Shown here piece after piece: positions 1-64,000 of a stretch of DNA of 64,000 bases. How positions within the stretch are numbered: the stretch's first letter is position 1; each line of letters begins with the position of its first letter. The stretch spans positions 1 through 64,000 of the forward strand of contig JABSSW010000010.1 in NCBI GenBank assembly GCA_018902385.1, in the 5' to 3' direction. The translations under genes and the position numbers were made by a program. Origin of the DNA: Physcia stellaris. Lineage: Eukaryota > Ascomycota > Lecanoromycetes > Caliciales > Physciaceae. The notes under the pieces are model-generated. The model was not told the DNA's origin. It did no database searches and saw nothing but the letters and a program-made list of their open reading frames with translations.

Positions 1-960
1 AGTCGTTTCTCGATGAATATTGCACTTATCGAATTCTGAAACCAGTTCTGAAATCTACGTAAAAAATGAAGTTAAAAAGACATATAGTTTGTCCGGATCG
101 GGTTAGCGGCTAATTTGTTACGAATTTTTCAAATTTTGTTCACTCGAAATTTCTCGAAGTCTCGAGATTTGATTGGAAGTGAAGTCGTTTCTCGATGAAT
201 ATTACACGTATCAAAAATTTGAAACCAGTTCTGAAATCTACGTAAAAAATGGAAATGAAAAGTGATGAGGTTGGGCCGAATCGGGCTAGCGGCTAATTTG
301 TTACGAATTTTTCAAATTGAAATTTTCGAAGTTCGAGATTTGATTGAAAGTGAAGTCGTTTCTCGATGAATATTACACGTATCGAAAATTTAAAACCAGT
401 TCTGAAATCTACGTAAAAATTGAAATTGAAAAGTGGTGGGGTTGGGCCGGATCGGGCTAGCGGCTAATTTGTTACGAATTTTTGAAATTTTGTTAACTCG
501 AAATTTCTCGAAGTCCCGAGATTTAATTGAAAGTGAGTCGTTTCTCGATGAATATTACACGTATCAAAAATCTGAAATCAGTTCTGAAATCTACGTAAAA
601 AATGAAATTGAAAAGTGATGAAGTTGGGCCGGATCGGGCTAGCGGCTATTTTGTTACGAATTTTTCAAACTTTTCTGACTCGAATTTTCTCGAAGTTTCG
701 AGATTTGGTTGGAAGTGGAGCCGTTTCTCAATGAAAATTAGACGTATCAAAAATCTGAAACCAGTTCTGAAATCTACGTAAAAAATGGAATTGAAAAGTG
801 ATGAAGTTGGGCCGGATCGGGCTAGCGATTAAAATTTTAATTTGTTACGAATTTTTCGTTTCTCGATGAAAATTACAAATTTTTTTGACTCGAAAATTTT
901 CGAAATTTTTGAAGATTTAATCGAATAAATCATGATAGTCGTTTTCGATAAATATTACAC
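1..960 (+). repeat. Array A: tandem 171-183 bp units
   Basis: At least five head-to-tail units are visible. Each has a GC-rich core (GGATCGGGCTAGCGGCTAAT or close) near 93, 276, 447, 629 and 812, followed by a shared AT-rich body with CGTTTCTCGATGAATATTAC. The spacings are 183, 171, 182 and 183 bp. Unlike most of the window these units keep GG, CC, AG and CT dinucleotides, so they look little mutated. The last unit (from ~820) loses the GC core and fades into ordinary AT-rich DNA. The same family recurs in the same orientation at 10270-12420, so the array pair brackets the TLH-like gene. Confidence 0.9.
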
Positions 961-1362
961 GTATCAAAAATTCTAAAATCGAAAATAGAAATGAAATTTA
1001 CGTGAAAAAACGAAATTAAAAAGTTTCGACTTACGATTGAATGAAAAATAAAATTACACGTATCGAAATTAAAACGATTTACGTGAAAAATTTACAAAGT
1101 GATAAAATTGAAATTTTTGAAATTGAAATTTTCGTCGAAAAATAATTCGAATATCGAATTTATTTGCGTACAATCGATTTGAAAATTGACGTAAAATTTG
1201 AAAATTTTATGAAAAAAAAAAAACGTTATTGAAATTGCTATTAAAATTGATATATAAATTGTAAATAAAAAAAATTAACATGTTATCACTGTATATTAAA
1301 AATAAATTAATAATTTAAATCAATATAATTCGAATTTCAAATTTACATTGTATTTCGAAAAA
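961..1362. other. Decayed edge of array A, no gene seen
   Basis: Fragments of the array body (CGATAAATATTACACGTATC, TTACGTGAAAAA) continue to ~1200 with the GC core gone. Beyond that the DNA is plain AT-rich. I see no ORF or RNA gene. Confidence 0.6.
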
Positions 1363-1725
1363 TTATTGAATTTTATGATCACAAATTCTCAAAATAATTT
1401 TCTTGTTCGTTCGAAAATTAAAAATAAATTTCTATAACAATTAGAATTTTATAATTTTTAATACAAATTATTGATCACTTACATTAAATCGTTTATATTC
1501 ACGAATTATAATTTTATTCAATCGTTTTTCATCGTTTTCGTCGTCATAAACAATATTTATCCAAAAATAATTCTCGATATTTTGTTTTGATTTAAGCAAA
1601 TAAATCAAAAGTTCGTCATTGAATATAAAAGTTGAAATTGAATCAATAAAATCAACAAAATATGTTTCGAATTCGTCGATTGTTGTAAAATAATCGTTAG
1701 AATTTTCGTGTACAAAAATCGACAT
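1363..1725 (-). CDS. Small spliced hypothetical gene (103 aa)
   Basis: The gene reads leftward from an ATG at 1725. Exon 1 is 1725-1483 (81 codons, acidic, beginning MSIFVHENSNDYF). A 51-nt intron (1482-1432) starts with GTAAGT, contains CTAAT near its 3' end and finishes in TTATAG. Exon 2 is 1431-1363 (22 codons, basic, ending DHKIQ and TAA). The intron is phase 0. Without splicing the frame would stop four codons after the donor. The donor, branch-like site and length are typical of fungal introns. The product has no family I recognise; it contains one Trp, a residue absent from the neighbouring large gene. It could be a real small gene or a surviving exon pair of an older one. Confidence 0.45.
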
Positions 1726-1849
1726 ATTTATGATGAATAATAAATATATTCGTTGTATGATGAATTGTGATTGAATAAATGATTTGAATCAACGAAAAAT
1801 TAAACGTGAAATGATGATTGTTTAAATAAACATGAAAATTAATTCATAA

Positions 1850-2700
1850 ATGAATATTTTTATTCATGCACGAATAAATTGAATAATGTTTACAATAAAA
1901 ATTTATTCATGCACGATTAAATAAATATTCATGCACGATTAAATAAATATTCATGCATGAATAAATAAATATTCATGCACGAATATAATTTAATTCATGC
2001 ACGAATATAATTTAATTCATGCACGAATATAATTTAATTCATGCACAAATAAATTGAATAATATTTACAATAGAAATTTATTCATGCACGAATAAATAAA
2101 TATTCAAACACGAATATAATTTAATTGATACACGAATAAAATTTATTTGATGCACGAATATTAATTAATTCATGCACGAATATAATTTAATTCATGCACG
2201 AATAAATTGAATAATATTTACAATAGAAATTTATTCATGCACGATTAAATAAATATTCATGCACGAATAAATAAATATTCATGCACGAATAAATTTATAT
2301 TCATGCACGAATATAATTTAATTGATATACGAATAAAATTTATATTGATGCACGAATATAATTTAAATTCATGCACGAATAAAATTTAATACATGCACGA
2401 ATATATTTTAATTCATGCACGAATAAATTGAATAATAACATTTACAATAGAAATTTATTTATGCACGATTAAATAAATATTAATGCACGAATAAATAAAT
2501 ATTCAAACACGAATATAATTTAATTGATACACGAATAAAGTTTATTTGATGCACGAATATTATTTATTCATGCACGAATATAATTTAATTCATGCACAAA
2601 TATAATTTAATTCATGCACGAATATAATTTAATTCGAACACGAATATAATTTAATTCATGCACGAATAAATTGAATAATATTTACAATAGAAATTTATTC
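1850..2700. repeat. Irregular array of ~22-bp TTCATGCACGAA units
   Basis: Dozens of units carry ATTCATGCACGAATA followed by AATAAAT or TAATTTA. They are grouped into longer blocks that each contain a spacer resembling TTGAATAATATTTACAATAG (near 1875, 2055, 2210, 2425 and 2670), so there is a loose higher-order period of about 160-245 bp. No coding function is apparent. Confidence 0.85.
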
Positions 2701-3215
2701 ATTCATGCACGATAAATAAATATTGATGCACGAATAAATAAATATTCGTGCATGAATAAATAAATATATGAATAAATAAATATTCATGCATGAATAAATA
2801 AATATTCATGCATGAATAAATAAATAAATTTAATGCATGAATAAATAAATATTCGTGCATGAATAAATAAATATTCGTGCATGAATAAATAAATATTCGT
2901 GCATGAATAAATAAATATTCGTGCATGAATAAATAAATATTCGTGCATGAATAAATAAATATTCGTGCATGAATAAATAAATATTCGTGCATGAATAAAT
3001 AAATATTCATGCACGAATAAATTTAATAATTTTAACAATACAAATTAATTTTTACACGAATCAATTTAATTCACGCACGAATAAATAAATATTCGTGCAT
3101 GAATAAATAAATATTCGTGCATGAATAAATAAATATTCGTGCATGAATAAATAAATATTCGTGCATGAATAAATAAATATTCATGCACGAATAAATTTAA
3201 TAAATTCAATAATAA
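2701..3215. repeat. Regular 22-bp tandem array, core mostly TTCGTGCATGAA
   Basis: Near-perfect head-to-tail copies of a 22-bp unit (TATTCGTGCATGAATAAATA plus two bases) are broken only near 3010-3080 by a spacer. The core TTCGTGCATGAA is the reverse complement of the core that dominates 1850-2700. Minus-strand ORFs of 84-103 codons here are periodic translations of the repeat and are not genes. Confidence 0.9.
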
Positions 3216-3289
3216 AATTTTATTTTTTTTGCAATATATAAACAACGAAATTGTCTTTGTAATTTCTTTTCAATCATTCACATTTTTCA

Positions 3290-3500
3290 CATTTTCACAC
3301 ATTTACACACGAAACATACACACGATACACATATTCGCAACAAACATACAAAATACACACACGAAACACACATACGACATACATATTCAAACGATATACA
3401 CAAAACACAAACACGAAACACACGCACGAAATATACACACGCAACATATACACAACACATATACACGTACAACGTTTACACGTATTACATACGCGAAATA
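3290..3500 (+). repeat. CA-rich simple repeat (ACACGAAACACA-like)
   Basis: The + strand is strongly C/A-biased with imperfect ACACGAA, ACATAC and ACACA words over about 200 bp. It lies just upstream of the TLH-like gene. It could be part of its upstream region, but no defined promoter element is visible. Confidence 0.7.
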
Positions 3501-3597
3501 CAATTCAAAAATAAAAAAAAAATCTTTCAACGTTAAGTTTATTTCAATTTGTTAATTTGTTTTCTGTTTGTTTTTTCAATTGTTTTTTTTTTTTTGT

Positions 3598-3742
3598 TGT
3601 TTTATTGCTTTATTGTTTTATTGTTTATTGTTTTATTGCTTTATTGTTTTATTGTTTTATTGTTTTATTGTTTTATTGTTTTATTGTTTTATTGTTTTAT
3701 TGTTTTATTGTTTTATTGTTTTATTGTTTTATTGTTTACGTT
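3598..3742 (+). repeat. (GTTTTATT)n 8-bp microsatellite
   Basis: About fifteen or more copies of an 8-bp unit follow a run of T. The repeat is open in the reading frame of the following gene and would add about 80 Leu/Phe/Tyr/Cys/Ile/Val residues with an 8-residue period. That extension is a by-product of the repeat, so the gene start is placed at 3786, just downstream. Confidence 0.85.
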
Positions 3743-3785
3743 GTTATTTCTATTTATTTCATTAAAAAAAAAAATCTTTTTGAAA

Positions 3786-6308
3786 ATGTCTTTTTACGAT
3801 ATTAACAATTCTAACGTTATTGACAACGTTCAACAAATTAACGATTTTCTTTATTACAATGAAGAATTCAAAGTTGTTTTTTGTACAAAATGTCACGTCG
3901 TTATAAACAACGAAAACAACGATAAATCGAATACTCATTTCAATTCTAACGTTCAACATCGAAATTTAACTTTCAACGAGAAAAAAACAATTATCAACGA
4001 ATTGAAAAAATATTCACTTGTTTCAACGAAAGATATTCAAATTCCGGAAAATTTCAAGCATTTTTTTCCGTTTTTATACACATATAACGACGCTTTTTCG
4101 TGTAAAAGTTGTTCGTATGTCGTACGAGACGACAAAACAATGCGTATGCATTGTAACAAAAAACATAATTTCAAAAATACGACTCATTCAACAAAATCGT
4201 TTTACGATTCGAATATTTACGCGCAAATTTTTACAACAAATCGATATCGAAAATATTTCGCTGTTTTATTCAACGACAATCAAATTAACGATACACGTCA
4301 AAATTCAACGTTACAAACAAATTTTTCAAACGACGAAACAAATCAAATCAACGAATATAATCAACAATTAAACGATATCAAAATGCAATCGATTCAACGA
4401 AACGAAACGACACAATTCAAAGAATACAATTTGTTTTTACAACAATCGTATTTTCACGAATATCTTGAAAACAAAAACATTGACGATTTAATACAATCTG
4501 TTAATACAAAATTCTTGAAACAACACGAACAATTACGTTGTTTACACGAATTAACGATTGAACTTGCAATCGAATCGAACGAATTAATTCAAAAATTCGA
4601 TATCAGATTGAAACAATTGTTACATACAGACAAAGCAAGCGATATTGCGTCACATAACAAAAAAATGAATCCGTTTCAAGAATTGCAAAATACATCGACA
4701 AATCAAGATTATTATTCGACGTTTGCAATTTTAATTTGTTATATTTACTATTCAATCGAAATTGAAAAATCGAATTATTCGCAATCGATTATTACAACGA
4801 AAATTGTTCAATCTATTCGATTAATTACGCAACTTTTGTCTCGAATCAACGAAATTGACAACAAAAAACAACAAGACGAATTTAAACAAATAATTAAAAC
4901 GTGTATTATTCGATTAACGTTTGAATTGTTGTGTCAAAAAACAGAACAAAAACGTCTCGACAAACACGCAACGTTTGACAGTATTGTTGTCACGTTTTTT
5001 ATTTGCAAATCAATAAGTTCTGTTCATAAAACGTTTATTAAAACGTCAATGATCGAAAAATTATGCAGCAAATTACTTTACATGTTTCGATATTTTTATA
5101 TGTTGTACGTCAATTATCGAAACAATCAAGCAAACGATAACGACGAAAACGATTTCAATTTGTCAACGTTTTTTCACGAAAATTTACTCGAACACGTATC
5201 AAACGATTCACGAAATTGTTTTGAAACAATACAAAATTATCGAGCTTTAACGCGAAAAATCTCGATGAACGAAACGGGAAATTCGAAAATTACAGACGTT
5301 TCTAACGATATTCTTCGATACGATAACGTTGAAATTTCAATCAACAAATTACGAATTTTTTTCAATCAATTAATCGACGATCTTGAACGAGAATTATTCG
5401 AAAATTTGTTACAAATCGATAAAAACGAACTCGAAACGTCAATTAATCTTAACGAAATTTATGACGATTTACATGAACAAAAAGATCAATTTTATTTCGT
5501 TGAACACGTCACGAAAAATCAAGATTTTTCGCATTTAAAACAATTTCTTATTCGACGTTTTTTCAAAACAACGACTGAATTTCATCGTTTTTTTCACGGC
5601 AAAAATACAACAATTAATAACAATCAAATTTCGACATATTTACAACATCGAAAAGACTTTTTAAAGTTGTTATTAATTGTTATTTATTTAACAACAGGAG
5701 CGTTTGCTCGTGGCGAAGAAATTATTAAAACAAAATTCAAAAATTCGTTACATACGGGATTACGAGAAGTTTTTTACGACGAAACATCGAAATTAATCAT
5801 GTTTAATTTACGATATCACAAAAATCAATCGAAACAACGAAAAAACAGTAAAAATATTCGATTTTGTAACGATCGCGTTTCAAAAATTATCGTTTATTAT
5901 TTACTTTTCGTTCAATCATTTTACGAATTTCTTCAAATTCGTTATTTACATTCGACAACGTTATCATCGATTCATTTATTCGAAAATAACGACAAAACAT
6001 TCACATCTGAATCAATGTCTGATTTTATTAAATTAAAATCGTTACATTATATTCAAACGCCGTTACGAATCGCGATGTTACGTCAAGTTATGACGTATAT
6101 TATTCGTGAACGAATTTTGATTTCAAATTACAATGACAACGATTCGTCGAATTCTGACAACGACGAATCAATACAATTTATACAAGCGAATCATTCTCGT
6201 AAAACGAATCAATTTCATTACGGACGCGATCAACATACGTTAATAAATACGTCAAAAAATGCACAACTCGAAGCGTTTGCAAAAAATATCAAGAATTTTT
6301 CAATTTAA
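3786..6308 (+). CDS. TLH-like protein, N-terminal part: zinc fingers and tyrosine-recombinase-like domain
   Basis: This segment encodes 840 aa. The start at 3786 (MSFYDINN) is chosen because the open frame upstream is an 8-bp microsatellite. Two Cys/His fingers open the protein: C33-x2-C36 with H51 and H58, and C106-x2-C109-x12-H122-x4-H127. This layout is found at the front of fungal telomere-linked RecQ proteins (DUF3505/ORSAR type, from family knowledge). After a long helical middle, a tyrosine-recombinase pattern is visible: R642 in ARGEE, a Lys-rich hairpin after LRYHK, R766 in AMLRQ (an HxxRH-type box with both His replaced), H803 in NHSRKT and Y812 in HYGRD. The likely role is DNA binding and strand cleavage or rejoining in the nucleus. 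The protein has no Trp, about six Gly and four Pro. A TAA at 6306 separates it from the helicase, which continues in the same frame. Recombinase assignment by motif only. Confidence 0.75.
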   Translation: MSFYDINNSNVIDNVQQINDFLYYNEEFKVVFCTKCHVVINNENNDKSNTHFNSNVQHRNLTFNEKKTIINELKKYSLVSTKDIQIPENFKHFFPFLYTYNDAFSCKSCSYVVRDDKTMRMHCNKKHNFKNTTHSTKSFYDSNIYAQIFTTNRYRKYFAVLFNDNQINDTRQNSTLQTNFSNDETNQINEYNQQLNDIKMQSIQRNETTQFKEYNLFLQQSYFHEYLENKNIDDLIQSVNTKFLKQHEQLRCLHELTIELAIESNELIQKFDIRLKQLLHTDKASDIASHNKKMNPFQELQNTSTNQDYYSTFAILICYIYYSIEIEKSNYSQSIITTKIVQSIRLITQLLSRINEIDNKKQQDEFKQIIKTCIIRLTFELLCQKTEQKRLDKHATFDSIVVTFFICKSISSVHKTFIKTSMIEKLCSKLLYMFRYFYMLYVNYRNNQANDNDENDFNLSTFFHENLLEHVSNDSRNCFETIQNYRALTRKISMNETGNSKITDVSNDILRYDNVEISINKLRIFFNQLIDDLERELFENLLQIDKNELETSINLNEIYDDLHEQKDQFYFVEHVTKNQDFSHLKQFLIRRFFKTTTEFHRFFHGKNTTINNNQISTYLQHRKDFLKLLLIVIYLTTGAFARGEEIIKTKFKNSLHTGLREVFYDETSKLIMFNLRYHKNQSKQRKNSKNIRFCNDRVSKIIVYYLLFVQSFYEFLQIRYLHSTTLSSIHLFENNDKTFTSESMSDFIKLKSLHYIQTPLRIAMLRQVMTYIIRERILISNYNDNDSSNSDNDESIQFIQANHSRKTNQFHYGRDQHTLINTSKNAQLEAFAKNIKNFSI

Positions 6309-7631
6309 AAAAATACGATTACGAAACGTTTTTTAAATTTAAACGAAAATACGATTACGAAACGTATTCGTTCGAATTCAAACGACGACGACGACAACGT
6401 TATAACAACAAACAAAAAATTAAAAACGTCAAATGAAATATCTTTCAATACGTCGTTATTAACACGAGATGTTAACGAAAACGTTCTTGATTTAAATTTA
6501 TCGTTACAACGATTTTTCAAAAATTCAAAAGCAACGTTTAAATCAAACGCACAATTCGAATCAATAAAAGCAATCGAAAATAACGTTTCGAATGTGTTTT
6601 TTCGAGCAGGAACCGGAGCAGGAAAAAGTCTGTTATTTATGTTGTCGTCATTTATTTCGAAAAAAACAATTAACTTTGTAGCGTTGCCACTTGTATCGTT
6701 AAAATTCGACATGAATCAACGATTGAAAACGTTCAATATTCACGCAGAAATATTCGAAAACAACGAACAACATTCGTCAAATTTACAATTGTTATCTTAC
6801 GAAAGTTTACTCGAAAATTCAACGTTTTACGATTATTTATCGTTACAAATTCGACAAAATAAACATATTCGACTTTTTTTCGACGAAGCACATTTGATTG
6901 TTTTGCATAAACAATTTCGATATATCATGAAACATCTGTCACAAATCAATTTGTATAAAATTCAATTGATATTTTTGTCAGCAAGTTTTACAACAGAAAT
7001 TTTACAAGAAATAATGACGCAATTTTCGATTCAAAAATACGAAATATTTCACACAACAACAACACGAAATAACATCAAATATATCGTTCGAGAACACAAA
7101 CAAAATATCGATATATTTGAAGATTTGAAAAATTGTATCAAAAATGAACTTTATGATACGTTAAAAAACGACGAAAAAATATTGATATATACAACAGAAA
7201 AACAACAATGTGAAGATTTTGCAAATAATTACAAAACGTTGTATTATCACGCGAAAATGACACAAGAAGAAAAAGAATCGACTCAAAAATCGTTTTTTCA
7301 AGACAAAAATCAACGTATTTTAATTGCTACTTCAGCATTTAACGAAGAAATCGATTATTCGTCAATAAAATACGTTTTACACGTTTCAAAACACGATTCA
7401 ATGATTATTGTTGATCAACAAATCGGACGAGTCGATCGTAATAACGAAAACGCAACATCGATTTTTTTCGTTTCTTACGATTTTCTATCACGAAAAATAG
7501 AACAAAAAATCGATCGAAAAATAACAAAAGAAAACGACGTTTTTCAAATTGATCGAAATATGTTACATGCATATTTATTAGAAAAAAATGTTTACGACGC
7601 GTTCTCGACAATTATTTCGACAATAAAAAAA
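6309..7631 (+). CDS. RecQ-like helicase segment of the same gene
   Basis: This segment is open in exactly the frame of 3786-6308, from the codon after its TAA. It has no ATG before the ATPase motif (the first possible start is GTG at 6594), so it was very probably part of one long protein. Motif I is AGTGAGKS at 6606-6629, motif II DEAH at 6882-6893, a motif III-like LSASF near 6975, ILIATSAF near 7317, and motif VI-like QQIGRVDR near 7416-7439. The linker FKSNAQFESIKAI just before motif I fits the RecQ Q-motif region. The expected activity is ATP-dependent DNA unwinding. The frame stays open to 7883, but from ~7622 the Cys-rich tail is in the -1 frame. The junction contains an A_AAA_AAA slippery run (7625-7631). 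Possible explanations are a missing A in the assembly, a real indel or -1 frameshifting. Confidence 0.75.
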
Positions 7632-8635
7632 CAGAAGAATGTTCACACAATCAAAATCTTTGTTATTTATGTGAAAAACGATACAACGAATTACAACAAC
7701 AAAAAACAAACGAAATTTCGAAAATTTCGTCGAATTTTCACGAAGAATCGAATTTTTTACGATATTACGAAAAATTTTCGAATTTTTGTTTCAATTGTTT
7801 TCGTCACAGAAAATTTGACGATATGCATTTACACGAAACGTCAAATTGTAAACATGAAAAACGTCACGATTTTCAAGTTTTAGCAAAGAATATCAAAGAC
7901 GAAATAACGAAAAACAAATTATTAACTCAAGAATTTTCTTGTTATTATTGTTTATTGCCGCAAAAATTGTGTAACAATACACGAAAAAATAACAAATGTC
8001 AATATTTAACGACGTCTTTGTACGTTTTGTTAACTATTGCGTTTTGTCATAACGAAAAATTCTTGATGAATTCGTATTTAACGAATTTTTCGAAATCGAA
8101 TTCGAAATCGACTTCTTTAACGTTTTCGAAATTTCTTTGTCAAAAATCTTCAATATTCGACACAGATTGCATACACGCTATGCATGTTATTAACGAATTT
8201 ATTCAAAATTTCGATACATTAATTTCAGAATTAATGAAAATTCACAATTCTCACAAAGAACGACGAAAACAATTGAAAAATTCAAATAACGAATCAAAAA
8301 AACAATCGAACGTTCAATTTAACGATAAATTAAATAATAAATCGATTGACATATCAAACGACGAATCAAATAACGAATCAAATGACGAATCAAACGACGA
8401 ATCAAACGACGAATCAAACGACGAATCAAACGACGAATCAAATAACGAATCAAACGACGAATCAAATAACGAATCAAACAACGAATCAAACAACGAATTA
8501 ATCGACGAATCAAACGATTTATCGCGTCAAAAATCAAACGATTCTTTGCATTTACAATTCGAATCAACGTTAAATATAAGTCAACGTGATAATGATCAAA
8601 ATTTCGTCGAATATAATACAAAAATCGAGTCATGA
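7622..8635 (+). CDS. TLH-like Cys-rich tail, copy 1, with acidic Asn/Ser repeat
   Basis: This segment continues the helicase in the -1 frame and lacks its own ATG until 7823. It starts with a Cys/His-rich module: CSHNQNLCYLCEKR, then FCFNCFRHRKF, SNCKHEKRHDF, and CYYCLLPQKLC followed by a further Cys. This CxxC...H...C...CxxCxxPxxxC spacing is the signature of the C-terminal region of fungal TLH-type helicases and is likely a zinc-binding fold. Next comes a 12-bp tandem repeat coding (S-N-D/N-E) about 14 times (8346-8519). The segment ends QNFVEYNTKIES. The following ORF overlaps it in another frame and holds a second Cys-rich module, so the three pieces probably belong to one ancestral gene. 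I see no second helicase motif. Confidence 0.6.
   Translation, partial: NKKTEECSHNQNLCYLCEKRYNELQQQKTNEISKISSNFHEESNFLRYYEKFSNFCFNCFRHRKFDDMHLHETSNCKHEKRHDFQVLAKNIKDEITKNKLLTQEFSCYYCLLPQKLCNNTRKNNKCQYLTTSLYVLLTIAFCHNEKFLMNSYLTNFSKSNSKSTSLTFSKFLCQKSSIFDTDCIHAMHVINEFIQNFDTLISELMKIHNSHKERRKQLKNSNNESKKQSNVQFNDKLNNKSIDISNDESNNESNDESNDESNDESNDESNDESNNESNDESNNESNNESNNELIDESNDLSRQKSNDSLHLQFESTLNISQRDNDQNFVEYNTKIES
8346..8519 (+). repeat. 12-bp coding minisatellite (AACGACGAATCA)
   Basis: About 14 copies of AACGACGAATCA or AATAACGAATCA keep the reading frame and encode an acidic Ser-Asn-Asp-Glu linker between two Cys-rich modules. Length changes in multiples of 12 would preserve the frame. Confidence 0.85.
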
Positions 8636-10136
8636 TTCGATTTCGAATTCAAATCTTGATTCAAAATTTGAAACAACATCTTTCAATAAACAAGACAAAA
8701 TTGTGAAAGAAAAATACAAAGAATATGTCAAACGAGCACGCAAAAACGTCAAAAACAAAACAATGATTCAAAACATGATAATGTCAATTGATAATTTCGT
8801 AAATAGTTCAGAATTTTACGATTTAATCGACGAAAAAACGTATGATTATTATCACGAAAAAAATTCAACTCAAAACGTTACAAAAAACGTTACAAAAAAC
8901 GTTACAAAAAAACAACCGAAATTTTTAATCGATGATAACAATTTATACGATATATCATCGTCTTCAGACGACGAAATTGTCGATGAAATTGTTCGAAAAA
9001 ACAAAACATTAAACATGTACGATTCGTTTGTTCAAAACGAATACAGCAAATATGTTCGAAAATGTCGAAAACAAAAAACAGCAACGATGAATTTCATTTT
9101 ATCAATTGACGATTTCGTTCAAAACGACGAATTTCATCAAAATATTAACGACGAAAAATCGAAACGTTGTCGCGAAATATATTCAACTCAAAACGTTCGA
9201 TTACAAAAACGAAATTTACGAAATCAACAACAAACGAAAAAATTGTTTGAAACACATCAAAATCAAAACACACGCGAAATTGATATGACAAATGACGAAA
9301 ACAACGAAATATTCAACGACGAATTTATACAATTGTCAAACAGTGCGAATTCAATCGAAAATTCAAACGAAAATTCAAACGAAAATTCAAACGACGATAA
9401 ATCTGTTCACGATTTTTCTGAAAGTGAAAAAGATTTGATATCAAAAAAAAAATCGTTGAAATTACACGATGTCGATGTTGAATTTTCTGATAATTCTGAC
9501 GACGAACGAAAATTCGATAAATTTCAACAATTGTATCAATCTCGAAATCGTTACGAAGTTTTAGAAAACAACGATCAAAACGACGACGAATTTGATATTG
9601 ATGACGATATGTTACAACACATGAAAAATCAAATCGAAAACGAAACAATTAACGAACAATTATCGAAAATCGTCGCAAAAATTCAACGATTGATCACACG
9701 TTGTATATTTTGTAAAATATACAAATCGTCGAATTATCATTCACATTCGTCGTCAAAATGCAAGAAATTTCAAGAATTAGAATTCAAAATTGCGTACGGA
9801 TTGATGAAACAATCGAATCGACTTTTTAACGATTTAAAATATTCGAATCGAAAATTCGAAACGATTTGTTCTGAATGTTTTATGCCGTTCAAAATTTGTT
9901 CTATTTTTCGTCGAAAATCGAAATATTCTAAAATGAAACGATGTGTTTTATGTCAAGATATATTTGCATATTTACACGTTATTCACGCGTACAAAAACGA
10001 TTTGAAAGAAGAAAACGTTAAAAATTTCAACGTTGACAATAACGAATCAACGTGTTTTGCAAATCATTTATCAGACAAAATTTTATTTCGAAAATTAGAA
10101 GCGAGTCAAGCGTTTAAATACATTGTCAATTTTTAG
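8592..10136 (+). CDS. Acidic repeat protein segment with second TLH-type Cys-rich module
   Basis: 514 aa if it starts at the ATG at 8592. The frame is also open a little upstream and overlaps the preceding ORF by 44 nt, so it may be the 3' end of the same gene after a +1 shift between 8590 and 8640. A ~60-residue module occurs twice: KEKYKEYVKRARK...SIDNFV...STQNV (about 8700-8880) and NEYSKYVRKCRK...SIDDFV...STQNV (about 9030-9200). A Ser/Asp/Glu-rich part follows. The C-terminus (about 9700-9990) repeats the Cys signature: CIFCKIY, SHSSSKCKKF, CSECFMPFKIC and RCVLCQDI. The codons are nearly all A/T-ending, with CGA/CGT for Arg and TTA/TTG for Leu, and there is no Trp. It could also be an independent small gene derived by duplication of the TLH tail. 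Confidence 0.6.
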   Translation: MIKISSNIIQKSSHDSISNSNLDSKFETTSFNKQDKIVKEKYKEYVKRARKNVKNKTMIQNMIMSIDNFVNSSEFYDLIDEKTYDYYHEKNSTQNVTKNVTKNVTKKQPKFLIDDNNLYDISSSSDDEIVDEIVRKNKTLNMYDSFVQNEYSKYVRKCRKQKTATMNFILSIDDFVQNDEFHQNINDEKSKRCREIYSTQNVRLQKRNLRNQQQTKKLFETHQNQNTREIDMTNDENNEIFNDEFIQLSNSANSIENSNENSNENSNDDKSVHDFSESEKDLISKKKSLKLHDVDVEFSDNSDDERKFDKFQQLYQSRNRYEVLENNDQNDDEFDIDDDMLQHMKNQIENETINEQLSKIVAKIQRLITRCIFCKIYKSSNYHSHSSSKCKKFQELEFKIAYGLMKQSNRLFNDLKYSNRKFETICSECFMPFKICSIFRRKSKYSKMKRCVLCQDIFAYLHVIHAYKNDLKEENVKNFNVDNNESTCFANHLSDKILFRKLEASQAFKYIVNF

Positions 10137-10269
10137 AATTTTGTATTTACATATATAATATCGAAATAATTAATACGAATACATTAATAGAATTATCAAT
10201 TTCTATGTGAAAACTTTATGTTACAAAACATTTAAAATCAAATACAAAATTAACATAAAAAATCGCATC

Positions 10270-12420
10270 ATTTTCATATATAATACGTCCGGATTGGGTT
10301 AGCGACTGATTTTCTACGAATTTTCGAAATATTGTATCTCGAAAATTTGAATAGATATCGAAATTGTTTCTCGACGAATACATGACGTATCGAAAATCTG
10401 AAATCATTTTTGAAATTAATGTGATAAATTGCATCATTTTCATCTATATTATGTCCGGATTGGGTTAGCGACTGATTTTATACGAATTTTTCAACTTTTG
10501 TATCTCGAAAATTCGACTAAGTCTCGATAAAACATCGGTACCGAAGCCGTTTCTCGATGAATATTTGACGTATTGAAAATGTAAAACCAGTTTTGAAATC
10601 TGCGAAAAAAATGCAAATAAAAGTGGTAAGGTTGGGCCCGATCGGGTTAGCGGCTGATTTTTCACGAATTTTTGAAATTTTGTATCTCGAAAATTCGACT
10701 AAGTTCCGATAAAACATCGGTACCGAAGCCGTTTCTCGATGAATATTTGACATATTGAAAATGTAAGATCAGTTTTGAAATCTGCGAAAAAAACAGAAAT
10801 AAAAAGTGATAAGGTTGGGCCCGATCGGGTTAGCGGCTGATTTTTTACGAATTTTTGAAATTTTGTATCTCGAAAATTCGACTAAGTTCAGATAAAACAT
10901 CGATACCGAAGCTGTTTCTCGACGAATATTTGACGTATCGAAAATGTGAAATCAGTTTTGAAATTTACGTAAAAAATGAAAATAAAAAGTGATATTGTTG
11001 AGTCGAATTGAGTTAACGACTGATTTTTTACGAATTTTTGAAATTTTCGTATCTCGAAAATTGATCGATATCGAAATCGTTTCTCAACGAATATGTAACT
11101 TATCGAGAATTTGAAATCAGATTTGAATTTATGATGAAAAATTGCATCATTTTTACGTACATTACGTTCGAGTTGAATTAGCGATTGATTTTACACGAAT
11201 TTTTGAAATTGTGTATTTTGAAAATTGAATTAAATTTCGATAATTCATCGACATCGAAATCGTTTCTCGACGAATATGTGACGTATCGAAAATGTAAAAT
11301 TAATTTTAAAATTGACGTAAAAAATGAAAATGAAAAATAATAAAATTGAATCGAATTAAATTAATGATTAATTTTTTACGAATTTTTGAATTTATAAATA
11401 TATTAATAAAATAAAAATATTCATGAAAACAGCTTGTCTCTCTTCTATGTGAAGAAAGACAAGCTGTTTTCATTTTTTATGAAGATTGCGAGTTCAATTC
11501 CACTCGTCGTCTTTTTTTTATTATTTTTGTTTTATAGAAATTCAACAAAAAAGTTTCAAAAACTCAAAAATACATAAATAAATTAACGTACATCAAAATC
11601 GATTTAAAATTCGAATTTTTCACGTAATTTAACATAATATTCACATACATTGTTATCGATTTGAATCAATGAATGATTTTTAACGAATTTTTTTAAATTC
11701 GATTTTGAAAAATTTCGTTTAAAATTCGCGTTTTCGTTGAATGTAAATTCGATTTTCGATGAATATTATATTTATCGAATATTTGAAATCATTTTCGAAA
11801 TCAATTAATTTAATTACATAATTTTCACATAAATAATAATTTGATTGAATTGACGATTGATTGTATAAATAAAATTTCAAATTTCGATATTCAAAAATTT
11901 CGTTTAAATATCGAATTCTCGTTGAAAATAACATCGTTTTTCGATGAATGTTACATTTATTAAAAATTGAACATCAATTTTCAATTCGACGTAAAAATTG
12001 AATGAAAAAATTGATTAATTAAATCGAATTAAATTAAAATCAATTTGATACGAAATTTTGAAATTTGATTTCAATTGAAAAATATTGAAATTGAATTAAA
12101 TCGAATTAACAATTGATTTTTTACAAATTTTTCAAATTTTTAAATCGCGAAATTGACGATATTCAAATCGTTTTTCGATAAATATTAAACGTATCGAAAA
12201 TTTAAAAACAATTTTAAATATTAATAAAAAAATAAAATTAACAATTTTAAAATTGAATTAAATCGAATAAACAATGAATTTTTATATATTAATAAAATTC
12301 GAAATTTATCGAAATTTCGTCAAAAATTCGCATAATGAAAATTTGAATGATTGAATTCGTATAAACAAAATTAAAATTAAAATTAAATATTTAATTTTGT
12401 GTGTAAATTAATTTATAATA
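10270..12420 (+). repeat. Array B: same family as array A, graded decay
   Basis: Units share the body of array A (GTTTCTCGATGAATATT, TTACGAATTTTT). Core positions are near 10289, 10455, 10637, 10820, 11003, 11168, 11351, 11655 and 11840, with typical spacings of 165 or 183 bp. The core changes stepwise along the array: GGGCCCGATCGGGTTAGCGG at 10633-10835, then GAGTCGAATTGAGTTAACGA at ~11000, then GAATCGAATTAAATTAATGA at ~11348. By 12 kb only the AT-rich body is traceable. Minus-strand ORFs at 10465-10753 are repeat translations. The one wide gap (11351 to 11655) holds a ~121-bp insertion. Confidence 0.85.
11423..11515 (+). other. 23-bp hairpin plus small stem and T-run; small insertion in array B
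   Basis: A 23-bp stem (11423-11445 with 11451-11473, one mismatch) closes on the 5-nt loop TATGT. Downstream lies a second, shorter stem CGAGT/ACTCG around TCAATTCC, then a run of eight T (11511 on). AGTTCAATTCC resembles an RNA polymerase III B box (consensus GGTTCGANTCC), and the T-run would be a Pol III terminator. There is no matching 5' acceptor strand, so it is not a tRNA. It could be a Pol III small RNA, a SINE fragment or a foldback element. Confidence 0.45.
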
Positions 12421-14826
12421 ATAATATCGATTGACAAATTACGTGCAAAAATAAAAACAATTACATTGTAAAAAATTAAAAATTTGTTAAATGATATTTC
12501 AACACAATAATCGTAAATTAATTTATTATGATAATATCGATTGACAAATTACGTCGCAAAAATAAAAACAAAAATTTTGGATTCGGGTTAGAGTTAAGAC
12601 GACAGACGGCAAAAACTCAGAAATTTTCAACTCGACTTTGCTTTGAATCAATCAAATCGTTAAGACATTCGTTCTGATCGACGTCAGGATAAAAAATCAA
12701 ATCGATTGTTTAAGCGTTCGTCTGAGCGAGAAAATTTGAAATAACAAATGATAAAAATCAAAATCTGATATCTGACAAATGCTCGATGAGAAAAGTTCAA
12801 TGTTGCAAAAATGAAAATGATTGACAGTGAGTGAATTTATTCAATTGCGAAATCGATTTTCGAAACTAAAATTCGATTTTCCAGTTTGCGTTCGATTCAA
12901 AATTTTCAATTCGAACATTCAAGATTCATAAACAATACATTGATAACATGATCAATTGAATATATAAAACATGATATTTGTAACGTCGATGATTCAAAAA
13001 AATTCAACGATGCAAAAATGAAAATGATGTGACAAATGCGTAAAAAATATTCAATTGCGAAATTTGATTCATACATTTAACAGCAAAAAAAATTGCGCGC
13101 TTGCTTTTAATCAATTTACAACAATCATCATTATTCAAAATGTAAACTATTCGAATACTCGTTGTTTGACGTTTTTAACGTTCGACGAAAAAATTCAACG
13201 TCGTAAAATCAAATTCGTGTGACAAAAGCGATTGAATATCAATGCGAAAATTTTGATTTCATACAAAATAACGATAATCGATTTTGAAGTTTGTTCGACA
13301 ACATATCGATCAACAATCATTTCAAATGAAATTTTCAAATAATCGTTATCGAAACTGATTTCGAAACATTCGAGAAAAAAATTTCAACGTCGTCGAAAAA
13401 TTGATTTAACGACTATGTGCAAAGTCAAATATTCAATTGCGAAAGTTTGACATCATTCAGAAATATGAACGTTCAACAGCAAAATTTGCGATCAATCAAA
13501 TCACGTCTAAAATTCATTCGTCGCGATCGTTTCGTAAATGAAATTTCAAAGAATTTAAATCAACGATTCATCGAATCGTTTTCTTATTTCATTTTTAGAT
13601 CATTTTTTTTGCAATTTTCGTTTGACGATTCAGATTTCGAACGTTCGCAGATTCGTTTTCAGTCTCGCCGAACAACGAACTCGAAACAATGAAATGAAAA
13701 TACAGTTTGCAAACAACATGAATTTAATCATGATATTTTCAAAATACTAAAAATGTTGTCTGCAAATTACATTTTTATTCATTGTTTTGAAATTTTCTGC
13801 ATTTATATTTTCATTTAATTTTGTTTCGAATTCGTTATCGAACATCGAGTCGATTGCAACAATTCGTTCCGATCATTGCGCACGATGAAATTTGTTGCGA
13901 TCATATAAATGTAATCATACATTCATTTTTCAACATTCAACGCGATCAGACATTTTCATTAAAACTTTTTCGAATTTTAATTGTAATTTTTTCAAATATC
14001 GAATTTCATCTTTTCTATCAATTTTTGATTTGCTTTCTATTTTTCTCAGATATTTGAAAATTTTTTTCTGACAGAATTTTTCTGTTTTTTTTGACAATAT
14101 TTTGTTTGCGAACAACACGATCAATTCTTTGCTCATCTGTCATTTGTTCACAGTGAAACTTGTCGCATTGTTGTGACAATAAATCGTTCATCAAATACAA
14201 TACAGTGAAGAAAAAAAAAAACAGCGAAAAAAGTTGACATTCAAAAATATAAAGCAAACAAGAGAGCGAACATCGACATCAATGAATCAATGAACGAGTT
14301 CAATACAAATACATCAATTTTTTTCATCAACACAACTTTTTTGAAATCACAAAATTCACGCTCTTTGTCATTTTGTTGAAATTCATCAAAATCGACATTT
14401 TTATTTACGTCACGAATTTTCAGAAAATTGTTTTTTTTCATGTGAAACGACGACATGAATCACATTCATTGACGACGACTGTGTCATCGACAATATTTCA
14501 AAAATTCGAATTTGCAACACGTTCAACATCGTCGCAATTTTGTTTTTTTTTTCAAACGTATGTAAAAAATTCAAAAATCGTTTCGTTTTCGATTCAGACT
14601 TTATCGTTGACGTTTTTAAAAAATTTAGAACGAACAGATTATTTCTCATCATCATTGATAACAGACAGCATGATGTCGAAAACAATTTCGTCTTCAAAAA
14701 TTTTTCTGATTTTCGAAATTGTATTAACACTGCAGGTAAAAGCATTACAACATTCTTTTTGAAAACGATATTTTTCATGTTTCAAATGTTAACATATCGA
14801 CAATCAATTTTTCAAAAACGTCGACA

Positions 14827-15327
14827 ATGATCGATGCGTTTATTTTCGTCGAAATCGCGTTTTCATTCAACGTTGCGATTTCGCAACGAATTTTTTCGTC
14901 ATTTCGTCGTCAAAATGCGTCGACGCAATTGTTGATGTCGTTTTTTCGCGTTAAAAATCAACTTTTTTTATCGTCATCGTTATTTACAATTCGTTCGCGA
15001 TTCGAATTATCGACGATGCAAAATTCATCGATACAATTTTCAAAACAATCAGAAAAATTTTCATTTTCGTTCATTTACATCGATTTCGACTTTTTTTCGA
15101 ATTTTCAAATTTTTTTCAATTTTTCGAGCGAGTCGGAAACAAACGCAAAATCAAATCGTTTTGATCATTTCAACAATGACGTGCAAAAAAACAATAACAA
15201 TCATTTGTCAAATGACAATTTTATTGTCAATCAATCAACAGCAAACATTTTGCATGAGATTTCGCGATTTATTTGCGTTTGTGATGAATTTATTCACGAT
15301 CGTCGTGCAAATCAAAACAATCGTTAA
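14827..15327 (+). pseudogene. Ser/Phe-rich ORF in left arm, probably decayed
   Basis: A 166-codon open frame is rich in Ser, Phe and Asn. Its inverted counterpart lies within 53416-53776 on the minus strand and is split between frames, so the reading frame is not conserved between the arms. Runs of Phe and Ser are what Pro- and Ser-rich codons become under C-to-T change. No family is recognised. It may be a chance ORF helped by the lack of TAG codons. Confidence 0.2.
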
Positions 15328-16198
15328 TGAAATCGTTCAAATAACATCATTTCAAAAAAAAACATCATTTCAAAAAAAAAAAACAAATGTTTTCGCAATC
15401 ATGATGAATTTTGCGCAATATTGACGTATGATGCAAAACAATCGTTCAAAATCATTTTTCAACATTGATGTTTTTTTACATTTTTCGACAATGTTACAAC
15501 GCGACGACTCGTTTCAAAATTATAAAAACATAAGCTGAAATCATCTATTTAGCGATGAATTTTCTTTGTATCGTCTCGATATCGTCGTTTTCGAAACTTT
15601 TTTCGAACAGACACAAATCAATTTTAATTGAAAATTGCGTCGACGTTTCGATGTCGACGATTTCGTTGTTCATTTCAAAACGTTAAAAAATTTGAAAAAC
15701 GATTTGAATTTGTCGTACGTTTCATTTTATTTTCAACGTGTGATGAACGATTCAAAAATGCTCATCGACGAACACAAATCGCATGAAATCATAAATTTTC
15801 GTCTAGAAATCGATTTCAATGATCGAAATTGAAATTACAATATTCACGTTTTTTTTTTTCACATGAAATTCTCGAAATTTCGTCATTTGAAAAATGCAAC
15901 GCAAAAGATTTGAATAAATCAAATTGTATTATTTGCGATTCGCGCAAACGTGTCGATCAATGTTCGAACGCGTCATTTTTTCAATTTTGAAATCGTCAAA
16001 ATTCAAACGCACAATAAAAAAAAAATTCACATGTATGATGTCGATCATTTCATGAACAATTTTCGATTCGTTTCAATCGACAATTTTGTCGTTTTTTGAA
16101 TTCAAATTGTCATTTTGATCAACGAATTTGCGAAATTCAAAAAATTCGTGTTGATAATTTTTGAATGAAATCAGAAATTGCATTTTCAACGATCAATT

Positions 16199-16393
16199 TT
16201 AAAAAAAACGCGAACGATTTTCATCATTCATTTGAAACAACGTTTTCGCATTTTCGACGAATTCATGAACGAAATCTGAATTGATTTCGAAATAAAATAT
16301 ATTTTTTGTTTGCATTATGTCGATTTCGCTGTCAAAAACATCACGTTGTTGTGAAAAACATCGTGTTTCGAACATTGAAAAACGCTTTTTCAC
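16199..16393 (-). pseudogene. Conserved ORF fragment shared by both arms (left copy)
   Basis: 64 codons beginning MKKRFSMFETRCFSQQRD. The same frame is open in the right arm at 52223-52417 (+) with three residue differences. A neighbouring piece upstream on the same strand (16436-16762, right copy 51881-52180) is in another frame, which suggests fragments of one older coding region. No family is recognised. Confidence 0.3.
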
Positions 16394-17269
16394 GACAAGA
16401 TTAACGTCGTTCGTCGAGTTCGCAACGCGACGTATTCATTTTTGTTGATTCGTGACGTCGAATTTTGTTTCGTCGAAATGACATTCATTAACGTTTTTCG
16501 AACGAACGATGAACAAACGTTTCACAAAATTTATGTCATGATTCGAAATTATTGATTTATTTTCGCTCGAGATGTCAAATTTTTCGTCAACACATATTTC
16601 GAGAATTTGTCGTTTAACGACGAAAAATTCGATCGATGACACATCGTTAATCGTCGAAATGATTTGATTTTTGAAAACGTGCACAACAAATTTAACGATG
16701 ATCAATCGACATCGTTCAAATTCAAAATTTATCAATTCAAAACGTGACGAACAATCAAACATCGTATCGACATTTCATTGATTGACGCGCACAATTTTTT
16801 TCATACGACGTCAATCGAAATCATCAATGATTTACGCAAAAAATATCGTTTACGTTTGTCAATTTTTCAAAAATTGAAATCGATGCACAGTTTCGTCGAA
16901 ATTGATTTTTGATTATCATGAATTATCAACGATTCGAAAATTCGAACGTCACACTTTTTTGTTTGTGAATTTTTTTTCGCAAATTTTTTTCGTCATCGTT
17001 CATATTGAATTTTGTTTAAAAAAAAAATCGACATTTTTATCACGATTACGTTCAATCGTTATTTTTTATTCATCGAAATCATGATCATTCAATGTCACAA
17101 TGATTTCAATGATTTGAAATTCGTTTTCGTTGACGAACAACGACGATACAATTTCATGATCAACGTTTTTTTTCGAATTTTTCAATTCATCGTGAACGAC
17201 ATTTTGTTTGTCACGATGAACGAATTGTGACAAAATATCGTCAAACGACGCGTCGTTCGACAATTACAT

Positions 17270-17776
17270 TTATTTACGATCGATTGAAATTTTGATTCGT
17301 CGAATGTCAAAATCGTTCGACGACACGAACTCAATTATAAAAAATGCATTTAAAAATACGATTATTTTTTTTTGTTCGTTCATTTCATCATTTGAAAATT
17401 CGATTTCTTGTTCGTTTTCGATTTTCGTTTTGCTTTTCGTTTGATTTTTGTTGTCGATGACATGCAAAATCGTTTCAAAAATTGTCGTGACATCGTTGCG
17501 ATTATGATCAAACAAAACAACACATTCAGATTGTTTCGCGATCGAGTAAAAGTTTTTATTTTCGACTATAACGACAAAAACGATATGATCAGTCACAAAC
17601 GCGTTCAAAAAATCATGACAATTGAAATCGAATTGATTGTTCAATTTTACATTCAAAATATTTGAAACATTTTCAAAACACGAATTACGAAACACATCAA
17701 AAATTTCGTCGAACGACAAAAACAAAATCGTCGTTTCATGTCTCGACTGTCGAAAAAAAAAATTGCAAAATTTCAT
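17270..17776 (-). pseudogene. Longest ORF of the arm, left copy (168 codons)
   Basis: The ORF encodes MKFCNFFFRQSRHETTIL and ends DIRRIKISIDRK. The right-arm counterpart (50850-51348, +) is present but split between two frames, so at least one copy is not functional. A following piece, SNDASFDDILSQFVHRD (17066-17263; right 51355-51552), is open in both arms. The stretch FVVIVENKNFYSIAKQ then VVLFDHNRND is the most protein-like part, but I cannot assign it to a family. Opposite-strand ORFs here are shadows. Confidence 0.3.
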
Positions 17777-18639
17777 GATTTCATTTATGTTTTTGTCGTC
17801 AAATTGTTCGATAATATCAAATTTAAAATTGTTTTTGAACGATCATTCAAAAAGTACGATTCGAACAACAACAAAACGAACGTTTTTGAAAAATATTATG
17901 TCAATGACAAATGAATCGATCGTTTTCGAATTTTTTTCGAATGAAACGATTTTTTTCGCGACAAAAAACGCATTTGAAACAAAATTCGATTTCGTCAATT
18001 TTTGCGTCGATTGCATTATATCGTTTTCATTTTAAAATTTTTTGTCGACGACACGTTTCAAAAAATTCTTTTTTTTGTCGTTCATTAAAAGTTTTTTTGT
18101 ATTTCATTTTTCGATTGCGATCATTTGTTTATCGAATTGAAATTCAACAAAAACAATAACATTCAACGTGTGATCGAAATCGTCGATCAAATCGAATTGA
18201 AACGAACGAATTGATTCATCGTTTGTTTTTTTTTCGACACAGTAAACGCGTATCGAAATCGCATCATGACGATGTTTCGATTTTCGTTCACGATACAAAA
18301 CGAAATAACGCAATGAATTCAACATCATATTCGCACAGAAAAATTGATCACGATCATTTTTACGAATGCATGAATCGTTTATTTTCGAAATTCAACAAAT
18401 TTGCATTTGCAGTCAATTTTACGATGTCAACGCGTTCAGAAATTTCATGTCGATATAACAAAAACAAAAAAACAAATCGAACGAAATCAATGATCAATCA
18501 GAAATTTCGACGAACGAAAACGACGAAAAAAAAAAAAAAAAAAAAAAAAATCGAAAATGCGTTTGTCATAATTTAATAGATTAAAATTTCAATTGAATTC
18601 AATTTTCATTTTTGTTCAACACATCATCACAATTCATTG

Positions 18640-18860
18640 CATTATTTATTTTGAATACATATCGTTTGCAAACAATGTGTTCATCGCATTATTAATATTT
18701 ATTTTGAATACATATCGTTTGCAAACAATGTGTTCATTGCATTATTTATTTTGAATACATATCGTTTGCAAACAATGTGTTCATTGCATTATTTATTTTG
18801 AATACATATCGTTTGCAAACAATGTGTTCATCGTATTTTGATATTTCGTTTGCAAACAAC
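18640..18860. repeat. Palindrome array 1: ~47-53 bp units with GTTTGCAAAC
   Basis: Five copies of GTTTGCAAAC (near 18664, 18717, 18764, 18811 and 18848) lie in units reading TTATTTTGAATACATATC before and AATGTGTTCATTGCA after the palindrome. This is the first array inside the inverted arms. Confidence 0.85.
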
Positions 18861-21430
18861 ATGTGCATAATTGTTCATGTTGATTGCGAACATCATGACG
18901 TGACGTACACGAAAAATTTTTTTTGATTTTTAACGAAACATTCAAATATGAATGCAAAAATGTTCATTTGAATGTTTTCATTTTTCAAATCATGTCGAAG
19001 TCGATTTGTTAAAATTTTTCAATATAAAAATTCGAATTCATCATCGATTCAATGATATTGTTCAAATTTATCGAATTAAATTTCAATAAAAATTTTTCAT
19101 TAACAAAATTTTGTTCATACGTAATCGTCTGTTTGCGCATTGTAAACAACGTTGAATCACAAAATCAAATTGTCGTAATGATTTGCATCATTTATTGATT
19201 CATTCGTATCATTAAATTTTCGATTCAAAACGTTTTCAATGAAATTGACTTGAAATTGTTTTTTGTGACGACATCAAATCGTCTGATTTCAATTTCAGCA
19301 TTTGATCGGACGAATCATTTAGAATTCACTTCTTTGAAACGTTTTTCGATAATATTCAATTTGAAATTCATATGAACAAAGTTCGAATATTTCCGAAAAA
19401 CGTTTTCGAATAAACTGATTTGAAAACATCAATCGTTTTCACATTTCATTTTGCATCATTAGCATTTTTCAAAAAATCACAACAATGAAATTCGCGCTTT
19501 TCAAATAACATTTTTTTTTTTTTTTTTTTGATTTTTTTGATCGAATCGTCATTAATATATCGTCGCTGACATTTTCGACATTATCAGCGATTTTATTTCA
19601 CTTTCGTGCACATTTCGAGTTTTCAACATTTGTTGTTATTCACGTCACGAGCATTTTTGCGTTTTCATCTGAAAACGCGTTTTTTTTTTTTCACACGTCG
19701 ATCGTTTAAACGATATTCGTTTTGACATTTTTTTTTTATCGTTTGATGACGTCAAGCGCGACAATATCGTAATTGAATTCGCATCACAAAATTTTTGAAT
19801 TTCATTTTATGTTCAAATCACGTATACACATTTCGAATGTCAATCATCGCATTCTCGACAGTCAAACAAATTTCAAAAATTCATGAAATGTATCAATGTT
19901 CATGAAATGTATCAATGTTCATTGATATTTTATTTTAATTTCTTACGTTTATTATTTGAAAAATGTAAAAAAATCGAATGTCATGTTCATTTTCATTCGA
20001 AATTCAATCATTTTATGAAAATTTTCGAAAATTCGAAATTTTTTAATTTGCACGTCATTTCATCATCAATTGTTTTCATGCGACAGCGTTTTACAAAACA
20101 TACAATTTTCGTGATTTTTTGCGTCGTATATTCAACAGCGACGACAAACATGAAAATCGCAACAATACGATATGTGTCGATTTCGAATCATTCACACATT
20201 CAGTTGAAAATTTAAACGAACATATTTCGTGTCGCATACAAAACATTTCACATTTTCAACGAATCGCGTCGTTCAATCGTTCGCGATGAAATGTGATAAA
20301 ACGATTATTCAATCACGATAATAACGACGAGCAATTTCTCGATTTTTCGACATTCACGAAAACGTTGATGCGCGATTGCTGATTCGTTTTTGTGTCGATG
20401 ATGAAAACATCACGAACTCAATTCGAATTTTCAAAACGATTGATTTTTGACATAAAAACATAATGACGATTGATTTCTATTCATGACGAAACTTATTGAA
20501 CGAAAGATTAGCATGTCAATTGCAATGAATCAAAAAAATTCGAAATCATACTTTACACGTCGAACACATTTTTTTGAAATTTATTTCGTAACATTTTCGA
20601 CAGATTGAATTCGATTCACATCGACATTCATGCTCACATGATTTGATTTCTGATGAACAGATTTGACATTTTCAATAAAACGAGACGCGAATTTTTTCAT
20701 CAAACGATTGCAAACACAGAAAGTATTTTTCGTTCGAAATTTTTTTCGTGAACATTTGACATCATCAGTCGTCGTTTCATCACACGATCGAAAAAGAATT
20801 TACATTTTTCGTTCGTTTCGATGTCGATTCATTTTTATCGTCGAACGTTCAGATTGACAAAATGAAATTGATTGACATTGTCATTTGCGACGTCGAGAAT
20901 TTCGAATTATCGTTTGTCAATGTTCATTTGTCGATTTCACATTCATTTCAAAGATTTATTTCGAAAACTCAGTGTTTTCAGTTGTTTTCTTTTCGTTTTC
21001 GAACGTTTTCTCGTCGTTTTCGAACGATTTTCTTGCGTTCAATTTTTCAAATGTCGAATTCAATTTATCGTCAATTCAATTCGTCTCATCAACAATCAAT
21101 TGATCATTCATTCATTCGCGACGATTTTCGAAACGAAAAACGATACATTTCTTAAACGAATTTGAAATTTATCATTCTCATACAAATGCGCGTACTTGTT
21201 TAATATTCGCTTTCGAATGACATTATTCTTCTTGATGAAATTGTCGATCACATAGTTCTCGACAGCTTGATTTAACGTTTCTTTTTTTTTTCGCAAACGA
21301 CGACGATATCTTGCATCTTGAGACGCAATTTCATGTAAATAAACTTGATTTGTCTGTCAAACGAGCATTCGAAAAAAGAACAATCGAAAAATTGTCTGAA
21401 CAGAATTCTGTTTGCAAATTAATCGACGCA
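18861..21430. other. No recognisable gene; CpY-depleted AT-rich DNA
   Basis: Short ORFs occur on both strands (up to about 110 codons) but none has a motif I know, and opposite strands are equally open. A minus-strand 62-codon ORF at 21108-21296 (MRKKKETLNQAVENYVIDNF) vaguely resembles a helix-turn-helix start, too weakly to call. Confidence 0.5.
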
Positions 21431-21439
21431 CAAAAATAG

Positions 21440-21612
21440 ATATCGTTTGCAAACAACAAATGAAAAATAAATATCGTTTGCAAACAACAAATGAAAAATA
21501 AATATCGTTTGCAAACAACAAATGAAAAATAATGTAAATATCGTTTGCAAACAACAAATGAAAAATAAATATCGTTTGCAAACAACAAATGAAGAATATC
21601 GTTTGCAAACGA
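21440..21612. repeat. Palindrome array 2: 31-bp units with GTTTGCAAAC
   Basis: Six copies near 21445, 21476, 21507, 21543, 21574 and 21601, in the unit ATATCGTTTGCAAACAACAA then ATGAAAAATAA. ORFs of 65-106 codons on the minus strand here are repeat translations. Confidence 0.9.
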
Positions 21613-24300
21613 ACAAAAAAAAAATGTCGTTTGTCGACAGTCGTTATACAAAAAACATTAATTTCGACATTTGTCATGATGATTTCTTCGACAATTGTCG
21701 ATTAATGAATTCGAAAATGTTTGTCATCGATGTCTGGACTTCGACTGATCAAAAACGCTATTCTCGATTTCATGAAAAATGAAACGTGAAAAAAAAAAAA
21801 CGATTGATCAGCAAATCTGAAACGTTCAATGATTCTCGTCGAGTGACACGCGTGCATCAAAGTTTCGCGCTAAAACATTTGATCGTTTTTAACGTGACAA
21901 TCGTCTCATTTACAATCATGATGTTTTACTTTATATTTCACGTGACTTCGTTATTGAATGTGTTCGTTTCATTGCACAAGCGTCAATTCTAATCGTCGCG
22001 TCCAGAATGATATTGTTTCGATCAACACAACTTGTTGCTCAAACAATCGAAAATCAAAAACACAATTCTAATTTTTTTTTTTCACGCGATCATTTTGATC
22101 AATTGCGACACTGACGAAAACGATGAACACTTCGCGACATTCGAAATTCTTTCATTTGTATTGCGCAATTTTATTAGAATCTCATCAACAAAAAAAGATT
22201 CAGCGTTTGTTTCAAAACGTGCAAATCATTTTAATCAATTTCATCGATTTCATTTTTCGCAACGACGAGAAAATCATTTTTGATGATTGAAACGCGAGAT
22301 TCAACGATTTTTTTCGTTCACAAGCATCGATTCGCGTTGATGATAACGAAATACAAAATTGCTGAAAGTTTTGAATATCATTTTTCGTCTAATGCAATTG
22401 CTCGCTTTTTCTCATGCGAAAACGACACAAACAACGACTCAAATCATTTTTTCAAATCGCAATCAACGACGAACTTTCAATAATCAAAACGTGTCGAAAT
22501 TCAGATTTGCGTCGATAATTTGAATGTTTACACACACAATCGACGAAAATGTATCAAATTTCATGTCATCTCGCTTTTCATTTCATCTTACGGCAGACGA
22601 GTTTTCAAATGTTGAAGACGAATAAACTCGTTCGACATGTACAAATTCACAAATTGATCAACACAATGTTGTTTGATCGCATTCGTTCAATTTCTTTTTT
22701 CGACAAATCGTTTTTTTATTCACATTTCTCTCAATTTTAAACGAAGCATTTCACGACAATGCAAATAGTCGTGTCGATAAATCAACGCGAAAAATTCTCA
22801 ATTGAATCTTTTCGTCAAAATTATGTTAGCTATGATCAGAATCATATCACGACGAGCATCGAATTAAATCGTATAATTTCAAATTCATAAACGCGCACAT
22901 CATCGACAATACGATCGTCACGAATCAACAATCACATGCACATTCAAAATTCGCGACATTTTCGAAATTTTTTCGACATGACTTTCATATTTGTCAGTGT
23001 CAAAAAATGTCGACACATAACAACGATTTTCAATTTGCGATGTTGAAATGCGATCGCGAACTGAATTTGAATACATATTGTTTGCAAACAACGTTTTTAT
23101 CAATTGTTGATCAATTGTATATTGTTTACAGACGACATGTTCAACGTAAAATTGAATGAAGCTTTAAAGTTATGAAACTCACAACGAGATGACGATTGAT
23201 CGAAGTCGCATTATTTCACATGAATATCGATGTTCGACGTGTGAATTTCATCTCGAGATTGAAATGAATAGTTTGTCATACAAGACTTTCTGATAGTTTT
23301 GATTGATCGTTTCAGCATTCTGTAAATTCGCTTGATTGTTTCAAATGATAAATGTCTGATATGTGATTTAACGTCATTATTCGAATCTATTCGCAATTGA
23401 TAAACATCGTATAAAATCACAAAACGAAATTGTTCAATATATCAAATGTTTTTATCACGTGAACAATTACAAATTTCGATCATTTCGTTTTCGTAAACGA
23501 TTTTTGTCGAAATGATTGCATGATTGCAATGAGCAATAATTTTTTCTGTTTTGTCGTTTTTGTTTTCGTACGATTTTCATTCACGAATTATCATTTGTCA
23601 TACAATGATTTCATCATTTATTCAGTCAATAGTCGTCATTCATTTTTTTATATGTGATTTCAAATTTCAATTCACGATCAAATCGTTTCTTTTCAATCAA
23701 TGTTATTTGAATTGATCAAATAAAATTCAACGCAAACGCGCGTTTTCGACGCGTTTAACATCGAAAAACGTCAAAACATTCAACACAACGTCAACATTTT
23801 TTAATTTGCAATTTCGATTCACGAAATCGACAACGTGTCATCATCGATAAATCAATTCAACGTTCGAATTCAATCAAACATGTTCGCGATTCTATTCTGT
23901 TTTTTGCAAAAACGTAAGTAATTTTCACGTTGTTTTCATAAATCAGCTAAATCATCAAGAAACACAATTGTTTCACGTCGAATCAGATTCACATCACGAC
24001 TTCACGAGTTCGAAACGAACAAACGAAAATTCAAACAATGAAAATTTTCGTTGTTGTCGACAAACATTCAATGACGTCATTTCATTTTTATTCTCGTCGA
24101 TTTTCAACATTTCATGCAAAAAATTGTTCTCGTAATCGTGTTGCGAAAAACAGTCGAAACGTCGTCAATTTCTCGAAACGAATTCACATGACGAAAAACG
24201 ACAAACGTTCAAATTCAATATCGAAATCAACATTTATAAATCGTTTGATTTCGATATTTCAAAAAAAAATCGTCGTCGTCACGAGTCATTCGCATGTTAT
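21613..24300. other. No recognisable gene; CpY-depleted DNA
   Basis: Only short ORFs without motifs are visible. A single GTTTGCAAAC with a related TTGTTTACAGAC word occurs at 23080-23135. Nothing else is supported. Confidence 0.5.
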
Positions 24301-24307
24301 CAACATG

Positions 24308-24905
24308 ATTCAAATTCGAACAACGTCATTTTATCGAGTGAAATCTGATCATCACGTTTCGAAAATTTTTTTTTTTTGATTTTTCATTCATTATCATTCA
24401 TTTCGACGTCGATTTCAGATTTTTTTTTCATACATCGCTTTCAAGAAAAATGAAAAAAAAAAAAAAATTTGATATAGTTATTGTTTGCAAACAAATTCAA
24501 ACGCGTTAAAAATTTCAACAACGTCATTTCATCGAATGAAATTTGATCATCACGTTTCGAGAATTTTTTTTTTTTGATTTTTCATTCATCATCATTCATC
24601 TCGACGTCGATTTCAAATCTCTTTTTCATACATCGCTTTACTCAAAAAAAATGAAAAAAAAAAAAAAAAATTTTGATATAATTATTGTTTGCAAACAAAT
24701 TCAAACGCGTTAAAAGTTTCAACAACGTCATTTATCGAAAAGTCTGATCATCACGTTTCGAGAATTTTCTTTTTGACTTTTCAAACATATCATTCAATTC
24801 GATTTCAAACTTTTTCTTCGTTCATCGCTCTACTCAAGAAAAATGAAAAAAAAATGAAAAAAATTTTGATATAATTATTGTTTGCAAACAATTTCAAACG
24901 CGTTA
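24308..24905. repeat. Palindrome array 3: three ~195-207 bp units
   Basis: Each unit reads TTGTTTGCAAACAAATTCAA, then ACGCGTT, AACAACGTCATTT, GATCATCACGTTTCGA, a T-run, TTCATTCATCAT, and ends in a poly-A run plus TTTTGATATAATTATTG. GTTTGCAAAC copies are near 24483, 24688 and 24880; the first unit is incomplete at its start. Confidence 0.85.
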
Positions 24906-25285
24906 ATTTCAACGAGACGACAACGATTTCGATTCGATTTCATTCAACATATTTTCGATTTCGTTTTTCATTTCTTTTTTATTTTTATTTTACATTTTCA
25001 TCACATCAATCATTTTCGTTGATTCGATTCAAAATCACGTTTTGCTTTTTGTTTTGCTTTTCGTTACATTTATTATTTCATACATCATCAACATACATAT
25101 TTTTTGTTGCATTGAGTTCGAAATTTGATTAGTTGAAATCAATTTGACTTTGAAATTTCAAATGAATTTCAAAATCACATCGTTGAAATCACGTTAACGC
25201 GAAATCGCGATCAAATTTTATTCGTTTTAACGTCGAAAATTTCTGTTTGCAAACGAAATCTTTTTGACGACATTTTTTTTCATTC

Positions 25286-26642
25286 ATGTCGACAATTGAC
25301 AAAAAACGCGTTTTTGTCGCAATCAATTTCGAAAATCGACTCGACAAACGACGAAAAAAAACATTCAAAATTTTCGTCGATGATCATGTCGATCGCGTTG
25401 TCGACGTTTCGAAATTCACGAACGCGAACATCAAAAACGCGATACAATACAATCATTCAAACGTTAAATTCGTGAAAAGTCATGCAATACACGAAATCGC
25501 AAAAAAATTGACAAAATATTTCGATTTGAAAAACATCGAAAAATTCAAAATCATCGTCAACGATGAAAAATGCAATGTGAATTTTTTGAAAATTTGAAAA
25601 ATTGTTCGCGACGTCGTTTTCAACATTTCGAATCAAAAATCGAATCATTAAATGATCATATTTTTTTTTTTGATACGATTGACGAAACACAAAACAAAAA
25701 TTTGAAATTGAATTTTGAAAAATTAAAAATTTCGTTGTCGACGAAATTTCAAAAACAATACGTCAAATCTTGTTTTGAACGATGATTATGTATCGATTGT
25801 TGCAATGCGAATGCGACATTGTGTTAAACTCGTCGAAAAAAATTCAATCGAAACAGATTGATACACACTATGAATTCACGATGAAGAATTGACATCGCGT
25901 TTATCGATTGCTGAAATTTTACGAGAAAAATTTAAACGAAAAACGTGAAAAAAATCAGCGAAATCAAATCAATGTTTTCGTCAAATTTCGATTTTTCAAT
26001 CAAACGCAATACGATTTTTACAAAATCGACAAACGCGCGATTTTGATCGTCACAAAAAATGTCGATAACGCGTCATCATCAGATTTCACGATCGACAGAG
26101 CTGATCAAAAGACAATCGCGATCAAAATTCAAAAAAAAGAAAAAAAGATCGCACAATGAGCGACAGAGACTCGAGTTCAAATCAAGAATTTTTCACGTTT
26201 TTTCAGCGCTTTCATCGCGATGTCAGAGCAGTATTTTCAACGAATTGACGACAATTTAAACAAAAACTCACAACTGATCAATGCGAACAAACGAGAACTC
26301 GATTTCGACAATTTTCGCAATTTTCTTTCGCGTCGCGAACTGAGAATGCTGATAAAAAATCTTTTTAACGCATATGTATTGTTGCATTCTCAATCAAAAT
26401 CGAATGAATTCAACATTGTATCGTTTATCGAAAAATTGACGATCGTTTTTTCAAAATCAACGTTTTTTCAGATGACGAAAAAACATCGTCGTGAAACGTT
26501 TCATTTTAAAAAAAATCAACGTCAAAGAATTCAACGTCGAAATGAAAAACAAAAATCGCGCAAATTTCTGAAAATTGCGAAACGACATGAACAAAATGAT
26601 TGCAATCATTTTCGATTACATGAAATTTTGCGAAATCATTGA
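25286..26642 (+). other. Cluster of overlapping basic ORFs, possible decayed coding region
   Basis: Plus-strand ORFs at 25286-25597 (103 codons), 25908-26159 and 26220-26642 (140 codons, starting MSEQYFQRIDDNLNKNSQL) follow one another in different frames. The last has a charged helical composition and a Lys/Arg-rich C-terminus. No family is recognised. The run on one strand hints at a degraded gene, but chance ORFs are common here because TAG is suppressed. Confidence 0.2.
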
Positions 26643-26879
26643 AATCGACGTTAATAAATCGTTGTTTTTCGATCATTGAATCGAGCAATTATTTTCAATT
26701 TGCGAATTCAAAAAACATCAAATCATTTTTTTAACATGAAAGAAAAAATTGAAAACACAATTGAAATCGAATATGCTTTGTGACGAAATGAAATTGAACA
26801 AAATTTGTTTGATTTTTTCGTTGATTGCGTTGAACGTTTTTCGCAACGACGCGTTTCGTTTTGAAAACGATTCACACAT

Positions 26880-27190
26880 TTTCGTGTTTGCAAATTCAAT
26901 TCATGAAAACATTGCGTTTGCAAACAAATTTCTCGCTCATGAAAACATTTCGTTTGCAGACAAATTTTTCGTTCGTGAAAACATTTCGTTTGCAAACAAA
27001 TTTCTCGTTAATGAAAACATTTCGTCTGCAAACAAAATCATCATTCAGACAAATTTTTCGTTTGCAAACAACAATTTTTTTCAGCATCAAATCATCATTC
27101 AAACAAATTTTTCGTTTGCAAATAACAATTTTTTTCAATTTCAAATCATCATTCAGACAAATTCTTCGTTTGCAAATTACAATTTTTCTC
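26880..27190. repeat. Palindrome array 4: 36-bp then ~55-bp units
   Basis: GTTTGCAAAC-like sites occur near 26885, 26916, 26952, 26988, 27024 and 27060, spaced about 36 bp, and then near 27113 and 27170 within longer units containing CAATTTCAAATCATCATTCA. Several sites are one-base variants (GTTTGCAGAC, GTCTGCAAAC, GTTTGCAAAT). The ORF at 26749-27288 with its repeated ENISFANKF peptide is a translation of this array. Confidence 0.85.
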
Positions 27191-29925
27191 AATTTCAAAT
27201 CAAGAACAAAGACGAGAAATTCAACGAAAATGAAAAATTGATTGAAATAACAAAAAAATTGCGAACGAAAAATACAAATCGATTTTGATATTGATTTCGT
27301 TCGTCACGTTTTTCGTTTGATTTCGAAAAATCGCAAAATTTTTTTCGTTTTTCATCGTGAAACATTTCAACGACAATTCACACACGAACATTTTGACGAA
27401 AAGAAATGCAACATTGAACATTTTTGTTCGAAATTTTCTGAAATACATTCAGAAAATATCGAATATTTCGACGATCATGTTTCATGTCATTTTTTCGTCG
27501 TTCAATACGATTGTTGTTCGCATCAAATATTTGATTAAAAATGTCAATCTTTTCGAGACGTCGAATTTCGTCGTGAAAATCGAACGCGAAAATGAAAAAA
27601 ACGAGATGATCGACAATCATGCGACGAAAATCATTGATGAAAACGAATTGATCAAATACAATTTTCACGAAATCGACGTTTTTCACAAAATCATCATCGA
27701 CGAAATTCAGAAAATCAAGAATTTCGCTATTCACATCAATCGACTGATTCAATTATACGTCGTTTTTCGACGCATTTTGTTTATCGTCACGTTCATGATC
27801 AATCGTGTCGACGACATGTTGAATTTTTTAACAATCATGTGAATCGTTTCGTGAAAAAATATTAAATTTTTCGAAAACGATTATATCATTCGTTTTTATT
27901 CGAAAGTCAAAACTCGTTTGATGAGCACACGACTGAACGCGAAAACGATTAAAAATTATCGATGAATGTTAAATTCGACGAATTTCAAAAAACTTTGCAA
28001 ATCAATCGCGATGAAAAATAATTTGAATTTCGACGTTGTTCATCGCATTGTTTTCGACATTTTGAATTTTGTTTTTTTTCGTCGAACGTTTGTTTCTCAA
28101 ATGATCAACGTGAAAAACGAAAACATTCGAATTGACGTTCATTTATTTCACGAAATGTGAATGAATGTGAAATTGACGTCAAAGTTTGTTCAAAAATCGA
28201 TTTACGCGACGATTCATGTTAACAATTTTCATTTGTTGAATAAAAATTACGACGAAACGACGAAAACGAAACGTCGTAATCACATTTTTCATCGACGACT
28301 TTGTCACGTCGTGATTGATTCGAACATGAATAAATTTTTCATTGCACAATTCGACGACGAAAACACAACGTCGAAAAATCACGAAATTTTCGAATGACAA
28401 AATAAGCATTCAAATGAAAAAACAACACAATATTGACATTACATTCGTTTCGTTCATTATCTCGTCGCGTTCAAGAATCGCGTCGAATTCGTTCATAACA
28501 TTGATTGACGCAATGCGAAAATAAATTTTTTTTTGCATTTCGTGCACGAGATTTGCATCATTCACAATCGCAAAATGATCGTTTTTGTCGAATGATTTTT
28601 TACGCAATGATTCGATGAATGATTTTTTCAAAATGTCGATTTTCAAATATTGAACATTCGTGTTCAACATTTTTTCAAAAAACGCATGCAATTTGTCGAC
28701 AAATTCATTCAAAAATATAATGAATATCACGTTTTGATGATCAATATTCGTCTCGATAATTTGAAATTCAATTTACAAAAAAATTGTTGCGAAATCATTT
28801 TTTTTGACGCGTGAAACAACGCGTTCAACGTCATGCAATGCGCAAATCGAATGTTGCGCATCGATCAAACAAAAATTTGTCGTTTTTACATTTTTATTTT
28901 CGATTATTTTTATGATCAAATCATTCAACAAAAAATTTGCGAAAAAATGTTGAACATCATCGTCGTTCAAAACAACGTGCAAATCAAAAAAAACGACATC
29001 GTTCGATGACGTCAACGTTTCGATCGCGTTTTTGAAAATAATCAATTGACAAACGCACAAATCAAAATTCGAATGATGATTTTCAAAATCGACATTTTGT
29101 ACATGACGCAATTTGAAATTCGCTCGTCGAGACAAAAATGAAACAATGTTTTTGATTTGTCGATCAAAAACACATTTTTTGACGAATCGAAATTTCGCGC
29201 GTTTTTCAATTTTTCGATCATTCATTTTTTATTTCGCGATATCATCGACATCAAACGAAAATCGCAAACGTTCGCGAAAAACAAATTATTGTTTGCAAAT
29301 TATATTTATTTCTTTTATTGATTGTTTTAAATCGAAATCGTCAAAAAAAAAAACAAACAACGCGACAAAAAAAAAAAACGCGTTTGCAAAAATCGAAATT
29401 TGAAATCGCGATTTCGATCAAAAAGCGTCAAAATGATGTCAAATCGAATGAACACGTTTTTTTCACGAGCGATAAAAATTCGTCTGAAAATTCGTTTGAA
29501 AATTCGTTTGAAACATCGAACGATGAAAAATTGTATGAAGCATTTTTTTCTCGATCGTCATTTTTTCGATTGAACGCATTGTTTGCAATCACATCATCAT
29601 CGCAACGAATTTCGAACGACGCAAATCAATCATCGACGTTTGAATACGCGCATTCATCGCAATCGATGTTGACGACGCGCACGTCGTCGTCGATTTCAAT
29701 CAATTTCGAGCGATCGAATTTTTCGTCAATTTTTGACGTTTCATCATTTCTCGATCACGACGTCGAAATCGATAACGTCGTTCATTTGCAGTTTTTCGAT
29801 TTTTTCGCTGATGCATCGAACTTCGCAATCGAAAACAATGCAATTGAAAACAATGAAATTTTCTTTTCTTTGTTCACTTTCAATACAGATTATTTTTCAT
29901 CAAATTTTTTTTTCGTTTGATGAGA
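27191..29925. other. Mixed open frames, no recognised gene
   Basis: ORFs of 150-200 codons lie at 27357-27842 (+), 28773-29225 (-), 28410-28730 (-) and 29318-29920 (+, Ser/Phe/Asn-rich, acidic). Both strands are open over much of 27.3-28.8 kb, as expected when TAG is missing. None shows a motif I can name. The two minus-strand ORFs at 28410-29225 are the most protein-like by composition. Confidence 0.35.
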
Positions 29926-30320
29926 TGTAATTTGCAAACAACAATTTTTTTTCTCGATGTTGACTCAAAATTTCTGCAAATAATTTCGATGAATTTGATC
30001 AATCACGAGACTTTTTCAACAAATTTGTATTCAGTTCATCGTTTTCGTCGTTTTCGTTTGCGCAAACGTCATCATTCATTTTTTTTCGACGCATCAACAA
30101 TTTTCGTCGTCGACGAGTCTCGATTTCGATTCGCGACTCAATTTTCGACTCAATTCGCGAATCGCGTCGAAGCAGTAGAAATCGAATTTCTTGTCGAAAT
30201 TGAAAATCATTTTTTTCGTTTGCAAATTACATTTTTTCTATTGCGTTCATTCTTTTCGTTTGCAGATTAAATTTTTTCTATTGCGTTCATTTTATTCGTT
30301 TGCAAACTACATTTTTTCTA
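29925..30320. repeat. Palindrome array 5: TTTGCAAAYTACATTTTTTCT units
   Basis: Sites near 29931 (ATTTGCAAAC) and near 30220, 30258 and 30297 (GTTTGCAAAT, GTTTGCAGAT, GTTTGCAAAC). The last three lie in ~38-bp units with CATTTTTTCTATTGCGTTCA. Confidence 0.75.
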
Positions 30321-31545
30321 CTGTTGATGAAACAATTTATCAATGATTTCTCTCGAGCGATGAAATGTCGTTTAAAAAATCACTTTGTGTTTTTCGTGCT
30401 CGTTTGTTGACGAATGAGAAACGTTTTATGTGAAGCTGAATTTCGATTGACATTTTCGAAATGAATCACTGCACAACGAGACGAACATTCGTGTTCAACG
30501 TTTCAAATCTTTTCGCTTAATTATCGTTTCGAATTTTAGAAAAATTGAAATCTGTCTGTCATTTTCGAAGTGAATTATCGCATAATGAGACGAATCTAAA
30601 ATTCAATATTCATTACTTTTTCATCTAATTATCGTTTCAAATATCAAACAATGATTCGAATCATTTTCACATTCTTTCTTCGTGCTCAAGTTGTGACTGC
30701 TTAAATGTCAAAATCCGAATGATATACTATATTATACACTTTTTATATATTATTCGATGAAGTTTTCGCGTCAACTTGATCGTTCGTGTATTCTTTCTTT
30801 TTTTTGTTTCGTTCTCTTGATTAATCAAAGTTGATTTCATTGATTGAATCATGTTTTTGATTTGAAGTCAAATACTTTGTTTTGTGATTTTCTTTTGATT
30901 ATTGACATGTTCATGCATATTTTATCAATCGTAATTCTTTCTGACAATTGACATGTCGATGCATATCAATCGTTGAATCAAATCAATTGTCGTCGTGAAA
31001 TTTACAGTTGTTCGTTTGAGACGCATTTTGGAATTCTTTCAGAAATTCGATCAATTCAAAGAAAAAGCAGATTTACGAGCTCGTTCGCTGACTATGATTA
31101 AAATCAAGAAGACTGTAAATGTCGCGAATTTGAACATCGAATTGAAACGATGACGTTGATGATTTCACTTTAAAAACGAACGAGCAATGATGTATGTCAT
31201 CGTCGTGATACATGAGAGCATTATCGAGATTAATGAAATTTTCAGTTGTTCGTTCGAGAGACGACTTGACTGATCAAATTGCTCTTTTATATATTTTATT
31301 TTCAATTGTCGTTTTTTTTGCTCGTTTCGGAATTCGAACGAGCTAAAAAAGATTCTGACGATAATCGTCTCATTCTCAACTCATTGAATTACAATAAATA
31401 GATATCTGACGTGCGATTCATTTTTAGATTTTACAATTTATCAGATTTACTTTTATCATTTCATTGATTCAAAAATTTGCTTCGTCTATTATCGCATTGA
31501 TTGTCTTTTTCTCATCAAAACACAAATTGATTTGTCACGAAATAT
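30321..31545. other. AG/CT-retaining island with short direct repeats
   Basis: This stretch keeps many CT and AG dinucleotides, unlike its surroundings. It contains a ~115-bp imperfect duplication (about 30445-30545 and 30560-30650, sharing CATTTTCGAARTGAATYA and TAATTATCGTTTC) and shorter repeats (GACAATTGACATGT near 30950, CAGTTGTTCGTT near 31007 and 31242). No ORF of note. Confidence 0.5.
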
Positions 31546-31956
31546 ATGTTTCTCTTCGTTTTCATGCGTTCAATTATTTACACGTCTATCGCAATTTCAT
31601 TTCACTGTTTATGTTTTGAGAGTTTTGTAACGAATTTGAAACAACTGAGTTGTATTTCAAAAAATGACGAGTCTTTTCAAACGAAAACTCTTGAAAACTC
31701 GAATTGTTCAACTGAAAAGCGCGTATTCGCGAAACAGAAATCGAAATGTGAAATGAAAAAACAAAACATCTCAAATATCGTATCGATCATAAGAATTGTG
31801 ATAAAAAATACGAGATTGTCATTTCACGCGTTTCTAAGTAAAAGAAACAACTTTATGAAAATTTACACGTCATCGAATCAAAATGAACAACTTCGCAATC
31901 GCGATGACGAAAATCAAAAATTCAAACGCAAATTCGATCAAAATTCGCTGTTATGA
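31546..31956 (+). CDS. Candidate small protein with hydrophobic N-terminus
   Basis: 136 codons, starting MFLFVFMRSIIYTSIAISFH. The first ~28 residues are hydrophobic with a Cys/Phe end that could act as a signal peptide or membrane anchor. The rest is basic and Ser/Asn/Lys-rich with several Cys. It lies in the part of the interior that retains CT and AG, so it is less affected by the mutation that opens chance ORFs elsewhere. No family is recognised and no intron or promoter is evident. A chance ORF remains possible. Confidence 0.25.
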   Translation: MFLFVFMRSIIYTSIAISFHCLCFESFVTNLKQLSCISKNDESFQTKTLENSNCSTEKRVFAKQKSKCEMKKQNISNIVSIIRIVIKNTRLSFHAFLSKRNNFMKIYTSSNQNEQLRNRDDENQKFKRKFDQNSLL

Positions 31957-32529
31957 ATCGAAACAATGAAATTTTTCGAAAATTTCAATGAATTCGAAAA
32001 AATAACAAATTCATCAGCGATTTCGCTGATTTTATTTCAAGAATGAACGTTTGAAAAATTTGCTCAACACTTCAAAAATGTGAAAATCGAGAACGATGAT
32101 CTGAATGATGTCTGAAACTTCTGAAACATTCAACAAGACGCAAAAACAGACGCATGAATATTTCAATCGTTTTGAGAGAAAAAACAGCGATCACGTCGCT
32201 GAAAAGTTACTCATTTGAGTGTAATTTCACTGCTTTTCGAGACGATTGACAGCGATTTTGAAAAAACAAACTCAACAAAACGTCATGAGTCGAAAACTAT
32301 CATTGTCGAATTTGAGAAAATCAAGTTTCAGCAATTTGCGCGCTTTGCGAATGATCGTTCACAATCGAATATATATCGAAAACACGCAAAAGCGAAAGCT
32401 ACAAATTGTCAAAAGATGTGCAAACTGAAAAAAATAAATTGAATCATTATCAACTTTGCTTGCAATTCATTTTTTAACTAACTGTCTCGACGAACGAGAT
32501 GAATTTTATCATTCGCTCATGTACGAAAA

Positions 32530-32990
32530 CAATTCGAAAACGAAAAATGTTTCGAACGACGAAAAAAAAATCAAAATCAACAATTACAAACAGAAATATC
32601 ATTTCGATCGCAAGTGAAATAAAATTGCGAAATGAATTGAAAAAAAAAATGTCATCACGATGTTCATTTTTGCAAATTAGCAATCAGAAATTTTGTTCGT
32701 GCGAATTGACAATCTTCTGATCGTTCGCAAAACGAAAAACGTTTCGAACGACGAACGAAAAATCAAAATCAAAAGTTACAAAACGAAATATCATTCCGAT
32801 CGCGAATGAAAAAAAATTGCGAAATGAATTGAAAAAAAAAATGTCATCACGATGTTCATTTTTGCAAATTAACAATCAGAAATCTTGCTCGTGCGAATTG
32901 ACAATCTTCTGATCGTTCGCAAGACGAAAAACGTTTCGAACGACGAACGAAAAGTCAAGATTCAGAATTACAAAAATCTCGATCAATGAA
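32530..32990. repeat. 192-bp tandem repeat, about 2.4 copies
   Basis: Two full units and a partial third are aligned by ATGTCATCACGATGTTCATT (32649 and 32841) and TTGACAATCTTCTGATCGTT (near 32705 and 32897), an exact 192-bp period. Each unit includes a TTTTTGCAAATTA word. No coding function is evident. Confidence 0.9.
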
Positions 32991-33214
32991 AGACAAAAGA
33001 CGACGATTGCTGATCGAAATGACTAAAAAAATCGATGAATTTCTGTGTCAATCGATTGAAAAACGTTTGATCATGATGTCGAACAATCGTGTTATTTTGA
33101 CGTTATTTTATCGATTATTTATCAAAAACGCAAACGACAATGCGTCAAAATCAACAACAACGATACAATGAACAAATGAAATGAATGATAAAATTGACAC
33201 ATCGTTATCGCAAC

Positions 33215-33440
33215 AAAATATAATTTGCAAACAACATGTTTTTCGTTTTCGCATTGTTTGCAAACAATACGTATCGATAATGTCTGCAAACAATATGTAT
33301 CGATAATCATTTTTTTAAGTTTTGTTTGCAAACAATATGTATCGATAATCATTTTTTTAAATCTTGTCTGCAAACAATATGTATCGATAATCATTTTTTT
33401 AAGTCTTGTTTGCAAACAATATGTATCGATAGCGATTTTT
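33215..33440. repeat. Palindrome array 6: ~43-bp units
   Basis: Six sites near 33222, 33252, 33282, 33322, 33366 and 33409, written GTTTGCAAAC or GTCTGCAAAC, each followed by AATATGTATCGATAATCATT and a T-run. The ORFs at 33122-33457 (-) and 33225-33509 (+) are repeat translations. Confidence 0.9.
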
Positions 33441-33459
33441 GATTGCTGTTGTTGCATTG

Positions 33460-35330
33460 ACGTTTTCAGATTTGACGTGATTATTGTTCGAGCAATCGAT
33501 TGTTTATGATTTTATGATCATTTGACAGTCATTTTCTCATGATTTGATTGCGACAATTGAATGTTCGATTAGCATTCGTTCATCATTTGAATAAAAATAA
33601 TCGTTACGCTGTTCACGATTGTGATTTATTTTGTTCAATCATTTCGAATTTGTTTCGTTTCAAACGTTAACGCAGTTTTTTTTCAACTTTATTTGTTTTT
33701 ACAATGAAGACGTATTTTGTTAAAAATGATAAAATGTTTTATTTGTCGAGAGAAAAATATTCGTCGAAAAATGAAAATTCTTGTCGTGCGCGATCGACAT
33801 TTTCAATAATTTCGATAAAAACGTCGCAAACGAATGATTTTTTAAACAATCGTCATACGAATATGTCTGCGAACGAAAACAAAAATAAATCTGAAAAAAT
33901 GAAATGTGATGACGAATTGACAGCAAAGAAAAATGAAAAGAAAATGAAATATGCAACGAAAATGTTCATTCGAAATCAAACATCGCTGAACAGATTTCGA
34001 TGACAAAAAAAAAAATCTCGACATCAATATCAAACGAGTTTCGTGCGCAAAAAATATCAATCATATATCATTGAATATCGTTTGATAATTGATTGTCGTT
34101 TAATGTTTCGATTTGATTATCGATCATTCATCAACATTTAAAAAAAATATTTTCGTTATTTCGTTTTCATCGTCGATTGTTTCGAATTCTTTCAACATTT
34201 TTTCGAAAGTTGAAATTTCTTTTTGCTGTTTTCGAATTTTTTTCTTTTTTGAACTTGATTTTCGAATCAAAAATGATTATTTCGTCGTTGTCGTCGCGAT
34301 TCTTTATTCGCAAAATGATGTCATTTTTTTGTTTTTCGCGATTCGACTTGAATTCGTATTCTATTTTGAAAACAGAATACGAACATGTTTCGTCGATTCA
34401 ACGAATTCATCATAAAACGATGATCGCGTGAACGAACAAACATTTTTTGCTTTTCGAAAAAAAATTCGATATCAATTGATTTAAAATCAATCAAAAAAGC
34501 GAAAAACACAGAAAATTCTCGAACGCAAAAAAAAAAAAAATTACAAACGAATGATGATCAGAAATAAGCAATCATTGTCGAAACAATTAAAACACAACAT
34601 GTTGCGATGTTTCAAATGATCGAAAATGAAAAAAACGTCGTTAAATCACAATTCGTAAATTTTTCTGTTTTCGCTGAAATAGCGAGAGACGATTGATTTT
34701 TGTTGTTTTGATTTTTTCAATCTATTTACGAATTTTGTTTGTTATATATTTGCTATATATCGATGATTATACATTTTTAATCTGAACGACTTTTGATGAT
34801 TCAATTCGAAATGTCTGAATATTACATTGATTAATTCATCACGCGTCATACGTTTATTGTCACATCGCAAAACTATGTTTTAAAATAAATCAATTATGAT
34901 TTGATAAAAAGCTGTGAACTATTATTCAATCAAAAAAAAATGATTGAATTTCGTACGCATTGAATGCGTATCTTTTACTATATATCAGATTGAATACATA
35001 ATTTAATTTCATCGAAATTCAATTTTATTTGTCGATTCAAATTTGAATCATCGTTCAATCGATTATCATGCAAATTTCACAAACGCGTCAAAAACGCGTG
35101 TTCGAAAAAATATTATTCAAAATATGAAAATCGTTCATGAAATTCTAAGTTTCAAGAATTGTCAAATTTTCTCGAAAAAAATATCATTCAAAAAATTTCT
35201 GATCTTTATGACCGAAAAATTTCTCGAGACGATGAAAATGATTTTGAAAAACATATTCAAAAAAATGTCTCGATTTACTGACAACGACTTTATCGAAAAA
35301 AAAAAAGCAACAAATCAAATCGCTCGAAAT
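33460..35330. other. No recognisable gene
   Basis: ORFs of up to 116 codons occur on both strands (for example 33704-34003 + and 35043-35393 +). The last of these runs into the Lys-rich repeat below. Nothing else is supported. Confidence 0.45.
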
Positions 35331-36055
35331 GAAATTCGAAAAATCAAAAAGACAAATCAACTCAATCGTCAACAATGTCGTTTTCATCATTGAAAAACGA
35401 TGAAAAATACAACATCAGATCGAAATGAAATTTGAAATGAAAAAAACAAATCGAATCAAACGACTCGAAATGAAATTCGAAATCAAAAGTCAATCAACTC
35501 AATCAAAAATAATGTCGTTTTCATCATTGACAAATGATGAAAAAATACAACATCAAATCGAGATGAAGTTTGAAATGAAAAAAACAAATCGAATCAAACG
35601 ATTCGAAATGAAATTCGAAATCAAAAAAGTCAATCAATTCAATCAACAACAATGTCGTTTTCATTTTTGACGAATGAAAAAATACAAATTAAATCGAAAT
35701 GAAACTTGAAATCAAAAAAACAAATCGAATCAAACGACTCGAAATGAAATTCGAAATCAAGAAAATCAATCAATTCAATCAAAAATAATGTCGTTTTCAT
35801 CATTGACAGATGATGAAATACAACATCAAATCGAAATGAAACTTGAAATCAAAAAAGTCAATCAACTCAATCAAAAATAATGTCGTTTTCATCATTGACA
35901 GATGATGAGATACAACATCAAATCGAGATAAAGCTTGAAATCAAGAGAACAAGTCAGACGAGACGACTCGAAATGAGATTTGAAATCAAAAGAACAAAAT
36001 CAAATAAAATTTCGAAATGTTCGCGACGAAAACAATTTCAAATGAAAACAAAAAA
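35330..36055 (+). repeat. ~136-139 bp tandem repeat, Lys/Glu-coding, about five copies
   Basis: Units begin AAATCGAAATGAAACTTGAA at ~35412, 35551, 35687, 35823 and 35914, and contain TAATGTCGTTTTCATCATTG. Read on the + strand they give repeats of MKFEIKKTNRIKRLEMKFEI, broken by stops. The last copy (35934-36000) keeps AG where earlier copies have AA. Confidence 0.85.
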
Positions 36056-36114
36056 TGAATAAAACAAAAAATTTTTCAAATTCGTTGACTCGAATTCAAC
36101 TAATTGAACACAAA

Positions 36115-36245
36115 ATTATACATGTTGTTTGCAAACATCATGTATACGATGATGTCGTTTGCAAACATCATGTATACGATGATATCGTTTGCAAACATAA
36201 TGTATGCGATAATGTTGTCTGCAAACATAATGTATACGTTGATGC
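36115..36245. repeat. Palindrome array 7: 30-bp units
   Basis: Four units: GTTTGCAAACATCATGTATA then CGATGATGTC, near 36126, 36157, 36187 and 36217 (the last is GTCTGCAAAC). Confidence 0.9.
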
Positions 36246-36249
36246 ATGT

Positions 36250-37435
36250 TAACTATATATATTCATTTCACATATAATTCATCTATATATTCATTACACA
36301 TATAATTCATCTGTCGATTACAGTCATTTATTGCATTCATGTGATTCGAAAAAAAACAAACTTTTGATATTCAACGAATAATTCAATTGAACGAATTTGA
36401 TTCAATTGTTTTGTTTTCATAAACGAATTCGATTTCGAATTCGATTTCGAAATCAAACATCGCGAAAATTCGAAATGAACGTTTCGATTCGTCAATTGAA
36501 AATCGCATCAAAATGCAAACGATTTCGCGAAAACAAATATCGTCATGCATCAATTTCATGCTGAAAACGAACAGCGAAAAAATCATCAAATTTGCGCATG
36601 TCAACAAATTACACAAATTTTTGACGAGACATGTGCAAATCGAAAACATGTTGATTTTATGTTGTCAATTTCATGTTGATATAGAAATGAATGCATTGCA
36701 ATTGCAATGCATTTTTCATCAAAACAAATGTCGTCGTTCATCAATTGCATTCTGAAACAAATCAAATATCGAAAAAATTTCAAACGTCTCAAAGAAACAC
36801 GAACGAAACGATGACGATCAAACACATGTTGTTATGAATGTTACACAAAGCGAAAATGAAAACAATCACAAAATTCAAATTGTTTCATTGTCAACGTCAA
36901 CGTCGACGTCAACATTTGTATCAACATTTGTCGTTGAAAATCATTTCGAATCGCGAACAATTGTCATTATTTTTGTTTTTGTTGATTGTTTTTGTTTTTA
37001 AATATTCAACATTATTTCAATCATATCATAAAGTATTTTACAACATCATCAAAAATTCATTTCATTTCACAAATAATGAAACACAATTTTTTTTCGATGA
37101 TTTTTGCATCAAAATTTCTCAACAACATTTGCTTAAATTTGAACAAATCAAAATTGAAATTGATTCGTCTTTGCAACAAGAATTTTCATGAAACAACTGT
37201 ATTTATGTTTTTGATAAAATTTATGTTGCTGATCGATATGCGAATTTTGAAATTGCAAAATTGATTTCAACGCGATTCAAATGAGTTCATTGCAATTGCA
37301 ATCAATTCACAAAAATTCGAACGACGATTTGAATATTGTAAACATCGATTTGAAAAATCAAATTTCATTTTCGATTTTCATTTGTCGCGAAAAAAGATGA
37401 AAGTTTTAATTTGATATTCAAATCTCGTGATGAAA
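36250..37435. other. No recognisable gene
   Basis: Short ORFs only (up to 117 codons at 36838-37191). There is a ~100-bp similarity between 36495-36600 and 36670-36770 (TCATGCATCAATTTCATGCT and TCGTTCATCAATTGCATTCT). Confidence 0.4.
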
Positions 37436-37439
37436 TTAC

Positions 37440-37645
37440 TTTTTCAAACTCAAAAATGACGCAAGTCGAAAATCAATACGCTAAAAATCTATCGTTCAAT
37501 GCATTTGAAAAATTACAAAATTCAAATAAACAGTGCGAATGAAATTTTTATTCTAATTTGACATTTTAAGATTTCGAAATGATGTTATTTTTTCACGTTC
37601 AAAATGACGCAAGTCGAAAATCAATACGTCAAAAATTGATCGTTC
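37440..37645. repeat. ~165-bp direct duplication
   Basis: TGACGCAAGTCGAAAATCAA followed by TACGYYAAAAAT occurs near 37457 and 37603, with related flanks (ATTTCGAAATGATG-like words). Confidence 0.75.
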
Positions 37646-37747
37646 GATGTTTTATCAGACATTGAAAATTTATCAATTTCAAACGAACATAAATCAATAA
37701 AACAATTTTCAATTCGCTCATTCAAATTAATTTGTCACAAAACAAAA

Positions 37748-37885
37748 ATGTTGTTTGCAAACAACATGTGTAAATATGTTTGCAAACAACATGTGTAAAT
37801 ATGTTTGCAAACAACATGTGTAAATATGTTTGCAAACAACATGTGTAAATATGTTTGCAAACAACATGTGTAAATATGTTTGTTA
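37748..37885. repeat. Palindrome array 8: perfect 25-bp units
   Basis: Five essentially identical head-to-tail units of ATGTTTGCAAACAACATGTG then TAAAT. This is the most homogeneous array in the window and therefore probably the youngest. Confidence 0.95.
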
Positions 37886-37889
37886 ATTG

Positions 37890-39640
37890 ATCGTCACGTT
37901 GATAATATCAGCGATGTTTTCATGATTCAATTGTTTATTTATATAGTCGTTGATGTGATTTTAATTCGTATTTTTTTTACGTTCGACGATATATTGCTGA
38001 AAAAAATTGAAACATCGATGACGACATCGATTTCGATGTTTGAAATTTCATCAAGTCATCGTGCAATCGTGCATAAACAATGTTCAGTCGAGCAATTCTT
38101 TATATTTTTGAAAAAATATATTACATCACACGCATTTTGATTTTACGTTCAAATATCAAATTCAATTGAACAATACAACAACAACGAGAAAACAAATAAA
38201 ACGAAAACGTGACATTTCGAAAATTGCGTCAAATTCAATTCAGACGAGCATGAATAATTTCGCTGTTGATCACGATATCATGACAATTGTCAAAATGACA
38301 AAAGATTGCGAATTTTGTTATGTTTGATTTCATCGAAAAAATTGCAATTTCACGATTTACGTCGTCATTCGTTTTTTTAAAACATCAAAATAATGATAAA
38401 CGATAAATAAACAATCAATTATGTTTCAATGACATCAAGAAATCTGTATTAAACAAATATTTTTATTTATTCGCTTTGTTTAAGTTGTGACGTGTTCGAA
38501 TTCGAATCGATTGATATGAATATTCGCGAAAAATAAAAAAACGACAAGCATTGTCATTGTCGATTAAATGATATTTGAAATCGTGTTTGCGTGATTGTCG
38601 AAATCGAATGAATCAAAATTTTTCAATAGTCAAAAAAGCAACGCTGATTAAAATCAGACTGTTTCAAATGAATCATAAAATGAAATCATGAACATTGATC
38701 TTTACGATGATAAATACACAATACATAAACAATGTTCAATCGAAAATTTCTTAAATTTTTGCGTGAATAAATTATTCAATTTTTTGTCGTTGAAATCGCT
38801 GTTTGTGAATGACAGTCGTTGTCGATTCAAACGAATTGAATATGATCGTTGTTGAAACGATGATTCGACAACGATCATGACAATAATTTCGAGTTGCAAC
38901 ATGATGTCGTCGAAAATATTGTTCATGAAATCGTCGTCATTTCGTTTTCATTTTCAATTTTCGTTTGTTGTTTTCAAGAATTTCGAGTCAACGACGACGA
39001 TTTCATCATGTTTCGAAATGCATTTCGTATTTTTTTTTGTGTCGATGATCGAATTTATCATGAAAACGTTCAATCGAAATTGATCAACGAAAATGTTGTC
39101 ATCAATTTTGATTTTTTTTTTTTGTCATTCGTTTTTTTTTCAAGTTTCGTTTTCGTTGAGCATTTTTTTTTTGATACGATTCGCTCGATTCTGAAACTCG
39201 ACGTCGCGATTTATTTGTCGCAACTGTCGCTCGATCAAGCGTGAAATTTCATTTGCTTTTAAATACGCGCGACGAACTTGACGAGAAATTTGAAAACGAA
39301 TGTTTAAAATGAACATGATTTTTTGAACAGCACAAATCGATTTAGTTTGATAAATAATCGAACAAAATTTGAAAATGAAATGAATAAAAAATTCGAAAAA
39401 TCATGCATGATAAAAAAATGACTGAAATTCGTGCTCAAATTGATTATGTCGTCGATGCATCAATGACGTTGTCTCGTGCTTTAATCGCGAAGAAGATAAA
39501 ACTATAAATGTTATTGCATTTCGAATTAATCGTTGTTTTCAATTACATAACAAAAATTGTTGTCTGAATTCGAGATTTGTTTCATGTAAATTGTGTTCAT
39601 TACGATTATTTTACAATGTAATCGTTATAGAATACAAGTC
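37890..39640. other. No recognisable gene
   Basis: The ~38050-38140 and ~38700-38770 stretches share words such as CATAAACAATGTTCARTCGA and may be an inverted or duplicated fragment. ORFs here (for example 38894-39244 +) carry no known motif. Confidence 0.4.
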
Positions 39641-39865
39641 GTATGCAAACGATATTTGTAAATAACGTATATTTGTAAATGTAATTTGCAGACAAAATCA
39701 AAACATGATACATAATTATAGATGTAATTTGCAAACAACATCACATAATCATGTATAATTATATATATAATTTGCGATCAATATAGATGTAATTTGCAAA
39801 CAACATCACATAATTATGTATAATTATATATATAATTTGCGATCAATATTACAGTTTCATATAAT
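39640..39865. repeat. Palindrome array 9: ~65-bp units with AATTTGCAAACAACATC
   Basis: Sites near 39652, 39690, 39725 and 39792. The two best units continue ACATAATYATGTATAATTAT and a second word, AATTTGCGATCAATAT. Confidence 0.8.
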
Positions 39866-40829
39866 GTTTTTAATAATAAAAAATCTATTTTGTACATAAT
39901 ATTAAAAATATCAACAATTTTTCAAATTTTAAAATTATTACAGAATTCGATATACAATTTTATTTAATGTAAAATTTAAATAATTTTAAATTTAAATAAT
40001 GTAACATTTAAATAATATAAAATGTTGAAATACAATTTTCGCAAATGTGTTCGACAAATATTACAATCAAAATTCATTGATATAAATCGATCAATGAAAT
40101 TTAACGTTTTGACATTCGCACATTTTTTGTGTTTTCATTTTGCATGTATGTTACAAAACAACGAAATTCAAAACAATAAAATGATAATCATTCATGATTT
40201 TTTCAATAAATTATGAAAATCGAATTAATAATTTTCGTTATTACATTTAATATCAATTACAACATGAACACGTAATATTTAATCGTCGAACAATACAACA
40301 AATTTTGTAATATTTTAACAATAATCAATTTTATTGAAAATATTCAATTTTGTCAAATCAAAAATCGATTCAATTGTATTGACAACATTCAATATTTTGA
40401 TACACGATCAATACAATCAATACATTTTCAGTTATTTCAGCAATAACATTTATTTATCGAATTTTTTACAAATTTTTCGCGAATTCGTTTATTTATTTAT
40501 CGAATTTTTACGCGAAATTTATTTATCATTCAGTCAAAATGACGATTCGTATTTTTTTTACGAATTTCGCATTTTTCATTTTCGAATTCGCATTCGTTAT
40601 TTTTTTTTGATTATTTTTTTTTTGCATTTGTTTCGACGCAAATAATTCGAAAACGCAAAATTTTCGAATTTTATATTACGAGTACACGAATTCAAATTTT
40701 ATTAATGTTTCGCGATGCAATTGATTCACTCAAACAAAAAAAAACACAAAAAAATTATTTGATGCGAAAATACGAATTGCAAATAAAAAACAAAATCAAA
40801 CAAAAAACGAAAAAGTTGTTAAAATAACA

Positions 40830-41335
40830 AAAAAAAACTCGCATAACAACGAAACGAATTGAAAAATATACGTGCAAACATTGCAAACATTCGATCAAAT
40901 TCGACAACAACATCAAATTACACGAATATATTCGCATTCGACATGCGAAAAAATCGAAATTTGTTCAACAATTTGTTGTTTTATTTGTTTTCGAATCGAA
41001 ATTTTTACGTTTTTTCAATCGATCATTTCGTTATTTTTTACGTTATCGAAATTAATAGTCGAATCATCAATTATTTTTATTTTTTCAAAAATTTTTTTCG
41101 AAATCGCGTCAAAATTTTTGTCGATTGTAACATTAAAAAAATCGATATTTTGAACAAAAATCGTTTCACGATTTGTTGCGTCGAAATTTTTTCATTTTTC
41201 GATTGCGACATTCAAATCGATGTGCAAATTTTTGAAAAATGCAAATATTGTTTGTTCGTCAATTTCGTTTCGAACATTTACATTATCGAAATTTTATTTT
41301 ATTGTGAACGATTTAATTCGCATATTCGTTGAAAA
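40830..41335 (+). pseudogene. C2H2 zinc-finger protein relic
   Basis: A clear finger is encoded at 40867-40950: YTCKHCKHSIKFDNN, then IKLHEYIRIRHAKK, with Cys codons at 40873 and 40882 and His codons at 40921 and 40942 (C-x2-C-x12-H-x6-H). The flanks are Phe-rich, as expected if Pro/Ser-rich segments suffered C-to-T change. Similar finger proteins with Pro/Ser-rich tails are common in filamentous ascomycete repeats, some perhaps Gag-like. That origin is a guess. It looks like a broken remnant, probably continuing to ~42000. Confidence 0.45.
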
Positions 41336-42099
41336 ATCGAATTCATTTAATTTGCAAACACGTTAAAACAAATCGTTGTTTTCGCGCAATTTCGACAAAT
41401 GCAATTTCAAAAACAAATGTGATTTCATATAAAATCGCATTACGTTATATTTTCATGCGATGATTATATTTGTTTTCAAATCGATCAATTTCGAAACATT
41501 TTTAACAATATATGTTTCGATGAAACAATCGATTCGCATATCATTTTCGCGAATTTTTCGATTTTTTTTTTTCGATGCGCATTTTTTTTTCGACATTTTC
41601 GCGTTTATTTTTTGTTTGCAAATATTATCAAAAACGTTTTGTTATTTATCGATTTATCGATTGAATCATATCAAATGTTTCAAAAATTGAAAACAATGAA
41701 ATATTCATGAAACAACGTTATTGAAATTTGTTTTTTTTTCGTTTTATTTTGAGAAAATATTGACTTTTTTATTTCGAAAAAATTATTATTTTGAAAAAAT
41801 CAACATGTTGTTTGTTTGTTTTGTTCGTTCATTTTTTTTATTAATCGTTAATCGATTTGAAAAAACTAAAAATTGTTATTGTTATTTTAATGAATTCGAT
41901 ATTTCGTTTTTTTCGTTTTGTGATTTAAAAAAACTTTACAAATTGTTGTATGTTTTGTTTATTTGTTTATTGTTTCACGAATATAATAGAAATTTATTTT
42001 TGTTGTGATTTCGTTTTGATTTAACACGACTGATCAACGTTTTTATTTTTTATTATTTTTTGAAATTTCAATCGTTCGATAAATACGAAAAAAAATGAC

Positions 42100-42365
42100 A
42101 ATACAATTCAAAAAAACGTATTATACGTACAATTGTTAAAAAAAAAAAACAATCTATTAAACAATACAATTTCGAAAAAATGTATTGATCAAGATGTTCA
42201 CGTTCAGATAATATCGTTTCGAAAAACGTATTATTCAATCATCACACATTCGAAATTCGATGAAATCAAACAATACAATTTCGAAAAAACGTATTGTACA
42301 CATACGATTTGAAATCACATAATATCGTTTCGAAAAAACGTATTATGCAATCATATTACATATTC
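42100..42365. repeat. Cluster of five short hairpin-forming units
   Basis: Two alternating ~27-bp inverted-repeat words occur: CAATACAATTTCGAAAAAAC then GTATTG (near 42162 and 42270), and ATAATATCGTTTCGAAAAAC then GTATTAT (near 42208 and 42319), plus a decayed copy near 42105. Spacing is about 50 bp. Confidence 0.7.
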
Positions 42366-42699
42366 GATTTTGCAAAGCAAAAATTCGATCAAAAAAAACA
42401 AAAACTCGATCAAAAAAACAAATAATGTTGAAAATATCTGATTTTTTCGCATATTAATCGATTTGATTTTTTGACAAAATTTAATCAAAATCGAAAAGTT
42501 CGAATTTGCATTTTTTACATCGATACATTTTTTTTATCGATTTCTCGATCATTTTTTGTTTGTTTCATATCGTTGACATATCATATGAATTTTTTACAAT
42601 CAAATTGCATAAATATCGATTCATTGATGTTGCAAAAAATATTTGAAAATTTTGAAACACAATGATGTTATCAAATTATGATGTGATTTGCAATTTCGT

Positions 42700-45240
42700 T
42701 TAACATCGCAAAATTATTATAATTGTTTTTTTTTTTTTAATTTTATGTATTTTTTAATCAATTTTAAATATCAAAATTCACGTTAATGTTTTATTTCATG
42801 AAAAAACGCAAAACGTCGAAAACAATTTTGAAATTTATTTTAAAATTTTTTTTTTGAAAATTTGAATTTTCAATTGATGAAAATTATCGAATTTAAAAAA
42901 TACGATTTCAATATTGATTAAAATTTTTTTCGATCGATTATTCGCGTTAAACGAATTTACAAAATGTTTTATTATAAAAAAATTTTATTATATAATACGA
43001 ATATTGCGAATTTATTTATAACAAATTTTTTGTTTTTTTATAATTATTTTAAATAAATAAATAAAAATTCGTATTGTTTGAAAATTTAACAAAATAACAT
43101 TTATATACAAAAAATTTTAATGAAATTTTTCGATTTTTTGTTATTATAAACGTTTTTTTATTTTGTCGTATCGAATTTTTAAAATATACAATTGCATAAA
43201 ATATCAAAATTTATTGTTAAATAATTTTACAAAAAAATCGAAAATTTATTTAAATACAATATTACGAAAACAACAATAAACGATTAATTTAATTTTTCAA
43301 TATATATTTTTTAATAAACAATAAAATTGTATTTTGTAAAAATATTATTTTTAAAAAAATAAAATTGATTGACAAATTTAAATAAAAAATCGATTTCGTA
43401 TTTGTATTAATTTTGTCAACAATTAATTTTTAATTGTTAAAAAACATAATTAAAAAAACAACATGTATTAAAAAACGAAAAATTTATAAATAATTTTTTT
43501 GATTGAATGTTTCGTGTTAATTGTTACGAATTGATAATTAAATATTTTGATATAATAAATGCATTAATCGTTACAAAACAATTAAATATTAAAAAACAAT
43601 TAAAATCGTTATTATCAAAAAATAATTATATAAAACATTTTTTATAAAAAAATATTTATTAAAATCGTTTAACGCGAATAATCGATCGAAAAATTTTTTA
43701 ATTAATTTCGCGTTTGTATTTTTTAAAATCGATAAATTCAATCAATATTTAATTTGAATTTTCAAAAAAAAAACGATTATATTTTATTTTATCAATTATC
43801 AAAATTTTTGTGTTCGTATAATTGTTGTATATATTGTATCGTAAACAATAATTACGTATTATTTTTATTTATTTGATCAAAATTATAAAACAAAATAAAT
43901 ATATTTTAACGTTGAAAACATTGCAAAAATCGATTAATTATCGCAATAATTATAAAATGTATAAAATATATCGATTGTTAAAATATTTTGTTCGATTTGC
44001 AAAAACGATTCAATTTTAATTTTGAAATCGTTTGAAATAATTGTTTTTAAAAAAATTTCGAATTGTTTGAATTGAAAATAATTAAATATTTTGATATAAT
44101 AAATACATTAATTGTTACAAAACAATTAAATATTATAACACAATTAAAATCGTTGTTGTCAAAAAATAATTATATAAATTATAAAAATTAAAAATACGTA
44201 ATAATTAAACGTTACATGATAAATAAAAATACGTTTTGAAATAACGATAAAAATTGTTATATATCGTAATATAAATAATCAATATGTTTAATTATTATTA
44301 TTTAAAAAAACAAAAAACAATATATGAATTCGTGTAAAATTTTTAATTTTAACGTTAATGTTTTTTAATCGAAATATTTTAATTTTAATTTTATGTAAAA
44401 ATTTATTTCAATTTACGTTTTGTATTTCAAAAAAATACAAAAAATATTTATTTTACGTATAATCAACAATAATAATTGCAAATAATTAAATATAAATAAA
44501 ATAATTGCAAATTATTAAATATAAATAAAATAATATAAATTCGTAAAAACATGAAAAAAATTTTAATTATTGTATTAATTTATAATTTCAATATTAAAAT
44601 AAAAATAACATAAAAAAAATAAATATTACGTAAAAATTTGATAAAATCAAAAAAAAATCAAATTATATTAATCGTAAAACATAATTATTTTCATATTGAA
44701 CGTTGATAAAATAAAATATAATTATTTATAAAACACGTTAAACGATAAAATAAATAAATTAAATAATATATTTACAAAAATAAAAAACAAAATAAATTCA
44801 ATTTTACATTTGACGTTAATGATTAATTTAAATCGAAATATCAATTTGATTTAATTATTTTCAAATTCAAATGCATTTTTATTTTTATTTTTATTTTTAT
44901 TTTTATTTGAATATAAATATATATTTAATCGAAACAATTTCAAATCGATTATTTACGTGAAACGATTTGAAAAATTTTATTTTATAAATATATTATATTT
45001 CAACAAAATCAAAAAACAATATAAAAAATAATAAAATTGTAAATTTTTAAATTATGTAATTGTTTATATAATATACAACATGAAATATAAAATAAAATTA
45101 TAAAATTATATATATTCATCAATTTATCAATTTATCAAATGTAACGTTTTTAATAAATTAATTTATACAATTTATTAACAATTGTACGATAATTTTGTAA
45201 TTTTTATTACAACACGTTAAACATTTATATTAAAATTCGT
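42700..45240. other. Extremely AT-rich block
   Basis: The sequence is almost pure A/T with scattered CG. No ORF, RNA or simple tandem repeat dominates it. It contains an inverted repeat (42840-43770) and a ~100-bp direct repeat (43538-43640 and 44080-44180, sharing ATTTTGATATAATAAATRCA). It could be structural DNA, an origin-like region or the end point of mutational decay. Confidence 0.6.
42840..43770. repeat. Nested inverted repeat in AT-rich block
   Basis: CGATCGATTATTCGCGTTAA at ~42930 matches the reverse complement of 43668-43690. Weaker matching continues both outward (AATTTAAAAAATACGATTTC against AAATACAAACGCGAAATTAA reversed) and inward. The arms are ~160 bp with a ~600-bp spacer. 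Confidence 0.7.
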
Positions 45241-45289
45241 CAATTGACAATCAAACGATATTTCACAACAACGCAACGTATTGCTAATT

Positions 45290-45335
45290 ACGATCGGAAT
45301 AGCGGGGCGGCCCGACCCGGATCGATGGGCTTATT
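45290..45335. other. GC-rich pocket in AT-rich DNA
   Basis: A ~40-bp stretch reading CGGAATAGCGGGGCGGCCCG, then ACCCGGATCGATGGG, stands alone at the edge of the AT-rich block. It retains GG and CC runs missing elsewhere in the middle. It lies inside a 60-codon ORF (45244-45426) that I do not consider a supported gene. Confidence 0.6.
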
Positions 45336-45435
45336 CGCGAATTCGTTTCAATTTATTTGTTTGAATATGTTTTCGACGACACGTTTGAATTCAAATTTTG
45401 AAAACGAAACGATAAATGAATTTTGAAAATAAAAT

Positions 45436-48400
45436 TAAACGACGAAAAAAATTAAAACAATTTTTTCAAAAAAAAACAAGAATTTTTTCGAAATGAAAAT
45501 GATTGATATTGTTGAAAACGTTGAAAAACGATATTATAATTTCAAGAAAAATTCGTTTAATGAACATCATTCAAAAAAAATTGATCGAAAACGTTTGATG
45601 ATTGAAACATTTTCGTCAAAATAAAAACAAAATCACGAATATTTTCGATTTTGAAAAATCTCGTAAAAACGAACAAATCGTTGTTCAGAAAATCAATTCA
45701 TAACAACGAATTTCGCATTTGAATAAATCAACGATTTGTCAAAATTAAAAACAGATTGTCGATGAAATCGTTTTGATTTTTCTGAAAAACAACGTTCAAC
45801 AAAAACGTGTGCACGATTCAAATGAACATAATTACGTCAATTGTCAAAAATAATCGTTTCAAATCAAACGTGAAAGACGACGTCGTTATTCGTAAAAAAA
45901 AATCGATTAATTTTTGATTTTATGCAATTATCATTCGAAACGATTTTCGCGAAAGAGTTTCATGATAAAATTCGCAATCGATGATTTTTGTTAAGATTTT
46001 ATTCATTTGTTTGTTGCGAACGTAAACGATTCACGCGCAATTGATATTTGATTTAAAAACGATTTTTGTTTTTCATGTTTTCAACAAATTTTACACGATC
46101 GTTCATCAATTCAGACGAACGATCGTTCGACGACGAAACTGTTTAACGCAATACGAAAATTTGAATTGCTAAAAACATCATATCGCATCGAATGAAATCG
46201 TTTTTGTTTGAAATTCATTTCGACGATAAACGACAATGTGATCTAAATGCAAACGAACGAAACAAAAATTTCGATAATTGACGAAATGAAAGACATTTTT
46301 GTCGATAGTGACTGATTATCAATAATTGATTTTTTTAAATTAGAAAATTTACGATTTGTTGCGTTTTTTTTTTTCAGACAATCACAAAAATTGCGCAAAT
46401 TCAAGAAATCAAAAAACGACGTTTTGTCGAAAAAACATTTGTGATTTCGAATGAAAAAAAAATCGTAATTTGAATTTTCATTTTTTGTATCGTTTTGAAA
46501 ATCTTGTTTTAACGCGATCAACAATTTTGACAATGATAATTTTCGTTTTTTGAAAAGAAAATTCAAACAAGAAATTTTGTCGAAACATAAAACATCATCA
46601 CGAGCATTTTCGAACGATTCGTTTTTTTTTTCATTGCGTTGATTCGTGTTGCGAAATTTTGTTTGCGAATCGAACAATTGTTTCATGCATTCGTTTCAAT
46701 TTTGATCGATCAAATTCATAATTTTTCGTATTTTCAAATTAGAATTTCGATTTTGACGTTTGAAATGAATCGAAATCAAATCGCGATTGAAAAATCGTTT
46801 TCAAGTTTTGTCATATTGCGAATCGCATGTTTTGAACGATTTTTTCGTGTTATCGAATATTGATTTTCAGATAATTCGCTAACAATTCAAATTCGATTAT
46901 TTTAAAATCAATCAAAACAAATGTTTAAATTATTTGTCATAAAACGAATGAAAAGAATTTGATTTGTCTGCATAATGCAAATTTTGTTCGCGTTGTTTTG
47001 TTTGAAAATTGACAAATTAATTTTTCAAAATCGTCGTCGCAATTGAATTCGAATCATGAATTTGATGCGATGTCTGTGCGTTGAAAATTTTCGAAATTTC
47101 ATACACTTTGCATGCAAAATCTCGCAACAATCGTTTGTTGACGCATACAAACATATGACGATATTGTTTGATGATGATGACGAAACTCAACGTCAACGTG
47201 ATTTGTCGTTTCATGACAATGTCGAATTGATCGACGCTTCATATCTGTTCACGTTTCTCAAACAAATGTTCACGATCAATCGAATATTGCATGCAAAAAC
47301 AAAGAAAAGAAACAAACGACGAAACGTAAATGAAATATCGCATCAACAATTCATTCATTTTCGACAACAGAAAACATTTTCGAAACGAAAATCGACTTTT
47401 CGTAGATAAAGAATTTTGTGAAATCTTTGACGACGATCATCAATTTATGCGACAAATACAAATTGCGTGCAATTTTTGATTGCATCAAGTCGCGTCAATC
47501 AATTTTTACGACGAAAAACAAATTTGAAATTTGATACATCAGCACATTGAGCGTACGTAAAAATCGTTGAATTGTTAACAAATACGAATTGACTTTGAAT
47601 TGTCGAATTCGAAATTGAATTTTGTTTTGAAAAATTTTTTTCGCAAGATTGAAATGTTTTGAAAACGTTTGTACAATCAATCACGAATTGCATTCAATTG
47701 ATTGCGTGAATAAATCGAAAAAAATTTGTCGAATCTGTTGTCGAAATAATTGTCAACAAAATTGTTCACGAAATACAAAGACGTTTTACGCAAATTCAAT
47801 AACAAATCATTTTTCGAAAATGGCATTAATCGAATGAATCATAACGTTGATATTTTGTCGTCATTGCATGAAATTCAAATTGACATTTTGATGAAAAATT
47901 TGCATGCAATCGACGTTGATGATGATAATCGAATGTCGTATCGTGTCGTTGTTGATTTTTCAAATAAACAATCGTTCGACAATAAATTTCGATATAAAAT
48001 TGAACGTGTCGATATTGATTTTTCAAATACTTGATTCGTTGTCGACGAACGATTTTCTGCAAATTGATGATTTTTGAATTCGTCGATTTAGCGAATTTAA
48101 CGAAAAAATAATTCAAAAGTCATTGAATGTTGAATGTCAAAATTCATTCATTCAATCGAAAAGAGAAATTTTTGATCGCGATTCAGAATTCATTCGAACT
48201 GATCACATGCAATGCAACAAAATCAATGATCGAACAAATGAAAATTGAATTTTTCTCAACGAAAACGAATCAAAATGTGCGACAAAATGTTGATTGTTTG
48301 CACAAAAATTTTTGCACGCGATCGCAAAATGAAACGTTTTCGTTGAAAATTTTCTCGTTCGAATTTTCATCATCATTCGAATTCTCATCGTCAGAATTTT

Positions 48401-50090
48401 CGTCGTTCGAAAACGATAAAATGTTCAACAAAAACAAACGTTTGATTGTGATTTTTAAAACGTTCGTCGAAAATTGAACAAAAACAAATTCAACAATGTT
48501 TTTGATTTCGTTAATGTTTTTGATTTTCAAATCGAACAAATTCGTCAAATATCGAATTGTCAAAAAAAACAAGTCTCGATATTTTTCGATAGTTCAAAAA
48601 CAGTATCAGATTGATTCATAATGTGTCGTATCGTGTCATGATATTCTTTTTTGCATTTTTAGCAGAATTTTTGTCGTTGTGCGATTTTTTTCGAAAAATT
48701 GAAATAACGTGCAATTTGTCGATTGATGAATAAAGAAATTTTGTTCGAAATGATTTTGTCACGAAATTTCATGAGATTTTGTAAATCGCGACGATCGATC
48801 GAGATGTTTTCGAATTAAAATGATGAAATTTGTGACATGCAATCAGTTTTCATGTTATGTAAAATCGAATTCGACGAGTTCAAAATCATCGTTGTCGACA
48901 TTGAAACGTATCGAATCGTCAACAAAAATATTTTTAAAATTTTGAAATTCGACAACAAGATCGTCAAAAGAATGAAATAAAATCGAAAATAGCAAAAAAT
49001 GAAATACGATAATGTGATGCAAAAAGAAAAAACGAATTCGAAAAAATTGAAAATGCTTATCATTAAAAATTGCTGACAATAGATTTTCAGCGTTTTTTTG
49101 ATTTTTTTCAATTTGTCATTGATTGAATATCTTTCGTAATACGCAGTCAAAAGAATGTTTGATTCGCATAAACGTCGATTGAAAACATGTTGTCAAACGT
49201 TTGATTTCATGTTGCGCAATTGATTTCGTATTTTCGATTCATTTTCGTTTGCACGCGATTTTACATCGAAATGTCTGCATGTTGCGAATCGAAAAGATGA
49301 AAAAGATTTGATTATCGTTGAACGAAAAGAAAAAACTGAGAACGCAACGCAAACGAACGATATTCGTGAACAGAATGAAAAAAATTGCACGCAAATCGAT
49401 TGCACGTCGTTTTCATTGAACGAAATTTTGTTTTTGCGTTTTCGATGACGATTAGTCGAAAACAAATGTTTTGTTAATACGTCGATTTTTATTGAAATTA
49501 ATCGACTGTTTTATCGTAAATCGATAATCGAAATTCGAATTCGATGAGCAATTCGAATACACGTTCGATTTCGTTGAATGATTTGAACTTGACGAAAATC
49601 GCGAAAATCATGAGTGCGAATTTCGATCAAAACTTGAATCGTTTTTTTCATTTTGTGTTGATTTTTTAAATGACTTTCAATGATCGAAACGAATACGCAA
49701 TAAATGCTTTGTACAAACAAATAGACGAAATGAAAAATGATAATTGAAATTGCAAAATTTCATAAACGATCGAACGAAACGATAGTTTCGTGATGAAAAT
49801 TTAATGATTGAATCAGACGATTGAGTTTGCTGACAATTTTCTCGATGTTTTTGATTTTGACGTTGAGAATTGTCGTTTCGAAAATGACGAATTGATTTCT
49901 AAATATTGCAAAAATAATGACGTGTTTGATTTGCAAAGAAAATTTGCAAACAATCTAAAAGATAATGAATTTTCTGAAAAAACGTTAAATGATTTTTCAT
50001 TAACATGCGAAATGACTAATTGAAATTTATAATCAAATCTCTGACAAATCATTTTGATTTTTTTTTTTTAGAAAAATCACTTCGTTTTTC
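45436..50090. other. No recognisable gene; scattered open frames
   Basis: ORFs at 46243-46686 (-, 147 codons, starting MKQLFDSQTKFRNTNQ), 47056-47409 (+, 117 codons), 47750-48034 (+, 94 codons), 48127-48477 (+) and 48815-49150 (-) have protein-like stretches but no family I can name. A Cys-rich stretch (KICRICCRNNCQQNC, near 47727-47770) is in two overlapping frames. Probably decayed coding DNA. Confidence 0.35.
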
Positions 50091-50093
50091 TGT

Positions 50094-53000
50094 TAGTTTT
50101 CGTTCGTCGAAATTTTCGATCGATCATTGATTTCGTTCGATTTTGTTTTTCTGTTTTTGTCATAACGACATGAAACTTTTGAGCGCGTCGACATCGTAAA
50201 ATTGATTGCAAATGCAAATTTGTTGAATTTCGAAAATAAACGATTCATGCATTCGTAAAAATGATCGTGATCAATTGTTTTGTGCGAATATGACGTTGAA
50301 TTCATTGCGTTATTTTTTTTTGTTTCGCGAACGAAAATCGAAACATCGTCATGATGCGATTTCGATACGCGATTGTTGTGTCGAAAAAAAAGCAAACGAT
50401 AAATCAATTCGTTCGTTTCAATTCGATTTGATCGACGATTTCGATCACACGTTGAATGTTATTGTTTTTGTTGAATTTCAACTCGATGAACAGATGATCG
50501 CAATCGAAAAATGAAATACAGAAAAATTTCTGATGAGCGACAAAGACAAAAATTTTTTGAAACGTGACGTCGACAAAAAATTTTAAAATAAAAGCGATGT
50601 AATGCAATCGATTCAAAAATTGACGAAATCGAATTTTGTTTCAAATGCGTTTTTTGTCGCGAAAAAAATCGTCTCATTCGAAAAGAACTCGAAAACGATC
50701 GATTCATTTGTCATTGACGTAATACTTTTCAAAAACGTCGATTTTGTTGTTGTTCGAATCGTATTTTTTGAATAATCGTTCAAAAACAATTTTAAATTTG
50801 ACATCATCGAACAATTTGACGACAAAAACATAAATGAAATCATGAAATTTTGCAATTTTTTTTTTCGACAATCGAAACATGAAACGACGATTTTGTTTTT
50901 GTCGTTCGACGAAATTTTGATGTGTTTCGTAATTCGTGTTTTGAAAATGTTTCAAATATTTTGAATGTAAAATTGAACAATCAATTCGATTTCAATTATC
51001 ATGATTTTCTGAACGCGTTTGTGATTGATCAAATCGTTTTTGTCGTCATAATCGAAAATAAAAATTTCTATTCGATCGCGAAACAGTTTAATGTGTACTG
51101 TTTTGCTTAATCATGATCGCAACGATGTCACGACAATTTTTGAAACGATTTTGCATGTCATCGACAACGAGAATCAGACGAAGAGCAGAACGAGAATCGA
51201 AAACAAACAAAAAATTCGATTCTCAAATGATGAGATGAGCGAGCAAAGAAGAATAGTCGTATTTTTGAATGCATTTTTTATAGTTGAGTTCGCGTCGTCG
51301 AACGATCTTGACATTCGACGAATCAAAATTTCAATCGATCGTGAATAGATGTGATTGTCGAGCGACGCGTCGTTTGACGATATTCTGTCACAATTCGTTC
51401 ATCGTGACAGACAAAATCTCGCTCACGATGAGTTGAAGAGTTCGAAGAAAAACGTTGATCATGAGATTGTATCGTCGCTGTTCGTCAACGAAAACGAGTC
51501 TCAAGTCATTGAAATCATTGTGACATTGAGTGATCATGATCTCGATGAGTAGAAGATAACGATTGAGCGTGATCGTGATGAAAATGTCGATTTTCTCTCT
51601 GGACAGAATTCAGTATGAACGATGACGAGAGAAATCTGCGAGAGAAATTTCACAAACAAAGAAGTGTGACGTTCGAATTTTCGAATCGTTGACAATTCAT
51701 GATGATCAAAAATTAATTTCGACGAAACTGTGCATCGATTTCAATTTTTGAAAAATTGACAAACGTAAACGATATTTTTGCGTAAATTATTGACGATTTC
51801 GATTGACGTCGTATGAAAAAATTGTGCGCGTCAATCAATGAAATGTCGATACGATATTTGATTGTTCGTCACGTTTTGAATTGATAAATTTTGAGTTTGA
51901 ACGATGTCGATTGATTATCGTTGAATTTGTTGTGAACGTTTTCAAAAATCAAATCATTTCGACGATTAACGATGTGTCATCGATCGAATTTTTCGTCGAC
52001 AAAAAACAAATTTTCGAAATATGTGTTGACGAAAAATTTGACATTTCGAACGAAAATAAATCAATAATTTCGAATCATGACATAAATTTTGTGAAACGTT
52101 TGATCATCGTCTGTTCGAAAAACGTTAATGAATGTCATTTCGACGAAACAAGATTCGACATCACGAGTCAACAAAAATGAATAAATCGCGTTGCGAACTC
52201 GACGAACGACGTTAATTTTGTCGTGAAAAAACGTTTTTCAATGTTCGAAACACGATGTTTTTCACAACAACGTGATGTTTTTGACAGCGAAATCGACGTG
52301 ATGCAAACAAAAAATATATTTTATTTCGAAATCAATTCAAATTTTGTTTATGAATTCGTCGAAAATGCGAAAACGTTGTTTCAAATGAATGATGAAAATC
52401 GTTCGCGTTTTTTTTAAAATTGATCGTTGAAAATGCAATTTTTGATTTTATTCAAAATCATCAACACGAATTCTTTGAATTTCGCAAATTCGTTGATCAA
52501 AATGACAATTTGAATTCAAAAACGACAAGATTGTCGACGAAACGAATCGAAAATTGTTCATGAAATGATCGACATCGTATATGTGAATTTTTTTTTTTTA
52601 CTGTGCGTCTGAATTTTGACGATTTCAAAATTGAAAAAATGATACGTTCGAACATTGATCGACACGTTTGCGCGAATCGCAAATAGTACAATTTGATTTA
52701 TTCAGATTTTTTGAATTGCATTTTTCAAATGACGAAATTTCGAAAATTTCATGTGAAAAAAGAAAACGTGAATATTGTAATTTCAATTTCGATCATTGAA
52801 ATCGATTTTTAAACGAAAATTCATGATTTCATGCGATTTGTGTTCGTCGATGAGCATTTTTGAATCGTTCATCACACGTTGAAAATAAAATGAAACATAC
52901 GACAAATTCAAATCGTTTTTCAAATTTTTTAACGTTTTGAAATGCGCAACGAAATCGTCGACATCGAAACGTCGACGCAATTTTCAATGAAAATTGATTT

Positions 53001-56000
53001 GTGTTTGTTCGAAAAGAGTTTCGAAAACGACGATATCGAAACGATACAAAAAAAATTGATCGTTAAATAAATTGTTTCAATTTATGTTTTTATAATTTTG
53101 AAACGAGTCGTCGCGTTGTAACATTGTCGAAAAATGTAAAAAAACATCAATGTTGAAAAATGATTTTGAACGATTGTTTTGCATCATACGTCAATATTGC
53201 GCAAAATTCATCATGATTGCGAAAACATTTTTTTTTTTTTTTGAAATGATGTCTTTTTTTGAAATGATATTATTTGAACGATTTCATTAACGATCGTTTT
53301 AATTTGCACGACGATCGTGAATAAACTCATCACAAACGCAAAAAATCGCGAAATTTCATGCAAAATGTTTGTTGTTGATTGATTGACAATAAAATTGTCA
53401 TTTGACAAATGATTGTTATTGTTTTTTTTGCACGTCATTGTTGAAATGATCAAAACGATTTGATTTTGCGTTTTTTTCGACTCGTTCGAAAACTGAAAAA
53501 AATCTGAAAATTCGAAAAAAATCGAAGTCGATATAAATGAACGAAAATGAAAATTTTTCTGATTGTTTTGAAAATTGTATCGATAAATTTTTGCATCGTC
53601 GATGATTCGAATCGCGAACGAGCTGTAAATGACGATGACGATAAAAAAAATTGATTTTTGACGCGAAAAACGACATCAACAATTGCGTCGACGCACTTTG
53701 ACGACGAAATGACAAAAAATTCGTTGCGAAATCGCAACGTTGAATAAAAACGCAATTTCGACGAAAATAAACACATCGATTATTGTCGACGTTTTTGAAA
53801 AATTGATTGTCGATATGTTAACATTTGAAACATGAAAAACATCGTTTTCAAAAAGAATGTTGTAATGTTTTTATTTGCAATATTAATACAATTTCGAAAA
53901 TCAAAAAATTTTTTGAAAACGAAATTGCTTTCGACATCATGTTGTTGTTATCAATGATGATGAAAAATGATTTGTTCGTTTTAAATTTTTAAAAAACGTC
54001 AACGATAAATTTGAATCGAAAACGAAACGATTTTGAATTTTACATACGTTTGAAAAAAAGAAACGAAATTGCGACGATATTGAACGTGTTGCAAATTCGA
54101 ATTTTTGAAATATTGTCGATGACACAATCGTCGTCAAAAATGTGATTCATGTCGTCGTTTCACATGAAAAAAAGCAATTTTCTGAAAATTCGTGACGTAA
54201 ATAAAAATGTCGATTTTGATGAATTTCAACAAAATGACAAAAAACGTGAATTTTGTAATTTCAAAAAAAGTTGTGTTGATGAAAAAAATTGATGTATTTG
54301 TATTGAATTCGTTCATTGATTCATTGATGTCGATGTTCGTTTTTTTTTTGTTTTATATTTTTGAATGTCAATTTTTCTCGTTGTTTTTTTTTTCTTCATT
54401 GTATTGTATTTGATTGAACGATTCATTGTCACAACAATGCGACAAATTTCACTGTGAACAAATGACAAATGAACAAAGAATTGATCGTGTTGTTCGCAAA
54501 CAAAATATCTATCAAAAAAAAAAAAAATATTTGAAAAAATAAAAACAAATCAAAAAATGATTGATAAAGAAAATGAAATTCGAACGATTTGAAAAAATAT
54601 TACAAACGTTAATGCGAAAAAATTTTGATTTTCGATTAATGAAAAATGTCTGATCGCGTCGATTTTTACAAAGATGAATATTGATTACATTGCAAAATTG
54701 CAAATTTGATCGCGCGCAATAATCGAAACGAATTGTTGCAACGTGATTCGATGTCGAACAACGAATTCGAAACAATGAAATGAAAATATAATTTGCAAAC
54801 AAAAATTTCAAAACAACGAATCAAAAATGTAATTTGCAAACAACATGATTTTTATTCGAAAACATCATGATTAAATTCATGTTGTTTGCAAATTATAATT
54901 TCGATTGTTTGAATTCGTTGTTCGACGAGACTGAAAACGAATGCGATTGTTGACAATTTGAATCGTTTGATGTGCATTGCAAAAAACAAATGATTTAAAA
55001 ATGAAATAAGACACTCGACGTTAATGCTCGATAAAATAAAACGAAACGATTGAATCAAAACGAATGATTTTTAAACGTGATTTGATTGATCGCAAATTTT
55101 GCTGTTGAACGATCATATTTCTGAATGATGTGAAATTTTCGCAATTGAATGATTTTGCACATAGTCGTTAAATCAATTTCGTGTCGACGACGTTGAAATT
55201 TTTTTTCGAATGTTACAAAAGAATTTCGATAACGATTATTTGATCATTTCATTTGAAATGATTGTTGAACGATATGTTGTCGCGAACAAATTGAAAAAAT
55301 CGACTATCGTTATTTTGTATGAAATCAAAATTTCACATCGCATTGATTATTCACACATTAATTACACGAATTTGATTTTTACGACGTTGAATTGCGCTCG
55401 TTCAAAACGTCAAACAACGAATTTTTGATAATTTACATTTTTGAATGATAATCGTTGAATTGTAAATTGATTAAAACAAACGCGCAATTTTGCTGCTAAA
55501 TGTTCAGAAATTTGTATGAGTTCAAAATTTCGCAATTGAATCACTTTTTACGCAATTGTCACATCATTTTCATTTTTGCGAAATTGAATTTTTTTCATCG
55601 AACGTTACACATATCATGTTATCATTAAATATCATATGCAAATGTATTTTGAAATGACATCATGATTGTTGAATTGAAAATTTTGAATAAACGCAAACTG
55701 AAAAATCGAATTGTCATGAATTTGTATGAAGTTGAATTTTCGCAATTGAATAGCAATTTATTCACTTGTCATATCATTTTCATTTTTGCAGCATTGAATT
55801 CTTTTCATCGAGCGTTACAAATATCAAATTTCACATATTTATCATCTGTTATTTCAAATTTTGATGAGAAATCGTTCAAACGAATGATTTAAACAATCGA
55901 TTTGATTGATTTTATTCTGACGTCGATCAAAACGAATGATTGAAATTAACGATTTGATTGATTCAAGACAAACAAATCGAATTGAAAATTTCTAAGTTTT

Positions 56001-56031
56001 TCGTCTGTTCGTCTCGTAACTCTAATTCGAA
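50094..56031 (-). repeat. Right arm of the ~43.5-kb inverted repeat
   Basis: Reverse complement of 12573-18526 over its whole length (5938 against 5954 bp). Most of it is as CpY-depleted as the left arm, except a patch at about 51150-51640 that keeps AG and CT. Near its outer end (54790-54890) it carries three TTTGCAAA sites, where the left arm has one at ~13704. Confidence 0.9.
52223..52417 (+). pseudogene. Conserved ORF fragment shared by both arms (right copy)
   Basis: 64 codons matching 16199-16393 (-) with three residue differences (for example EIDVMQ against EIDIMQ). As in the left arm it follows a piece in another frame (51881-52180). No family is recognised. Confidence 0.3.
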
Positions 56032-56799
56032 TTCGTTATTCATATGCATATCAACGAAAATGAATTTTGAAATCATGAATGCGTTTCAAAAAAAATTTGC
56101 GTGAAATCGAATTCGAAAAAAACGATTCATTTCAAATGAAAATTGACGCGATTGTCGCGTCGTGAACTTTTACAAATCAACGAAAATCGTATTCACACGA
56201 CGAATGAATTTTGCAATTAACGAACGAAACACAAAAGCGTGAACACATGTACGAAATCAAAATGAAAAATGAAAAACGATGAAGTGAAAACGACTGATGA
56301 GATGAAAACGATTGATAAAATGAAAACAACGAATGAAATGAAAATGAAAAATGACATTAATGATCAATAACGCTCAAATCGCAAACGAAAACTTCAACGA
56401 AACGAATTGAAATAACGACAGCAAATAAAAATGACAAGATTCGTGCATCGTTGATGCTGAAAAGTTCGATCGTTGACGTGATTTTTGTTTTTTAATTTTT
56501 CGTCATGCAACAAAGCGTTTTTTTGATTTTCTATTTCGTTCATCAATCAATCGAAAAAAATCAATCAATTTTCGTCGTTTTTGCGTCTCGATCGTGAAAA
56601 CGTTGCATTCGAATATTCATTCATTCTTTTCGTTTTTGAAATTCGTCGTTTCGAAATGAATGTCAAATTGATTGACGAGCAAAACGTCGAAAAAAATCGA
56701 TTAAAATGTACGCGTTCACGAAAACGAATGCAATTGCAATTTTTCGATCAATTTCACGATCATGCGATACATTTTCACGTTTTTCATTTTCATTTTTTG

Positions 56800-59700
56800 T
56801 TTTCAATATTTGATCACGTCGAGTCAAACGATGTGCGCAAACAAACGTTTTTGCATTTGTTTTCGAAAAATCGAATGCAAATGCATCAACACGATCAACA
56901 TTTTCATCATCACGTTTTTGATGTCGCATTTTATTTTTTTCAAACGTCGAAAATTGTCGATTTTGTGAAATTTCACATATTCATTGCATCATAATTGCGA
57001 CAAATAACATTTCATGCATTCGTCGAAATTGATCAATTTTTTGTGTTTTCGCAATCGCGTTTTGATTTTCTTGATCGTGTCGTTGAAAAACTCAAACGTT
57101 TCGTGAAAACAATGATACATGTAATGTTTCGTTTTTTGATTCGTGAAATAACAATACGCGCATTTTTTTCGAATTTGTTCGAAAATCGCGCGCAATTGAC
57201 GAAAACGTTTTTGAATATCGCGTTGTTGTTGTTCATAACGTTCGACGATCGAACGATTGATAAATTGAAAATCGAATTGAAAACGTGAACGACGATAAAC
57301 GAAACGAAAAACGACGAAATCGCGACGACGAAAACAAAAAAAAAAATGAAAAATTTCGTCGTGAATGAAATGCTGTTGCTCGAAATAAATGACGTGAAAA
57401 TTGAAAAAAAAACAACAATTTGACGCGCGACGACGAGACTAAAAATCGCATTTCTCGCGATGAAAACGAACGAAACGAACGAGATTGACGACGTCGTGAA
57501 AAGAAATTGATCGAAATCGATGAACTGATTTTGTCACGTCAAAACATGAGCTTGATTGACGAAACGAATGAAAAATTGACAAATCTCGCAAAATTTCTCG
57601 CTCGTTTCGCATTTTAAACGATTGTCGCGATCGTCGAAATAGCGATTTAAAATGATTCGTTTGCAAATTCGCTGTCGAGACGATTGCATTCAAATTCGCA
57701 AATGCGATTTCATGACGTCGAACGCGATTTTTCGCGACGAGACTCGATTCAAAATCATGATCGTTTCATTGAGTCGATCATTTCGTTTTTTATTCGTTCG
57801 TTTTTTTGATCGTATTTCAGCAAAAATCGAAACGTGTTCAAATGAATAACGTATCGCAAATGCGACATGTCGATTTTCATGTCAAACGCGTTGATCGTCA
57901 CGAGAATATCAATTGCGATTGAATGACGAAACGTTACAAAACGCAATTTTTGTTTTCGATTTCGTCGAAATACGCGTCACATTTGATGAAAATCGTTCAA
58001 AATTGACAGTTCGCGATTCAATTGCAATACATCAACATTTTTTCGTTCGATTTTAATTCGAAACGACAACGTTCAATCATAATCAACAATTCGTTTTTTT
58101 GATTCGCAAATGATCAAAATCGCGCACGTCACGTACGATAACAAATGTTAATTCGCGTGATGACGTTTCGAAAAAATTGAATTTTTGACGTTGTCATGCA
58201 CATTTTTTTTCGAAATCGAGTTTTTTTTTGAAACGACAAAATGACGATCAACATCATCATTGAAATTTCGAATCGACAAAATTTTTTCAGTTTTTGCAAA
58301 CGAAATCGAAATTGAAAATTGTCGTTTAACACGACGTGACATTCGTCGATGACGATGCGATTCAATCGTTTTTGATTTCGAATGCGAATGAAAAAACAAA
58401 CGAAAAAATCGTTTAAAACGAATTCGAATGTGATCAACATCAATTGAACATCGTTTGACGAATTGCGAAAATTTCATTCGCGACAACGAATGTCGACGTG
58501 TTGACATTTTCGTCGCAAATTTTGTCGCAATGCGATCAAAAAAACGATCATTTGTGTTTTGATTAATTTTTCGTTCACAAACGCACGTCGCGAAATTTAC
58601 AATGATAATTTCGTCGAAATTGCAAAACGTCGATAACATAAACAGCAAATTTTTTTCAATTTCGATGAACATGATGATCAACACGAATTTTTTGACGTAA
58701 ATGATGACGTGAAACGCGTTTCGTTGAAAAAATCGAAACGTGACATCGAAATTTCGCATCAGCGTGCGCAATTGTTCGTTCAAATTCAGCGAAAACGATT
58801 GTTTGAATCGTTTGAACACGTTCGCGATCACGTCGTGTGATTCGTTTTCGACGTGTTTGCGTTTGTTCGAAACGATCGAATTGATTTCAAACATTTCGAA
58901 ATTCAACATGCGATGTCAATTTTCGTTGACGAAACGATATTTTTGTCGCGTGTTGTTCACGATTTCGAATGTTTCGCGAATGTTTCGCGCGTACACGTTT
59001 TCGACAACGTGAAAATCGTGATTCGTTTGCAAATTTTTCATTTCGTTTTTTTCATTTTCGTCATTTCAATTTTTTTCGTTTTGTTGATGATGATGATTTG
59101 TTTTTTTGCGCAAATATTTGCGATTAATGACGATGTTGATATTTCGTCAAAATGCAATCGTCAATTTTTGTTCGCACGTTTTTTCGTTGATTTGTTACAT
59201 TTTTCGATTGATGCGAATCGAGTTTCATTTTTGATTATTGACATCGACATGTCAAATTTTTCATTTTCGAACAAACTTTTTGTTTTTGAAAACAAATTGA
59301 ATCGTGTTTCATGTCGAACGAATCAATCAAACGATTCAAATCAACAACGCGTTCATTTCGCGCGACAAATAACGATGAATCATTTTGAAATTGCGATCGA
59401 TGTTGTAATTTTTGTAATATCGAATAATCAATTTCATTTGAACATTTTCGATTTCGTCGAAATTGTATTCATCGATGATGAACAAATTATGTTTTGTTTC
59501 GAAATCGAAATTTTATTCACACATGTTCAGAAATTCGAAATCGCGCGCGTTTTGTTTTCAAATTTATTACATCAAAATGATCAACAAGTCGTGAAATCGA
59601 TCGATTAAACGAAATCATTCGTGACATTTGCGTGAATCGTACATGTCGTTTCGTTCGACGAAAATTCGTTTTTCGAACAAACGTTTTATCAATCACGTTT

Positions 59701-61335
59701 TTTCGTCGATCGATCACGAGTTGCGTTTGTCGTGAACGAAATTATGTTCAATGTTTTTTCGCGTGAAATCGTCTCGTAATGTCAATCATGAAATGACAAA
59801 AAAATCGATTTGTTTGCAATGCATCACGAATTTCAAAATTTTATACGTTTGATCAATCAAGTCGCGTATCATTTTGCGCAAATCGTTCATGTGAAATTCG
59901 ATTTATTTGTATCGAATTTGATTTTTCATTCAATTCACGAAATTTGACGACGTGAAAATGTAATAAATTTTCATGTCGTACGCACGACGATCGAATATTC
60001 ATTGCATCGCGTCGTGATTGTTTCGAATTATGCAATCGTTGATCAATGCAATGTCGTAATTCATCAAATTCGACGTTTTTTTCGTGATGAAATCACGAAT
60101 GTTATAACAATTTTGAAAAATTGTTTGAATGATCATGAAACGAATCATTTTGATGACGTGAAACATGATGAGCGAATATTCATATGAAATACGTTATTTT
60201 TGCGATTTGACGATTAAAACGATCATGACGCATAACATGAACAATTCGTATTTTTCGTAACGAACACGACGTTGAAACAACGCAAAACAACATCGTAAAC
60301 ACGTCAATTTTAATTTAATCAACGAAATTCATAATGTTTTATCACGAACGAATTCGTGATTGTTATTTTGATCGATCGTTTCGTTGAAAAAATTGAACAA
60401 ACGATTGATAATGTTTTGTTCGATTAAAAAATCGCGATTGTCTGTTTGTTACGCGTGTTACATTATAACGTCGAAACAACGTTATTCGATTTCGTCGAAT
60501 TCGTAAATTGACATTTTTGATTTTTTGATTTTTTGATAAATTTGAATGCGAACGAAAAAAACGACGATTTGTTTTCACGAACGTGCGTAATTTTTGAAAA
60601 CGTGATCGATCATGTACGTCAACAACGATTTATATTTGATTTAATGAATTTCGTTGCGAATCGTTTTCACGCACAAATAATATTCGACGTGCATTTTGAT
60701 CGTTTGTTGAAATTGTCGCAACATTTGTTTCACGATTTTTCACACGATGACGATCAGCGATTTTCATCGACGATAAAAATTTTCACGAAATTCATCAATT
60801 TTTGTCGATTCAATTTTTTGAAATAAAAACGTCAATTCGTTTTTTTCAATCAAAATTCGAATTCGATTTCAATTTCACGATTTTTCACACGTTCGACGAA
60901 AACAAAATTCATGACGACGCGAACGACACGAATTCGTTGTTTGATCATTGCGAACGCATTCACGAAAATCGTGTCGTCGTTTGTTTCGTTCAACATTGTC
61001 GTCATCGAATTCATTCGAAAATAATTGTTGTCATGATTCATTTTAAACATTTGTTGACATCGTGACATCGAAATTCACGACGATGAATTTTGTTTTGTCG
61101 TGACGCGTTTTCGATGATTTTTGTGATGTTTGAAACAATGCGTTTTCATAATGATTTGAATTAATGTTGTGTAAAAGCAAACAAAATCGATTACACATAA
61201 ATAAATTTGATCATGTATTTTCAATTCATGAATGAATTCGTTCAAATCATGAATAAATTCGAAAATTTCAATGTTTCGAATTACATTCGTGCGAACGAGT
61301 TGTTTCTGAATCAATTGAATTTGATTTTGAAACAA
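56800..61335 (-). pseudogene. Decayed TLH-like recombinase-helicase gene
   Basis: Reading leftward, the pieces follow the domain order of the gene at 3786-10136. A finger remnant (IIMKTHCFKHHKNHRKR) lies near 61100-61170. A recombinase-region remnant (LRIRRNRITLFRRYN) lies near 60470-60515. The helicase has its motif I eroded to FIEIEKNLLFML (near 58635-58670) from an expected PTGTGKSLLFML, then IVIDECHVVLND (near 58330-58365), TNAFDMKIDMSHLRYVIH-like sequence near 57850-57905 where GMGID is expected, and the Cys-rich tail CAYCYFTNQK...YHC and ECMKCYLSQL (57000-57170). The gene is split by many stops and frame changes, and Gly and Pro of the motifs are replaced by Glu/Asp/Asn and Ser/Phe, as G-to-A and C-to-T change predicts. 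It belongs to a different subfamily from the better-preserved copy (DECH against DEAH). The long + strand ORFs here (56581-56994, 58853-59608) are shadows. Confidence 0.8.
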
Positions 61336-61689
61336 ATTGTGTTTCGAAAAATTCGTGAAATGAATGACGACATGTTTTATTTTTACGACATATTCGCATT
61401 TGATGCAAATGATTACACGTCATTGCGAAAACACGATCAAATGTTCATTTATAGTTTGCAATCGTTGATGAAAAACAAAATGACGTAAATATCAAAAAAT
61501 GTGCAAATTTAAACGACGCGATGTCGCGACGCGATTGACGAAATGTCATTTTGATGATTTTTATCATATTTGTCAACTTTTAATGTTTAAATAAATTAAT
61601 GATGATGAATAAAACGATGTTATGAAATTGAAATGATGCAAAAACGTTGAACATGTCGCGTTTGAATACGCGATAACAATTCGAAAACA

Positions 61690-64000
61690 ACGATTCGATG
61701 TTTGACATTTGTTTTTCAATGTGATGTCAATCATGATCATGTCATTAATGTTTAATGCGTCAACGCAAATAAGACAATTTGAAAAATGCGTTCGAAAACG
61801 TCGAACGAAAACTAAAATTAAAATTCAAAAAATAAAAAATCGACTCGATGAAACGTTGATTTATGAATTTTTTGAAATTTCATTTATGAATTTATCGCGT
61901 CGTTTACGAATTTCATAATTGAACGAAATACGATTCGACGTTTGACATGATTTTCGAATGTGTTGTTCGTCATGATCATGTTATCAATGTTTATTGCGTC
62001 AACGCAAATAAAACAATTGAAATAATGCGTTCGATAACGTCAAACGAAAATTACAATTAAAATTCAGAAAATAAAAATTCGACTCGATGAATCGTTGATT
62101 TATGAATTTGAAAATTCATTTATGAATTTCATGATTGAACGATGATTTTCAATTTTAAACATGTGACGTCAACGCGACTAGAAATTTCTAAATAATGCGT
62201 TCGATAACGTCAGACGAAAATTACAATCAAAATTCAGAAAATAGAAATTCAACTCGATGAATCGTTGATTTATGAATCTGAAAATTCATTTATGAATTTC
62301 ATGATTGAACGATGATTTTCAATTTTAAGCATGTGACGTCAACGCGAATAGAAATTTCGAAATAATGCGTTCGATAGCGTCAAACGAAAACTACAATCAA
62401 AATTCAAAAATAGAAATTCGACTCGATGAATCGTTGATTTATGAGTCTGAAAATTCATTTATGAGTCTCATGATTGAACGATGATTTTCAATTTTAAGCA
62501 TGTGACGTCAACGCGACTAAAAATTTCTGAATAATGCGTTCGATAACGTCAAACGAAAACTACAATTAGAATTCAAAAAGTAGAAATTCAACTCGATGAA
62601 TCGTTGATTTATGAATCTGAAAATTCATTTATGAATTTCATGATTGAACGATGATTTTCAACTTTAAACATGTGACGTCAACGCGAATAAAAATTTCGAA
62701 ATAATGCGTTCGATAGCGTCAGACGAAAATTACAATTAAAATTCAAAAAATAAAAATTCGATTTGATGAATCGTTGATTTATGAATTTATCACGTCGTTT
62801 ATATAATCGAGCGATGATTTTCAATTTTAAACATGTGACGTCAACGCGAATAGAAATTTCTGAATAGTGCGTTCGATAACGTCAGACGAAAACTACAATG
62901 AAAATTCAAAAAATAGAAAATCGACTCGATGAATCGTTGATTTATGAATTTGAAATTTCATTTATGAATTTCATGTTTGAACGATGATTTTCAATTCATT
63001 GCATGTGAAATCAACACAGATAGAAATTTCTGAAAAGTGCGTTCGAAAACGTCAAACGAAAGCTACAATTAGAACTCAAAAAATAGAAAATCGACTCGAT
63101 GAATCGTTGATTTATGAATCTTTTGAAATTTCATTTATGAATCTATCGCGTCGTTTACGAGTTTCATGATTGAGCGAAATACGACTCGACGTTTGACATG
63201 ATTTTCGAATGTGTCGTTCGTCATGATCATGTCATTAATGCTTAATGCGTCAACACAGATAAAACAATCTGAATCGTGCGTTGAATAACGTCAAACGAAA
63301 ACTACAATGAAAATCAAAAAATAAGAAATCGATTCGATGAATCGTTGATTTATGAATTTGAAATTTCATTTATGAATTTCATGTTTGAACGATGATTTTC
63401 AACTCATTGCATGTGAAATCAACACAGATAAAAATTTTTGAAAAATGCGTTCGAAAGCGTCAAACGAAAACTACAATTAAAATTCAAAAAATAAAAATCG
63501 ACTCGATGAATCGTTGATTTATGAATTTTTTGAAATTTCATTTATGAATTTATCGCGTCGTTTACGAGTTTCATGATTGAACGAAATACGACTCGACGTT
63601 TGACATGATTTTCGAATGTGTTGTTCGTCATGATCATGTCATCAATGTTTAATGCGTCAACACAAATAAAACAATCTGAATCGTGCGTTGAATAACGTCA
63701 AACGAAAACTACAATGAAAATTCAAAAAATAAAAAATCGACTCGATGAATCGTTGATTTATGAATTTGAAATTTCATTTATGAATTTCATGTCTGAACGA
63801 TGATTTTCAATTCATTGATTGTTGCGTCAACGCAAATAGAACAATTTGAAAAATGCGTTCGAAAACGTCAAACGAAAACTACAATTAAAATTCAGAAAAT
63901 AGAAAATCGACTCGATGAATCGTTGATTTATGAGCTTTTTGAAATTTCATTTATGAATTTATCGCGTCGTTTACGAATTTCATGATTGAACGAAATACGA
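61690..64000 (+). repeat. Array C: 170- and 239-bp tandem units, runs off the window
   Basis: Twelve units are marked by GCGTTCGAWARCGTC-like words at 61788, 62027, 62197, 62367, 62536, 62706, 62869, 63039, 63278, 63447, 63684 and 63854. Spacings are 239, 170, 170, 169, 170, 163, 170, 239, 169, 237 and 170. The long units carry an extra ~69 bp containing GACGTTTGACATGATTTTCG. Units contain AATCGACTCGATGAATCGTT. Three units keep a 60-69 codon ORF with EKCVRKRQTK and ISFMNLSRRLRIS; most do not. Confidence 0.9.

Follow-up and report, generated by a model that had tools for sequence, protein, structure and literature searches.

A CpC-first, CpA-sparing C-to-T signature in repeated DNA of Physcia stellaris, probably a scar of RIP-type hypermutation

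Repeated, AT-rich DNA in the 44-Mb genome of Physcia stellaris carries a directional C-to-T signature in which cytosines ahead of a pyrimidine (CpY) are changed. CpC is affected more heavily than CpT; change at CpA and CpG stays at or near background. It is proposed, with a probability of roughly 0.7, that a RIP-type hypermutation aimed at repeats has left this scar in a filamentous ascomycete, its target having moved from CpA to CpY, with CpC ahead of CpT.

The analysis started from a window of 64 kb (contig JABSSW010000010.1, positions 1 to 64,000), in which CC, GG, CT and AG had been predicted to be nearly absent over the span 12573-56031 (43,459 nt, GC 28.6%). Compared with mononucleotide shuffles, near-absence is borne out for CC (12 observed, 945 in shuffles, ratio 0.013) and GG (22 and 829, 0.027), which stand at 1-3% of expectation, but not for CT (566 and 2254, 0.25) and AG (573 and 2176, 0.26), which are down about fourfold and still present. 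CA (3076 and 2318, 1.33), TG (2658 and 2111, 1.26) and CG (2751 and 888, 3.1) are plentiful, as had been stated. The CpY depletion takes in most of the window and extends further along the contig, beyond the span. Its clearest exceptions in the window are a tandem satellite with a 183-bp unit where the contig begins (1-827), far less depleted with 12 CC and 37 GG in the first kb, and a second 183-bp satellite array (10458-11062), less depleted with 13 CC and 21 GG in 10001-11000. Scanning the window for Rfam families and tRNAs returned no features.

Direction and sequence context in Gypsy-like copies

The direction of change was read from a Gypsy-like family, in which an unmutated copy, L033, served as the reference for the six mutated copies most similar to it among 39 other matches. 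Directional C-to-T change from L033 to the six copies affected 2429 of 2697 CpC and 1632 of 2386 CpT sites, against 127 of 2439 CpA and 63 of 2537 CpG sites; the control, L033 against the 95% identical and likewise unmutated L034, gave 22/451, 19/400, 15/407 and 12/425 in the same order. The concentration of change at CpC and CpT thus agrees with the prediction, as does the unlikeness to classical, CpA-directed RIP. T-to-C change was at most 0.042 in every context, and each 3.2-kb mutated copy holds 555-801 C-to-T plus G-to-A changes, 11-28 reverse changes and 22-30 transversions. The directional change on both strands expected of RIP is present in all six copies; the preference for CpA is not, although some copies exceed the CpA background (up to 30/407 in L040 against 15/407), and this excess, together with the 53 of 674 CpA sites that differ between the two inverted arms described below, makes a weak CpA activity of the mutator possible. 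Among the new stop codons, 48 of 49 arose from TGG to TGA; CpY mutation yields stops from TGG only, and transposon frames therefore decay differently. L033 and L034 are long and 95% identical and show no CpY bias, indicating that repeat status does not always bring mutation.

A compositional origin, in which the pattern would come not from mutation but from an AT-rich isochore, from constraint on coding sequence or from an artefact of sequencing or assembly, deserves almost no credence. Some copies of the helicase element described in the last section retain long open frames, and local constraint may exist there; against this, comparison with an unmutated relative reveals context-specific, directional change, with CC falling from 185 in L033 to 0-54 in the six mutated copies while CG stays at 202-213 against 213, and CA, TG and CG counts are all nearly equal between unmutated and mutated copies. 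This copy-to-copy comparison led to the rejection of codon or isochore composition as an explanation. CpG decay was rejected as well, as was the CpG loss of a MIP-like process: CpG is at 63/2537 in the Gypsy-like copies and at a ratio of 1.104 in AT-rich DNA.

Inverted arms, strand blocks and edges

The span contains two inverted arms, the left at 13296-18532 (plus strand) and the right at 50085-55282 (minus strand), to which 19 of the 20 listed inverted pairs belong. The left arm is a member of a multi-copy family: a query of 4501 bases taken from it matches over more than half its length at 11 further genomic sites, one of them the right arm. The right arm is an inverted second copy of this element, also mutated, at partly different sites. 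Of 4966 aligned columns, all from stretches with a local identity of at least 75%, 4642 are identical. Among sites where one or both arms have C, the arms differ at 161 of 183 CpT, 53 of 674 CpA, 25 of 719 CpG and 3 of 3 CpC sites, so the tabulation by neighbour that the original prediction had called for gives a strong context preference.

The arms had also been held to give the direction of mutation. The examples cited for this hold on recount: 17359-17389 has 6 CpY differences, 17410-17443 has 4 and 17066-17263 has 17, and in every case it is the right arm that has retained C; the recount took CpY differences only, and one exception each had been seen in the latter two intervals. Taking all C/T differences together, the right arm retains C at 147 sites and the left at 126, so the polarity is local and the general claim fails; direction is set by the unmutated copies of the Gypsy-like family. 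The one-sided block is 17000-17499 (plus strand), where the right arm has the C at 40 of the 41 CpY sites that differ (in its two 250-bp bins, 16/16 and 14/15 on the top strand, 8/8 and 2/2 on the bottom). Such differences are clustered along the arms, with 22 runs on the top strand where 42.4 were expected (0 of 5000 shuffles) and 26 against 40.3 on the bottom. The arms themselves were rejected as the cause of the signature, because their element is one among several multi-copy families and the signature is also found on other contigs.

Mutations lie in blocks of hundreds of bases, and a single strand can be affected alone. In two blocks of L036, chosen after the data were seen, 1 of 49 and 0 of 44 top-strand CpY sites are mutated, against 67 of 72 CpC and 18 of 38 CpT sites on the bottom strand; for CpC alone, the opposite strand has 1 of 46. 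L037, a close relative of L036, differs from it at 77 of 201 CpY sites within these blocks and at 12 of 635 beyond them; for other sites the counts are 3 of 531 within and 23 of 1807 beyond. In lightly hit tracts the converted fraction is 0.73-1.00 for CpC and 0.31-0.67 for CpT, and four of the five AT-rich block edges viewed are sharp to about 100 bp.

These strand-restricted tracts are what a cytosine deaminase would leave if it acted in strand-coordinated clusters where homologous pairing of repeats, or their repair, leaves DNA single-stranded. AID/APOBEC enzymes typically read the 5' neighbour of the cytosine. In the trinucleotide table of the Gypsy-like copies, by contrast, the 3' base decides and the 5' base matters little, conversion ranging over the four 5' bases from 0.88 to 0.92 for CpC and from 0.62 to 0.72 for CpT, and we regard a deaminase as quite improbable. 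Slow loss of methylated cytosine also appears unlikely; in this reading a DIM-2-like enzyme would methylate CpY sites in heterochromatin, which spontaneous deamination would then wear away over a long period, with no burst of the RIP kind. It would fit the DIM-2-like gene and the Pre-SET match recognised in the genome by domain and by eye, and Neurospora DIM-2 is credited with a CpT preference in the accessible part of a review (PMC13297926). The single-strand tracts with abrupt ends, the sharp block edges and the excess of C-to-T plus G-to-A changes over transversions in each copy all speak against it.

Genome-wide spread, candidate enzymes and known systems

The signature had been tied to 12573-56031, where it is indeed present, but it is not special to that span or to the arms: it recurs in sampled AT-rich blocks across the genome, which hold repeats, and the mutated families examined are multi-copy. 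In a sample of 157 AT-rich kb and 89 normal kb, the AT-rich to normal ratios are 0.017 for CC, 0.174 for CT, 0.907 for CA and 1.104 for CG. No CpY depletion was seen in the sampled normal-GC DNA, methyltransferase genes included, so the depletion of ordinary genes that would have told against the prediction is absent there. CpA-based RIP indices flagged none of 303 AT-rich windows, and a CpC index, (CC+GG)/(TC+GA) below 0.2, detected 296 of the 303 and 0 of 171 normal windows. The usual RIP indices are built on CpA and TpA and can therefore score heavily mutated DNA as RIP-free.

Three genes for C5-methyltransferases and a single Pre-SET match are present in the genome. Two of the DNA_methylase genes look RID-like from their Pfam domains and reading by eye, and the third (L010), with DNA_methylase and DUF7893 domains and a BAH match below the cut-off, was called DIM-2-like by eye, giving two candidate RID-like genes and one candidate DIM-2-like gene. 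RID-like genes are described as confined to Ascomycota in the portion of PMC4352252 available. In the process that we propose, recognition of duplicated copies would take place in the manner of RIP, probably ahead of meiosis. One of the two putative RID-like enzymes is the most likely candidate for the DNMT1-class cytosine methyltransferase that would then move along one strand and convert C ahead of a pyrimidine; repeated rounds would take out the leftover CpT.

Weighing against membership of the RIP class, CpA, the preference for which usually defines RIP, is spared. A mutator distinct from CpA-directed RIP, the enzyme of which need not be a relative of RID or DIM-2, might work through paired repeats strand by strand, converting C before a pyrimidine and most CpC in a single hit. 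We give this reading a small chance; if true, it would constitute a class of repeat mutation invisible to CpA-based indices.

The original prediction knew of no described fungal process with a CpC plus CpT preference. For CpT this does not stand, as CpT bias has precedents in the accessible text of PMC4352252 and PMC3464222; what is unusual is the leading place of CpC together with the sparing of CpA. RIP in Neurospora crassa prefers CpA>CpT>CpG>CpC, and CpC is also last in Trichoderma reesei (PMC5496416, in part). These two share with P. stellaris C-to-T change on both strands, concentration in repeats and AT-rich scars, and candidate RID-like and DIM-2-like genes are present here too; they differ in that here CpC comes first and CpA and CpG are spared. 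Transposons of Botrytis, Sclerotinia and Magnaporthe show CpT-biased C-to-T change alongside CpA in the same species, which have RID/Masc1-type genes; CpT is a main target there as here, but the published description, as far as available, contains no CpC signature (PMC4352252). The RIP-like signature of Penicillium (Talaromyces) marneffei was compared by description, in an extract with neither a CC/GG statement nor a context table. As far as a single fragment shows, the present genome is from a more distant fungus: 304 residues of its isocitrate lyase are 76% identical to PDB 1dqu (from Aspergillus nidulans) and 73% identical to 5e9h, values that seem too low for a member of the Eurotiales. 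A search with an ITS1 primer pattern gave no match. In Basidiomycota (Microbotryum, at TCG, and Rhizoctonia solani AG8), C-to-T change in transposons or the genome is CpG-directed (PMC4014442, PMC4352252, both in part), unlike here, where CpG is at background. The authors of the AG8 study report the CpG bias in genes and repeats alike; in its spacing table for heterozygous C/T sites, uncorrected for site number, CpC sites are closest (214 bp, against 370 for CpG, 422 for CpA and 491 for CpT) (PMC4014442, in part). That table is the nearest approach to a CpC-first, repeat-directed mutation in the literature searched, which gave no description of one; an earlier description may exist. A survey of 1,239 fungi, in the part available, gives RIP-like defences a shared CpA preference (PMC12543289).

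The near-inverted preference found here, together with two candidate RID-like genes and one DIM-2-like gene, makes the basis of RIP preference testable.

Other repeated elements of the window

Upstream of the left arm lies an element with an open frame containing an OrsD domain (3537-6308, plus strand; 923 aa from stop to stop, with no Trp and 4 Pro) and a second with DEAD and Helicase_C domains (6309-7883, plus strand). The element is repeated, with 23 genome-wide matches counting itself, and a search of a plasmid collection with 4000-10200 gave no match. Between one copy (L001) and seven others, change is 0.20-0.60 at CpC (10-13 sites only), 0.11-0.30 at CpT, 0.01-0.10 at CpA and 0.02-0.07 at CpG, the same order of contexts as in the Gypsy-like copies with a weaker contrast. 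A further CpY-depleted stretch, at 56500-61000, has three other full-length copies in the genome at 94-96% identity. Long open frames are kept in some copies of the helicase element and several of the eight are broken; in the pair L001/L008, 87 of 154 differences fall at codon position 3, other pairs being less clear and the signal mixed.

Direction and context of the mutations

A reverse-transcriptase family search of the genome, in which 150 of 527 candidates were scored, led to L033 (C12:59000-62500) and L034 (C5:1165200-1168700), two unmutated copies (GC 52-53%, 95% identical to each other) of an LTR-type element that, judged by eye from its reading frames, is probably Ty3/Gypsy-like. A DNA search with this element gave 41 matches with identity down to 68%, and the next six copies by match rank, a sample outside which the most decayed copies lie, were compared with L033. 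Per copy, 0.79-0.97 of CpC, 0.45-0.82 of CpT, 0.037-0.074 of CpA and 0.021-0.028 of CpG sites are changed, against 0.049, 0.048, 0.037 and 0.028, respectively, in the control comparison of L033 with L034. The pooled counts (CpC 2429/2697 and CpT 1632/2386 vs CpA 127/2439 and CpG 63/2537) bear out the original prediction of C-to-T changes at CpC and CpT with CpA and CpG spared. The 5' neighbour has little influence on the rate and the base after next a small one (CCC 0.82 vs CCA 0.95; CTA and CTT 0.72-0.74 vs CTC and CTG 0.65), while reverse changes (11-28 per mutated copy) and transversions (22-30) are few; the process is therefore a directional C-to-T mutation governed by the 3' pyrimidine, C acting more strongly than T. 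L033 and L034, whose mutual differences are without context bias, escaped mutation although all six relatives examined are heavily mutated.

TGG is the sole codon that mutation at CpY (CpC plus CpT) can convert to a stop. Over the 832 codons of the long frame compared, nine of them Trp, the six mutated copies carry 49 new stops, namely 48 TGG to TGA changes and one CAA to TAA; TGA likewise prevails in 149 of the 150 reverse-transcriptase matches (249, with 33 TAA and 3 TAG).

Some tracts are mutated on one strand only. In the mutated copy L036, two stretches selected post hoc from runs that had been seen (reference positions 1-440 and 1819-2113) have top-strand CpY mutated at only 1/49 and 0/44 sites, with 67/72 CpC and 18/38 CpT mutated on the bottom strand of the two together. 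Between L036 and its close relative L037, 77/201 CpY sites differ inside these stretches and 12/635 outside, as do 3/531 and 23/1807 non-CpY sites, respectively; these counts point to one mutated common ancestor followed by separate re-mutation of either one strand or both along tracts hundreds of bases long. Where a strand was hit in the tracts, 0.73-1.00 of CpC and 0.31-0.67 of CpT were converted. Such a pattern favours a burst over slow decay.

The signature in the window and in sampled DNA

The window covers the first 64 kb of contig C10, which measures 908,572 bp in an assembly of 43.97 Mb and 147 contigs. Over 12573-56031, where CC, GG, CT and AG had been described as nearly absent and CA, TG and CG as plentiful, the observed counts relative to shuffle expectation agree for CC (0.013), GG (0.027), CA (1.33), TG (1.26) and CG (3.1), but CT and AG fall only to 0.25 and 0.26. 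The CpY depletion extends beyond this span to most of the window, the parts that most clearly depart from it being two arrays of 183-bp satellites, one where the contig begins (1-827) and the other at 10.5-11.1 kb (10458-11062). Both retain CC and GG (12 and 37, 13 and 21 in their kb), in contrast with other tandem arrays, such as that at 1861-3196, which are depleted. The stretch 43001-45000 differs in composition from its flanks, with a GC content of 12-14%, no CC, GG, CT or AG, and TA counts of 136 and 153 in its two kb, which rank with the window's highest.

The inverted arms (13296-18532, plus; 50085-55282, minus) are two among several copies of a repeated element, which has 18 genome matches beyond the query itself, 11 of them, right arm included, spanning more than half of it. 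As anticipated, their differences concentrate at CpT (161/183) and CpC (3/3) vs CpA (53/674) and CpG (25/719). The proposed polarity, with C kept in the right arm, applies locally to one run of retained C and fails arm-wide: of all C/T differences, 147 have the C in the right arm and 126 in the left, and thus both arms are mutated. Retained C is clustered, forming 22 runs on the top strand vs 42.4 (sd 4.4) expected and 26 on the bottom vs 40.3 (sd 4.4).

The helicase element near the contig start (3537-10136), with one OrsD-domain frame and one DEAD/Helicase_C frame, is a weaker case. It has 23 matches including itself (identity 75-100%; on C12, C57, C142, C144, C53, C41 and others), and seven copies differ from that in the window at 0.20-0.60 of CpC (only 10-13 sites), 0.11-0.30 of CpT, 0.01-0.10 of CpA and 0.02-0.07 of CpG sites, so that the context order is unchanged and the contrast smaller than in the Gypsy-like and arm families. 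From its frames, coding capacity looks as if it may persist under CpY mutation. In the eight copies inspected, frames of at least 200 aa contain no Trp and at most four Pro.

The composition sample of 259 one-kb pieces covers the window together with 20 other stretches, namely the neighbourhoods of three methyltransferase genes, nine stretches on C10 between 64 kb and 154 kb, the end of C10, and the initial 10 kb of each of C1-C7; 157 pieces were classed as AT-rich (GC <36%) and 89 as normal (GC >44%), the 13 intermediate ones being omitted. AT-rich/normal ratios per kb are 0.017 for CC, 0.174 for CT, 0.907 for CA and 1.104 for CG. The signature is present in nearly all sampled AT-rich DNA and is not genome-wide in all DNA. 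The same depletion in single-copy genes genome-wide would have counted against the proposed signature; in sampled normal-GC DNA the C share among pyrimidines is 0.40-0.49 before C and 0.43-0.57 before T, vs 0.007-0.07 and 0.03-0.08 in AT-rich DNA. Before A or G it is 0.46-0.57 (AT-rich) and 0.40-0.66 (normal) after A, G or T, and 0.10-0.12 in AT-rich DNA after C, as expected because CpC pairs themselves are gone. Four of the five depleted-block edges viewed are sharp to about 100 bp and the fifth is graded across about 400 bp. A 2.3-kb island of normal composition at the start of C3 (L027:2200-4550) lies between two blocks of CpY depletion, and its borders are sharp to about 100 bp.

Relation to RIP and candidate enzymes

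Classical indices of repeat-induced point mutation (RIP) are blind to the CpY signature in the 303 AT-rich windows: at the thresholds of PMC8959702 (product >1.1, substrate <0.75, composite >0) none was called, and the older pair 0.89/1.03 (PMC2621366) called 0/303 of them and 2/171 normal windows. A CpC index, (CC+GG)/(TC+GA), below 0.2 detected 296/303 AT-rich and 0/171 normal windows.

RIP in N. crassa ranks CpA>CpT>CpG>CpC, and CpC likewise comes last in T. reesei (PMC5496416). Penicillium roqueforti (PMC3504111), Monilinia, where CpC-to-TpT double changes accompany it (PMC8959702), and Paecilomyces variotii in an experimental cross (PMC6300479) are reported to show a CpA bias, and a survey of 1,239 fungi concluded on a shared CpA preference (PMC12543289). 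Amselem et al. describe CpA, CpT and CpG signatures among their studied genomes (PMC4352252), and CpT has precedents in alignment counts from RIP-capable species (PMC7882544) and in Penicillium (Talaromyces) marneffei (PMC3464222). The nearest CpC precedent is a Rhizoctonia solani AG8 table in which CpC is the closest-spaced heterozygous C/T class (214 bp, spacings uncorrected for site number); the authors interpret the table as showing a CpG bias that genes and repeats share (PMC4014442). Our literature search for repeat-directed CpC-first mutation, incomplete in coverage, found no case, and an earlier description is possible.

For the signature demonstrated here, a RIP-type mechanism is the best inference (probability about 0.7); failure of the CpA test weakens the claim of classical RIP, but not that of a process working like RIP. 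The four DNA_methylase matches in the genome correspond to three C5-methyltransferase genes, and Pre-SET has one match. L010 (DNA_methylase, DUF7893 and a BAH match below cut-off; open frame of 1118 aa) appears by eye to be DIM-2-like, and the Neurospora DIM-2 prefers CpT according to a review (PMC13297926). The other two, L009 (C6:791557) and L011 (C5:499307), look RID/Masc1-like on inspection and appear intact, likely introns aside. The sharpness of most of the edges viewed and the repeat nature of the mutated families lead us to favour a RID-like enzyme as the one acting. Two RID-like methyltransferases seem to occur in one genome, with a motif read by eye as EQT in L011 and EET in L009.
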